This document shows, one piece after another, positions 1-64,000 of a stretch of 64,000 nucleotides of DNA. Below the pieces are notes generated by a model. The model was not told the origin of the DNA. It ran no database searches and saw only the letters and a list, made by a program, of their open reading frames with translations. The number at the start of each line of letters is the position of its first letter. The first letter of the stretch is position 1. The translations under genes were made by a program, and so were the position numbers. Source of the DNA: Tribonema minus (lineage: Eukaryota; Sar; Xanthophyceae; Tribonematales; Tribonemataceae); the NCBI GenBank assembly GCA_017506865.1, contig JAFCMP010000024.1, forward strand, positions 1,426,001 through 1,490,000, in the 5' to 3' direction.

Positions 1-2681
1 CCACATGCATGTGTTCAAGTCGAAGTAAGTGAGTCCTGAAAACAAGTGAGCTTCGCACTATAGTATACAAGAATCATGCGCCTGTTGACTGATGACAGGG
101 AGTACATGCACAGATCAAGCTGGTGACAAGTAAAGATTGCAGCCTTGCCTCTGCAGAACACAAGTTGCCAGAAAATCTGTGACCACAACAATTGAACATG
201 TTGACAGCAAGTCTGACGCGCCTGCATTTCATCTCTACAGTAGATGCCAGATGTGCTTAATCTTACAGAAAGACAAAACACCTTGTGAGGAAACCACAAT
301 TGAATTTGGCGTACTGCGTCCTTCAACAGTATAGCCTGCTCCGTCGTGCCCAGGTTCACTATCTTGGCAAACTACTTGGCAAACCACCACTCCTCGTTCA
401 CATTTGAAATATTGACCCCAGGACCCGATTCACTTTCAGTATCTCTGTGTGACATGTGTATGTATCTATTGCCACGCCAGGGGCACATGAGCGGGAGTTG
501 AGCCTTCGTTTCGAACTGTGTTTTCCAATCGCGTGTCTGGCGCGTGATTCAGGTCTGTACAGAACCGCGCGACTCTGTGCCGTTCTGCTGATTGGATCTT
601 TCGCACAAAGCCGAGATGTACGCCAAACCTGCCAAGGCGTGAGCCAACACACGTGAAAAGCCAGCACAGTTGCGCGGGGCAGAGGCTACAGACTCGGCGA
701 TGATAAGGCGTGCCTCCCGCTTGTGTGAGACCGTAAAGTCACGATCAGGCCAGGTTCGATCCTACTTGCCGATGGCCCGCTCCCGAATCGCTGCGCAGCA
801 TGCGCATGGCGCGCACTAGATCACTGGGCAAGGTGAGGTCACCCTTTTAGCCAAACTGCGCATGTTGTGGCATACTCACCGTGGTTAAGGTTGGCGCCAC
901 TGCAGCCTCGGACAGGGGGCCGGAGCGGCGTGGCTCAGGGGGCAGGCACAGCGAAGTGGCGGCTTTCGCTTTTCGAGCGTCCGTATCCCTCCGCGTGCTG
1001 CTGGTGGAGCACTCTGACAGGTGCCGGAGGCTATGTGCCGGAGGCTATGTGTGACTGAATGATGCTTTGATTTGATGCTTGAGGCAAAAACTTCTGCCCA
1101 GCTTGCACTTGCGATGTGCCTCCGCATGCCGCCAGAACAAAATCAAAGATCTGTTGTTGAAGCAAGCGCAATTGGATCTTTGAAAATCATGCAGCAGCAG
1201 CAGCTCCGGGCGATGTTGGCGAGAAAGCGCTGGCTCTACTGCATCAAGATGTACCTCTGCTGCATTGGTAGATCCTAAAGCTCGTGCATTCACGAGTTAT
1301 GCAAACAATCAATAATATATTGCCGCAGAAGACCCGACGAAGGCGCGGTTATGCCTCAATTTCGCCGATGGCCTTTATCACCGACGCTGGATTGACCGTC
1401 TGACCTACTTGCCTACTATGCTACTATGCATGCGTTCCTTTTAATTGTTGGGTTCTACATACTACGTCCGCGGCTTGTCGTATGCTCGGCTCGTCGCTCG
1501 CTTCACCCACACCTCCTACCCTTCCTAGGAAGCTTGTTCCAACCGGTCACAGTGTGTTCTTGAAGTGAACGCATCAATCAACTTCAACACCATCTGCAGT
1601 TCCATGGGTGGAGCACCTAAAAATCCTTGCCTTCGCTGCAGCCCCTGCCTGCAATTATTGACCATATTGACCCACGTGCAGGGCAATTGCTGCCCATTTA
1701 CTGCGCAAAAGCCATGGCACCACTGCAGTGCACAACAGCAGATTTTGCACGGCCTTGAGCTGTGCATTGATGTGCGCGCACTTTGAAATTCGTGACCAGC
1801 AGCCGGAGGGAGTACATTTTGAGATCTCTGGAACACCGTCACGTCGGACACGCGCGTTGACACAACTCATCAAGCTGGAGCCAGACACAGCGGCACGCAG
1901 TCTGAATTGCAGCAGCTTTCGTTTGTCAAACAGGACTTGGTTAAATTCTAAGGGGCGAAAAATGAGGAACGTGGACATAAATTCATCAATTCATACCCTC
2001 CGAGCCGAACTGTCATGTTCTGGGCGTGAGCGTCTGCACATCTCAGGCTGTTCCTCCTTGGGTAAACACCCTGAGTGTCGTACGCCTTGCAAGGACAAGC
2101 GTGGCCCTTGAAGGGTTTGTTGCTCACCCTCACAATTTGCACCGTGTATGCGCCAGTGATCAGTGCAATCACATCCCTGCCATCGTGCCGCTGCTGCATT
2201 TGCTGTGCCCAACACCACTTGCGAACCAACGGCTCCTGCCACATGTGTTTTGAGTGTATCCAGCCCCATGTGCAGGAGCTTGCCCCCTCCCCAAGTGCCG
2301 CAATGCCGAATTTAACACCCAACACCACCATTCATGGCATGCAAGATGAGCGCTGCTGCATCATTCTGCGGCACATGTCCTAGCAGCATGACTACACAAG
2401 GCATATGCAGTGAAACAAGCAGGCTGGGAGGTTACCTATGGTGAGTGCAACTTACTTGAAGGATGTGGAGAAGCTGCAAGCTGGGCAATCATTCCCATTG
2501 GTGGTGGAGAACAGCTTGAGCCTGAACTAGCTAGCCCTCGCCAAGCATAGCCTCGCCCTCAGGCCACGAACAAGAGTCCAAGATCTTAGATCATGCCAAC
2601 AACGCAGTTGTGATGGCCCAAACAACAAAGAAGAACTTAGCTGCTTCGCGGTGTAGTGAAGTCATATCCACAATCAGCAGG

Positions 2682-3491
2682 TTAACAGCACTGGTCGTAT
2701 GGGTCACGGGGCAACGCGAGCGAAAGTTTCTTTGTGTTCAGTTTCAGGAAAGTAACGCTCAAATTCGACGGGTGAGCGAGTAAAAGTCGAGTGAAACATG
2801 TTCGAGGTTGCTTCAGGTGCTCACAGACCTTGCCTGCGACCACCAGAGCCTCATCTTGCATCCCGCGTCCTGCAACGAGGCTGACGGCAGTCTGTGAGTG
2901 CCTGGCCAGCGCTGCGAGGCAGTGGCACATCACTGCTGGCGGCTGGCGATCAGAAGCAGCCCGGCAGCCTGATCGCAAGGAAGCATAATCTGCTTGCTTT
3001 GGGGCAATTATTGCAGTCACTAACTGCTGTGCCCAGGCCGTCCCTGGCGGCGTAGGCGCACCTGGTCTCTGGCGGACGCATGCTTGGAGGCACCACAACG
3101 TAAGTATTGGCCCAGGCATCGCGCCCGGCTCGGCAGCAGAACAGGTACTTGGTAAAGGCCAGACAATAGCTGCTGCCAAATACAGGTGTCCCAGGTGTAA
3201 AGTCAACCACTTGTTGGCTGCCCGGGCAGGCCCTGCTGTTGCTGATGCGCAGCGCAGCAGGACTGAGATCGGACCCTCCGTGCTACCTCTCACGACAAGC
3301 CGGCGACCGGTTTGGCAACGGGTGGCGGACGAAGTAGTAAGAAACCGCGGGAGGGCACCCAGCCGCCGATGGGAGCTCTCCTGTGGGAGAGAGAGGGACT
3401 GCCGCCCTCTCTCTTCCTCACCCGTGCCTGTGTTCAGCAGTATGCTCTTGTCTGGCCGTAGTACGTCAAGCAGCAGCAAGGCTGCGTACAT
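2682..3491 (-). CDS. Unrecognised 269-residue open frame
   Basis: An uninterrupted ATG-started frame of 269 codons on the minus strand. I recognise no family. The translation is rich in Ala, Leu, Arg and Cys with no repeated pattern, clear membrane segment or catalytic motif. In GC-rich DNA a frame of this length can occur by chance, and the genes recognised elsewhere in this window have short exons, so a single 810-base exon would be out of character. It could be a decayed mobile-element remnant. I keep it only because it is the longest ATG frame in the first 5.7 kb. Confidence 0.15.
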   Translation of the reverse strand: MYAALLLLDVLRPDKSILLNTGTGEEERGRQSLSLPQESSHRRLGALPRFLTTSSATRCQTGRRLVVRGSTEGPISVLLRCASATAGPARAANKWLTLHLGHLYLAAAIVWPLPSTCSAAEPGAMPGPILTLWCLQACVRQRPGAPTPPGTAWAQQLVTAIIAPKQADYASLRSGCRAASDRQPPAVMCHCLAALARHSQTAVSLVAGRGMQDEALVVAGKVCEHLKQPRTCFTRLLLAHPSNLSVTFLKLNTKKLSLALPRDPYDQCC

Positions 3492-3806
3492 CGAATCTCA
3501 GATCAATCTGCCAGCAAGGAGGCTGCGATCAAGTCTTGCAGATTGTGCTGGGATTCGAGGTGTGCAGGCTTGTTGTTGCTTGGCGTGCTGCTTTACGGCG
3601 TCGCGTGTGTAGGTAGTTCCCCCGCGAAAGCGGTCTCCACCTTGTTGTGGTGCGGGGGTCTGGCGCTGAGCCTTGCCGGTTCAGGTCCACGAAGAGAGAC
3701 TCTGACAGCAGTCGTGTAAACACAACAGAAACGCATCCTCCGAGTATAGTGAATTTGATCAGCTCATGCAGTGTGTACTGTAGTTGGCTTGCGTATCATC
3801 ATCATA

Positions 3807-3880
3807 CACACCGTGGTGCAATGGCAGCACACCAGCGCAGACTTGCGCTGGAGACGCAGGTTCAATTCCTGTCGGTGTGA
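3807..3880 (+). tRNA. tRNA-like cloverleaf with abnormal anticodon arm
   Basis: The 7-bp acceptor stem CACACCG/CGGTGTG closes perfectly and is followed by a discriminator A. A 4-bp D stem GTGC/GCAC encloses a 7-base loop. The T stem GCAGG/CCTGT holds the loop TTCAATT. An A-box-like sequence (TGGTGCAATGG) and a B-box (GGTTCAATTCC) are present. The anticodon arm is odd: the stretch between D arm and variable loop is a self-complementary 20-mer that folds as a 5-bp stem with a 10-base loop or a 7-bp stem with a 6-base loop, never the standard 5+7. An anticodon therefore cannot be assigned. It may be a tRNA pseudogene, a tRNA-derived SINE head, or a non-standard tRNA. Confidence 0.45.
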
Positions 3881-5732
3881 AGTTCACCATACCCTCGTAT
3901 GTAGGTCTTCATTTCATTACAGAGCATCATGGCGTTGCCCTAAGTCTGGTTGCCACACTGTTCTCACCCTTATCTACGATCGCTGGATTCGTTTCTACCA
4001 GGCTTATGCGCATTGATGATAGTATCTGTACCACTGTAGTACGTGTTGTGCACACGTGGCACGTTGCCGCACCTGCGGGGCGTTGCAGCGGTCGCTAGCC
4101 ACTTTACATAATGTGATGCCATCAACTTGTGAGTCACAATTCGAGACTCTCGGTCAACTCACTGACAAACATGCCAGTTACGACTTGTAAAGGGGGAGAC
4201 TACATGGCAACGCACTTTTTTCGTACCACATGTACATACACCGCTACTAACAGTTAAAACATGTGCTGCGCGCTCTATGTGCTCTCACGGCACAGTGTGT
4301 GTTGGCAACGCCGCAGCAAGTGCCACTTGCCCCACGGCCGCACTCGCATTTGAAGTTGACTTGCCTCGCTCTGATGGCGGCGCCTCTGCTGCGGCAGTCG
4401 CGGAGCGTTTGCGAAGCGCGGGATAGTGCGCAGAGCACCGCAGGTAACGTCATGGTGCTCCACCAAGGGTCAAGGAACTCTGGCCCTGAAACGCAGCCTA
4501 AAATGCCAGGTGACCCCCGATGAAGCCTGGTGCGCAGCTGCCGTTGGGGGCTCGCAAGCCGGACAGTAGAGCTCGTCTCATGCCAGACAGAAGGGTTTGG
4601 CGAGAGGTGCCCGAGCATAATAGGATGAAGAGGGGGACACATGTACCGCAGTCGCTGACCACATCAGGCATGACAGCTTGAGATAGAGCGAAGCGGACGG
4701 CGGTGAGGAGCATTATCGCGGCAGCGCTCCGCAGCTGCGCCCCGCCACCGCCACCGCCCCGCCACCGCACAACTAATGTCCTGTGGAGTATCAGACATGT
4801 GCAGAGAAGGTTCCGCGTAGAGACGAGTGCACCAGTTGAGCACTGACGGTGGGCGCTCATTGTCATTGTCATTGATCAATGAATGCTAGAGAGCATGTCA
4901 TTCGACCACCCTTCGAGTCCGTTGATCAATTGCACTGAGAGTGGCCCCTGTCCTATTTAAATGAGGGCCACTTGCACAGGGACGAAATGAATGTTGGACC
5001 CAAAGTCTTGCGGCACACCAGAACATCCACGAATACAATTTTTGCATAACCTCAATACGATGACTAGAATGACAGTGGTCTGCTCTGCACGTGCACTTCA
5101 AAGTCAGCTTGCAAATTTCTTCATCTCACAAGCTGGCCGCATTTCCCCTGGCACGGGTACTCATGCTTTCTGTTGCGCGTGCCAATGGTGTGCCATCTTG
5201 TCGTGAAAGCAAAGCAGGTACATACAACACAACATGTGCACTGGGGAGGCCACTAGAGCAGCTGCTGGGGAGCACAGTTCAAGAAGTGTATCTAATCGAT
5301 GCAAAGTAGCCGGTTAGCATATGCACACTCGCAGTCCTGTGTGCACTGCAATAGCAGACGGCGGGAAGGCAGCCCTAGACTCTGCCGGACAGAGCGCACG
5401 TCCCAGAGGCTACGCACGTTTGCAGCCAGCGAGGGAGAAATGTCGCCATACGCGACTCTGCGACGCTGCACGGTGTTCAGGCCCCCCAGGCGAGCGTGGT
5501 GTTCGCAGCCATTGTTCGCCACGCGACCAGTCACTGCGACGCGCAGTACAAACTATGCGCTGCTTGGTGCCTTGCCTAGTCAGCAGGCACGCAGCATCGG
5601 CGATGCCCGCAGCCTCTAGCGCTCTGTCCGGCACTCGACCCGTCGCCATACTTCAAGAGCGCCCCTATCACGCGAGACGCGCAGCGCGCCTGCAAGCAAT
5701 GTCTCCTGGTCCACTCGCATCCAGCGGCGGCG

Positions 5733-8700
5733 CTACAGCTCCCAGTCGTCCTCGTCCTCCGCCGTCGCGGCGGCGTGGAACGCGCCGTTGTTCTTGATGC
5801 AGTCCTGGCTGCGGTACATGTCGAGGATCTGGTCGGCGCTGGTGGCGCTCTCTGGCGCCTTGTCGTCGCGCTCGCGCACGAGGCGCGGGAAGCGGATGCT
5901 GCGAGCGCAGCGCGGTGCAGCACGGCGGCGTGTGCTTCAGAGGCGACCGGACAATCCGTTTATGGTGCTTTGAAGTAGGTTCACAGAGCACCATAACCTG
6001 ATGTAGTGTGGTGCTTGTTGGTCAGAGCTTTGAGGCGCAGAGGTGCAGTGGTCCCCATGATAAGATCGGAAGCGGATGATGTCGATACGCAGGGCTAGCG
6101 TCTAAACTCTGACGGCCTTGCGCAACTGACTTTGGGTTTCGAGCCCTGGCTAAACTAGTTTAGCCATGGCGCAACTGGCGCAACTCTTATTAAGGCTTCT
6201 AGTGCTTCTGCAGTCATTATTAAGGCTCATAGAGCTTACACAAGGGTTAGGGTTAGGGTTAAGGTCATGACTAACCCTAATTGATTGCGCTAATCCTAGG
6301 CAAGAATCACGAGTAAACTCACGAGTATAGGTAATACTCATGAGTAAATGTGCGAGTATCGCCAGTTGCGCCACGAGTCACTTGCCGGGGCAGCTGGCGC
6401 AACTGTCGCAACACAATGGCGCAACGTGTTTGGGGCAAGAGTTTAGTTTAGACGCTAGCCCTGTCGATACGGCGCAGCGGTATGTATGTGTGTGCGTGTG
6501 CGAGGCGACCAGCAGAGAGAGCGGCCACCTGACATCGCACCATGCGCTGCATGCCCAACAAGCGTACTTCAAAGCAACATCGGACGGTGCAGATGATACG
6601 GTGCGCTGCCTCGTCACAGCTGCGCGTAGTGCTTTGGGGATGCACATACAATTTTGGCGTGCGCAGCAAAATCGTTCAAATTCAAGCAACGAGTTCTGAG
6701 TGGAGGCGGCGTGCCGCTGCCCAGGCAAGCACGCGCGCAGGCTAGCTGAGTGTGCAGCTCCGGACCGCCCTACAGCAGGCAACTCCTGTGGGAGGGATCG
6801 CTACACAGCACTGCGCCACTGCCTCACCTGATGCCTCGAACGGGGTCGACCTTGCCCACCGCCGCCTTGTGAACGGGCGACTTGGACAGGTCCGCGGCGC
6901 GCACCTCCCACACCTGGCAGCGGCACCATATTCACACACAGTGCAGCAGCTTGATGAGAGATTTGACAAAAGTTGAGGACGCACCGGGACGCATCATTAG
7001 GTCACCAGTGCGCTCCGCAATGCAACAGCCGGGAGGTATTTGGTTGTTGTTCTCAGGTGCAATGCGAGGTGGTGGGATCGTGTGTGCGACACAACACGCA
7101 GGGCGTGCAAGCAACGGTGCCCGCGTGCGTCCGATGCATCGCACGAAGCTGGGGCGCCCAGGACCCGCAACTGCGATGTATTTGGCTGTAGCTGCTTGCG
7201 GTGACGGCTCGCACCAGTGCGCATACGCTCAAAGCTCTCGTTGAAACGCTGTCAATGACCGAGTGCGCTGCTTTGCGCGGCAGCGGCTGAGCAGTGCTGC
7301 CGTCAGCGCTCGGCAGGACGCACCTTGCACGGCTCCAGCCAGACGTCGGGCTCGATGGTATCGCCCACGTTGAAGTACGAGGGCTTCCGCTCGATGACAT
7401 GCGCCTTGAGCATCGCGTCGAGCGCCTGCGTTGCGCATGCCGGGCGGCAGTAGAGAGGACGGGATCCGCGTATGTAACTGGACATAAACATGACTTTTGC
7501 AGCGCTCACAAGCTATAACAGCCGACCGCAAAAAGAAACAAGCATGCATCACTGCTTGAGTGTGCTGCGCAATAATATGACCACGGTGCGTCGTTCGTCG
7601 TATACCGCAGCTTCAAGGGTGTACTGCAGCACCGGCCAGACGGAGCAGCTCACTGCTTGCAGCTTATCAAGGGGTAAATTGTATGCGACGAACGTGGCTG
7701 ACCGCACCCCAACCCCAATCCTGACCCTAGCCCTTCCACCCTTGTACGCAGAGTCAGAGACGCTGAACAGCGGCGCTACGCATATCGCGCCGATTGCCTG
7801 AATCTAGTCCGTTCCTTCATGGCCACAACACGCACCAGCAGGCGCTCGTTGCTGAACCCCGTGCCGATCTTGCAGACGCTCTGGTACTCCTCCGCGTCGG
7901 GCTCGTAGCAGGCCAGGAGGTACGCGCCAAACGCGCCGGCGCGCTTGCCGCGCCCGTAGTACGCGCCGATGGGGACCAGGTCCAGCGAGTCGGCGACGCT
8001 GCGCGCGCGTGTGTGGCGCGTGCGGGAGGGTGAAGGATGGTGTGTTAGGGTGAAAGATGGTGTGTTGGATGGCACGCGGCGCGTGAGAGAGGTGAAAGAT
8101 GTCGTGGTAGATGGCGCTTGCGGAGCGTCGTGCTTCGCCCATGTACTTGTGGCAGGAGACCACACGACAGCAGGAGCGTGATGTTGCCGGTGCAGTGCAG
8201 TGGTACCGCCACAGACGGGGATGGCGCCGGGGCACGCGCCGAAAGGCGGTGAGCAGGCCTCATGTTGCAGCCGCAGCAGGCACTACGTCCAGCAGGGTGG
8301 CCGCGCTGTGCGGTGTGTACGGCGCGTACATGAGTGGTGGTGTCAAGGGACTGCGGTTGAAGCCATGCCAACCGAATGCGGAGACTGCTGTGGTGCCGCT
8401 GCGGGCATACCGCACATCGTGCCACGCAGGTTGAACATGAAGGAGGTGAGCACGGCAGCTTCGACGCCGGTGACGCCGCACGGTTGCTGGCCGCAGGCGG
8501 GCCGCCAATGGTAAAAGCGCTCAGCATTGCCTACTTCAACTGATGCGCTGGCCTTCTGTACACTGGTCCCCTGCTGCGATGGTCGCATCGTCAGCCCCAT
8601 ACTTCAAGTATAACAATTTGAAGTTGTGCCTTGTGCGTCGAGTGCCGCAGAGCTGAGGCCACACCCCCGCAGCCGTGCCGCTGCGTTCCGACCCTCGCTG

Positions 8701-11700
8701 GGGCTCTGCCGTCCGATAGAGCTCGCACGGCCAAGGCACGGTACGCTGACACACGCAGCAGTGCGGAGCATCGCCGCAGCAGCGGCGCTCACCTGCTGCC
8801 GTCGTCCAGGTAGTCCTTCTTGAGCTTGAGCCAGTTGAGGCTGCGGCGCGACGGCTCGTAGGTGGCGTTGTGCGTCAGCGTCTTCACCATGAGCCCCTCG
8901 CAGTTGCCCTTTACGGCCTCCGCCATGAACGCCTCGATGGGTTCGGTGTCGCCGTTCTGCGGGGGGGGGGGGGGACGACGACCATCAGTTGCAGCAGTTA
9001 CGCACAAGTGAGCACGTGCGCCAGGAGCGCAGTGACTATGAGTCCCAAAACAAGCGTGCACGTCGCGTTGTGTGTGAGGGTGCTGACCCCGACGCTCGTA
9101 CACATGCCCTTGCAGCCCCCAGGGGCGCGCAGCGCTGCACAACACCAGTGCTCAACCTGCTGCAAACCGCACCACACCCACACACACACACACGTACACA
9201 CTGGTGCACAGTACCACTGTAATTTGGAGGGTTCCGAGCAGCGACATCATACACGATGCGCGTGCCACGCTGCGTGCGCGCCACAGCGGTCATGCGAGCC
9301 ATCCTCTCGCTCACCTCCTGGTAGTCCAGCGAGATGGCAAAGCCAAAGTGGCCGGGGCTCTCCTTGAAGGCGGCGTGCAGCGCCTCGCGGCGCGCCTGCA
9401 GCGGCTCCTGCAGCAGGCTCCTGCCGTTCAGGTACAGCAGGTCGAACGCCTGCGTGCAGCGGCGGCGGGCGGCGAACGCAGCGCGCGGTGTGAGCGCGTT
9501 CGCGCGCTTCCCGTGTGAATATAGGCTCGTGGGGATGGTGGTCAGAGGGTTTGTGGCCATTGCGGGCACAGTGAGCGCTCGCGCATCAGTTCCCGCACGA
9601 CAAAAGGCTCGTGAGGATTGTGGGCATTGCTGGCACATGGCTGTTGGCAAGGTGGGATGCTGCATGTGTGCTTGACTTCCCGTGCTGCGCCTATGTACTG
9701 TACGAGACACGCTGCGAGTGAATGCTCAGCCGAAACAGCATCGCGCTCCACGGCCTTTGTGTCGGTAGAGACGGTCGATGAACAGCAGCGTCTGTGCCAC
9801 TGAATGCAGCCGTGTCGCCTGCACTACCCAAGCATCAGGCGCACATGCGCGAGCTCCACAAACAGACATAGGCATGGCGCGCCTGCTCGATTTTGAAATA
9901 GTCGCAAGTTGCCAGCCGACACGTCTACACTTCTGTTGCGGCAGCACGCCCGCACAGCAATGATTGAACTGTGTGACGCTGGAATGGGTGCTTACACCGT
10001 GGCCATCGATACCGTGTGGCTTGCATGTGGGTGCGTGCGCAAATGGCAGCGACTATTGGAGCTCCAGAGGGGTGCTGCGGAAGCTGTACACTTCAACATG
10101 AAGCACTTCTCGAAGTATGTACAACAGAACTGACAAGTACTTGCGGATAGGTATGTAGCTGTAGCATGTAGCACCATGGCGTAGCAGAGATCATGAAAAG
10201 AATATCATGGCGGCGGCGGGAGGCCCGTATTGCCAACTCTGAATCAGCGCAGAAATGCAAGGAATCCGATCTAGCGTGCGCACAAGCGCAGGATATTAGC
10301 ACCAGTGCTGCAGATGGCAATGGCGCTTGTCAACAGGACGATGGCACGAGTGGCAGCAGCAGAGCAACTGGAGACGGACGCGCAGCGCACAAACGCAAGA
10401 GGGTACAGAATGACGGTTGGTCAATTTCCGATCAAACAGGCGAAGGGGAGCACACGGGCGGGCAAAGTGCAGTCAAGCGCTCTAGAACAGGTCATAACAG
10501 TCTGGAACAGCAACCTCTGATGCTAGACGACGAAGCTGGAGGTGGAGGCAGTGCGGACCCGGAGTACAAGTGCAACTTATGCGACCTCGTGGTGAAGAAG
10601 GGCATGTCGCTGCTCTCGTTACAGCAGAGGTTAAACGCCCACATCGCGGCGAAGCACCAGCGCAAACACCACAGTGGGACAGCAACAACGTTCCTGGAGC
10701 GCTCCGACCTCAGCACGTCGCACTTGCAAACCATCTACACCGAGTGTGCCTTGTGCAAAAACCTGTTTCATGCCAACAAGACATTCAGAGTGGACAGCAG
10801 CGATGCCAGCGCGGGCAAGCACTGCCGCAAATGCAGGCCTATCACTTCACCCGCTGCAGTGGCGGCAACATTGTCAACAACAGCATCAGCAGCACCGCTA
10901 GCACCTGATGCATCGACGGCAACAGCTACCACGTCGCTGCCACAGCAGCAACCGGCGTGCACACCCATCGGCAACCCCTACGCAAAGGGACCAGCGCACG
11001 CGCAGCAGGCACCTGCTGCTCAGGCTGGTGGCAGCAGCTCCTCCGGCAGCTCGAAGAGGCCGGAACGTGGGGGCAGCAGTGCTACACGAGGGGGTCGGGG
11101 TCGCAGTGGAGGGCGCGGACGTGGCAATGGAGGACGCGTTCGCAGCGGCAGCAATGATGCAGACATCAGCAGTAGCAGAGCGACTAGCGGCAGCAGAACC
11201 GGAGGCGGCAGCAGCAGCGGTGCCGGCGGCGGCAGTGCAGCCGGTACTAAGGACAGCGGCGCTGGCAACGGCCGCAGCAGTGATGCCAGCAGCCGCAGCG
11301 GCGGTGCTAGCAACAGCGGCAGTGGCGCGCGAACTCAAAACGGCCGCGGTGGCCGTGGCAGCGGTCGCAGCAGCGACAGCGGCGGACGAGGCTGTGGTCG
11401 TGGCGGCCGCGGCGGCGGCGGAGGGGGCCCCAGAGCGGCAGGTGCGGCGACAGCAGCGGCAGCGCCAGGCCCTGCAGGCGCAGCAGGTGGGGCAGGTGGG
11501 CTTTTCACGTGGACCATCTCAACCCCCGCAGTCGCAGCAGTGCTTGACAGCATCAGCCTCGATGAGCTGTGCAAGCTGCAGTTCGCGACAACTAGAAGCC
11601 TTGCTAGACCACGCAATCGTCGCTATGTGGGAGCTGCACTGGAGAACGCAGCAACACATCTGTTGGCACACACAATGACGATGTTCGTCAATGCGGCGCG

Positions 11701-14700
11701 GGAGCCAGATTCCGCAGGGCGGGTGCAGCGACTGCAAAGATCCACGATTCTACACCACCTCATGCCATCACTCATCACCTCCACCGATGGCGCACCTGGC
11801 ATCACTCGCTCCGACAGAATCAGAATGTTGGCACGCGGTGAGCTTGACCGGTTGGTGCCAGCGCTCCTCGCACACGCGCGTGCGCACCGGCGCTGGCGCG
11901 CGCGCCAGCAAACGGAGGCAGCGATCAACGCCTACGTCCTACAGTGCATGGGCACACGGGGGGGGCTACAGCAGGCAGCGCGTTTCCTTCAGCCCAAAAC
12001 GGTGGCGATACCTGATGATGACTGCTTTGCCGCCATGCAGTCCAAACACCCCCCCGCTGCGCCAGGGGAACAACTCCATGAGCTATCCGGCATGGTTGAT
12101 CAGCTTGTGGCGAAAGCAGCCGACATGCCAGCAGAACTCAGCCTGTTACAGGGGGAGGGAATTGAGCCAGAGACGGTTGCCAAGCTCATCCAGCGAGCAA
12201 GCCCTTACAGTGGAGCAGGCCCATCGGGGCTGCGCTACAGCCACCTGCAGGATGCGCTACGCACAAGCTGGGGACGGCATGAGTTTGCTGCTGTCCTCAC
12301 ACGGTGGCTTCAGACCGTTATGCGGGAGGCTGCGCGGCTGCCGGATGCCTTCTGGCAGTTGCATGGCGCGGGGCGCCTGACGCCACTTGCAGAACAACAG
12401 GAAGATGGTACAGCTAAGCAGCGGCCCATCGTTTGCGGCGAGGTGCTGCAGCGACTATGCACTTCGGTGTACGTGGCAGACCGCAAAGACTTCCTGGCGG
12501 AGCTCCTTGAGCCAGACGGGCAGTATGGGGTAGCCGTCTCAGCAGGAGCGGAGAAAGCGGCCATGGCCGGCAAACTCGCGTATGAGCTCGGTCACTGGCA
12601 GTTCATGCTGGACCTCAAGAATGCCTTCAACATGGTGTTCGTCCTGGCGGCAGCGGAATGGGTAGCAGCACAGCTGCCGGACTTCCTCGACTACTTCATC
12701 GGCACATACGTTCGCACTCGGCCACGCCTGCTGTTCCAGCACGTTGACGGCTCCACGCGCATCATCATGTCTCAGCGCGGGTTTAAGCAGGGGGACCCCG
12801 CGGCACCGATGCTCTTCTGCGGCGCCATTGCTCAGTGCTTGAAACGGTTCAATGAGGCGGCGGCTGCGCAGCGCGCGCGGAGGCGGATGGGCGCCTACAT
12901 GGACGATGCCAACGTCCGAACAGGCGCTTGCACGCTGACTCAGGATGACATACAGGCGGTGGCGCAGCTCAAACAACACTTTGCGGAGGTGGGGCTGGAG
13001 CTAAACCTCACCAAGTCACGCGCGCTGCCTGGCAGGGGGCATGTGGTGACAGACCACGAGCGGCAACTGCTGCAGCAGCTGGGCGTTCAGCTAGTGGGGG
13101 ATACGGATGAAAATCAGAACCGTGGAGCTGTGTTGCTGGGGGTGCCGGTGGGCCACAGCAGCTTTGTGGACGCATGGCTGCGCAGGGAAGCGGGTGCAGG
13201 CGGGGCAGGGGCTCGATTTGCAGAGCGATGCGCGCGCCTGACATCTCCGAGGGCTATGTTCAGGTTACTGCGCTACTGCGTGGTGCCTCGCATGACGTAC
13301 TGCCTGCGCACCATTCCCACTACGCAGACAGCGCCAGCCGCCAAGGAGTGGGATCGGGTCACGCAGTGGGTGCTTGAGCACTCAATGGGCCTGCAGCCAC
13401 CAGGCCAGACCTGGCGCCAGTTTGAGCAAAGTGGGGCCCACTTCCATCTGGCAGCGCACGGCCCAGCCTTACAGCAAGCGCGACTCCCAACACGGCATGG
13501 CGGCCTTGGCATTACCAGCGCCTGCGACATCGCTGATGCTGCGTATGTGGCGGGCACGTTGCAAGCGCTGCAACCAGCACTCTCTGGATGGGCGGGGGTG
13601 CTGCAGCAGGCGGCTCCTCAAGCGGCTGCAGACAACGCTGCTGAGGATGCGGCAACACAAGCGGCACCGGCAGCAGCGGCAGCAGCACCAGCACCAGCAG
13701 CATCAGCAGCGGCAACTGTTACAGCGGCAGCGGCGGTTGCCAGTGGAGGCGCGACCGCCCCGGCAGCGGCAACTGCATCAGCGGCTGGCCGCGCTTATGG
13801 CGCAGCCATTCCGGCAACACACGACGCAGCTGCCGCTGGATCAGGGGCCGCGGCGGCAGCACAGGCGGCACCAGCGGCAGCAGCAGCAGCGGCGGCGCAC
13901 GGCGCAACTACTCCGGCGGCAGCAGCAGCGGCGGCAGCAGCAGCTGCTCCAGCATCAGAGGCTGCTGCAGCAGCGGCAGCACATGTTGCACCTCAAGTGG
14001 CCTCGGCGGCATCACTAACTGCAGCATCAACAGCAGCGGCTGCGGGCATAGGCAATACAGCTGCTACAGGCCCTACTAGCCTAAGGGCTGCTGCAGCACC
14101 TGCAACAGGAGCAGCGTCGGCAGGCGGCGCCGCAACCGTGCCGGCTGCGACAGCGGCAATGGCGGTGGCAGCGGCCAATGCGGCAGGTGCTGCACCAACA
14201 CCTGCGGCAGCAGCAACACCACTGGCAGCAGCAGCAACGGCAGGCGGCACAGCTGCAGCACCAGCGCACGCAGCAGCGGCAGCCGTCAATTCAGGCGCTG
14301 CGCGTTCCACACCAGCAATGCTACAAGGCGCAGCAGCAGCAGAGGTGGCGCGCCTGCCCCTCATGCAGACGATCGCCACAGCTGCCACATCTCTACGTGC
14401 AGCAACAGGTGACAAGCTGGAACATATACTGCCACCAGCGCTAACGCCACTGCAGCAGCAACCACCTACGCAGCAGCCGCCGCTGCGGCCGACAGCAGGT
14501 GGTGGCACTGGTGCGGATGCTGCTTGCGTACTTGACGCCAGTGCTCTGCAGTTGCAGTGTAGCCTGAAGCGCCCCAATCAGAGTGCGCTTGCAGATGCCG
14601 TCGCTACCGAGCTTGCAGATAAGGTGGAGGCGGACCTGCAACAGCTGCCGCAGGGCACGCAACGCACGCAAGCACTTGCTCGATTCCGGTCGCAGCGCCA

Positions 14701-17700
14701 CATGCACTCGATCGGCATGGCATTCCTCAACGAGCCCATGTACTCCACAACGGCTTCGTTCGATGGCCTATCCTGGCAGCTGGCCGTCAAACGCGCCATC
14801 GGAGTAGAGGAGCAGACGGCAGGCTGCAAGCTGTGCGGGAAGTCGCCGGGCGGCACCCTGCATGCACGGCTGTGTCAAGCGCCACGCGTCAAGGCGCACG
14901 ACACCATTGTCCACAATAGCGTCAAGAGGGCCACGCAGCGCCTCCTGCGGCAATACCTCAAAACGGGACTGGTGGACGAGGACTACACGCCGTTTCTGGG
15001 GTCCGCCGGGCCGCCGGGGAGTCGCAGGATGGACATCGTGCTGCCTGCCGACGCCTTCCCGGTGACCGGCTACGACGACCCGACACGCCACCTACCGCTC
15101 ATGGTGGACGTTACCTGCTTCGAGGCACAGGTGGCGTCGCGGGCGGCGAAGACTGCAGCAGACCCCGAGCGATGCTGCCGCGACCAAGAGGCCGCCAAAA
15201 CTACCCACTATTCTGGTCATTATGATCAGAATTGCTACAAACTTGCCACATTGGCAATAGGGTCATTTGGCAGCATCGGGGAGCAGGGGCGGAAGCTGCT
15301 GGAGGCTGTGGCGACGGAGTATGCCAGCAGGATGTCAGTGCCCGGAGGAGCGCGCCCTAAAGCTCTCAAGGGCATCGCCCTGGCGCGCTTACGCTCGGCA
15401 CTGTCGGCAGCGCTCCACATGGCGTACTCTGGCCGTGTCATGACACACATGGCAGAATCCAGGGGGGGGGGCACATGGAGGAGGACGTAGGGGAGGACCC
15501 CGAGATGCCATTTGGCGGCGGCGGCGTTTGAGTGGTTGTCGTTGCGACACTTTCAGACTGTCATACGACATGTAGATTCCTTACAGCTAGATGCCAATCA
15601 TCTGGGCTTTTTCGCGCCCTGAGCGAGAATTAATAAAAAGTACATGCTTTCACACCACATGTACATTCCGCACAGCAAGCTTCAAGTTAGATGCCATTCA
15701 TCTGGGCTTTTTCGCGCCCTGAGCGAGAATTAATAAAAAGTACTTCGGAAGTACAGTGGTACCCAAGCTCGTTAACGCCGAAAGGCGTGGCAGCGAATGC
15801 GGCTGGTTTGGTGGGTGGGCTGGGCTGCAGGGCTTGCAGGAGCTAGCACCAGCGGCCCCCAGGTGATGCCAGCGTGCGTAGCCCCTTCGAGAGAACTTCA
15901 AACGTGTGGTGGTGTCTCGGAAGCCCTGGCTGGCGTGCGGAGGAGGGACAGGGAGCGGCTTGGCGTGCTTGGAGAGCAAGCGGAGTCGGCTGCACGCCAC
16001 GGCACCAACCACAAGTTACTAGCAGCGGTAAATGGCAATATCTTGTCAGGCTTGCAGCCTGCGGTGAGCCGTGACCTCGCTCATCAAGGAGGCGATGCTT
16101 TACTTAGTTATATAGCCTTTCTCTCTAGCGTCAGCGCCTGGCGCCCAGTGACTCCCTCTGCTTATCTCTATGATATCGGGGTTCACGTAGATAGCCACAA
16201 TCTCCAGTTCAGGGCCCATCATGGTGACCTTGGCCTGCATGAAAACTTTGAGATGGAGTCTGCGTGGAGCTGGGTGGCCCTTAGAAGGGTCTGTCTGTGG
16301 GGGGAGAGTCTTGCAGCTTTGTTTGGTATCCCTGCTAGTGTGTGGGGGACAGTCGCTTGCGGATGCTTTGTTGGGGGTGATATGGGAGGCCCGGTGAACC
16401 ACCGTCCCGCTCATCAAGGAGGCGATGCTTTGCTTAGTTATATAGCCTTTCTTTCTAGCGTCAGCGCCTGGCGCCCAGTGACTCCCTCTGCTTATCTTTA
16501 TGATATCGGGGTTCACGTAGATAGCCACAATCTCCAGTTCAGGGCCCATTATGGTGACCTTGGCCTGCATGAAAACTTTGAGATGGAGTCTGCGTGGAGC
16601 TGGGTGGCCCTAAGACGGGTCTGTCTGTGGGGGGAGAGTCTTGCAGCTTTGTTTGGTATCCCTGCTAGTATGTGGGGGACAGTCGCTTGCGGGTGCTTTG
16701 TTGGGGGTGATGTGGGGGGCGGGGTGTGGCGTGCAAGCTTTGCATGCTACATCCAAGAGTGAGAACAAGGCGACACACCTACAACATGGCATTTCCACAG
16801 CCACAAGTGGAATATAATAAAAGTACATGCTTTATACATGCATACCTGTATGACGATCTGCACCTTGACGTCGTCAACCGTCTCGTCCTTGCGCTTCCGT
16901 GTGGACAGCACCTACGCACATAAACCACAAAATGATGTGACATTGATGCAAAAGAATCCGATGTCCATTCAGCGTGCAATGTGGGCATCTGATGAGTCAG
17001 AGAGTGAACCGTGTGCGGCCTTCGAATGAAGTGGTGAGTGCCTCGCAACCTCGAGCTGCAGTGCTAGTGGTAATGCGGTGTAATCGGGAGCCACGACGAA
17101 GTGTCGCGGTCAATATGGTGACGACATGCAGTAGAACTGGGTGCAGACGACAGCCAAGGCAAGCTCTGTAGAGCACTGCTGCGCTCGCGCACACAGCCGC
17201 AGAATCCTGGCATCAGCCCTCAGCGCCCACCGAGACATACAGTGTACTTCGAAGTCGTTTGTTTGCAAATTCCGCGTTTGTACGCTGGAGAAGGTGGTAT
17301 GGCATAATGATCATACGTGCACGATGGCATGGCAGAAGAACCTTGATTGTCCGTCTTGTCCTGATGCACCTGATCATTGCCCGATCGCACCGTTCACATG
17401 CATCTCTCCGCTCACATGCATATCTCCGCCGTTCACACGCATCTCTCCGTTCGCATGCTTTTGTCGGCGTTCACTGCGAGATGAGTGTGGCCAGGAGGCT
17501 CATGCACGTGGCCTCACCTGGAATGGCAGCAGCTGCCCGCTGGTCCGGTCAATGGCGACGACCTGTGACGCCAGACGTGCACACATACATGCGGGGGAAG
17601 CAAGGGAATGCACATGCAGGGGACAGTAAGCGCAGGGTGAACATAAGATACTCATGCTAAACCCTACCCCCCGCCCTAGCTCTCATCAGAGTCAGCTCCA

Positions 17701-20700
17701 TGCAGTGCATTGTCCAAATGGGCGGCGGCGAATAACAACAACACTGCGCATGCTCCGCTCAACATTGATCCCGGGCCCCAACACAGACCAGGCCCTTCAG
17801 CGCCGACGCCGCTCTTCGAGGTATCTGTCAAAGCTCGCACGAGGCACAGAGACGTGTGTAACTGTGCAACTGCTTCACAACAGTGCCCAGCCACGCACTG
17901 CAGCACGTCCGTCGAATGAGTGTCCGGGACACAAAAGAACGCTCTCAAAGCGACAAATATGCATGATTTTGCTGTTGCCTCAGCGCCCAACAGCGTGCAG
18001 CCGCTCTCACCACGGGGGGGTCCACGCCCCTTGACCCCTGGACTGTCCCTGAGACGCCTGCCAACACAGACACCCCCAGAGAAATAGTGCACGGTGGAGC
18101 TGTGCAGCCCTCAACTCGAAGTCCGGCAAACAGTAGGACGCACTCAACATGAGAAACTCACAACTGTTAACTGTTTCAGCAGTGCTCAGCCGTGTGAGAA
18201 AAATGCACAACTTCAACTGTTGCGGCAGCGCTTGACCGCGTGCAGCAGCGCCCCCCCCCTCCCCCTCCCCTCACCTCGGAGTCGAGCACATAGGAGGTGA
18301 CGCCCTCCCCAGCGGCGGCCTGCATGACGGGGATGAGGTCCGGGTACTTGGAGGTGGCCTCCTCCGAGTTGCGCGTGAAGAAGCGCAGCTTGCCGTCTGG
18401 CAGAAGGTGGATCTGAGAGCGCTCGCCGTCGTACTTGAACTCGCACGTGACCAGCTGCCCGCTGAGCCGCGCCATGACCTGCACTCAGGGTTAGGGGTAG
18501 GGTTAGTGATAAGGGTTAGGGTCGGGGCGATTGCGGCCGCCGCGCGCGTGTGAGTTGGTCTCGAGACGGCGTTGTGTGCACTGCCGCAGTGATGGGCATG
18601 TGCGCTTCAGATTGGTGGTGGTGTGCACACTGATGAACAAGCGCGGCGGTGCACGTTACCATCTAGCGGCGGCAGGTGTTTGTGTATAAGAAATTGTCGC
18701 CAACGGCGCCCAAAGTCACGCTCACGCTCATAGCGTGTCAGGAGAGAGGCAGAAAACAAGCGCGTGCTTCGCTCCGCATGATACCACTTCATTCTAAGTC
18801 ACAATACTACCATGACGAGAGTCAAACACATAAGTCTACCTTTCATTGTCAACTTTTTGCACTTTGAAAAGTACCTTTGCGATGGACTTCTCGGGCTTGG
18901 CGAGCATGGGCGCGACGGGCAGGCCGGGCTTCAGGTGGCAGCGCTCGAGCAGCGCATCCATGGGCGCGCAGAGCATGGCCCCCACCAGCTCGCTGTAGCT
19001 GGGGCACTCGCTGTACGCCTGCTTGACCAGCGCGACGCCGGCCTCCAGCTTCTCCTGTGCGTTGAGACGCACGGACAGCGTAGAATGAGATTGCAGCATG
19101 GCATGTCTGAGATGTGGGTGCTTGTGCAACGGCGGGGCGAAAGGCGCTGCTCGGCAGCTGCGGGATGGTTGGGGAGCCTCGCCTGCTTGACCAGCGCGAC
19201 GCCGGCCTCCAGCTTCTCCTGCTCATGCAGACGGCAGCGGCGCTGCGATGTGTAAGCGATGCTGACGCAGGTTCATAGACTGGCGGAATCTACGGGTACA
19301 AGTGAGGGCAGGGGCGGGGTTAGCCGGCCTCCAGCTTCTGCTGCATTTCGAAATGAGATTGCGGTATGGGCGTGTTGAGACATGTGGGCGCGCTGCAAGA
19401 GCTGCGATCTGCGCATGGCAGGGTGACAGGCGCTGCTCTCAGCAGCTGCGTGATGGCCGGGGAGCTCTGAAGCTGCTGCGAGCGCCAAGGGCGCCAGAGC
19501 GCAGCACACGGGATTCAAGAGAGCCACCTACTGCGCCCTCACAACCAGGCACATGGCTTTCTGCCTGCAGTCGCTGACCGCTGGTACATATGTACACTGA
19601 GGGATTACTGATGTTATGCAAGGAGCGCTTTTGAGTGGCGAAGGTCAAGTTGAGTTTGCAAACGACAACTGCCGAAACCGCCATTTGAGCAGCACCAATG
19701 AGACCTTTTTGCGTGCGCCATTTGTGTTGCTCTCTGGACACATTGGCGCAGCGTCATCAAACACAGTCCAGTAACTGAAATTCAAGCCAGAACTAAATGC
19801 CGAGCACATCATCACGCAACTGCAGCTGCTTGCCTCTTGTGTCTTGGCCGCCCGGTAGGCAAGCGCCAAGGGATGGACGGCGCCCAATTTGTCCGCTTCT
19901 GTCTTCTCTTCTTCCCCTTCTTCCTGGGCCTTGTGCTCCTCTGCCGCCGGGGCGTCCGTTGCTGCCTCTTCAGCCTGGCCGCGTGCAGTCAGCAAAATGG
20001 CACAGGATGTCAGCATACTTCAGATGAAGAAATGCCGTACCGTGGATGATGCTGTGGATATGGGACTCTCCCCGCACGCATGGCATGGTCGCCGTTCGTA
20101 CAGCAAGCAAAATATACATTCACGTTAGTACCAACAGAAGGGTGTGGGAAGATCAGCTCCTCCTCAAGGAGGGTGAAGAGCTCATGCCATATGAAGAGCC
20201 CCTGGTGATGCAAGGTATGCAATTTGAAGCGCGCTGAAGGATCACATGTACCCCCACCGAGTACCAATCAGCGGCTGCATGCATCGTTCACCGCTACGCT
20301 ACCACTGCGCCTCATCGAGCGCGGCGCGTCACCCAAGTACTCCAAAGCGCGCAACATTACCCCGATCACGCATCATCGAACAACCATACACATCATTCAC
20401 TAGTGTAAACATCACTGTGCCCATCAATTTGCGGCCATAACCACTGTTCATGCCATTGTGACCATCAAATTGTAGTCAGATTCATCATTCACTAGTGTTT
20501 TACAAACGTCACTGTGCCCATCGAATCGCGGAGCGTCACCTGCTCCGGCAGTTTCGGCGGCTGCGTGATAACGGCCTGCGCCAGCGACACGAGCACAGTC
20601 TGCTTGGCGAGGCCTATGCGCAACTTGCATCAATCGCGAGTGTCTATAAACGTCAATGTGGCCATCAGATCGCGGAGCATCACCTGCTCCGGCAGTTTCG

Positions 20701-23338
20701 GCGGCTGCGTGATGACGGCCTGCGCCAGCGACACGAGGACCGTCTGCTTGGCGAGTCCGATGCGCAGCTTGCCCTGGAGGCCGCGCACGAGGTACTTGGC
20801 CTCGGGCCCCGCCGCCGCCACCAGCAGGCCCTTGATGCTGCCGACCTTCTTGTCCTGGCTCTTGGTGCCGGTTGTGGTCGCCAGCGAGCGGTACACCTGG
20901 TGCAAGTACAAGTACAAGTGCAAGTGCAAGTGCGAGTGCAGGAGCGATGGTCACGAGTCAGAGCAGGGGCGGGTCGCGATGCTTTGAAGTATGCAATGGC
21001 TGCCGATGCAGCAAGCGTTACACCAGGTGCCAGGGCACAGGCAAGAGGAACTGTTCATGAGTCGAAGCGGGGCGGCCCGGGAAGCCATGATGCTTTCAAG
21101 AATGCAATCGCTACTGATAGTTTCTGGGCCGGTGAACCTCAGGAGCGAGTGGCAGCCGTGGTCATGAGTTGGAGCAGGGCTTGTTCTTCATCTGCAAGGT
21201 GTGCGACGAGGGACGACGTGCTGAATGTTGATGCATCTAGATGGCGCTCAATTACGGCCACCGCGCCGCACTACCGCAACACAGGAGCTACACCTGCAAG
21301 GCTATCTACGCTTTAATCTTCAACTGCTGCTGTCACTTCCTCATGTAGCCTCAGCAGCAGCGCTCAGCGCTCACCTCCAGGACGCGCTTCACGGTGAGCG
21401 GCTTGGGGCGCGCCGCGAAGCTGAGCGTTGACTGCTTGCCCCTGCTGCGCTGCGCGACGCGCCCGAGGTCCCCCTCCTCCGCGTACTGCGCCTTGACCGT
21501 CTCCACGCTGCGCCCCGTGACCTGACGGCACGCGGCAGGCACAGTAGACATGCACGCGCACACACACAGGGATGTCACAAAGGCGGCGCGTACATGCGCG
21601 CGCGGCAGGCTACTTCGAGTATTGCACAGCCGGCACGGGCATGCATACGGCAGGCATTGACAGTGTGATCGTGCAGCCCTAATCCTGACCCCAATCTAAC
21701 CCCAAGCACGTGCGCAGAGCGCAGCACGAGCGAGCAAGCGAGACAACGTCCACGCTCCGCCCGACTTTTGCTGTGGTGCCCACCCAGTCAGTCTATTCAG
21801 GGACGACGAGCGCCAGCAATGTGCAGTCGGCAAGGGCGCGGACGGCAGGTCCGGGCGTGCTGCTGTGCACTCGAGAGTCCGCATGACCAGCGTCAAGAAT
21901 TGAGAGCGCCCACGGCGTTCACCGAGTGCTGCGGTCACCTTCGGAACATAGCGTCCGCAGATGAAACCAGCTCCTGGTGGGGCAACAACATGCTTGGTTG
22001 GCGGTCGGCGGTCTGTGCACATGCTGCATACAGAGCCTGCTGTAGGTAGCTATGTACACGTCAAGCCCCCGGCCGATCACCACAACTACGGTCCGCATGA
22101 AAGATTGAACAGATCCAACTGGCACTGCTCTGACATGGCGCCATTACCACAAGGCGCACACTCTCTGGATGTATCTCACACCGTGCGTGCTCCCCCAGCA
22201 CCGCTACCTGCGCACCTGCACGATGGCCTTCATGAGCAGTGACTCTCCCATGAGCAGTGACGCTCCCACTCACTATCCGGATCACTACAGGTACCAGTAC
22301 GCATGGAAGATCGAAGAAATCAATCTGGCACTGCTCTGCTCTGCCATAACGTCCTTGTCACAAGGTGCACAGTCTCTGAGTGCATCTCACACCGCGTATG
22401 CCCCCCCACCATCGCTCTATGTGCACCTGCATGATGGCCTTGATGAGCAGTGACTCTCCCACTCCCAGCTCCACGCCCTCAAAGTCCGGCGCGACCTGCA
22501 TTCACAGCAGGGGGTGCAAACACACACAGGATGGAGGGGGTTGTGATGCACTGCGGGAAATGACATGGTGATGGTCGAAGGCACTGGCACACACGCGCCG
22601 TCATCATTGTGCAACTTCATTGTTGAAGTGTGCCCCGTTTCTCGATACTCTTTGTGATCTGTCCAGCCCAGCGTCCAGCTTTGAACCATCATGAATATGA
22701 GCATAATGCATGAAGGGTGACGCGCCGCGCTTGGCTGCCTTGGAGGTGTCAGGTGACCGCCAGGCGCTACACACCTGTTGCAATCGACATCTGCTGGACA
22801 GACCATGATGGCGCGCCACTTTGCCACATGTGTGCAGTGGAATTTGAGGCATGCAGTGGTGACGACGCTGCGTCGATAATGCTAAGGAAATTTCAGCCAC
22901 TGTGAATACAATGAATACAACAACAAAGGGCGGTTCAGTGTGTATATTGTGCATTGGTCTAATAAATGTCGCCGCATGGTTCAGGTGCTGGCCGAGAAAT
23001 GACTCATAATCATAAGTTTGTACCTGATTGCAGGCCAGGAAGACGCAAGCTTCAAGGTCGTCGGGCGTCAGGGCAATGACGGTGGCAAAGAAGCCCCGCA
23101 GCATTTCCTGAGGCGCACAAAGCGGCAGTAAACGCATTGATGTAGAGCAGAGCCTCAATATACCGTTGTGTGAGTGTGACTTTAATTCCTGCAGCAGGTA
23201 CTGCTGCCCGTAATCTGCTGATGACGCAGCGCAGAGCAGAGCAAGTCCTCCATGCTGACGTCTGAAAGGCTTGTTGGTGTGTGCCTGAAGCGTACATGAT
23301 ACGATTCCATGTATGCACTGCCAACGGGCGATGCGTAC

Positions 23339-23370
<32 letters not shown>

Positions 23371-26000
23371 CCTAGAAGTGCGCAAGTATGTATGTATGTT
23401 CCATGAGCACCTTCTGAGCGCTGCCAGGCTGGATTTATGCAAACTGCGCCACACGATGATCCCTTTGCAGGTGCTACAGCAAAACCTTATCTGACATAGA
23501 AGCATCACTGCTGCACGCAAATGCAACGGAGAATGCGCAGACATCAACATCATCAGGCAGTTGCAGCAGCAGATGGCTCAAATTTGCGCTGCTTGCATTG
23601 ACATGAACATTTTGCTCTGCAGCACGCACTCCACGCTGATCATGACCGCAGAGCCTGAGGCAAAGCAAGCATGGCATATCTGGTGTTGGAATACTTCAGC
23701 AAGGCCGGACTGCGCTGGCATTGTGACTTGTATGACAATAAGTGCCCATCATACCTGTCAAGGGCCGCAATAGCCATGGTTAACTAAATGGCTCACCTGA
23801 ATCTCAAGCCTGCCCGTGACTGCCTCAATGCGCTCAAACACCGCGCACAGCGCAGAGTAAGGCACTGCCTCCCCTGCCTTCCAGCCACACCCGTCAAGCA
23901 GAGCCTCAATCTTGGTCATCTGCGAAGCAGAGCAGGCAACCCATACGAGCTCATGACTGTCACGGAAGGCACATTGTATGGCGACAATGCATGCCAAAGA
24001 TGCCATATGCAAGGCACTGTAATACCAGCAGGCCACAAGTACACACAGTCAGACATTCTTGTAGTATTGCGCCGTGTCTTACAGTCAGGAGCACACCTTG
24101 CCAAGTTGCTATGCAGCCTATGGAAAAGCAAGGGCGTCATCGGCTTGACAGCACGGGCAACTTTCATGGCAACCGAATGAGCTGGGGTGGTATGTTACAT
24201 GCAACAACTTGCTGAAGCTTTCTGTCTGCAAGCAGGCATGCTGTGCGGCGGCCACAAATGGGAGTACGGCACACATGCAAACCTGTTACATATTCATGAC
24301 CTCCTAGGGGTTCTGGGCCAATGGCAACTCGAACATCCAAAAATGTGTGTGATTTTCCAGTCAGCATGATGTTGAGCAAAGCGCTGAGCAATGACATATG
24401 GTGTTGCTGCTTCTGCAGTGACAGCAGACTGCTGAGCAGATAACATTGTGGCCAGAGACACGCTCAACATGTGTCAGCAATACGGCTCTGTTGGTGTACT
24501 TCCATGTGCATGCATGCGCCAACTAGCCAGCCTCCTTGGGGCCTTCTGTGACCGCAACTTCAAGAGCACTTCACATGCCTGCTGAAAACACGGCTACCCA
24601 ACACACAACATAAAATTGCCCATTCTGTACAACACGCCAAGCTCTCTCACCTTGATCTCAGTGCCCTTCGGTTTGGCGGGCTTCGCCTTGGCGCCCGCCT
24701 TGCCCGACGACGCCTTGGACGACTTGGAAGCCTTGCTGCGAGTCTCCTCCTCCTCCTCCTCCCCTTCCTCCTCCTCCGCCTCCCCCTCGCCTTCCCCGTC
24801 GCTTGCTTCCGCGTCCTCGCCCTCGCCATCGGCAGCCTCAGCGTCAATCACGCTACCCCCCTCTTCGCCCCCCTCGGGCTTCCCGCCCGCTGGCTCCCCC
24901 TCAGCAGCAGCGACTATGTCCTTGCCCCCGTTGTCGACGCCGGCTTTCGCTTTTGCTGCAGCGCCGCCGGCCTTGCCATTGCCCGGCTTCTTCTTCGAAG
25001 TGGCATCGCCCTTGTCCGCTGGTCGGGGTCGTTTTGCCGATGCCTTTGCCGCAGTGGTGAAGGGATTTTTGGTAGATAATGAAGTTGCAGGCGGTGGTGG
25101 CGATGCCGGGGTAGATGCTGCAGTAGCCTTTGAGGGCGGCGCCTCTACTGGTGACTCGGCCGCTTCGTCGTCGGGCGCTTCGTTTGCCGACGCGTCGTCG
25201 CCATCGCTGCAAGCGTGAAGGTAGACACACGTGTGACGAGGGGAAAATTTTTGAGTATATGGCATCGGCCAGAGCAGATGTTGTTGCTGCTGCACTGTGG
25301 CATGTCTTTATTCTCACAGTTAAGACGAGGATCTTTGATCTGCTGTAAATTCATTAAACACCGGCTGCAGGCCTCTATCAATACAGTCCCACAAATACTG
25401 CACAAACCCTGCTCTGAACATGGCATGCGCGTCCCAGAGTGCATGTAGTATGTTGCCCCACCTGTCGCTCTCCACCATGCGCGCGCGGCGTAGGCGCTTG
25501 CCCTTCCTGACAGGCATGTCGTCCTCATCCTCTTCGCCAGCATCATCATCCTCAGCAGCAGCAGCAGCTGGCTTGACTACGGCTGCGGCAGCCTTGGCGG
25601 CTTTTGGCTTGGCCGCTGGTGCAGGCTTCGCAGCAGGGGCGCGCTTTTTCGCTGACTTTGCAGCGGCAGCAGGCCGCTTCTTCTGCACGCCTGGGCTGAC
25701 GTTCTCTGTGGCTGCTTCCACCTCCATTGGGGCAACATCGCCGCTGGCCTTGGCTGATTGAACCTCGGTCTTTGCTGTTGCTGACGACTCTACGGCGCCG
25801 TCATCAGCGACCGCTGGCTCAGCGGTGGCCTTGACCTTACTAAAATCACTGCCACCTGCTGCTGCTGCTGGTTCTTCTGCTGTTGCGCTCTTTTTCTTGA
25901 GGAAGGCGTTCAGTTTGGATTGTTTGAGCCCGCCTTGCTGGGCTGGAGCTGGACCCTTGACACCTTCACCAAAGAAAGAGGTCAGCTTCGCCTGCGGCAT
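5733..26000 (-). CDS. LIG1: DNA ligase I, ATP-dependent (18 exons)
   Basis: Replicative DNA ligase that seals Okazaki-fragment and repair nicks in the nucleus. Exons (complement): 26000-25462, 25206-24651, 23919-23797, 23107-23024, 22495-22427, 21521-21375, 20896-20684, 19974-19834, 19054-18875, 18478-18275, 17562-17518, 16911-16846, 9449-9315, 8956-8793, 7998-7836, 7425-7324, 6913-6828, 5898-5733; together 1060 residues. The N-terminus has a PCNA-binding box (QAKLTSFF, residues 3-10), a second similar box (QSKLNAFL, 27-34) and an acidic, Lys/Ala-rich disordered tail. The DNA-binding domain follows. The adenylation motif EFKYDGER puts the AMP-accepting lysine at 699. Later motifs include [25 protein letters not shown] and IRFPR; the protein ends DDWEL. 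All introns are GT-AG except intron 8 (GC-AG). Intron 12 is 7.4 kb because of a retrotransposon. Exons 5, 7 and 9 have partial tandem copies in adjacent introns. Confidence 0.95.
6090..6463. mobile_element. hAT-type MITE with perfect TIRs and 8-bp TSD
   Basis: A 374-bp non-autonomous DNA transposon inside DNA ligase I intron 17. The left end CAGGGCTAGCGTCTAAACT (6090-6108) is the exact 19-base reverse complement of the right end (6445-6463). Both sides are flanked by the direct repeat TCGATACG (6082-6089 and 6464-6471), an 8-bp target-site duplication. The CAGGG start and 8-bp duplication are the hallmarks of the hAT superfamily. The interior encodes no transposase; it has short inverted motifs and a TTAGGG tract (about 6244-6262). 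The perfect ends suggest a fairly recent insertion. Confidence 0.9.
10193..15490 (+). CDS. Non-LTR retrotransposon polyprotein with restriction-like endonuclease
   Basis: A single 1765-codon frame. Order: a charged N-terminus; a C2H2-type zinc finger (C127, C130, H150, H155); a second Cys/His cluster about residues 182-217; a long Gly/Ser/Arg-rich linker; a reverse transcriptase with motif A (LDLKNAFN, Asp 807), QGDP (about 865) and the catalytic YMDD (902-905); an Ala/Gln/Pro low-complexity tract about 1137-1385; a C-x2-C-x8-H-x3-C knuckle (1545-1561); and an endonuclease-like segment with RMDIVLP (Asp 1614) and MVDVTCFE (Asp 1639). Reverse transcriptase followed by a CCHC knuckle and a PD-(D/E)XK-like nuclease is the layout of R2/CRE/NeSL-group elements, which cut a DNA target and prime reverse transcription there. 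The frame is intact, so the copy may be young. It ends just after a G-run at about 15463, where a frameshift could have altered the last residues. Confidence 0.85.
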   Translation: MKRISWRRREARIANSESAQKCKESDLACAQAQDISTSAADGNGACQQDDGTSGSSRATGDGRAAHKRKRVQNDGWSISDQTGEGEHTGGQSAVKRSRTGHNSLEQQPLMLDDEAGGGGSADPEYKCNLCDLVVKKGMSLLSLQQRLNAHIAAKHQRKHHSGTATTFLERSDLSTSHLQTIYTECALCKNLFHANKTFRVDSSDASAGKHCRKCRPITSPAAVAATLSTTASAAPLAPDASTATATTSLPQQQPACTPIGNPYAKGPAHAQQAPAAQAGGSSSSGSSKRPERGGSSATRGGRGRSGGRGRGNGGRVRSGSNDADISSSRATSGSRTGGGSSSGAGGGSAAGTKDSGAGNGRSSDASSRSGGASNSGSGARTQNGRGGRGSGRSSDSGGRGCGRGGRGGGGGGPRAAGAATAAAAPGPAGAAGGAGGLFTWTISTPAVAAVLDSISLDELCKLQFATTRSLARPRNRRYVGAALENAATHLLAHTMTMFVNAAREPDSAGRVQRLQRSTILHHLMPSLITSTDGAPGITRSDRIRMLARGELDRLVPALLAHARAHRRWRARQQTEAAINAYVLQCMGTRGGLQQAARFLQPKTVAIPDDDCFAAMQSKHPPAAPGEQLHELSGMVDQLVAKAADMPAELSLLQGEGIEPETVAKLIQRASPYSGAGPSGLRYSHLQDALRTSWGRHEFAAVLTRWLQTVMREAARLPDAFWQLHGAGRLTPLAEQQEDGTAKQRPIVCGEVLQRLCTSVYVADRKDFLAELLEPDGQYGVAVSAGAEKAAMAGKLAYELGHWQFMLDLKNAFNMVFVLAAAEWVAAQLPDFLDYFIGTYVRTRPRLLFQHVDGSTRIIMSQRGFKQGDPAAPMLFCGAIAQCLKRFNEAAAAQRARRRMGAYMDDANVRTGACTLTQDDIQAVAQLKQHFAEVGLELNLTKSRALPGRGHVVTDHERQLLQQLGVQLVGDTDENQNRGAVLLGVPVGHSSFVDAWLRREAGAGGAGARFAERCARLTSPRAMFRLLRYCVVPRMTYCLRTIPTTQTAPAAKEWDRVTQWVLEHSMGLQPPGQTWRQFEQSGAHFHLAAHGPALQQARLPTRHGGLGITSACDIADAAYVAGTLQALQPALSGWAGVLQQAAPQAAADNAAEDAATQAAPAAAAAAPAPAASAAATVTAAAAVASGGATAPAAATASAAGRAYGAAIPATHDAAAAGSGAAAAAQAAPAAAAAAAAHGATTPAAAAAAAAAAAPASEAAAAAAAHVAPQVASAASLTAASTAAAAGIGNTAATGPTSLRAAAAPATGAASAGGAATVPAATAAMAVAAANAAGAAPTPAAAATPLAAAATAGGTAAAPAHAAAAAVNSGAARSTPAMLQGAAAAEVARLPLMQTIATAATSLRAATGDKLEHILPPALTPLQQQPPTQQPPLRPTAGGGTGADAACVLDASALQLQCSLKRPNQSALADAVATELADKVEADLQQLPQGTQRTQALARFRSQRHMHSIGMAFLNEPMYSTTASFDGLSWQLAVKRAIGVEEQTAGCKLCGKSPGGTLHARLCQAPRVKAHDTIVHNSVKRATQRLLRQYLKTGLVDEDYTPFLGSAGPPGSRRMDIVLPADAFPVTGYDDPTRHLPLMVDVTCFEAQVASRAAKTAADPERCCRDQEAAKTTHYSGHYDQNCYKLATLAIGSFGSIGEQGRKLLEAVATEYASRMSVPGGARPKALKGIALARLRSALSAALHMAYSGRVMTHMAESRGGGTWRRT
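15586..15743 (+). repeat. Duplicated 3' tail of the retrotransposon
   Basis: Two near-identical segments (about 15590-15645 and 15689-15743) share the core ATCTGGGCTTTTTCGCGCCC followed by TGAGCGAGAATTAATAAAAAGTAC. Each has an AATAAA that could serve for polyadenylation. The stretch between them, with ACATGTACATT, is unrelated. This could be a second 3'-end insertion next to the first, or a duplication during target-primed integration. Confidence 0.8.
15797..16762 (+). CDS. Unrecognised 321-residue ORF with internal 110-residue duplication
   Basis: An ATG-started frame directly downstream of the retrotransposon and still inside DNA ligase I intron 12. About 95 residues of unique sequence are followed by two 110-residue repeats, encoded by a 330-bp tandem duplication. 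Each repeat includes [18 protein letters not shown] and the Trp-rich [13 protein letters not shown] recognise no family. Between the repeats, most nucleotide differences are silent in this frame (about 7 of 10), which points to real coding on the plus strand. The complementary frame is also open over much of the repeat, but there the same changes alter amino acids. It may be part of a mobile element. Confidence 0.35.
   Translation: MRLVWWVGWAAGLAGASTSGPQVMPACVAPSRELQTCGGVSEALAGVRRRDRERLGVLGEQAESAARHGTNHKLLAAVNGNILSGLQPAVSRDLAHQGGDALLSYIAFLSSVSAWRPVTPSAYLYDIGVHVDSHNLQFRAHHGDLGLHENFEMESAWSWVALRRVCLWGESLAALFGIPASVWGTVACGCFVGGDMGGPVNHRPAHQGGDALLSYIAFLSSVSAWRPVTPSAYLYDIGVHVDSHNLQFRAHYGDLGLHENFEMESAWSWVALRRVCLWGESLAALFGIPASMWGTVACGCFVGGDVGGGVWRASFACYIQE
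16079..16738 (+). repeat. 330-bp tandem duplication, two copies
   Basis: Copies 16079-16408 and 16409-16738 match at roughly 97% over the first 315 bases. The period is an exact multiple of three, so the plus-strand frame is kept across both. The right edge lies about 110 bases from exon 12 of DNA ligase I. Confidence 0.95.
19010..19475. repeat. Tandem partial copies of LIG1 exon 9 acceptor region
   Basis: The first bases of DNA ligase I exon 9 and the intron upstream of it (functional copy about 19013-19180) recur at about 19184-19300 and 19324-19475. The shared core on the plus strand is GCCGGCCTCCAGCTTCTCCT, which contains the acceptor and the first codons of the exon. The copies are progressively degraded, and copy 2 still keeps 30 or more exonic bases almost unchanged. 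Confidence 0.85.
20515..20800. repeat. Tandem partial copy of LIG1 exon 7 with its donor
   Basis: About 110 bases from the 3' half of DNA ligase I exon 7 and its splice donor (20684-20790) are repeated downstream at about 20520-20630. The shared part runs from the TCACCTGCTCCGGCAGTTTC donor segment to the GCGCAGCTTGC/GCGCAACTTGC part of the exon. The copy retains a GT donor equivalent but has no matching acceptor, so it is taken as intronic. Confidence 0.85.
20902..20945. repeat. AAGTAC/AAGTGC hexamer array
   Basis: About seven imperfect repeats of CAAGTAC/CAAGTGC lie immediately upstream (minus-strand sense) of the exon 7 acceptor of DNA ligase I, in place of an ordinary polypyrimidine tract. 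Confidence 0.8.
22125..22460. repeat. Tandem partial copy of LIG1 exon 5 with its donor
   Basis: The unit at about 22330-22455, holding the last 30 or so bases of exon 5 plus the start of intron 5, recurs at about 22130-22255. Shared landmarks are GGCACTGCTCTG, TCTCACACCG and GATGGCCTT.ATGAGCAGTG. The downstream copy still reads [10 protein letters not shown] before a GT, close to the true exon end [10 protein letters not shown]. Confidence 0.85.
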
Positions 26001-26179
26001 GCTGAGTCGTACTCGCGAGCGGTCTGCCTTCTGCGATCCCCGCTGCGCCGCTTCTTCTTTGCTGTTTTAGTTGCCGACAAACTTTGGCGGGAACATGTAG
26101 TTGTTTGGCCCCAACTTCAAGCTGCGGTTGAAGTTGTGTTGATGCCTTGAAGTTGTGAGTGATCTGACGAGAGAGCACT
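26001..26179. promoter_or_regulatory. Bidirectional promoter with E2F site
   Basis: Only 179 bp separate the start codons of DNA ligase I (minus) and the thiolase (plus), so both promoters must overlap. The sequence TTTGGCGGGAA at 26083-26093 matches the E2F/DP consensus. DNA ligase I is a known S-phase E2F target in animals and plants, so this site probably ties it to the cell cycle. Three ACTTCAAG/TTGAAGTT-type motifs follow between 26110 and 26156. No TATA box is evident. Confidence 0.7.
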
Positions 26180-29100
26180 ATGGGCAGCCCGGACGATATC
26201 GTGGTGGTGGCTGCTGTCCGCACTCCCATCACCCGTGCCAAGGTGACTGCTGCACGCCTTTCCTGCCTTCCACAGGATTTGCGTCCGACGACGTTCCACA
26301 ATCGCATGTTTCTCCTCCCTCGCCAACGCCGCCGCTGCATTCCCGCCTGTGACTGCTTCTCGTGCGCAGAAAGGTGCGTTCAAGGATACAACCCCGGATG
26401 TGCTGCTGGCGACGGTCCTGCGGACGGTGCTGGAGCGCACGGGCGTGATGGGGGAGGACCTGGGAGAAATCTGCGTAGGCAACGTGCTGCAGCATGGCGC
26501 TGGCGCAGCTGGCTCTCGCATGGCGCAGATGATGGCGGGCATCCCACACACAGTACCCCTCAGCACCGTCAACAGGCAGTGCAGCAGCGGCCTGCAGGCC
26601 GTGGCCAATGTGGCCTCTGGCATTCGCAGTGGCTTTTACGACATAGGGATTGCTGCGGGGGTGGAATGCATGTCTTTGGCGAGCATGAGCGGCTCTGTAC
26701 CTCAGGTGATGTTCATACAAGTTTCAACAAATGGTAGCAATCTCGCTGCGCAACCGCAGCAATATATTCACAGGATCCATTATGAGAGAGAGGCTTGATA
26801 CCTGGCACAAATGAGGCGCCGTTCATCTTGAGAGTGTAGACAACTTCCTTTGTATGCATGCAGCATACGCTTAGGGGGCTTACAGAGTCATCGACAGGCA
26901 AGCGTGCGCCAACATGAGCAGCAGCAGGCAGCATGCTTTCCTATTTGTCAGGAACAGAGACCTGTTGCACGCTAGTCATTTCTCTGCGGCATGCATGCCC
27001 GTAGGTGCAGCAGCAGCACCACCACGATTGCCAGCTGATGAAAGGTGCCCATAGGTTCATGACAGGATGTTTCACAGCGTTGTCATGCTCTTACTCGATA
27101 TGTTTCATTTGAGTTGCAAATGCTTCATGACCGGCATGTAGCCACTTTGCACCACCGTTGCAAGGAACGACTGTGGTTCAATCCTCACATGGACTGAAAA
27201 CAGCAGTACAACATCAACAATGAATCATTTCTTGGGAAAGTGGTGCTTGGAATTCCTGAGGCTGGTCCACGCTGCATAAAGTAATGTTTTGTGTGTTCGT
27301 GCTGGCGGTGCAGACAGGGCCATGCACTGGCAATGCACCGGCATGTGATGCACGCGAATTTTCACCCATGTGGTGCTGTGAACTGGCATGGCCACGTGAT
27401 GCCTCACAGCGCACCCATTGCGCGCGCGCCGCCAGGACGTTGTGCAACCTGTACACCCACTTCATGCACTTCAACTTCAATTGTCATCCAAATCAACACC
27501 CTCTCCTGAGTGCAGCGATCATCGGGCGTACTGGCATGCACAGACCAGGCCTCTGCACGCACATGGGCGCGGCGCATGACAAACGCGAACCTCCTCACCA
27601 ATGTTGTGCCGCAGTTCCTCATGCTACAGTGATGCTCCACAATGCTTATGTATCACTTCAAGTTCACTTTCTTCTGCCCTGTGTGCAGCGGTCGTCACAA
27701 GGCAAACTGGGAAGCGGTCAACACGGTGCGCACTCGCTTTCGCATCCGCCCGCTGACACCTGTCCTATGACCTTAATCGCCTGCATTCACCTGTCCTATG
27801 TCCGGCCGACCACGTCAGGTGAACTGGGACGCGGTGAACGCGTGCCGCGAGGCCAAGGACTGCACCATACCCATGGGCATCACCAGCGAGAACGTCGCTG
27901 CCAAGTACGGCGTGTCGCGCCAGGAGCAGGACGCCTTCGCGGCGGCGAGCCACACCAAGGCGCACACCGCTCAGCAGGCGGGCAAGTGAGTGTAGTAGTG
28001 CGCGGGGAGTCACACGACAGCGTTTGCTGGCTGACAGGGTTGGGGTCAGCATTAGGGCTAGGGTTAGGGTTAAGGTCAGCTGCCAGTAGGTGCGCGGAGA
28101 GTAAGCTGACAGCATTTGTTGGCTGGCAGGGTAACGGTTGGGGTTATGGTCAGCGGGTTAGTGCGCGGAGAGTCCACAGGACAGCGTTTGCTGGTCAGCG
28201 TGAGGGTCAGGGTCAACGGCAAGTGAGTGCGTGGAGAGTCGCACGACAGGTTTGCTGGCTGTGAGGGTTAGAGTCAGGGTCAGCGGCCCGTCAGTGTATG
28301 GAGAGTCACTTTGCATACAACTGTGAGATCATGGATGCGGCGGGTGTGCTGTTGCCTGTTGGTGCGCGGAGGGGGGGCCCTCATTGCGCAGCGCGCCCCT
28401 CGTTCAAGCACTGCGGCGGCCCCCGACAGCATCTCACCCAAGCAGCACAGCACGCGCCAAATCGCGCACTGGCCGCGCCTATACGCGTGGCGCACTCATC
28501 GATACATACCCCTCCATTCTGGCGGCCGCGGCGCAGGTTCCGCGAGGAGATCGTTCCCGTCACCACGTACGTCAAGGACAAGGACGGGGCGCTGGCACGC
28601 GTGACGGTGGACGCGGACGAGGGCATCAGGCCGGGGACGAACGCGGAGGCGCTGGCCAAGCTCAAGGTGGAAACTTCATGTTGAACTTCCACATTCGAGC
28701 CTATGACAGTTGGTTGCTGGCGGGGCCGTGGTCACGCGCCTGACCGCAGTTGGTCTGCGCGCCATGGCTGGATCTTCGCAGAGCGTTCCTGTGTGCGTTC
28801 TCGCCACTGTCAGGTCGCCAGCAGTGTTGCGTGTGTATCACAAAGTGACAGTGTCGGTTTCTGAGTGCAGACTGTTACCCCCGCTGAGTGCGTGCTGAGC
28901 CCTGATGGAGCTTGTCCGGCGCCCTAAGGCGCAGGCGTGCGAGGCATGAGCATGCTCGGGCGCGCGCACGCGGCCAGCTTCCGGCATGTCAGGCGCATGG
29001 CGCAGCGCAGCAGTTGCTTACGGTATGTACGGCTGCTGATCTGCACGCCAAATACCGGCCCTTCACTGCTATGCCCCGACAAACAAAGACCAAGCTCCCG

Positions 29101-31066
29101 CACGTTTCAGCAACGCTGAGTCAGCCAAAAGTGACGCACTTGTCGCGCACAGGAATCTCCTCTCCATGAACAATGAGCTTAGGCGGCGTCCATATCCTCG
29201 CGCGCTCGACACCACCACTCTCTACGCTCACTGATAAACCGACCACCGCTTTCCCTCCACCACGGCCTGCTGCGCGTGCACACTGCTCAGCCGGCATTCA
29301 AGGCCGGCGGCTCCACCACCGCCGGCAACAGCAGCCAGGTCAGCGACGGCGCGGCGGCGGTGCTGCTGGCGTCGCGGCGGCGCGCGGCGCAGCTGGGCCT
29401 CAAGGTGCTGGGCGTCTTTCGCGGGTTTGCGGTGGCGGGCGTACCGCCGGCGGTAATGGGCGTCGGCCCCGCCTTTGCGATCCCCGCGGTGCTGCGGCAG
29501 GTGAGCGTTGCCATGGTTGTGTGGCTACGTGCAAAGCGCTGTTGCGGTCGGCGACGCGCGTTTGTGCATGTGTGTGTGTGTGTGTGTGTGTATGTGTGTG
29601 TGTGAGTGAGTGTGTGTGCATGTGTGTGTTTGATGTGTGCGTGAACAGGGGGAGGGGGTCGGGAGGACTGCGTGCTCGCGCTTGACCTGGCCATGGTTAC
29701 TTGTGGGTGTTGCTGAGCGCGTTCATGTGCCTGGTCGCTATCGTCGTGCGCAAATCGGCGGTGCTGCAGGGTTAGGGTTAGGGTTAGGGCAGCGCTGCCT
29801 GTGCGCGCTTGCGTCATGGCAAGGAGCGCTGCTGTTGTGATGGGCGTTCGGGGGGGGGAGTGGTAGTGGGGCGGGAGTGACTGCTTGTGTGCCCCCTGTG
29901 TCAAGCGCGCCTCGCGCATGCCGCTCGCTTACGATGCGTCAGTTGCCTGCAGAGGTTGCATGACCAGGGGGGCGCTGAAAATGACTTCTCACTCGCCCCA
30001 TCAGGTGCGCACTGCAGTCATATATTGCTGAGCGCACTCATGCGCGCTCGTTGCGCCTTTTGTGCGCCGAACGCCTGCTGATGTATGCCTGGCGCTCGAA
30101 GTTTGTCGGCTGCTCACGGCTGCTGGCGCTGGTTGCGCCTCTTGCGCACTCAACGCCCGCTGATAAACGCCTACATGGCGGTCGGAGGTAGTCGCCTGCT
30201 CACGGCTACTGGCACCCTGTTGCGCGCTGCAGACGGGCGTGTCTAAGGACGACGTCGACGTGTATGAGATCAACGAGGCCTTTGCGTCACAGGCGCTCTA
30301 CTGTATCCGAGAGCTCGGCCTGGACCCCCTGAAGGTATGACTTGTGCTTATGAAGGCCCCAAAGGGAGGCCAGGTCTCTCATGTATGCCCAGGGTTTACT
30401 CCTGTGCAGCAGCCTAGTCTGCACTGCGCCCTAAGCACTGGGACTGAAGGCACTGTACGTCACTTTATCAGGTCATTTGTGCCCTCTGTTCTACTTGAGA
30501 TTGGTGCTTGACCAGTTTGTATAGTTCCCCACTTGCCTCCTGATCTCCATAGCAAGTGCTTGTGACCACTACGTCAACACTGGATGCGGTGCGTGGTCCG
30601 ACTTCCATGGAGCTTTTTCGGCCCTGGGTCACGCTGAGAACACACTGTGCATGCTTCTTTGTTTACACTGGCGTGCTTGCTGCTTTGGCTCTCGGTCACG
30701 CTGAGAACACACCGTGCTTGCTGATGCCGCCGCGCGTGTACCTCTGTGGCACCATTGCGCACCCACATTGTGCTGGTGTCACCATGCATGTGTACCACCA
30801 CGTTACCACGCCTTAATCACATTGCCGCCTGTTCTACTGACACTGCAAAACACCACAACTTTCTGCAGGTCAACCCCAACGGCGGCGCGATCGCGCTCGG
30901 CCACCCGCTGGGCTGCACCGGCGCGCGCCAAGTGGCCACGCTGCTACACGAGCTGTGGCGCACAGGCGGGCACATCGGTGTAGTGTCCATGTGCATAGGC
31001 ACGGGCATGGGGGCGGCGGCCGTGTTTGAGAAGGAGCCGGTGGCGGCAGCGCACAGTCGCCTGTAG
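26180..31066 (+). CDS. 3-ketoacyl-CoA thiolase, peroxisomal type (7 exons)
   Basis: Cleaves 3-ketoacyl-CoA to acetyl-CoA and a shortened acyl-CoA in the last step of fatty-acid beta-oxidation. Exons: 26180-26242, 26370-26705, 27819-27985, 28537-28666, 29291-29500, 30233-30334, 30869-31066; 401 residues. Visible motifs: VRTPITRAK start, [10 protein letters not shown] with the acyl-accepting cysteine, [48 protein letters not shown] with the catalytic histidine, and CIGTGMGAA with the second catalytic cysteine. The order and spacing match the ACAA1/KAT group. The protein ends in Ser-Arg-Leu, a peroxisomal PTS1 signal, and its N-terminus is too short for the PTS2 used by animal and plant thiolases. 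Introns are GT-AG. It is head-to-head with DNA ligase I and converges on the ZMYND12-like gene. Confidence 0.93.
27981..28312. repeat. Tandem ~75-bp repeats copying the thiolase exon 3 donor
   Basis: Four to five degenerate units follow the exon 3 donor in thiolase intron 3. Each has GTGCGCGGAGAGTC and CGACAGCGTTTGCTGG variants plus a GGTCAGGGTCAGC tail, with TTAGGG-like runs mixed in. One unit (about 28218) repeats the exon-end and donor sequence GGCAAGTGAGTG exactly. Confidence 0.8.
29569..29632 (+). repeat. TG microsatellite
   Basis: A TG-dinucleotide tract with a few interruptions in thiolase intron 5, about 70 bases after the exon 5 donor. Confidence 0.9.
30018..30232. repeat. Degenerate ~100-bp tandem repeats before thiolase exon 6
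   Basis: Repeated TTGCGCC, GAACGCCTGCTGAT/CAACGCCCGCTGAT and GGCTGCTCACGGCTGCTGGC segments recur two to three times up to the exon 6 acceptor. The GTTGCGCGCTGCAG acceptor resembles the unit ends. A similar short duplication, GGTCACGCTGAGAACACA, occurs twice near 30626-30713 in the next intron. Confidence 0.65.
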
Positions 31067-31469
31067 TAGCGAGACTGCGTGCGCGTCACCTCTTGAAGTA
31101 CCACTCTTGAAGTGCGCAGCGCTCAGGGCGCGTGGACAGGGGCGGCAGTAACCGGCCTTGGCCCAGCAATTACATGAGCTGCTCGCCCGAGTGTATATAT
31201 AAATACACGATTGCTGACGCATTGTGTCATCGGCACATGTTGAAAGCGTTGAAAGTGCCGCTGCATCCGCATGCATCCGTATGCACCTGAGTGACGATTG
31301 ACCAGGCACCGACACGCAGCAGCGCACTCTCTTCGCACGAGATCACACCACCAACAGTGCTGCGTGGCGCATTCCATTAAGCGAAAACAGGCAAGCGAGC
31401 AGCAGCGGCGCAGACGTCAAAACGGGAAGGCGGCGCTGATATCATTGACAATGTGTACACAGGGGCGCG
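31067..31469. other. Convergent intergenic spacer
   Basis: Spacer between the stop codons of the thiolase (plus) and the ZMYND12-like gene (minus); it should hold both 3' untranslated regions. At about 31191-31208 there is an AT-rich perfect inverted repeat (GTGTAT, 6-base spacer, ATACAC) that could be a 3'-end hairpin or a TATA-like sequence. Two copies of CTCTTGAAGT lie at 31090-31113. Confidence 0.6.
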
Positions 31470-34400
31470 TCAGCTGCCGCTCGTCGTGTGCGGCGGCGAC
31501 ATGAGCATGGCGTCATCCTCCGCCACTGATGCCATGCCCTGGCTGACCGGCGGCAGCGGGATGGGGCTCTGCGTCGCGGCGCGCGTCGCGTGCTGCACAG
31601 ATAGAGCACGCATACAAACAAAGCGCATGAGCCATGAGCGCCGTAGTGCCAGGTGGTGGGCAGTCAGCGGCGCGGCCGTGCCTCATGTCTCGCGCCGTTG
31701 TGTCAAACTGCGAAGTTCTGCATGCAGTTCTTCATGGGCTTGTGGGATGGCCTGTACTTCTGAGCGCTGCTACATGGCCCTGACTGCGTGCTGCGGGGGA
31801 ATCTGTGGCAGGCGGGCAAGTGCTGAATGTAATGGACATGCTGTGTGTCGTTTCTCACCAAGGCGCGAGCTGTCCCCAAATGCGCACTGCCGCATTGATG
31901 TCATGAATCTACATGCTGCAGACTGACCTGCAGCGATGTGAAGCCGCTCATGAGCGTCTGCCGCTGGTCCGCCGGGGCGGGGATGGCGTCGCCGCCCGCA
32001 AACCCCCCCTCGCGGGTCGCCTGAGTCGCCTGCGCAGGGCGGGTCACCGAAGGGGGGGGGGGGGGGGGGGGCGTGCGCGCGGCAACAGCGATCAGCCCTG
32101 AAAGCAGTGATCAGCTGAAGGACCCAGCGAGACGCAGGTGTACTGTTTGTCGATTCTCGCTGAGGGCGCGAAAAGCCCAGGTGAATGGTATTTAAACTTG
32201 CTGTACGGAGTCTACATGTCGTGCGACAGCCTGAAAACGTCTCAATGGCAACCACTCAAACAAACGCAGGCGTACCCGATGCCCTTCCCACCGAGACAGT
32301 GGTGTGAACAAGCGGTGCTGCAGTCGAGCACGTTGGGCACAACAGTTGCTGAGTTCGCGTGCGCATGTTGAAATGGCGCTGTTGCAGGCCGGGTTGCCCA
32401 GCTCATGCACCGTGCTGCTAGATAAAGCATGAGGCCACAGAAAAACGACTGCGACTGCCGGCTACTATGACTGCACTCTGTACCAGGTGTGTGATGCACC
32501 AGTGGCTCTGCTTTCTCAGGTTGACTCACTCACGTCTCGATTGATGCATAGACTGTGGATGCATGAAGAAATGAGCTTTGAGGAAAATACTTGTAATAGC
32601 ATTGCTCCACATCACACAATGCGTCATGATCACAATGACATTTATAAACTCCTGCTTAGCCAAATACTCGCGCATCGGGCAGACTGCAGTACATTCTCAC
32701 ATGATAAAGCACACTCTCACCTGCTGCAAGATGTTCTGTACATCCAGGGTGCTGGGGTGATCTTCTCCCAGATTGGTGATGTACACTTGAAGTGCGCCCT
32801 CCAGCTGCTCTCTGGCCAGCCCTTGCTCACCCATGAACTGTGCAGGGCAGGGGTAGGGATGCGTGCACATCAGTTGTGTGCACCATTTGACAAAAACTGA
32901 TACCAAACGTGATTTTACGTTGGTTCAACACACGTCTGCACATGATATCATCATCAGAGAATGCCGTTGCATACTTGAAGTAATGAGCTCGAAGTTCTGT
33001 TTGATGTACAGTGCCCCTTACAGCAAATGTTCGGTCGCTGTGTGCGCAACAGAGCTTAAACGCCCGCAAGCTACGATGCACGTGTAGTTCACGTGAGTAA
33101 ACTGCACACGGACTGCATATGATGAGGAATGAGGAGTGCTATGGTGTCAGTGTGCCACCAGCAGTGCTCAGCGTTAGCAGATGCCACACATGCCGTACCG
33201 CACCCGGCGCTCAACCGGCGACACCGCCATCGCCAACGCATCTCTTGCGCACTCACAAACACTTTGACGCCTTCTTGCTCTCTACATATAGCACATTAAT
33301 GGGTCGCGCCGTGCTAGGTGCTCGCTTGCGTGCAGCGTGCCGAGCCTCAGTCCGGAGACACTGCGCATCGCCACTGCAGGTTGTGGAAGACCGCTCAAAC
33401 CCTAACCCTAACCCTAGCCCTAACCCTACATCAGACCCTCATCATGTGCTAACCCTCGTTTACATCCTCACCCAAACCCTAACGCTGGAGACACGGCGCA
33501 TTGCCACTGCAGTGCGTGGAAGACCATCCAAACCATAACCCTTGCCCTAGCCCCAACCCTAGATCAGGCCCTCACCATGTGCAGCAGGCCCAGCGTGTAC
33601 TTGGCCTCGCCGGTGGCCATGTGACCCTCGCCCAGCAGGTTGAGCCGCGTGCTCAGCACCTGCAGCAGCATCTCCAGGCCCTGTCGCGCAAGGGCGGCAG
33701 CATGCAGTCAGCAGCAGTTCTCAGTTGCTGCTGGCCAGTATGCTTCCATGAGCAAGCTGTCGTGCAATCGCATTTGAGTGGCGGCATTCGGTCAGCAGCA
33801 GCTGTCAGTTGCTGTTGCCGGTATATGCTTGCATGTGCAAGTGCGCCTACAGAAGCTTGTCGCGCAATGGATCGTTGGCCTGGTGTGCTTGCTGCTGCTG
33901 ACCCCCAGGTCGTTGTAGCAGAAGCAGAGTGCAGGTGAAAGAAACACAGCAGGGCACTCTGCCGAGATCGGCACTCATGAATGTGCCCCACGAGCAAACT
34001 CTTGCTGGCACAGTGGCGCATTCGTATCTGCATCACAAACGCATGTTTTGTTGTACAGGTACTACTGTCTGGTCGTTGCCAACTGCATTGTGTAACTTGC
34101 CCGCATGCTTCAATGACGTCTGCTACGCCGTGCTCATACTGCTGGCAACGCAGTCGTTCAGCGGACACAGTCCACCATACGCTACAGTCGTTCAAGGGGG
34201 AATGTGGGTTTGCTAGCAGCATGTCAGTTGAGGTCTGCACGACATGTGCACACAAGTAAGAGGCCAGCACCGCACTAGGAGTAGAAGCATGCTTGCATCT
34301 ACCTCCGCAAGCTGCTGTGTCACCGTTGCGTCAGGGCCAGAACTAGGGTCAAGTATACAACTCTGCAAGCTGGTCTCGGACAACAATGCATCAGAAGCTA

Positions 34401-37334
34401 GGGCTAGGGCTAGGGGGTATGTAGGTACCTCTGCGAGCTGCTCCTCGGGCACCTCGTCCGCGGAGCCGTGGCACATGCTGGCCAGCAGCTTGTACCATAT
34501 ATCCACCACCTTGTCGTAGAAGGCCAGGGCTGTGTTCACCTGAGGCGTGCACACGGCGCCATGTGGTCAAAGGCGTGAGCAGGGTATGTCATGCCAACAT
34601 GTGCCATTCCTCGTAGCATCGTAGGGCATGCTGTACCTCACCTCGCTTCAACTCTTACCTCTACCTTTGACCCTAACCCTAAGTGGGGTTGCGACGTGCG
34701 CGCGCAAGCAAAGACGACACCGTAATGAGCTGGAGTCTATGACATGACGTATGGTGTGATGCTGCTGACCCTCACCCTAACCCCAACCGCGAACCTAACC
34801 ATATATAGTCCTGATTCTAACCCTAACCCTAACCCTAGGCCTGCTGCTGCTGGCTGGTGTGCTGATCAAGCGTACATGTGGACCGCATGGCGTGCTCATG
34901 CATGCTGTCATAGGCAGGCAGGCGCATCAGTGCCCAGCCAAGCAACGTCAGTGCTCAGTTTCAATTGCCTTTGACCCTGTGACAACATGACTTCATCCGA
35001 CAAGAGCCGTGGGAATCCTTGCGGCAGCCTGCACGCAAGTGATCGAGGGAGGGACTTGTACAGCTCCAGCAAGTTGACAGGTCAGACTCGTCTGCTGCTG
35101 CTGGAGTGCAATATCATGTCGTCAATGCACCAGACTCAAGGCCTAGGGCGCGTCATTGGCATCTTGTGGCCCCGAAGCTGAGTTGCTGCCATGCGGTGCA
35201 CCGATGAAAATACCTTACTTCAAAAACGAGTGTGTTGTGGGCAACTCCTCGTCACCTTTGTGCGCGTCTGGATGCGGAGCTACGGTGACTCACCTTGCGC
35301 TGCGTGTAGAACACATCGGCCATGAGGAAGTACCCGGCGGACGTGCTGATGTGCTCCGGGCCCACTTCCACGCTGGAGCAGTAGACGTGGCTGCTGAGCT
35401 CCTGCAGCGCCTTGTCCAGCTGCCGCGCGACGCGACAGTTACAAAGCGGACAGTTGCAAGTGAGGTAACGACCTTTTGTGAAGATGGCAATCCAGGCTGA
35501 TCAGTTCCCACAGCGCCTGGTCGGGCTGCCCTGAGGAACCGAAATGCCACTCTCAGTTGCCCTTGAAGCCTTCATTGGACGCCCCACAAGGTGTCATGCA
35601 TACACTGCAGTATGACTTTACCAAGCTCCTTCGTGATGCTACGGTGCAGCAGCGCTCCACCGGCCGCACCCTCATCGCACCCCCCCCCCCCCCCCCCGCC
35701 GCCGCTACCCCCACGCACCTTGCCCTGCGCCCTGTACAGCTTGCCGAAGTTCTGGTGCAGCTGGCTGCGCACCGCGCTGCTGCAGTCGGGGTTGCGCAGC
35801 ACCACCCAGTTGGCCAGGCTCAGGAACTCCTCCGCGCTCTGCAGGCGCGCGAGCCCGAGGTTGGCCTGGCTCAGCAGCAGGTACGCGGGCACCATCTCCA
35901 GGCTCTGCGCGCCGTACGCGTCCTGCGCGAACGCCAGCGCCTGCGCGGCGCGCGCAGTTCCCAGGAGGCGGCAGTAGCGGTTGCAATCAGGTCGCAGAAC
36001 TTGAGGCCATATGCAGGGGTTTGGCCAGAGCAGAGCATGCGGCATACGATTGGTCATTGGTGATCGGGCACTTGTTCGTTCGTCCCCGCATGCACGCGGT
36101 TGTGTGTGCCGCCGCTGAGAGGTCGAATTCCCGTGTTGGCCAGCGATTGCCTTGGGAGCCGCATGGCGTGGGTGACAACGTGGCGTACGCTGTACGACAA
36201 CTCGCCGTCTGGCACACGAGGGCCTTGGGTCATGTGAGGTTGCCTTCCGCTGCTGCGGGGGGTCGACGGTGCCGTGCACGTGTGGACGCGCGAGCACGGC
36301 AGCACGTGCAGGTGCTGATGCTCAGCGTGCCTGTGCCCTGACTGGCTAAAGCAAAATGGACATGTGACGTGTTCCAGTAGTACAGCATGTCTCACAGCCC
36401 TTATTTGGTCCGGGTGAGGTAGCACTTCATGACTGTTGCCCGGTATCGGTTATAGAAGTTATCATGTCCGAGTGAGTGATCTGCGCGGCGCGTGTTGGTG
36501 CCGGGTTTGGCGGACTTGCCTGTATGGCGCCAGGCACCGCCAGCTCATAGTTGCCCTGCGTGAGGAACTTGCTGGCCTCCTGCTGGCACAGGTCCACCAG
36601 GGCCTTCTTGCTCATCTGCAGCAGCACAGAGATCATGCAGCTCTTTCACTGCGGAGAGGCAGTTCGCATTTGTTTGCAGTCTCTCGTGGGTGCAGGCGAG
36701 CAACGAGCCTGGCAGTGGCATGGGAGAGATGCTGTTGAACTTGCCTGTCGAGTGCAAAACAGCACTCGCACCTCGTTGGCACCGTTGCTGCATTCTTGAG
36801 TGTGGTTGAAAATACATTGGGGTCAAGCAGGCACAACTGCATTGGAGAAGTGCTTGCTCTTGCTGACATTTTAGTGCAGGCATGCAGTAGACCGACATGT
36901 GATTCTTGAAATGCCTTTTTTGATGCTTATTGATGAAACGTTGATGCACTGCCAGCGCTGGTCATTTCATGGCTCGAACAACTAATGTTAAGACTCGTAC
37001 ACCAGTGCTGGAAAGCGCAGCAAACCATGATACATTTGTAGCTGACCTCGACCACAAGGGCCTTGCGTTCCCTCTCCTCCTTGCTTCCGATAATTGGAGC
37101 CGGATTTCGCAGCGGTCCTACTAGTGGGGAGATGCGCCGCATAATTCCGTGCCAAGCCTGCTCGGCATGCTCTCTCGTAGCGTAGTACAGCGTCACGTGT
37201 GGGGTCACGCATTGTATCGTTGCTGGCAGTCCTGTCAGTTCGCAGATAGGGTTTTGTCCCTTTGGGAACGCCAGCCTGTTGAGCGTCTCAATTCGATAGC
37301 CCTCATCCGCTCTTGATCCTGATCGTCTACCCAT
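31470..37334 (-). CDS. ZMYND12: ZMYND12/p38-like axonemal TPR protein (9 exons)
   Basis: Relative of vertebrate ZMYND12, the counterpart of Chlamydomonas p38, which works with TTC29 at an inner-arm dynein of the flagellar axoneme. Exons (complement): 37334-37047, 36615-36520, 35940-35719, 35419-35294, 34539-34429, 33680-33576, 32837-32721, 32029-31928, 31568-31470; 421 residues. Diagnostic stretches are LEMVPAYLLLSQANLGLARL, NWVVLRNPDCSSAV, TSAGYFLMADVFY and the TPR-like LGEDHPSTLDVQNILQQ. The region aligning with the MYND zinc finger (about residues 30-70) keeps the PA...C...VT.YY...H...W framework but lacks most zinc-binding cysteines. All eight introns are phase 0; intron 2 starts with GC (GCAAGT). 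The last two exons, residues about 356-421, are low-complexity and least certain. A retrotransposon fragment sits in intron 7. Confidence 0.85.
32150..32300 (-). mobile_element. 3'-end fragment of the RLE retrotransposon
   Basis: Read on the minus strand, this matches the 3' end of the element at 15520-15640: the GTTTGAGTGGTTG..GTTG/CATTG start, CAGACTGTC/CAGGCTGTC, ACGACATGTAGA, CATCTGGGCTTTTTCGCGCC/CACCTGGGCTTTTCGCGCC and GAGCGAGAAT. Identity is roughly 75-80% by eye, so this is an older or different subfamily copy. It lies in intron 7 of the ZMYND12-like gene and is 5'-truncated, as expected of target-primed insertion. Confidence 0.85.
33393..33570. repeat. Interstitial telomere-like CCCTAA tracts
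   Basis: Three clusters of CCCTAA and variants (CCCTAG, CCCTACA) at about 33398-33431, 33473-33482 and 33536-33564, abutting the exon 6 donor of the ZMYND12-like gene. The intervening GGAGACAC.GCGCAT..CCACTGCAG unit is also tandemly duplicated (about 33353-33380 and 33487-33513). Confidence 0.85.
33665..33875. repeat. Tandem ~105-bp repeats copying the exon 6 acceptor
   Basis: Two full units and the start of a third begin with CTGTCGCGCAA (33681), CTGTCGTGCAA (about 33759) and TTGTCGCGCAA (about 33857); each is followed by related GTCAGCAGCAG and AGTTGCTG..GGCC/GCCGGTAT segments. In minus-strand sense each unit start is the exon 6 acceptor TTGCGCGACAG. The units lie in intron 5 of the ZMYND12-like gene. 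Confidence 0.75.
34744..34845 (+). repeat. Interstitial telomere-like CCCTAA tract
   Basis: Runs of ACCCTAACCCC/AACCCTAACCCTAACCCTAG with one AT-rich interruption, in intron 4 of the ZMYND12-like gene. Confidence 0.85.
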
Positions 37335-38027
37335 TCTACATGCACGACGTTTGTTTTTACGGCATGGCAGACCAACTTCAATCGTTTTTCGTAACGGTTG
37401 AAGTTTGACTGTGTGATGTTGAAGATGACCTGCCGTCGAACCTCTGTGACTTCATGGTGCAGCGGTATGGTGTGACGTTTGGAAGTGTTGGGCGATACTC
37501 TGTGTTTCACTCAAAACCAACTGCATTGCAACCACTCGACAGCCCAAAGCAGTTTGAGCTCTCAAAGATCGGAATAGTTGCAACATATGTCTGTCAGCGC
37601 GCAGCAGCACACTGCGTGTGGCATAAACATGCTTCAGATGGCATGACATGGCCTCTAGATGTGAACATTCAAAAAGCAGGAATGGAATTGAAATGTCCAC
37701 TTGACAGATCAAGTCATCATGCAGCGTGTATGCAGCATAAACAAGACACGCCAGCAACCAATTGACACAAAACACGCTGACTCTTGTACTTCGAAGTATC
37801 TATGTGTATAGTACAAAAATGAGATGTGGTGAATGAGGCGGCTGGTGCTGTGCGCTTGCGTGGCGCGCACTTGCTACCCGGACCACACACGCGCGCAACC
37901 GCCACTGCTGACGATGATGACGACAGCTTTATCCGACGACACGTATATACACGTACGAGAGAACGGCATCGATCCGAACGTAAACGGCATCATCGCTCAG
38001 CGCGCTCTGCAGAGGCAGGCGGCGGTA
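37335..38027. other. Intergenic spacer
   Basis: Between the ZMYND12-like start (upstream side) and the RING-H2 stop. No coding stretch is supported. It contains the palindrome TACTTCGAAGTA at 37787-37798, a member of the dispersed ACTTCAAGT-like family. Confidence 0.5.
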
Positions 38028-39799
38028 TCACGAGGACTGCCACCGCGCGTACGGCGTGGATGAGCGCTGACTCGCGCCGCCGCCGCCGCCGGCGGAGGCA
38101 GCTGCACGTGCGGCGGCAGCGCTCGCACGGCCGCCCCCCACCTCGTCCGACGACGACTCCCTGCTGGCAAGCTTCTTCATCTGCCGCCACATGTGCGCGC
38201 CCACGGTGGTGCGGCCGGCGCTGCGCTGCGGCGGCGCGGCGCGCGCAGATGCGGCGGCGGCAGCGGCGGCGGCGGCACGCTCGAGATCCGTCTTGCACAC
38301 CGGACACGTCTTGTGGTCGTTGAGCCAGTCGTCGATGCACCGGTCGTGGCTGCGGGCATGGCGGGGCGTAGTGCGGGTAGCGCTGGTGAGCGACGCGGGC
38401 TTTGATTGATGCCAGAATGCGATTGGCAGCGCAGGTCCGATTAAAGAACGTAGAGGCACGTAGCGCGTGTAGGCTGAACTTGTCCAGCAAATGTACAGTA
38501 ACCCGTGTGCCATCACGCAACTTGGCAGCACTGTCACCAGGACTCACGCCATCAATGAAATAATTCTACGTGTGCCTCCCCAGAGCCCCATGCAATTGCG
38601 CGCTCAATGGGGATGCATTACATCACAAAGTGGTGGCCGTTGAGCACGCATGTGAGTAGCGTTGCTTTCCACAACGTCCACTAGAACTGTGCATTGCTGA
38701 GTACCTCACTGCTGAAGCTTGTCAGTGCATCGATGAGTGCTTCACTTGCGGCAGTCTGCTGGCAGTGTCATGCTCCAATCTGACATGTACTTCTAGCTGC
38801 CATGGGCATAGCTCAAGCTGCCAGTGCCATCAGATGCGCGCGCGAAGTAACATCGCAGCTGTCATGAATGAACCGACGTCGGCGCATGGGTGGGACGAGA
38901 TGAGAACTCGCTGCGCCAGAGCTTGTGCATCGAGCGTATTCCATGCCTTCGTGGTTGTTGGTGGTGACAGGGCCACCCAACTCACATACTGCAAGTTGCT
39001 GTCTGAGAGATTCATATCAAAACTATTGCACAGGATACAGCAGGTTCATCAGGGGCATATCACGCACACCAACATTGTAAGAGTGCGTCAAGCGCCTGTA
39101 GCTACATGCGCATGAATCAGCTGCGACCTCAACGTGGCCTAATGAAAGCCAGAGGCTCTCAGAAGGCAAGGTCTCAGAATATAGCAATGTCCGGATTTTA
39201 TCTCAGCCGAAACTAGCGCTTCTTTCTTGCACAGCATCAGGGCATGGGCACTGGCTGGATGCTTCGTGCGGCACTCACAAGGTGTGGTTGCAGGGCAGGA
39301 TGATGAGCTCAGGACCAGCAGCTCCCGCCGGACTAGGGCCACCGTCCAAACGCTCCAGGCATATCGAGCACTGCTCGTCCGCCAGATCCGCAGCCGACAC
39401 CTCGCCAGTGGAGCAATGCCGGTCCAGCAGTCTTCGCTTGGAGTTCTGCTTCACAGGATCGACCTCGGAAAGAGACACCATGCGAGGCATGGGAGGTATC
39501 GCCATGGGTGGCTCTGCAGTTGGTGCAGATGTCACGGGGCTGCTGGTGAGCTGTACCTCACGGCTGCTGGCCTCGTCCTCAGGCCGCATCACCCGCACCC
39601 TTCTGAATTTGGCTTTGATCCTGGTGCTGATGCCTGAGAAGCGAGACCGGCCCGCATTCGACCAAGAGCGATGTTCGTCAAGGCGTCGGCGGTAGTCGGC
39701 TCTAGCTGCAGCGTGGGCTCGCCTTTCCCGCAGCACCTCTGCGCCCGCCAGGCAGGCACCGCCGCCGATGAGGCCCACTACAATGAACACAGCGATCAT
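38028..39799 (-). CDS. Membrane-anchored RING-H2 protein (2 exons)
   Basis: Probable E3 ubiquitin ligase. Exons (complement) 39799-39279 and 38349-38028; 280 residues. The ATG at 39799 starts directly with a hydrophobic segment (residues 2-23, IAVFIVVGLIGGG...), a likely signal anchor; the open frame upstream has only a TTG. A basic linker with SREVQL and Pro-rich sequence follows. The RING-H2 finger has all eight ligands at canonical spacing: C144, C147, C170, H172, H175, C178, C189, C192, with the typical HDRCIDDWL and CPVC. The intron splits the finger between H172 and H175 in phase 2. The tail is poly-Ala, then Arg/Ser/Gly-rich. Domain order resembles plant ATL-type or RNF13-type ligases, but the target is unknown. 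Confidence 0.85.
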
Positions 39800-40042
39800 T
39801 GGATCAGCCGTGGGGCAACACCTCGTGGGCGGCCTTGACACCGCCCAGCGATGTGAGGATGGTGCTGATGTGGTGTCGGCAGATGCTAGAGCTTGGCCGT
39901 AGCTCGCTGTGTTGCCTCTCTCGGTATGTGCTTCCAATTACATCCTCAACATCAACTTCTTTTGTGCGCCTTTGAGCGCCTACTTTTTTGACCGCCGCCG
40001 CCGCGCACGCCGCCACTGAAGCTTCCTGTGGGTGTGTCTGCC
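39800..40042. promoter_or_regulatory. Probable bidirectional promoter
   Basis: A 243-bp spacer between divergent start codons of the RING-H2 gene and the unrecognised gene at 40043. No TATA box or E2F consensus was seen. A GC-rich CCGCCGCCGCCGCG run lies at about 39991-40010. Confidence 0.4.
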
Positions 40043-40832
40043 ATGAGCGATAGCGGCTGGGTCACAAGGACTTCGCCGTCAAAAGTGCAGCAGCATAATG
40101 CACCATCGCAACACCAAGAGCACGCGTGCTGCAACCATCATGCCGATTCCCAAATGCAGCCAGTATCGGCAGCGGCGACTGTGCCGCCGCCACAGGCAGG
40201 TCCTGAGCCGCTGCCGGAGGACGACGATCCATTTCTGGAACGAGAAGGGCCCGTAGCGCCACCGGCGGCGGCAGCAGCAGTAAATTCCTCACCTACTGCA
40301 GGGCCTCGCATGGTGGAAGGCCGGGGAATATGGTGCCTGCTGCCTCACAGCGCATGGTTTCAGGGCCACTTCGTGTTCCGAGGCGGTGGCTGCGGTACCA
40401 GCGATAAGGCGATAGGGCTACTGGCCACACAGCTGGACATGGATCCCTGCATGATGTGCTGCTACCAGGGGTTTGGCAGATACGACCTGGCCCTCATCAA
40501 TCGCAAGGTGCGTCCTATGCAGCAGCTGCAGATTCACTTTATGTATCCACAAGGCAACAGTAAGCCAAATTACACCCAGCTCGGGGCAGTACCAGGTGTT
40601 TCACGTCCTTCATCAAGTACAGATGCACATGAGCCCGGCTGCACAAGCTCGGTGTGAAAAAGGCAATCCTCCAGACTAAGGCTTGCCTGCTAGACCGGTT
40701 GTGAGAGTTACTGCGAGCGCGAAGATGTCAGGCGTTCATGGCGATGATGTCAGGCATTTACGAACAAGCACTGTTGTCGCCGATGACTACATATCACGGG
40801 TGCACAAGCTGGACCGACTGCGCTCGGGGTAA
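40043..40832 (+). CDS. Hypothetical protein, probably spliced
   Basis: The ATG at 40043 opens a frame of at least 155 residues: a Gln/His/Pro/Ala-rich N-terminus, an acidic PLPEDDDPF patch, then a compact part with IWCLLPHSAWFQGHFVF and DMDPCMMCCYQGFGRYDL. A good donor, AAG|GTGCG, follows at 40507. One model joins it in frame to 40725-40832 (VADDYISRVHKLDRLRSG, then TAA) for 190 residues; the acceptor there is weak. Read through without splicing, the frame stops at 40657 (204 residues). The cysteine-rich end suggests a small metal or redox site, but I recognise no family. It is divergent from the RING-H2 gene. Confidence 0.45.
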
Positions 40833-41313
40833 AAGCGTCTGTTGGCAAGGCTAAAGTATTTAACTCGACATATCGGCGATCACCGTAGGTAGCTTTTGAT
40901 GTACCTAACATATTTATCCATTGCATCGCATCTCATTGCATCGCAATGTCTGACACTGTGCCACTGCACAGTAAGCGCCTCTTGATCAACCGAGAAGGAC
41001 GCAGCTCTGCTTCGCTACTGTCTTTTTCGCACTCAGCCACTCAGAGGACGGCGTCTACGATGCACCCGCAGGTTCAGCACGACTCAACAGATCATGACGC
41101 GGCGCACACATTTTTCTCGCTGCCGGTCAGCAGCTGCAGCAGCGCGCATACACATGCATGCATGCATGGAACACAGCGCTCCATCTTGCGCCATTGTCTG
41201 AGGCTCACAAGGCGTGCAGCAGCGCGGCGTTTGCAATGCGCCCGCTCAAGCGCAGCGACAGGCGCACGTGACAATGATCTGCGCAGGTTCAGCTCCTTGT
41301 GGCCGTGCGGCAC

Positions 41314-41860
41314 CAGCCAATCGGGGCTGGCCATCAGGCTCAGCGGTTGCACCCCCATTCGGGCGCTGGCTGCGCTGCCAGGCGCCATCTATTACGTCAC
41401 GTCACGGCCATCCATTCCATAATTTGCTGAGCATCATCACCTGCTGCGTCAGTCGGGGGTAGCCATCAGGCTCAGCAGTCGCGCCCCCTTCGGGTTGTGG
41501 CTGCGCAGTCGCGCGCCGTTCGTTACAACACTTTACGGCCGTCCCTTCCATCACTCGCTGAGCATCACTGCCTTCCCCACCCCCTGCACGCGCGCGCGCA
41601 GACCGCGGCGCAGACGAGCGTCGCCACCATTGAGCCGTAACTAACCCTAACCCTCACCGCGAGCAGTCGCACACCACCAGACGGTTTGTGCTCAGGCGCT
41701 GCCAGTTCGGCGGTCGCACGCTGTTGCTCGCTCAGCCCCATCTGCAGCATCGGTCGCTCAGCCATCCATAGCATCGCTCATCGAGCGTCACCGCCCGCTG
41801 CGCCCGCCCCTGCGTGTGCGCAGACGTCGAAGCAGACGAGCGTGGTGGTGGAGAAGAGCG
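41314..41860. repeat. ~130-bp tandem repeats ending at an exon acceptor
   Basis: Three degenerate units (about 41314-41445, 41446-41625, 41650-41860) share CCATCAGGCTCAGC.GT.GC, TTCGGG/TTCGG, CGGCCATCCATTCC-like and CGCTGAGCATCA segments. Units 2 and 3 both end in a CGCG/TGTGCGCAG acceptor followed by exon-like sequence: 41601-41624 reads ACCGCGGCGCAGACGAGCGT, against ACGTCGAAGCAGACGAGCGT at the real exon (41824). Confidence 0.75.
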
Positions 41861-42754
41861 GCGACCACTGCATGGCGCTGCGCACGGAGACGGCGGGCGA
41901 CCCCACACCCGACGAGGCGCGCCGCGCAATCGCCTTCCACGCTGAGGACGTGAAGGTACGCGCTGAGCGATGGGCACCGCTGTAGGGTAGGGTATGTATG
42001 TATGCGTGGATGTATGTTGAGGCTGAACGAGGCGCGCTGCGCCGACACCTGCTAAGGTGAGAACTGATATTTGAGCCGTGGTGCAACACTGTAGGGTATG
42101 CATTAGGGTATGCATGTATGCGTGTGTGTGGGGAGGGGAGCAGACATGCTGCTGGGTGAATGAAGTCGTGTTGGACATGCTGTTTTGGGTGTGGAGGATG
42201 GCGCAACGCGGCGCGCATGCGTTGAGCTCTGTCCCTCGATCTGTAGTGCTGGGCTAGGGAGGGCGCGTCGGTAGCAGACGCAGCGGCATTGGCGACAGCG
42301 AGGATTCCGTACATGCTCCTGACGATTGGGCCAGTGTGGTAGGCAGCATATAGTCTTGCCTGGTCAGTCAGCATGTAGGCTTTTCTGTGGTCGTGCTGGT
42401 AGCATGGCCTTCGCATGCAGTCCGTCTCTTGCCACGTGGTCACCGAGCCGCTCGGCTCGGCGAAGTGTAGTGCGGTGAAGTGCAGCGCAGTGTGCGCCGT
42501 ACTCAACACCACACTGTCTCCTGCCGCTGATGTGAGCCCTGACGCCGCGTTCTGCCCCCCCCCCCCCCCCCCCCCCCACTCACACACGCGCGCGCCAGGT
42601 GGCGAGCACCAAGAAGGAGCTCATGCAGCGCTTCTTCCCCTCCATCCTGGCCGCCATCGCCGACAGCGGCGACGACGTGCTGGACGACTGCTCCTTGTGC
42701 CTCGGCCCCATGAGCGTGTCCTCGCACCTGCTGCTCAAAGTGGGCGCGCTGTGA
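41824..42754 (+). CDS. C-terminal exons of an unrecognised protein (partial)
   Basis: Two exons with clean splice sites: 41824-41955 (acceptor GTGCGCAG, donor AAG|GTACGC) and 42599-42754, ending in TGA. Together they encode 95 residues, including SVVVEKSGDHCMALRTE, DEARRAIAFHAEDVK and ELMQRFFPSILAAIADSGDD, then CSLCLGPMSVSSHLLLKVG. Both exons are phase 0 and have coding-like composition. The N-terminal exons are not identified: they may be those at 40043, or start near an ATG at 40946. The intron before the last exon ends in a C-run (42547-42577). I do not recognise the family. Confidence 0.5.
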
Positions 42755-43269
42755 GCTGCGTGCGCGAGCGCACCGCGATCAATCAACGACCAGCGCTCAC
42801 CGCGTGCGCGAGCGCAACGCGACCAAACAATGACAAGCGCAACTGCCAAGCGCAACCGTCGGGTGTGGGGCGCCGCCGCTTCCTCAGCGCAAACGAGTCT
42901 ACACCCTGGCCTACAAAAACTACAAGCTCTGCCGGCTGCGATGAAACAAGAAGTGCGCCTGGCGCATCAGGGACAGCTGCATCGAAAGAGCGGCTGCTGT
43001 TGGCGTGTGCGCTGCCGCCGAGCGCCTCTGCTCATGCGGAACAATGCTGCATCAGCCCCGTGTGGCGCACCTGCCAACCGCCGACACACAAGCTGTGAGT
43101 CGGGTGCGCGACGTCTAGCGACGGCGCAGCTGATTGGACGAATGGAATCAGGCATGCTATCCCTTGATGACAGAACGCATGATGATAGAAAAGTGTGTGT
43201 GGGCAGGTATCTGACGAGTACGGGCGCAGCGCCATGAATGATCAATGGCGTCGCGCCAGCGCTGCATCA

Positions 43270-43345
43270 GTGCGGTGGAGAGGCGGCAGGTATAGCTGAG
43301 ATGGATCGTGCGGTGGAGAGGCGGCAGGTATAGCTGAGATGGATC
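43270..43345. repeat. Exact 38-bp tandem duplication
   Basis: Units 43270-43307 and 43308-43345 are identical by eye. They lie in a region without recognised genes. Confidence 0.9.
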
Positions 43346-44257
43346 GCAGCCATCATGGCGTTGGGTTCAACGCAGGTGGCAGACATCAAGTTTAACTGCA
43401 ATGTACTTCAACATCAACCACAGCACCTGATGTTGATGCTCCTCACTGTCACTGTCCTACCAGCCCTGGTGGTCGAGCAGGCGTGCTCACAACATGCAAG
43501 AAACTCAATATATTTGCGTGCACACTGTATTGATGGAAAGCAGATGGGACATGGGAGAGTCACTTTGGATGTATGAGGACAGACAATGCTCCTCACTGCC
43601 CTTTGCCACTTCAGTGTAGAGCTTCAAAGAAGAACATCCTCTGCCCTTTTCAAATACTTGCATGCTCTTGCCTACCTGAGTTATTGTTGAGTGCACAAGC
43701 AGCCTGCCCAGTTCGCTATGAAAAAGAGGTTGCTGCACGGGGCGCATCACTGCGTTCCTAGACTTGAAACTATTCATAAAGCACGACATAAGCTTGCGTT
43801 CCACCTCACAGATGCGTTAAGGTGAGTCATCATACATTAAACAAGGTGTACGTATATGCGCTGTGCAGCAGTAAGCCTGCGACGCGACAGACGTGTCACA
43901 AGTAGGCAACTGCAGACAGCGATGTGGTGCAGTTGGCAACCCTGTGCCAGTGTCATGCGGCGTTGAGGTGCCGCCGTTGCAGTCTCGTCATCATTTGGAA
44001 GCGGGTGATGCAGTCAGGTGGCACCAAGCTTGGTGAATGTAACTCACGACGCTGCTGTACAACGATGCACTACAGTAGGACTCTGCATCATCATCGTGCA
44101 CAACCTGTTTCAATGCGACTCGTGGGCAGAGCTCGGCGCAAAGAATTAGTGCAACAGCGATGGACAGTCTCACAAGACATGGCTATCTACATTCCGTGGT
44201 ATTGTCGACTCTGCTGGAACACCACAGGGGGCTCGTGAACGCCAGTACAGGGGTGCA

Positions 44258-44281
44258 TTTGTGTGTGTGTGTGTGTGTGTG
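44258..44281 (+). repeat. TG microsatellite
   Basis: An uninterrupted GTGTGT run of about 24 bases in the intergenic region. Confidence 0.9.
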
Positions 44282-44916
44282 TTGACAGCGTGCGTGATGG
44301 TCCGCAGCGGGCGCGCGTGTACATGTCTTGATACATACAGTAGCATGCGCGACAGCGCACCCCCCCGCAAACAACCCAGGCATATCATGCGTGTACGCAA
44401 GGAGCGCTAGCCAGCAGCACAGCTTGGGTGTGCATGCAATCCCTTACATCGGCGCATGGGCAGCGCCTGCTGCGCTGCCGCCGCCATGGCCGCTTTTCCC
44501 GCCACACCGCGTTAGTTACTGCAACTGCAATGCGCGGCGCGCCACTGCTGCGGCCAGCGCCGAGGCGCGGCTGATGCCGATGCCGCTGCCGCCATAGCCG
44601 CCGCGCAGCCGTTGCTGCTGCTGCTAGAGCCATTGCCGCCAGCGTATACAGTGTATGCACGCACGCAGTCTCTCCATGCACCTGCGCACTGGACTGTAGT
44701 ACATGCATGTCGCATGCACTGTGGCTGCTGCTGCGCGTGCCGGCTGCGCCCCGGCAAGCGGCGGCAGCAGCGGCGGAGGCAGCACGGCGCGGCAGTGCTG
44801 CGCGGCGCCGCCAAAGCGGCGCGCGACGCGCGGATTCACACGGACGCTGTGCGCAAAAACAGGAAAGGCGCGGGAGGCAGACCGCCACGCGCGCGCACAC
44901 CAACATTCAGCTCGCA

Positions 44917-47900
44917 CTAGCTCGCGCCCTGCGCCGCCCCCGCGTCCAAAACATCAAGTTGATCTTCCGCCGCGGTAGGTATGCTAGCTTGGTAGCTGGG
45001 CGCCGGTGGACATTGCGCTGGGACGACTTCGCTGGCGGAGTGCTCCTGGTCCCCTGCCGGTGGCATGTCCGGCGCGTCTATGTCAGGTGGTGGCTGCCCG
45101 GTCTGCGCGGTTTCGGGGGGGGGGGGCGCAGAGGGGGGGGGGGGGGAGGGGGAAATGACACACATGGTTGAGGGCTGTGCGCTTTGATTGGGAGTTTTTT
45201 GCATGAACATGCAACAGGTTTGCTCGCATCGCGCACATGCGCTGAGCCCAGTGCTCGCTCGCCATTTGCCATTCGCACCCTAGCAGCGTCAAAGCGACTT
45301 GAAGTTTGGTGTCACGCACCATGCGCCGCATGGCCGCGTTCATCGACTGGGCCGGCGGCGTATCGAGTGCCTTACAGTGATGGTATGGTCTACTTCAATC
45401 CCTTGCCCTGCAGCTCACGTAGCACTTGCCATGGCGCACGGACATTCGCAATATAAGAGCCTCGGACTGACTCATGTCACGTGCGCCCATGCACGTTCGA
45501 TAGCCGGTGGCTACCCTCCAACCAGGTGCAGGAGCACGACATGCCGCCATTGCATTTCCAAGTACATCGCAGTATCACGCAGAGCACGCGCGGTTTGGCG
45601 CTGCCCCTGAACCTGATACTAACTCTAATCCTAACCCACACGAGGGTATCTCCAGTGCAAAAAGAAGGTACTGACTGACGTTGCACCAGGTAAAGGTGAA
45701 GGTGTACGCCTCGCACAGGCCACTGCATGGCGCGCATTGCCGTCCGCGCTCTGTGCGCACTCTTGTCGGCGGCCTGAACCTAGCAACTGAGTAGCCTACG
45801 CTCTCCGCGTTCAGACACACGACAGTACTTCTGTACCAACCCGGCAAGACACGCAGCGCACACCACCCATCACCGCGATGCACAAAATTCGCCAAACCCA
45901 CTTGATCACTCTACACACAAACACACGCAGCGGTCGGTACAGCCACCACACACCACCAGCTCTCGCCGATCACTCCGCCCAGACCACGCAATGACAAACC
46001 ACCAATCAGGACACAAAGCAGGCGTGCGCAAGCATCGCTCCACTTCACGCGCGCCCACCTGATGCGCCGCGTACACGCGCTCCAGCCCCGCCTCGAACGA
46101 CCGCACCCAGCGCTGCGTGTCGAACAGCGGCGCGCCGCGCCTCGCCGCCGCGAGGCGCTGCCGCAGCGCAAACAGCCGCTCCGGCTCCGTCGCGAGCGCC
46201 ACCGCCGCCTCCTCATATTCCTCAACTGACCCCGCAACGAGCTCCGGCAGGCCCGCCGCCTTGAGCAGGCTGGCGCCGACGCGCGACGCCATCTTTATGC
46301 CGCGCGCCGTGAGCATGGGCGTGCCGGACCAGAGGATGTCGCAGCCGGTCGTGTGCGCGTTGCAGGAGAGGGTGTCGAGGCACAGGTCTGCGAGCGCGCC
46401 GCGCCGGATGTGCTCCTCCTGGGGGGGGGGGGGGGGGCGGCGTTGCGGAAGATGGGAGGGGGGTAAGGTCGGGGCGGATACGTGCAGGCACAGTCAGGGC
46501 TTCCAGTTCCTGCGCACTGGTTGGCGTAGCAGTGGCGAAACGAGGCGCGCGCAGCTGCAAGGGGCGTGTGCGCAACCCTCTGAGCACTGTGGAGGCGATG
46601 CAGCGCAGCGAGCGTATGCCTCACTCATAATCCCTCCGCCCCCTCCCTGCATGCACTCCAAGGTAAACCTTAGGGTTTGTCTGCTTCACGTGACCTCAAC
46701 AATTCCATCCACTACAGCTCACCTTGGGAGCGACGTTCGTGAAGTGGAGCACTGCGGCTACGTGCGCATCCATTTCAACAATTCATATTCAACTTCACTG
46801 CGCTTCGTGCATCAACTTCAACCGTCATGCCTAACTTCAACTCACCTTGGGAGCGACGCTTGTGAAGTGCAGCTGCGCATCGGTGATGCCCTGCTTGCGA
46901 GCCTCAACTTCAACCATTCCTGCATCAACTCAACTCCAACAATTCATATCTAACCAACTTCAACTCACCTTGCGGGCGACGTTAGTGAAGTGAATTGCAC
47001 GTCGGTAATGCCCCGCTTGTGTGCCTCCAAATTCAACAAATCATGTACCACTTCAATGTGCTTGCTTTGGTACCTTCAAGTGCGCTCGTTGCCTCAACTT
47101 CAACCATTCATGCCCCAACTTGAACTCACCTTGGGAGCGACGTTAGTGAAGTGCAGCTGCGCGTCGGTGACGCCCCGCTTGTGCGCCTCGGCGCGGATGT
47201 TGGCCTCGCCCGCGGGCGGGAAGCGCAGCAGCCACAGTATGGAGTTGGGGACGCGCCGCAGCACCCTCATCCAGATGTCAAACGTGTCGGGGTCGATCTT
47301 GTAGATCTGTACGCACGGGGGGGACGGGGGGAGGCGCGCGGCGGCAATGGGTCGGACGGCATCGCATTTGTGTGTTTTTCTTCAGAGGTGTGAACCAAGG
47401 TGTGTGATGGTGCTGCACGAATATGTAGTTTATACCGGCGGCCCCTATGCCGACCTCTCAGAACGCTGAGGTGCAAGGGAAATGGAGCCGGAGCGCAGAG
47501 TGCAGTGGGTGTGCGCTCAGAGTGCGGCGCGGTCACGCAGCAGCGGGGGGGGGGGTGACGTGCGCAGATGGGGGATGACGCGCACATGCCTGAGCGCTGC
47601 TGTTCAGGCACCCATGTCCATCAAGTTCCAGTACAGGCCGCGTGCGATCGATCATGAGATGCGCGTTGCGGCCAGCGGACTTGTCGCCCGGTATATATAC
47701 TGCGTGTGCAGCAGTGCTCGGCGCCAAGCCCATCATCACCTCAGGGCCTCTGCACACATGTGATGAGCAAGCTGCATTTGCCACGAACGTGGCGCACAAA
47801 CTTGGCACGCGCGTGACAATCTGCTGAGGCGAAGAGTCACAATAATGAAGTTGGGCCAGCGCATGGCAGTGCTCGACACCGCCGCGGCATCAAAGCCGAA

Positions 47901-50900
47901 GACACAGCATCAACAACAACAGCGCGCACTGCCCCTCTACGGCACCACGTTGAAGTTGACGCCCCCTCCCCCAGCAGACCTAAAAAACACGGAGTCTACG
48001 GTACCAGATTGAAACTGACCCCCCCACTCCCCCCCCCCCCCCCCCCCACATACCTGATGAAAGTTGCAGAAGACGTCTACGCTACAAGATTGAAGTTGAC
48101 GCACGTACCTGATTGAAGTTGCAGAAGACGAACTTGTCGTCGGGGACGCCGTACTGCGCGCGCGTGAGCGCCGGCGCGCCCCCCGCGCCCGCCTCCAGCG
48201 CGAAGCGCGCGCTCTGGCGGTGGTCGTTGACAAAGTAGCTGTGCGGCATGTAGAGGAGGGCCTCGGTGTAGTGCGTGCGCGCCTCGGGGGGGATGACCTC
48301 CCGGTCCGCGACCATGTACTGGATGAAGTCCGCGCCCATGGTGCCGCAGAAACCCATGTAGGCTACCTGGGGGGCGCGTTCACAGGGGCATGGGGGCGGT
48401 TTGAGCAAGCGGTTACAGGGGGGGGGGCCTAGCGCGACGCCAATCGGGGTGGATGCACGCAGCGTGCAACGTGCAGAGCGCTGCGGTTTTTCAAGCAGAA
48501 GAGACTTCCGCAGCAAGCCCGGGGAGGGTGTGTGTGTGTGTGTGTGGGGGGGGGGGGGGCAGTGCGCCGGCATGCGCTCGATGACATCAAGCGCAGACGC
48601 AGACAGACGTCTGTCAGCAGATGTGCTGAGGGGAAGGGGGTGCCCTGCCAGCGGAGAGGAGGTGATGCAGCCGCAGCAGCGCATGCGCACCTGCAAGGGG
48701 AAAAGCGAGGCGTGCCGCGATTCCAATGTGACCGACACAGGCTACACTGCGCTGAGTCAGAGGCATACGAGTAGAGTCCAAATAGCCGCAAGCGACTGCC
48801 GCACACATGTTCCGTACAGCCGCAACAGACAAGTACATTTCTGAGACTGAGGCTGGACTGCGAGCCACGCTCAAGTCTCATCCTCGTGCGTCCAGAATCA
48901 CAGCTCTACGTCCGCATCGCTTGTGCATAAACAAGCAAGCAAACGCGCGCGCGCGCGCACCTGCACGGGGGCCGGCTGCAGCGCGAAAATCTCGTTGCGC
49001 GCGCCCTTGGTGTAGCCGTTGAGGTTGATGAGGACGTCGATGCCGTCGGCGTGGATGAGACGCGCTGCGTCGCCGGGCTGCAGCGCGCTGATGTCGCGCA
49101 TCTGCTCCACCTCCGCCTCGATCTTCTGCCGCCAGACGCTGTGGCGATTGAGTGCGCGTGCAGCAAGCGTGCCTCAGAGGTCAACAATGAGGATTCTGCC
49201 GCGTCTTGGTGCACACACACATTGGCGCAGTGTGACGCTTCCACTGCACTCCAAGCAAGGGTCTCTCGGCTCAGATGTGGCATGTGCTGAAGTGTCAAGA
49301 GGGGGGGGGCTGACACTACAGATTCTGCTTGTAGCACTTGCCCATGGGCCTGTCAAAACACTCCCAAAACTTCAAGAGCTGATGCTGATAGAGATACTCT
49401 GTCAATGCTGCACATCAAAGCCAAGACATGCGCTAGTGGGGACATGAGGTTTTCAGGTGTGCTCAACCTCACCTGTTATCATTTGCGCTGAGTGCATAGC
49501 AAGTAACCTGTATAACAGCAGCACAACCAAGAGAGCACACTTCGATTTAGCCACAAGTACTCTAATAGCAAAAGCAAACATGTTTCAATGCGCACAAGAT
49601 ATGCAGCTGCATGTGTTGAAGCACTGCCGCTAGTTGCCCATGCTCAATAAGTAGTACAGCAAGTGGCACAGCGTGTGCTGTCAGGCATTTGCGCCTACAC
49701 TCTGGCCCGCCGTGCACCGTACCTCAACTTCTGCATTTGAAGTGCCTGCAAGCGGGCAGCCCTCTTTCTTGTTGTGCATGCGGTACATGACCTGCTTAGC
49801 GCGTGGTCGCCTAGGGTTGAGATTGAGGTTAGGTGAGGGTTAGGCACGCTGCAAGGCCGGCAAGGCTACACGCCAATCACAGCTTTCAAAAGTGCGCCCC
49901 CAAGCGAATACGAGTGCACTTCAGCCTAGGTGCAACGCTCTGAACAGATACATACGAATGCCCCCATGCGAGCGGCCACACGCGCTGGCACGTCACACCA
50001 GCACCGGCACGTCACTAACAGCGGCACGTCACCAACACCGGCATGCCATCACACCGGCACGTCACCACCACCGGCACGTCACCACCACCGGCACGTAACT
50101 AACAGAGGCACGTCACCAACACCGGCACGTCACCACACCGGCACGTCACCATATCGCAATGGCACGTCACCACACAGGCACGTCACCGCATCGGCATGTC
50201 CTCCCCAACCCCCCTACACCCCCCTTTGGCGCACCCACCTGGAAGCGGCTCTTGTCGTGCATGCCGAACACGCTCTGCATGAGGTGGCTCAGCGGGTGGT
50301 TGCCTAGGTCGCTGCTCACGTAGCCCACGCGCAGACGCCCCCCACCATTACCACCTCCACCCGCAGCACCGGCGGCGGCGCGCGCACGGTGGCGAAACGG
50401 CGGCAGGTCCAGCAGCCTCACGTTGAGGCGCGCGCGCTGCGCGTAGCGCCGGCTGATCTCCAGCATGTCCGCGAGGCCCAGCGGGTAGACGAGCGCGTGG
50501 AAGGGCTGGACACTGGGGAGCGCTGCTGCGACGGCGGTGTCGGCGGCGTCGGCGGCGGGCGCGGCGACCTGGCGGCGGATGATGGCGGTGAGCTGCGCGA
50601 AGTCTGCGTCGCGCGTGCTCCAGTCGCAGATGAAGTTGAGGCTGCGAGGGGAGGGCAGGGGGAGGGGGGGGGGGGAAGGGGGCGCAAGAGAGAGACAACA
50701 GAGTGGGGATGGAAGTGAAGTTTGAAACTCGTCGTAGTGAGAGAAGAGTGAGGAGCAGCGAGCATGTGGCATTGAGTCTTGCAGAAGAAGCTGGTGGCCT
50801 CCATCATGAGGTGGTGACACTGGGGCCAGTGTGACGCTGCAAACCGCTGCACGCGCGCTGCCTTCGCCCCCAGACTACACGCTACTGCCAGCCAAGAGCG

Positions 50901-53900
50901 TTGCCCATGACTGCCACATACACATACTGCACATATGTACCAAGCGCATACCGCAATCACAAAGCATAAGCCTCTGGCACCCGAGTACCGGCGACAAAGG
51001 ATTGAAGTTAGGTGACAATGGGTTAGGGTTGGGCCTCTGGCGTCCAGCAGCGGCGACAAATGCCTGCAGCGACGTACAAGATGTCTACACGCAACTTGAA
51101 GTCTGGTGACTGCACAGGTTCATGCACGAAACAAGACGACAAACGTCGTCCGCCTGCACGCGACGCACGCACGCGCGCACCTGTGCACGAGGTTGGCGAA
51201 CGCGTCCGGGAAGTCGGGCTTGAGAGCGAGCGCCTTGCGGTAGCAGCCGATCGCCTCGGCGACGTGGCCGCCGTCCTTGTACGCGCTCGCGAGGTTCGAG
51301 TACGCATCGGCAAAGCCAGGGCGTATCTTGATGGCCGCGCAGTAGCAGCGCACCGCGTCGCTCAGGCGCCCGAGGTCCTTGTACGCGTTGCCCATGTTGC
51401 TGTAAGCGTCCGCGAAGAGCGGATCGATGTCGATCGCCTCGCCGTAGTGCGCGAGCGCCTGCTCGAGCTTGCCCTGCTCCTTCAGGACGGAGCCGAGGTT
51501 GGAGTGCGCAGCGGCGAACCGCGGCATGAGGCGGATCGCCGTCACGTAGCAGTGGATGGCCTCGCGCACGAGGCCCTGAGGGGGGCGGGGGCATTTTGGG
51601 GGGTCGGGGGGGGGGGGGGGGGTATGAGTGAGTGACGGGGGGGGGGGGGGGGGGAATGGAAGTTTTCGGATGCTAGCTGTTGGGGCAGCACTCACGACGC
51701 TGTCATCGATGTATCGGCTGCTAGGACGCAGAGCATAGACTGTGCTCATGCGTACTGTGGCTGATGCTGTTAAGGGGAGCGACGAACCGTGCCCGTGAAT
51801 GCTGTACTGTACACCCGTTCTAGCAATCAAACAAGTGCACACGTGGCAAATGGGGACACTGAATACAGTCCACACTTGCCAGCGTGTTCAGTCGCTCAAT
51901 GGCACAACATCCCAGACCGTCTCTCAACTTCACTTGCACTGTTGAAGTTGAAGTTGACACCGTTGATGGTGACTAGGTGTCACCTGCAAAATCTGGCTGC
52001 TCCTTTCCCCCTCTGCAACTCATAGTCCTTCGATATCATTCATCAATCTCAACGTAGCGACATTCACCACTCAGCAGACGATGCCAGTCCCTCTAAGCAG
52101 GCACGACACACATACTGCTACCCACGACTTTCAACGAAACCAACTGTGGCGTAGGTACCTGCCACTGACGTACAATGTTTACCTGTACCATCATCTCCAC
52201 AATAGAAGTATGACACATACATACAAATTTCTCTGTGCTCATTGAGCTATTCAGACAGTGCAGGCAGGGCCGGTGCACGCTGCAGCATCGCCCGGATAAT
52301 GCACGCCACCGCCTACGCCATGCAGTCATATACACAGCTGTACTCGAATCCCGCATGAATCGCTTCTGTTCAACATCACCCTCAGCTGTCAACCCCACGC
52401 ACTCAACACCTTCGTTTGCCTGACGTCACTCTGACAGGTCACCCGCTCTCACCTTGCCCTTCACCGCATTTCCCAGGTTCCATTGTACACATTCGTCTAC
52501 CATCCCCTGAATCAGCGCCTCCTCTCACCTCGTCTTTCGTCACGCTGCCCCCAGTCGCCATACCCTTCACTCACCGTCGCACCGTTGTCGCCCCCCCCCC
52601 CGCGCGCCCTCCGCTTGTCGTTCATCGCGCCCGCATCCCCATCCCCCCTCCCTTCCCCCCCCGCGCCCTCACAACGTCCCTCACCACCCCCCCCCCCTGC
52701 GCGCCCTCACCTTGTCCTTCATCGCGTTGCCGAGGTTGTTGTACGCGTGTGGGTGGTCCGGCTTGAGCTGCAGCGCCGTGCGGTAGCACGCGACCGCGGG
52801 CTCCAGCTCCCCCTGCTCGCGCAGCGCGTTCCCCAGATTATTGTACGCATCGGGAAAGTTGGGCTCCAGCTGGATCGCGTGCTTGAACGCCGCCGTCGCC
52901 TGCGCGAGCTCGCCCATGTCGAAGTAGCACGAGGCGAGGTTGCCGTGCGCGATGGCGAAGTCGGGGCGCAGCGCGATGGCGGCGCGGTAGCACGCCATGG
53001 CGTCGTCGAGGCGCCCCTGCTCCTTGAGGACGTTGCCGAGGTTGGAGTGCGCGTCCGCGAACTCCGGCGCGAGGCGGATCGCCTCCTTGTAGTACGCCAC
53101 CGCCGTCGCCAGCTGGCCCTGAGGGGGGGGGGGGACGTGCGGGGGGTTGTCAACTTCAACTTCAACGTGTCCGAAGCGCTGCCTGTCTGACTGCACAGAT
53201 ACGACTTTCGTGGTCAAATGGTGTGGATTATAGGTGTTGGCATGCGTGTTGGCGTACCTGGATGCAAGCACCGCTGCCGACTTGCCCCTTCTGCACGATG
53301 GTCAACTGCTAGCCATGGCCAGGTCAAGATAAGTGGGTTGGGGGCGTGACAGCGAGGTGCGGTTGAAATCACTGAGGAAATATGTGTGTGTCTGGATGTC
53401 GACTGACAGCTCCTCACACCATACTGCTTCTTCTTTCTGTGAGGACACTGCCTCACAGGCTGGCTGGTCCGGTGTGTGCGCATGCACAAGTCTTGGAACT
53501 GATGTTAGAGGTATCATGCACACATGGTGTTGATCCAGACCGAGAGCACGTGCGTTGCTAGATCGACGCTTAGTCCTCATGCACCCATTGTGTTATTGCC
53601 CACTACACCGACTTCTGGAGTTATCTGAAAACCATGTGCTATGTTTGGCTGTTTCAAATTGCCGCATGCATGCGTGCTCCTGCCGGTCAATGCTGCCAAA
53701 GCCTGTCTGCGCCGAGCACACGTGTATAGAAACACCTTCGTCTTTGGACTCCACTCTGTCACTGGAGGCGCTACGCCACTGAATGACCCACGTCGAGGCC
53801 CGAGTGCACACACAAACCATGTACATACGTACCTCCTCCTTCATGATTCCCGCCAGATTGCTCCAGGGTATCGCAAAGTCGGGCCGTATCCGTATGGCCT

Positions 53901-54701
53901 CCAGATAGCACGCCTTGGCCTCCTCCATCATCCCCTTCGCCTTGTACAAATTGCCCAGGTTGGAGTGCGCGTCGACCAGAGTCGGCTGCAGCAGCAGCGC
54001 CATCTGGTACGTCTCGATGGCCTCCTGCGCCTGGCCGAGCTGCATCTGGGCGCTGGCGAGGTTGTTGTACGCGTCGCAGAAGCGCGGCTTGAGCTTTATG
54101 GCCTTGACGTAGAACTGCACCGCGCCGTTGATGTCCCCCAGCTCCTTGAGAGCGTTGCCGAGGTTGCTGTATGCCTCCGCGAAGCCGGGGTCGACACGAA
54201 TGCACTGCATCGCCACGTGATTCAGCAAAGCAGGCCCGAACTATGTCAGGTGGTAAGCACATGTACATGGTAGCTCTGTGGGAGTGTTCGCCATGTCGAA
54301 GTTCAACATGTTCTTCAAATTGGCCTTCCGAGCACCTCAATGTCACGCACCTGCTGGTTGTAGAAGATACATTCACTGAAGTTCCTGAGTTGAAAGTGTA
54401 CGGCTCCGAGCAGGAGGAGGTTGTCAGTGCGGTGGGCGTCTTCAGCGTAGATTGCCTCACAGGTTGCCTGTGCATCGGTGTAGTTGCCAAGCTCGTACTG
54501 CTGATGTGCAGCCTGCATCCAGGCATGTAGCTTGAATTCTAGCTGCTTTCGGTTGCCTGCTGCCTCAGATACAGCAGCGGCAGGCATGGCGCCACTGCTA
54601 GGGGCCATACCCCTCTGGTTGGCAGCTCCCTTGTGTTGGCGCACCGCCTCTTGCTGAATGTTGTCTCCGTGCATATTTGAGAAGTGCTCCTGCGCTGCCA
54701 T
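44917..54701 (-). CDS. OGT: O-GlcNAc transferase, OGT/SECRET AGENT type (12 exons)
   Basis: Transfers N-acetylglucosamine from UDP-GlcNAc to Ser/Thr of nuclear and cytosolic proteins. Exons (complement): 54701-54351, 54204-53833, 53118-52711, 51575-51181, 50641-50239, 49507-49473, 49138-48961, 48366-48109, 47306-47130, 46418-46059, 45346-45320, 45102-44917; 1049 residues. About twelve 34-residue TPRs (AYSNLGNALKELGD-type) fill residues 40-510. The catalytic half shows VQPFHALVYPL, RVGYVSSDLGNHPLSHLM (His 624), INLNGYTKGARNEIFALQP, VNDHRQSARFAL, WLLRFPPAGEANI, VAPK|EEHIRRGALADLCLDT (Lys 859, equivalent to the human UDP-contacting Lys 842) and HTTGCDILWSGTPML. The 35-base exon 6 is needed to complete CYALSANDN. 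Exons 11-12 (27 bases and a Pro/Ala/acidic tail) are inferred only from frame and splice sites. Exon 8, 9 and 4 borders carry tandem copies or C-runs. Confidence 0.92.
46715..47165. repeat. Four tandem copies of the OGT exon 9 donor region
   Basis: The segment TCACCTTGGGAGCGACGTTA plus GTGAAGTGCAGCTGCGC at the end of OGT exon 9 (functional copy from about 47125) recurs at about 46721, 46849 and 46967 in intron 9. Each is preceded by CAACTTCAAC-rich sequence. Up to 45-60 exonic bases are included in a copy. The copies are separated by 115-160 bp and differ from one another, so they were not made in one event. Confidence 0.9.
48049..48140. repeat. Tandem copy of the OGT exon 8 donor region
   Basis: TACCTGATGAAAGTTGCAGAAGACG (48052 on) repeats the functional TACCTGATTGAAGTTGCAGA plus AGACG at about 48107. 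The copy reads VFCNFHQ before a GT, against the true exon end VFCNFNQ. Further GTACCAGATTGAAACTGAC and GCACCACGTTGAAGTTGAC fragments at 47941-48019 look like more decayed copies. Confidence 0.8.
49985..50195. repeat. Minisatellite of 12-14 bp GGCACGTCACCA units
   Basis: About fourteen imperfect units built on CCGGCACGTCACCA / AACAGCGGCACGTCAC in OGT intron 5, starting about 45 bases downstream (minus sense) of the exon 5 donor. Every unit carries the ACGTCA core of CRE/bZIP binding sites. Confidence 0.9.
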
Positions 54702-56142
54702 GCACCTTCGGAGAGAACCTGTAGCGCTCCCTTAGGCATGTGCCGGCCCTTGTCTGGCCAGCATAGCAATGAGAACTTGCCAGCACACAGCAGGCAGCGG
54801 TGATGGGCCACCGCCTGTGATGTTCCAACTTAAAGTTTCCGGCAGTTATTGTCAGGGCCATTCTCCCCCACGTGGCCAAAAGTGAGAGGCGCGCTTTGCA
54901 GAAAACCATCTGGTTTTTCAGAATTCGGGAATTCCGACTCACACACCCCCGGGCTATGACTGCATGTGACATGAATGACTTGGAAGAAATAGTTTAGTAG
55001 TGCAGCAGTGCTTTAGAAGTTTGTCACACCACCACCATCTGCATTGAAAGGTGACATTGCTGACTTTGAAAGTGACCTACACAAAGGTGACAGCTTGAAG
55101 TTCAATCTTAGGGGGCAATTAAAGATCTCGTACTGTAAGCGGATAACCCTTATCCGATTACGCTGCCAGACAGTGCACCAGCAGTGCACCACAGAACCCA
55201 ACACTGTCCAGAGTATCACATCTCGAGGCCACCATACGTGTGGTGCACTTACTTCAAGTATGTTGTGCACATGTTGTGCACATAACCGTTGTGACAATGT
55301 GTGCGCTGGCTATGGATATGTGTGGGCATCGAGCGCTGCTGCTGCGAGGCACCGGTGCACAGTGAGCGGCAGCGGCACTGCAGCACTTGTGGACATTAAG
55401 ATGGTCGCGACTGCGGCGAGCGTTTTTAAACGATACAATACGGCAAGCCTGCGGTTGCATTGCAAAGACTGTTCCTGAAGCGCGTGGCGGCACCAGTGGC
55501 TCTGGGAATAATGACGGTGGCGGCATCCCACAACAACAACGACCTACCTTCATGAAGCGTCAACACACCTGGATGCTGACTATTAAACAATGTATTAGTG
55601 AATGACTTGACCAACGTCACACACACAGGGAATCGTGGATGCCATGAAACCGCACCGCAATGTTGCACACAGTTGACAGGTGCCATTCAAAGTCAGCACA
55701 AAGCAACTTTCATTTGTCACCTCCACGCTTTGAGAGATGCACATGGCAGCGGTGCAGGCATTACATGCTCGTGGCATTGACCATGCAGGACAGTTGCTTC
55801 TGGCAACAGTTTGCGACGTGCTAGACATGGAAGGAGATTCACGTGGACAAGCGCACAGGCACTCGCACCATCAAAGCAGGCACGCGACCTGACTGCAACT
55901 GTCGTGTCGTGGGCAATGGCCATGTGTTGCGGGACTGCATACCGCAAGTCCATGCATGGCACGCACCGCAACAATGGCAACAGGAAGATTGCATTGCAAT
56001 AAAAACGCAGGAGAAAAGAGCCCCCCTATGTAGATCTCTGCATTTGTATACTTCACAAGTATGATTTGGAAAGACAAGGCGTGGCAGCAAAATCCACATT
56101 GGGGGCGCGACAGCTGTACAGAAGTGCCATGTACAGTACTGA
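54702..56142. other. Intergenic region, OGT promoter side
   Basis: Between the OGT start codon and the folate-enzyme stop codon. No frame with family resemblance or exon chain is seen. It should hold the OGT promoter and 5' untranslated region next to 54702 and the 3' untranslated region of the cyclo-ligase next to 56142. ACTTCAAGTA occurs at 55251-55260. Confidence 0.5.
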
Positions 56143-58183
56143 TCAACGCGTCAATGGATTGGCAAATACTTGTTCCGGCGTGACGACAAAGTCCAGTGGC
56201 ACGTCGTGGTCAGTCACCGGCACGCTGGGCACGACCTGTTCCTCAAGGCAGATGCCCTGTGACAGCGCGCGATCGCGGGTAATTGATGAGTTGGTGGGGC
56301 AGGTTGACGCGATCTGGTAACATATGAGAGATCGGAGAGTGGTGATTTGCACTTGCTGAATACGGGCTGATGGCCTGTGCAGGTCTCCCTACCACTGCGC
56401 GCTTGAGACCAACGTGACACGGACCGCTGTGTGAACTGTGAATCGGGCCAGAAGCCACCAATCAACACAGCTGAGGGAAAATTTGTCACAGCACTTCCAT
56501 TGCAGTATACTTGCGTGCTTAAAGCAAGGCATGCGCAGTCAGCGCGGGCTGCGTCGCTGCACGGCGGCAAGCGCTTACGCGTCATTACACGCATGCTCAT
56601 CAGCCAAAATCGGCGTACCAGCACTCGTTTCAACTGTTAGACTGCAGTGCTAACAATGAGCGGCGCCATGCCCACATGAGAGTCAGTTTGTCCGGCAATG
56701 AAGGCAAGGGCGCGTGTTGTGGTCAACTCTGCAGTTTACTGTGATCATGGGATGCAACTTTCGCACGTTTCAGGTGCGAGAGATGCTGACTTGCCGTAAA
56801 AGTCGTACACAAGCACGCATGACCTACAGGAGAGAACTACATGGCCCTTGCAAGGTGCCGTCCTTGTCCGCTTGCACTCACCACTGTCACTGGAATCGGG
56901 TTGCCACGTGCTTTTGCGGCCGCGAAGCATCGTTTCAAAAAGGAGTCTGCAGGCAACAGCGCAACACGATCGTCAGTCTCCCAGTGCGATGACTTGAGGT
57001 TGCCATAGGACACCAAACACATGTCATTGTGAAACACACGTTGCACGTCCACCGTCCAGGGTGCATCCTGCACAAGCATCCATCACTTGGCTTGTCAGGA
57101 CAAATCATATCCAGCATCCCCTTGATCAGTGCAAGTCTTGGTGTTGTGAAGGAGTAAAACCTGGCGGTTGCAATGTGCGAGCTATGCAAATACTGTCCCG
57201 CATGCATGGCCAGGTCACCCGGAGGGAGGTGGCACCCAGCAAGTAGCCACCATGCTGCATTTCGCTCGCAGTGGCCTTTGCAGTGATATGTCATGTACGT
57301 ACCCGTGAGCTTTGCTACATTCATGAAGCAATGTGCCAGACATGCGCTGGCGCCTGATGCGAGGAGGCTCTGACACTGAGCAACTGTGGAATATCGCCGT
57401 GCATACACATTGTGCCGGCAAAAATGAGCTTCTCACCGTAATAGCCCTTGCCGTGCCCTAGCCTGTTGCAGCGGGCATCAAAAGCGCACCCAGGGAGAAT
57501 CACCAAGTCTATATCCCCTGTCGTAGTTCCATCCTCTGCAGCCAAAACTGCCTCCAGTGATGGCTCAGGAATGTTCCACTTGGTCAGCGGAAAGCTCTCT
57601 ATTTGGCCCATGCTCTCAATTTGGTACATCCGCATGTCGCTCGGGTCAGGACCGACAACCTGTGCATTTCAGTAGGATGAACGTTCAAACAGGGCTTTCT
57701 TTTCATTTTGTCAGGGCATTCACATGTCACTGATGCTACATGTCGTCATGATTCTACATGTCACAGCAGCCAGAACACCCTGTGAGCGCAAGACCAAGGC
57801 ATGGAGCGTAACTGCATGTTTTAAAGCGTTCATGATGTGTGAGAACACGACAGAAACAACCTCCAGTCTTGTGCTTCCCAGGGTCGTAGCATCGTGGAGC
57901 TCACCTTTGGCACGTAGACCCGTTTGCCTGCCGTGAACAGTGCATCCATTATGGGCATCGTCTGCGCTTCTCTGGGCATCGACAGGTAGGCACTGACAAC
58001 ACTGGATTTTGACCAGCACGGCAGCGTCTTCAAATGACCGAGGATAGCTTCAGAACTGGCAGCTATTGCTGGCTTCTCCAGCTTGCCCAGTGCTGTCTTG
58101 ATGGCAGACCTCAAGGCGGCCTTTTCTGACACTATGGAGCCCTCTGCTGCTATCGTGGTCATGAAGAACTTGCGCAGGTTCAT
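56143..58183 (-). CDS. MTHFS: 5-formyltetrahydrofolate cyclo-ligase (4 exons)
   Basis: ATP-dependent conversion of 5-formyltetrahydrofolate to 5,10-methenyltetrahydrofolate, returning the storage folate to one-carbon metabolism. Exons (complement) 58183-57905, 57659-57437, 56946-56882, 56256-56143; 226 residues. Family features are SEKAALRSAIKTAL at the N-terminus, SAYLSMPREAQTMPIM, KRVYVPK, KWNIPEP, DLVILPGCAFDARCNRLGHG and, across a phase-1 intron, GKGYYDSFLKRC. The last exon reads EEQVVPSVPVTDHDVPLD as in the C-terminal strand of the fold. ATG at 58183 or 58162 could start translation; the longer choice begins MNLRKFFMTTIAAEG, a mildly basic N-terminus that might be a weak organellar signal. 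It is divergent from NUF2. Confidence 0.9.
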
Positions 58184-58435
58184 CAAGAGCAAGAATATCT
58201 GTTCTCCTAATTGCTGCAACACCTATGTATAGCTGTCACGTCAGTACACAGGATCAAATTTTAGTTCAAGTGCTACTTGAAGTATAAAAGTGACGGTTGA
58301 CTTTTTCGGAATCACCACCTCGCACTTCGCGCGAGAAATCAAGCGCGAAGGGAAAGCCCACAAACCTAGCTAGACACAGTGCGTTTTCTGGATCGCTGGC
58401 TTGACTGCTGATCATCTTGGCAAGAGAGGCTGAGG
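58184..58435. promoter_or_regulatory. Bidirectional promoter of MTHFS and NUF2
   Basis: 252 bp between divergent start codons. It contains TACTTGAAGTATAAAAG (about 58274-58290), where an ACTTGAAGT motif runs into a TATAAAA-like box. GC-rich TTCGCGCGAGAAA and GCGCGAAGGGAAA (58326-58354) resemble E2F sites with one mismatch. Their orientation would suit cell-cycle control of NUF2. Confidence 0.45.
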
Positions 58436-61400
58436 ATGTCGTCCCGCATGAGCTTCGCGCCGGAGCCGGTCGCGGCGGCTGGCGTGTACAGCTTCCCAAC
58501 ACTGAAGGCAAAGTTAATTCTGGAGCGCCTACAACAACTGCAGATACCCACATCAGAAGAGGTACGTGCCTGCTGCTGTACACTTGCGATAAGTGAACGG
58601 CTCCAATGACTGCTACAGCGGCAGCGGAAGTCACCGTGTGCCTATTGTGCTGTGGCTCGCTCATGCTCTGCCTGTGACTGCACTGTCACAACGCGCTTGT
58701 GTCCTGGGGTCCTGGGCCTGCCATGCTAAGCGCGACGGCGAATCACCCACATTAACGGCTTGTCAAACTACTGACTGCTTCAAATGCTTGCTACCTGCAA
58801 CAGACGCTGGACAACCCGCAGAAGAACGTGCAGGAGGTCCAGAACGTGTTCGCCAAGCTGGTGGAGTTCACGATGGGGGTCACCCGCGAGGAGATGAATC
58901 AGCCTGTCTTCGCAGGCCTCAACGTGCTCAACTACGCACAGCTGCACGAGGATTCCGTCCCCGAGCTGGCGTTCTTCCGCGCCGTGAGCAAGATGATGAC
59001 GGCCAGCTGCGTGCACGACTTCAGCTTCAACGACCTGCAGACGCCCAACAAGACGCGCCTCAAGAGGCAGCTCAGCGCGGTCATCAACTTCTGCATGTTC
59101 AGGGAGGGGCGCATGCAGGTGACGATCGGCAACAACTGTCAAACTGGTCACAAATGCGAGTGCGAGCGCTCATAGCTTGATGGCGCGGTGTTCGACGTCG
59201 TATGTGCACGCAGCTGCGCACCGCCTTTCCTACTCCCGAGCAGTCAAGGCGTCATGACCCACTGGACGTCAATACTGTCATCGCGCTTGACCGTCGCACG
59301 AGTATGCGCTGCGCCGCGCCTCCCTGTGCCTTCAATTTCCTCTCCAGCACTGACCATGACCCCCACTGATGAAGCCCAGCTCACCGGCGCCCGCCCGCTC
59401 ACTTTTTCCTTCATCGTCAGGTGTACAACGCGCTTGCGACGGAAAAGGAGAACCTGCTGGCGAACGTGCAGGCGCTGGGGGAGGACAACGAACGTCTGGA
59501 GCGAGAGCTGGCCAGCCTGACAGAGCGGACCTCGCAGGAGGCGGCGGAGACGGAGATGGTGGAGGCTGACTGCAGGTATGTAGGTATTCGCGGTTGCTTT
59601 CGTGCCCCGTGGGCGCACATGCGTTAGTGGTCAGCGCTGTGCACTGCATCGGAATGCATGTGCAGGCTGCCGCCGCCGCAGCGCGAAGTGCGCTCTGCGC
59701 GCATGCAACGCTTGGGGGTGCATCCTCCTGCAAGCGCTTGCGAGAGGTCGCGCTGAGTACGCGTTTCGGCTGATCTGCTCAGCAGCAGTGCGCAGTCCAC
59801 GCCCGCAGGCCGCCAGCACAGCAGGCATCATTCACCACAGAGCTGCGCACAGTCGCCCCGCATGTGCAGGCGCGCTCACATCCCCGCACCACGCAGCCCT
59901 CCATCGCACATAGCAAACTCTCTTTCTCATCACAGTCTCTGCTGCGCGCCCCCCGCTGCGCCTCCCCCCCCCCCGCGCAACGCGACCGCGCACGCAGGGC
60001 CATGGAGGCGCAGATCTCGGCGCTCAACCGCGAGCAGGCGGCGACGCGCGCGCAGAGCGGCGACCTCAAGCGCCAGGCCAACGGCCTCAAGGACAGGCTC
60101 GCGGCGCTGGACCTGGAGACGAAGGAGGCCATCATGGAGCGCGAGCGGCTGCAGGCGCAGATCGTCAGCTCGCCGGACCGCATCCGGCGCGAGATGGCGG
60201 ACCAGCAGGCGGCGCTGGAGCAGGCGAGTGCGCGCGCGCGCGTGCCCTGCCCGCATGTCGCCGCCGCCACCGCACGACCTTGTGGTTATCTGACACGGCA
60301 CGTCATAGCTCCATAGCGCTGAACTCGCGTCGTGATCTATTCGCATGCCACCATCCCCGGATGCCTGCCGCTTGCGCCCCTCCACGCCTCGCGGCGCTTG
60401 CCTGACGCACGCTGCTGCCGCCGCCGCCGCCGCAGGAGCGCACCGAGGGCATGGCCGCGGAGAAGCAGGCGCAGCGCACGGAGCTCACGGCGGCGAACGT
60501 CGCGCGCGCGGAGCGCGAGGTCGTCAAGGCCACGCGCGCGCTCGACGACATCGAGGAGGAGCTTGGGCGCCAGAAGGAGGCGCTGCGCGAGGTGCGCGCC
60601 GCGCAGCGCGCGCTCGCAGAGAACGGCGCCAAGAGCGCCGCGGCGGCGGCGGACGCGGCGGTGCTGCGGCGGCACGCGGCGCGCCTCGACGAGAAGCTCG
60701 CGCACCTGCGGCGGCAGGGGCGCGCGCGCGCGGAGGCGGCGGACGCGTCGCTCGCGGCGCTGCGCGCGGAGCTCGCCGAGGAGGAGGTGCGTAGTTGAAG
60801 TTGAAGTTGTTGTGAAGTCATCGCGCAGGCAGATGCGTAGTCTAGCTGCACGCACGCGCAAGTATTCGTCAAAGGCAGGTCAACACTGCATTTCCACTTG
60901 AAGTTGACGAAATCATGTTGCAGGCATTGCTCGAGAGTGGGTGCTGAACTTGCAAGTCAACGACAAACCCAGATTGCAGTTGGCACGCAGAGTGTACTCT
61001 TGCATTGGTTTCTCTGCTCTGATGGTTTGTTGAAGCGCCTCAATGGCCCAAGCGCAGCTGACTGGCCACAAGCAGCTGTGATGTACGCTGCACAATGATG
61101 GTGGTCGCGGCACCATGTAGCAGAAATGCCACTGAATGATGTGTGCAAAATGGCACTGTCGGCCATGGTGTATTCGGCAGAATTGAAACACAGCTTCCTG
61201 CAACACTCACGTGTTTGTCTACACTTTCAACTCATCAGGCACTGCAGAGTACGTAGGCAGGCAAAGCACTCTGAGTTCCACATGTGCATACGTCGAAACG
61301 CCAGAAACATCACCACCCATGTGCCCAGAAAGTACGTCTAGGTGCTGGCAGCAGCCTGAAGCGCCCCGCCGGTGCCGTCCCTGCCAGGCTGCCAGGCAGG

Positions 61401-61606
61401 CGGAGCTGGCGGAGGCAGAGGCCGCGGAGGCGGAAGTGCGTCAACTTGAAGAGCTGCTGGCCACGGAGCGCGCGCAGGCGGCGGCGGAGGCGGAGGACCA
61501 CGTGCGCAAGTTCAAGTCGCTGGAGGGTGCCGTGCTGCAGTACCACAAGCTGCTGCGGGCCGCGATGCAGGGGCCGCTGCCGCCGCCCAGCAGCAGCAGC
61601 AGTTGA
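58436..61606 (+). CDS. NUF2: Kinetochore protein NUF2 (6 exons)
   Basis: Subunit of the NDC80 complex, which links kinetochores to spindle microtubules. Exons: 58436-58561, 58804-59118, 59421-59575, 59998-60223, 60436-60786, 61400-61606; 459 residues, close to the human length. The N-terminus is a calponin-homology fold: YSFPTLKAKLILERL, then LNYAQLHEDSVPELAFFRAV, CVHDFSFNDLQTPNKTRLKR and LSAVINFCMFREGRM, which matches the conserved NFxxFRE of the family. From residue about 150 it is a long Ala/Glu/Arg/Lys coiled coil ending HKLLRAAMQ and a Pro/Ser tail. Intron 4 must use a GC donor (CAG|GCGAGT) to keep the frame. The coiled-coil exons are extremely GC-rich, so individual boundaries there rest on splice sites and frame rather than similarity. 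Confidence 0.88.
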
Positions 61607-64000
61607 GCGCTGCTGCAGCATCTGCATGAGCTGAGCGCTGACGGCGTAGAGGCGCCGGCCGCACAAGCGGCGCGCGTTTTGCAACGGCCGCGTTTCGAGG
61701 AGTATGCGACGGGGGGGGGGGCGGGGGGGCGGGGGGGTGGGGGGCAGGCAGCGCGTATAGCGGTGTGGGAAGTTAAATGGTTGGGCTGGGCGTCGCTTTA
61801 TGTAGAAGTACAGGTTTCATAAGCTGCCGCCACGCCACCAATGGGAGCCTGCGTGGTGGGGGGGGGCACATGGCACGGATGGCGGTAGGGGAAGTTTGAG
61901 AGTTGGGCTGGCGTCGCTCTGTGTACAGTATTTGTAAGCTGCCGCCATGCCACCAATGTCAGGAGCGCAAGGATAATGTGACTATTCATTGTACCTTTCA
62001 TTCATTGTACCTGTGGGCTTTGGGGCACTGCCGATGCAGATTTGATGCCAAGAATCTGTAAAAGTCCGCCATTTGCGTGTCACTTTTCATTCCCACTTTT
62101 CACTCCCACTTTGTGAGTGTCCGTCAGCACTACATGCAGGTGCAGCGGTTAATCCATTGCTGCAACTCCAGTGCGCCAAACAGGTCCCCTTGACAGCCAG
62201 TCTTGCTGGCTCACAATTCAACTTAGCTGTTTGACAAGCGGTCTATGTCACACCCTGGTGTCGGCCGTTGTACTTCAAATATTCACCTGCTGCTTGCCAC
62301 AGAAGTAAAAGCACTGTCGTGAGCTCTGCAGACCAAGTGCATCCGCAGGCTGAAGCAATGACGGCAGCCATTAATTTCATGCAGTAGTCTTTACATGCCT
62401 AGTCACTCCACAGCTGTGCATATGCGCAGCCGTCGTGAGCGCCATGGCCGGCTGCTCGGATGCATACCTACCTACAGAATTGTAGCAAGTCATCTTGAAT
62501 GTTTACTTGTCAAGTCCTCTGCTGGCAGTGCACACGTACATGCAGCTGTAGATGCCTTTGCACGACTTCATTCATGGTATTTGGCTCCGTGCGACTGAGC
62601 TTTGCGCACGCAAACTATTGCATATGCAGTCACAGTCAGCCACTATCCAGGACTCGAGGCCTCGCAGTGTAGCCTACTTGCATGCGGGTGCATGCATTGG
62701 TGCTTTGGAGCATGTTACTCACTTGCAGCTTGCAATGACAGACAGCACACAACGTACAACGGCTCATCGCCTCCATAAGAAAGCCCCAGCAAATGGCAGT
62801 GAGGTCGTGGCACTTTCCACTGCACTGGTCAACATGAACACACAAACGCGCCTCAAGATAGCAACGCAGAGAGAGGGAAATCAAGATTTTCGAGCGGACG
62901 GACGCAGTTTTTCCCCTGGGTCCGCATTGCCCTTAGTACATACTTCTTGATGGTAGAGATCGCAAGGCGCAGCAGTGCCATCGTCGCATATGCACAGAGC
63001 ATCGAAACATCGCCGCCATTGCAGTCGCAGGAGATCAGTTTGAAGACAGTTGCAGCAAAGCAGCACTGTGCCTAGCACTGTGCCTAGTCAGGAGGCCCTA
63101 CTGCAGCACAAGTCACGACTCACTCACAAGCTGAAAATGACAATTGGACGATGGCACGCAAGCGCATTGAACACCGAAGGGACAGTAGAAGAAACTAATG
63201 AATGTGGAGGAAGGTAGAGGCACATGATCCATGTTTAAATTGACAAAGCTTGACAATTGCATGTGCCGCTTGAACTCAACGGGTCACAACATTTCCTCAA
63301 TGAGAGATCGCCGGACAGGGGCTGATGGCCGGATCACATTTCATGAACCACTTCATGAAGTGGGCATGCCATACATGGATGTATCGATGCAGTGCGCAGC
63401 ACGCACCATTGTGGTGCACAGCCGTGCTTTACAGGGATGGTCAACGACAGCAGCATGAGTGCCCGCACGCTCTACTTGCGGACAAACGCTGCGTCCTGTC
63501 TGCTACAACGTCGCTCTCGACTATGTTTTCATCAGACGCTCCACGAGTGCCAGTTCGCCCCTGCTGACGCGCCTGGCCAGGACGACAAGGCAGAGGTCAT
63601 CGCACACCTGCGCGCGACAACAGCAGCAGCAAATTACACAAATGTGTCACACTTGAAGTGTCACTTAATGTTTAATTGATGGATGAGTTGGGCGCCCGCC
63701 CTGCGTGTGTCCCACACACACGCATTGTCCGAAAGTCAACTCATGCACACGATTGCAGCAGCAATGGCCAACAACGCAGCAATATGGCATGGAAACCTGA
63801 GGACAGCGTTTATACACAGCTGCAACCGCGACGGGCCAGATGCACCTCTGCGAGGGACTGCTGCTGAGTGACCGTTCTGCCTGTGTGTGACATTGCGATA
63901 ATCTCCGACGCACGCAAAATGGTTGCAGGCAGCTTTTGGCTTCATCATCTTCATACTTCAGCATGAAGTACAAGTACCTCCAAAGGATGCATGTGCTTCG
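61607..64000. other. Terminal region without recognisable genes
   Basis: NUF2 3' untranslated sequence should occupy the first few hundred bases; a G-rich run (61709-61746) and a degenerate ~110-bp duplication follow (GGTAG/GGCGTATAGCGGTGTGGGAAGTT.. and GGCGGTAGGGGAAGTTTGAGAG.., both running into GGGCTGG..GTCGCT and AAGCTGCCGCCA.GCCACCAATG, about 61755-61845 and 61880-61955). Beyond that no exon chain or conserved protein is seen in either strand. ACTTGAAGT occurs at 63651-63659. Confidence 0.5.

Follow-up and report, generated by a model that had tools for sequence, protein, structure and literature searches.

The lengthening of introns is usually attributed to mobile elements. The DNA studied here, a window of 64,000 nucleotides from the genome of the yellow-green alga Tribonema minus, raises the question of whether introns can be lengthened, or even born, through tandem duplication of their own exon-intron boundaries, as a sequence-only reading of the window had proposed. 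In this study, tandem copies of the introns' own edges, each made up of exon sequence, the splice site and adjoining intron sequence, were found to be frequent in the introns of T. minus. We argue that existing introns are lengthened by recurrent short tandem duplication, with the outermost splice site kept and the added copies left to decay, a reading to which we assign a probability of about 0.73.

Gene models and scan

Splice sites in the window were placed using proteins of T. minus and of a close relative, and a boundary copy was defined as a local tandem duplication that includes a splice junction and at least 12 bp of exon. The main count covers 26 genes with 148 introns, all with protein- or homology-supported models; window genes without protein evidence were left out of it, as were 10 genes (48 introns) without homology support. 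Introns shorter than 80 bp or longer than 2500 bp were also left out, which concerned two of the 66 introns with protein evidence, one of them the 7.4-kb ligase intron; these losses were counted for that set and not for the predicted genes. At 10 loci the entire predicted gene was taken on a domain or family match, and part of their introns may be wrong. Predicted exons that resembled copies were removed by rule and some by hand. The gene HMM that was kept was trained on protein evidence; a self-trained version, with 33 of 56 held-out introns exact, was worse. Using HMM-predicted junctions as the basis of the count was rejected, as it gave very high boundary rates and was circular, the HMM labelling intronic copies as exons. 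Array counts from gapped BLAST were rejected because BLAST loses near-diagonal pairs. The locus L037 was chosen since copies were visible there; it contributes one of the 148 introns and was excluded from the comparison of near and deep intron windows. A single T. minus genome was studied.

Boundary copies in the window

The features of the window are collected in Table 1. In the DNA ligase 1 gene, the protein P0001 agrees with the exons, and all 14 introns are GT-AG with zero junction mismatches; the intron from 20683 to 19055 is duplicated at both its donor and its acceptor end. The donor of the ZMYND12-like gene was set by P0129, a transcriptome-derived protein of a close relative. Two junctions in all were confirmed by the transcript-derived proteins of the relative, which may itself be without the copies. 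Further weak cases are the ZMYND12 acceptor near 35420 and the OGT donor 52710, and the gene model at 40.5-42.8 kb has no homology support.

Table 1. Splice-junction units and their copies in the window (positions within the 64,000 nucleotides)
Feature	Positions	Strand	Remarks
DNA ligase 1, part covered by P0001	5736..23919	-	15 exons, 14 introns
Ligase donor source unit: last 89 bp of exon and intron start (intron from 20683)	20628..20772	-	self-comparison
Intronic tandem copy of ligase donor unit 20628-20772	20483..20628	-	88% identical
Source unit at ligase donor 22426	22280..22461	-	self-comparison and protein-placed junction
Intronic copy of ligase unit 22280-22461	22075..22250	-	77%
Ligase acceptor and exon start (intron end 19055)	19016..19069	-	self-comparison and protein-placed junction
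Upstream intronic copy of ligase acceptor 19016-19069	19180..19233	-	91%; 39 bp of exon identical
Third ligase acceptor copy, more diverged	19323..19465	-	66%
ZMYND12-like source unit: donor 33575 and intron start	33478..33582	-	junction from P0129
ZMYND12-like intronic copy	33345..33449	-	82%; just 6-7 bp of exon; classed as interior by the scan
Thiolase donor-region source (exon end 27985)	27942..28049	+	self-comparison and protein-placed junction
Thiolase donor copy, same intron	28165..28277	+	69%; classed as interior by the scan
Thiolase acceptor (intron end 27818), weak upstream copy	27705..27729	+	score 21
OGT-like donor 47129 with exon end and several intronic copies	46681..47189	-	junction fixed by P0136
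OGT donor 48108, short copy of 22 exonic bp (91%)	48054..48075	-	weak case
Upstream copy of acceptor near 41823 (source 41761-41843)	41538..41621	+	69%; gene model without homology support
Copy of donor region 41912-42022	42027..42136	+	68%; gene model without homology support

That introns carry tandem copies of their own boundary was borne out by self-comparison combined with protein-placed junctions, and the same scan applied to order-1 Markov resampled sequence returned no pairs in 444 regions. Self-BLAST gave seven introns in five genes, whereas at least eight introns in five genes had been claimed, a number that is reached when weak cases, of which there are four, are counted; the automated count gave junction copies in seven of the 37 introns of the four supported window genes. 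The exon part of the copies was measured at 13-90 bp, with a median of 39 bp, instead of the 20-110 bases first given.

Frequency and structure of the arrays

Across the 26 genes, the scan found a local tandem duplication in 63 of the 148 supported introns and a splice-junction copy in 33, 26 of which were among the 111 supported introns beyond the window. The suggestion that the process is frequent in this genome holds for these totals, but the spread is uneven, since arrays occur in six of the seven introns of a P-type ATPase gene and in none of the 12 of an ABC1-family gene. In protein-evidence genes outside the window, the scan finds a boundary copy in one of 27 introns; two introns of the L019 gene have a diverged one. 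Among the genes without homology support, 12 of the 27 arrays were boundary arrays.

Half of the boundary units fall within 131-198 bp, and near-identical splice sites typically stand about 165 bp apart. The GT or AG is kept at the copied position in 32 of the 37 boundary arrays, and copied donors score 5.86 compared with 6.34 for functional donors (n=17). An asymmetry between donors and acceptors, which would be expected from 3' splice-site scanning, was rejected (20 donor and 17 acceptor arrays). Supported intron sequence lies inside array spans to the extent of 18%, and array-bearing introns are longer (median 727 bp vs 558 bp, p=0.00044); part of this difference comes from the greater room that long introns offer.

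The origin of the arrays was judged from the extent of the similarity. A gapped alignment spans at least 80% of the unit in 28 of the 37 boundary arrays, compared with 4.8% of mismatched-unit controls, so that head-to-tail copies of the whole unit, by which internal gene duplication is recognised, are present in these 28. Such extended similarity and regular periods, for example about 185 bp in the three copies of L025, argue against break repair in which nearby sequence is copied in as a templated insertion, in place of tandem duplication. That process is an unlikely source of the arrays in general, even though similarity covers less than half of the unit in two of the 37 arrays, falls short of 80% in nine, and a few copies keep the exon end with little intron, such as the ligase copy 19180-19233, in which the identical 39 bp are followed by little similarity on the intron side. 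An assembly artefact, i.e., unmerged haplotypes or contig overlaps, is scarcely credible: three or more copies are present in some arrays, the divergence of many pairs is 10-30%, and a genome-wide search of the 158-Mb assembly with the ligase and OGT arrays, in which very common words were skipped, matched only these two regions themselves.

Lengthening and proposed birth of introns

That tandem duplication lengthens existing introns, one of the two outcomes that had been envisaged for these arrays, is well supported because of the whole-unit arrays, the greater length of array-bearing introns and the boundary copies in 33 of 148 introns. The other outcome, in which introns are born through tandem duplication of AGGT-containing exon segments and the arrays represent stages of this process, is very improbable. 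In the test of the Rogers model, the intron end was compared with the upstream exon end and the intron start with the downstream exon start; none of the 148 introns reached at least 14 of 23 identical positions in either comparison, with 0.10 and 0.15 expected. No copy among the boundary pairs abutted the opposite splice site. Most copies enclose intron sequence, which extends at least 8 bp beyond the copied splice site in 28 of the 38 boundary pairs and at least 20 bp in 19, while in the remaining 10 the ungapped match ends earlier, with less than 8 bp of intron; the unit that the Rogers model takes to be wholly exonic before duplication was not of that kind here. In favour of birth, GT starts 21 of 56 downstream exons and CAG, GAG or AAG ends 41 of 56 upstream exons, counts that fit old gains at AG/GT but are non-specific. 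Intron creation by these duplications is therefore not supported, no sign of it having been found.

T. minus can be compared with related systems described in the literature. In the ATP2A1 case and in the internal gene duplications of Gao and Lynch 2009, gene segments with splice signals were likewise duplicated in tandem and the added DNA was hidden by splicing, but new introns were made, whereas in T. minus old introns are enlarged without a signature of birth (for Gao and Lynch 2009 and for Hellsten 2011, the accounts in PMC4974935, PMC3296678 and PMC3443670 are followed). In the potato RdRp gene, a tandem duplication across an intron-exon boundary, comprising the acceptor and part of the exon, is described along with an 83-bp tandem duplication within an intron (PMC4974935); that was one event with a new intron, in contrast to many duplications on both donor and acceptor sides with no sign of a new intron. 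Among 31 novel intron positions in Drosophila, five are probable gains by tandem duplication (PMC2891723), which resemble our cases in being short and placed around proto-splice sites but are gains and not the lengthening of existing introns. Introners, mobile elements that are present as copies in numerous genes (PMC9860276), also change intron content on a large scale within single lineages; they are spread over multiple genes, whereas the two T. minus arrays that were searched, ligase and OGT, match their own locus only.

Evolution of the copies

In 40 copies at supported junctions, 103 nonsynonymous and 98 synonymous differences gave a pN/pS of 0.35, and pN/dI was 0.34. Both values are lower than the 0.5 or so expected if the copy evolves freely while the exon stays frozen; values under 0.5 could result if diverged copies escape detection. 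In 46 pairs that include unsupported genes and are not independent, pS was 0.182, the divergence of the intron part 0.173 and pN 0.059. The exon-derived parts of the copies change roughly like dead copies adjoining a constrained exon. Contrary to what had been described, the decay is not regularly ordered away from the functional site: in L025 the copy farther from the exon is 98% identical to it and the nearer one 90%.

It is quite improbable that the copies are genuine alternative or mutually exclusive exons under selection. Two copies point in that direction. All six differences in the exon part of the ligase copy 20483-20628 are synonymous, none is nonsynonymous, and gene prediction puts an in-frame exon of 60 bp at this position; in the middle copy of L025, which is outside the set of 40, six of six differences are synonymous and at third positions. 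Against this, the pooled differences in the 40 supported copies led us to reject the idea that the copies are, in general, under strong coding constraint, the copies are partial exons, and for two genes the corresponding inserts are missing from the solved homologue. The EttA-like ABC-F gene (L015) aligns to a solved EttA chain in two segments that are contiguous in this chain, and its intronic copies are placed outside these segments or in a gap; in the dynein gene (L029), one copy coincides with an alignment gap to a solved homologue. In the P-type ATPase gene, the copied stretch was aligned to the solved chain with no clean gap.

Splice junctions as possible preferred sites

A comparison of boundary copies with random positions had also been called for. 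At the level of arrays there is an excess, with 38 of 89 arrays at a boundary compared with 25.7 under uniform placement, but a uniform model in which copies containing exon are twice as detectable predicts 37.3, and the excess could thus arise because the constrained exon keeps its copies recognisable for longer. Wholly intronic windows in introns of at least 600 bp were nevertheless copied more often near the junction, with 83 of 430 windows at 10-90 bp from it and 25 of 456 at 200-280 bp. Hits were near-only at 34 intron ends, deep-only at four and both at nine (sign test, p=6e-7); near-only exceeded deep-only ends by 23 to 3 outside the window and by 13 to 1 in protein-evidence genes alone. 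The near/deep ratio was 3.8 (gene bootstrap 2.5-8.0).

That splice junctions are a true duplication hotspot relative to deep intron DNA, with exon chromatin, transcription- or splicing-linked breaks or nucleosome-sized replication intermediates as candidate causes, is a serious possibility that we rate a little below even odds. The near/deep contrast favours it. On the other side stand the detectability model and a test with 600-bp targets, in which copying at protein-evidence donors fell slowly, from 8 of 62 at the junction to 7 of 61 at +200, 4 of 58 at +260 and 2 of 53 at +320. Sequence near the junction may also last longer since deletions there strike the splice site, and unsupported gene models showed no clear excess (13 vs 6, p=0.17). 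The wider proposal that junctions are preferred several-fold over deep intron for tandem duplication of about nucleosome length, that this is a main engine of intron growth in T. minus and that it goes on generating arrays of full-strength decoy splice sites, which the spliceosome has to disregard through position or context, is put forward more tentatively still.

Implications for intron growth

Under recurrent tandem duplication, short segments, commonly 100-200 bp, would duplicate again and again within genes, and such arrays probably started as tandem duplications, for which slippage, unequal exchange and break repair are candidate mechanisms. Where a unit lies across a splice junction, its outermost copy, i.e., the first donor or the last acceptor, would keep its place; as long as it is still used, the protein would be left unchanged. 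Inner copies would end up intronic, enlarge the intron and decay without constraint. Selection may tolerate the arrays since splicing retains the outermost site, the use of which in T. minus is read from annotated and homologous proteins.

With junction duplications still discernible in 33 of the 148 supported introns, intron growth can be followed at many stages within one genome. The introns of T. minus seem to gather strong look-alike splice sites, and since the copied donors are about as strong as the functional ones, these introns are natural experiments on the choice that the spliceosome makes between nearly identical sites. The copies may also serve as raw material for alternative exons.

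Results

In the final scan, 89 arrays, i.e., tandem duplications that are local to one intron, were found in 148 introns of 26 supported genes, whose models are backed by protein evidence or homology. We considered an array to be a boundary array when its unit spanned a splice junction together with at least 12 bp of the exon and interior otherwise, and obtained 20 donor, 17 acceptor and 51 interior arrays as well as one that was both donor and acceptor. An array of any class was present in 63 of the 148 introns and a boundary array in 33, the corresponding numbers outside the window being 47 and 26 of 111 introns. The identical scan of order-1 Markov resampled sequence revealed no pairs in 444 regions. 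In an early test of 56 introns, the 60-bp exon end outmatched all 55 mismatched ends in its own intron in seven cases on the donor side, some of them weak, and in three on the acceptor side, where about one per side is expected by chance. The boundary copies were spread very unevenly over the 26 genes: they occurred in six of the seven introns of a P-type ATPase gene (locus L024) and in none of the 12 introns of an ABC1-family gene. Of the 27 introns in the five protein-evidence genes that lie beyond the window, one held a boundary array, or two if a diverged copy at locus L019 is counted.

The assembly of the xanthophyte T. minus that was searched comprises 158 Mb in 554 contigs. Protein-evidence introns were defined by aligning T. 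minus proteins and the transcriptome-derived proteins of a close relative to the DNA; P0001, the T. minus DNA ligase 1, matched the ligase exons of the window. The 56 introns that were delimited in this way in eight genes were GT-AG throughout except for one GC-AG. Among them, 41 were in phase 0, and GT opened the downstream exon in 21 (AG/GT at the acceptor). An OGT-like gene added ten introns, and a small gene-finding HMM was trained on the resulting 66, of which it recovered 45, along with 53 donors and 55 acceptors, when one gene at a time was left out. Further genes were drawn from four chaperonin-family loci and from 25 loci of 10 kb that were sampled at fixed places. All of these genes were kept only with homology support (solved structures, Pfam, related proteins or the family search itself), and their exon edges remain HMM predictions. 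A Pfam family was assigned to eight of ten submitted proteins.

Clear cases were found outside the window. In a SMARCAL1-like gene (L025), a unit made up of approximately 120 bp of intron, the acceptor and 59 bp of exon is present three times, approximately 185 bp apart. One intron of an EttA-like ABC-F gene (L015) holds copies of both its own donor and its own acceptor, and a solved EttA chain is continuous without them. For the P-type ATPase, putting a single copy in the query aligned to a solved chain gave no clean gap. On contig C51, one stretch of the chaperonin profile (PF00118) was matched three times consecutively in the family search, which is independent of any gene model. The sole matches of the ligase and OGT arrays in the assembly were the arrays themselves, which left no second haplotype for comparison. 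Separately, locus L021 has repeated exon ends of 39-57 bp, at the place listed in the table and elsewhere, that differ mostly at third codon positions; the submitted part of its predicted gene had no Pfam match, and these repeats may be true tandem exons.

The exon part of the boundary pairs measured 13-90 bp (median 39) and the copy offset 55-601 bp (median 165), and in 28 of 38 pairs the match ran 8 bp or more past the splice site into the intron. Similarity covered at least 80% of the unit in 28 of 37 arrays compared to 4.8% of the mismatched controls. Considering all gene models, unsupported ones included, boundary units (median 170 bp, middle half 131-198, n = 44) were longer than interior units (median 109 bp, middle half 72-177, n = 33); the longer a unit, the more frequently it should include a junction. 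Of the 20 donor copies, 17 retained GT, and 15 of the 17 acceptor copies retained AG. The functional donors scored 6.34 on average and their GT-keeping copies 5.86 (n = 17, p = 0.13); nine copies equalled or exceeded the functional site, and 15 of 17 lay above the 95th percentile of the remaining intronic GTs. The AG-keeping acceptor copies scored 4.26 compared to 4.90 for the functional acceptors (n = 15, p = 0.22), and seven were over the 95th percentile. These strengths appear to be approximately what drift would leave at the measured divergence.

Additional features are listed in the table. The direct repeat in the 7,396-bp ligase intron had at least 40 full-length matches of 100% identity genome-wide, its own included, among the 40 of 378 candidates that were scored, and is therefore a young dispersed element. 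The related protein P0002 shows, by eye, similar residues at the coding-looking stretch inside the ligase gene; therefore, the annotated ligase protein may lack exons.

Coordinates of individual features in the window and at locus L021
Feature	Sequence	Position	Strand	Length
tRNA gene	window	3807-3880		
Ligase intron	window	9450-16845	-	7,396 bp
Long ORF enclosed by this intron	window	10193-15490	+	
Direct repeat within this intron	window	16062-16726		330 bp
Coding-looking stretch inside the ligase gene, no P0001 counterpart	window	19830-19980		
Ligase copy	window	20483-20628	-	
Coding-looking stretch upstream of the ligase gene, no P0001 counterpart	window	24650-26003		
Repeated exon ends	L021	4261-4950		39-57 bp

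Discussion

The sequence-only reading asked for boundary-overlapping repeats to be compared with random positions, and the outcome depended on the null. Boundary arrays were 38 of 89 compared to 25.7 under uniform placement (z 3.2), but 37.3 would be expected if exon-containing copies stay detectable twice as long (z 0.2). This twofold detectability is an assumption, which fits a 46-pair set in which the divergence of the exon parts was about half that of the intron parts. With a stricter score, 32 of 57 arrays were boundary arrays compared to 17.5 under uniform placement (z 4.6) and 25.2 with doubled detectability (z 2.0). A further test avoided exons and searched introns of at least 600 bp for a copy, further in, of intronic segments: one was found for 83 of 430 segments at 10-90 bp from the junction and for 25 of 456 at 200-280 bp. 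Intron ends with only the near segment copied outnumbered those with only the deep one by 34 to 4 (p = 6e-7), by 23 to 3 outside the window, by 13 to 1 in protein-evidence genes and by 13 to 6 in unsupported predictions (p = 0.17). An earlier version with a 600-bp target showed only a slow fall for protein-evidence donors (8/62 at the junction, 7/61 at +200 and 2/53 at +320). It is therefore likely, though not settled, that splice junctions are preferred; such a preference could originate from mutation, survivorship or both.

As to whether the copies are passive or selected exons, our own derivation for a frozen functional exon and a free copy gives a pN of about half the intron divergence and a pS about equal to it. 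In the 46 pairs, which include unsupported genes and are not independent, pS was 0.182, intron divergence 0.173 and pN 0.059, while 40 copies at 26 supported junctions had 98 synonymous and 103 nonsynonymous differences (pN/pS 0.35). Judged by substitutions, the copies resemble passive sequence more than they do exons under selection, and the shortfall of nonsynonymous changes could be a detection bias. The ligase copy, in which all six differences are synonymous and a 60-bp in-frame exon is predicted, is a candidate alternative exon.

In the titles and abstract openings of the listed open-licence papers that deal with introners or with the gain of introns through tandem duplication, recurrent junction copies were described neither as a mode of intron lengthening nor in Tribonema, which hints that the pattern could be new to the literature. 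According to the birth model of Rogers, the end of the intron should match that of the upstream exon, and its start that of the downstream exon. Neither resemblance was found in any of the 148 supported introns, nor did any copy in them abut the opposite splice site; the intron is therefore older than the duplication. Thus, of the proposal that introns are born or lengthened by tandem duplication of an AGGT-containing exon segment, birth was not supported, whereas lengthening was: array-bearing introns were longer (727 vs 558 bp, p = 0.00044), a gap that may partly reflect the greater room of longer introns to reveal arrays, and array spans account for 18% of the supported intron sequence.
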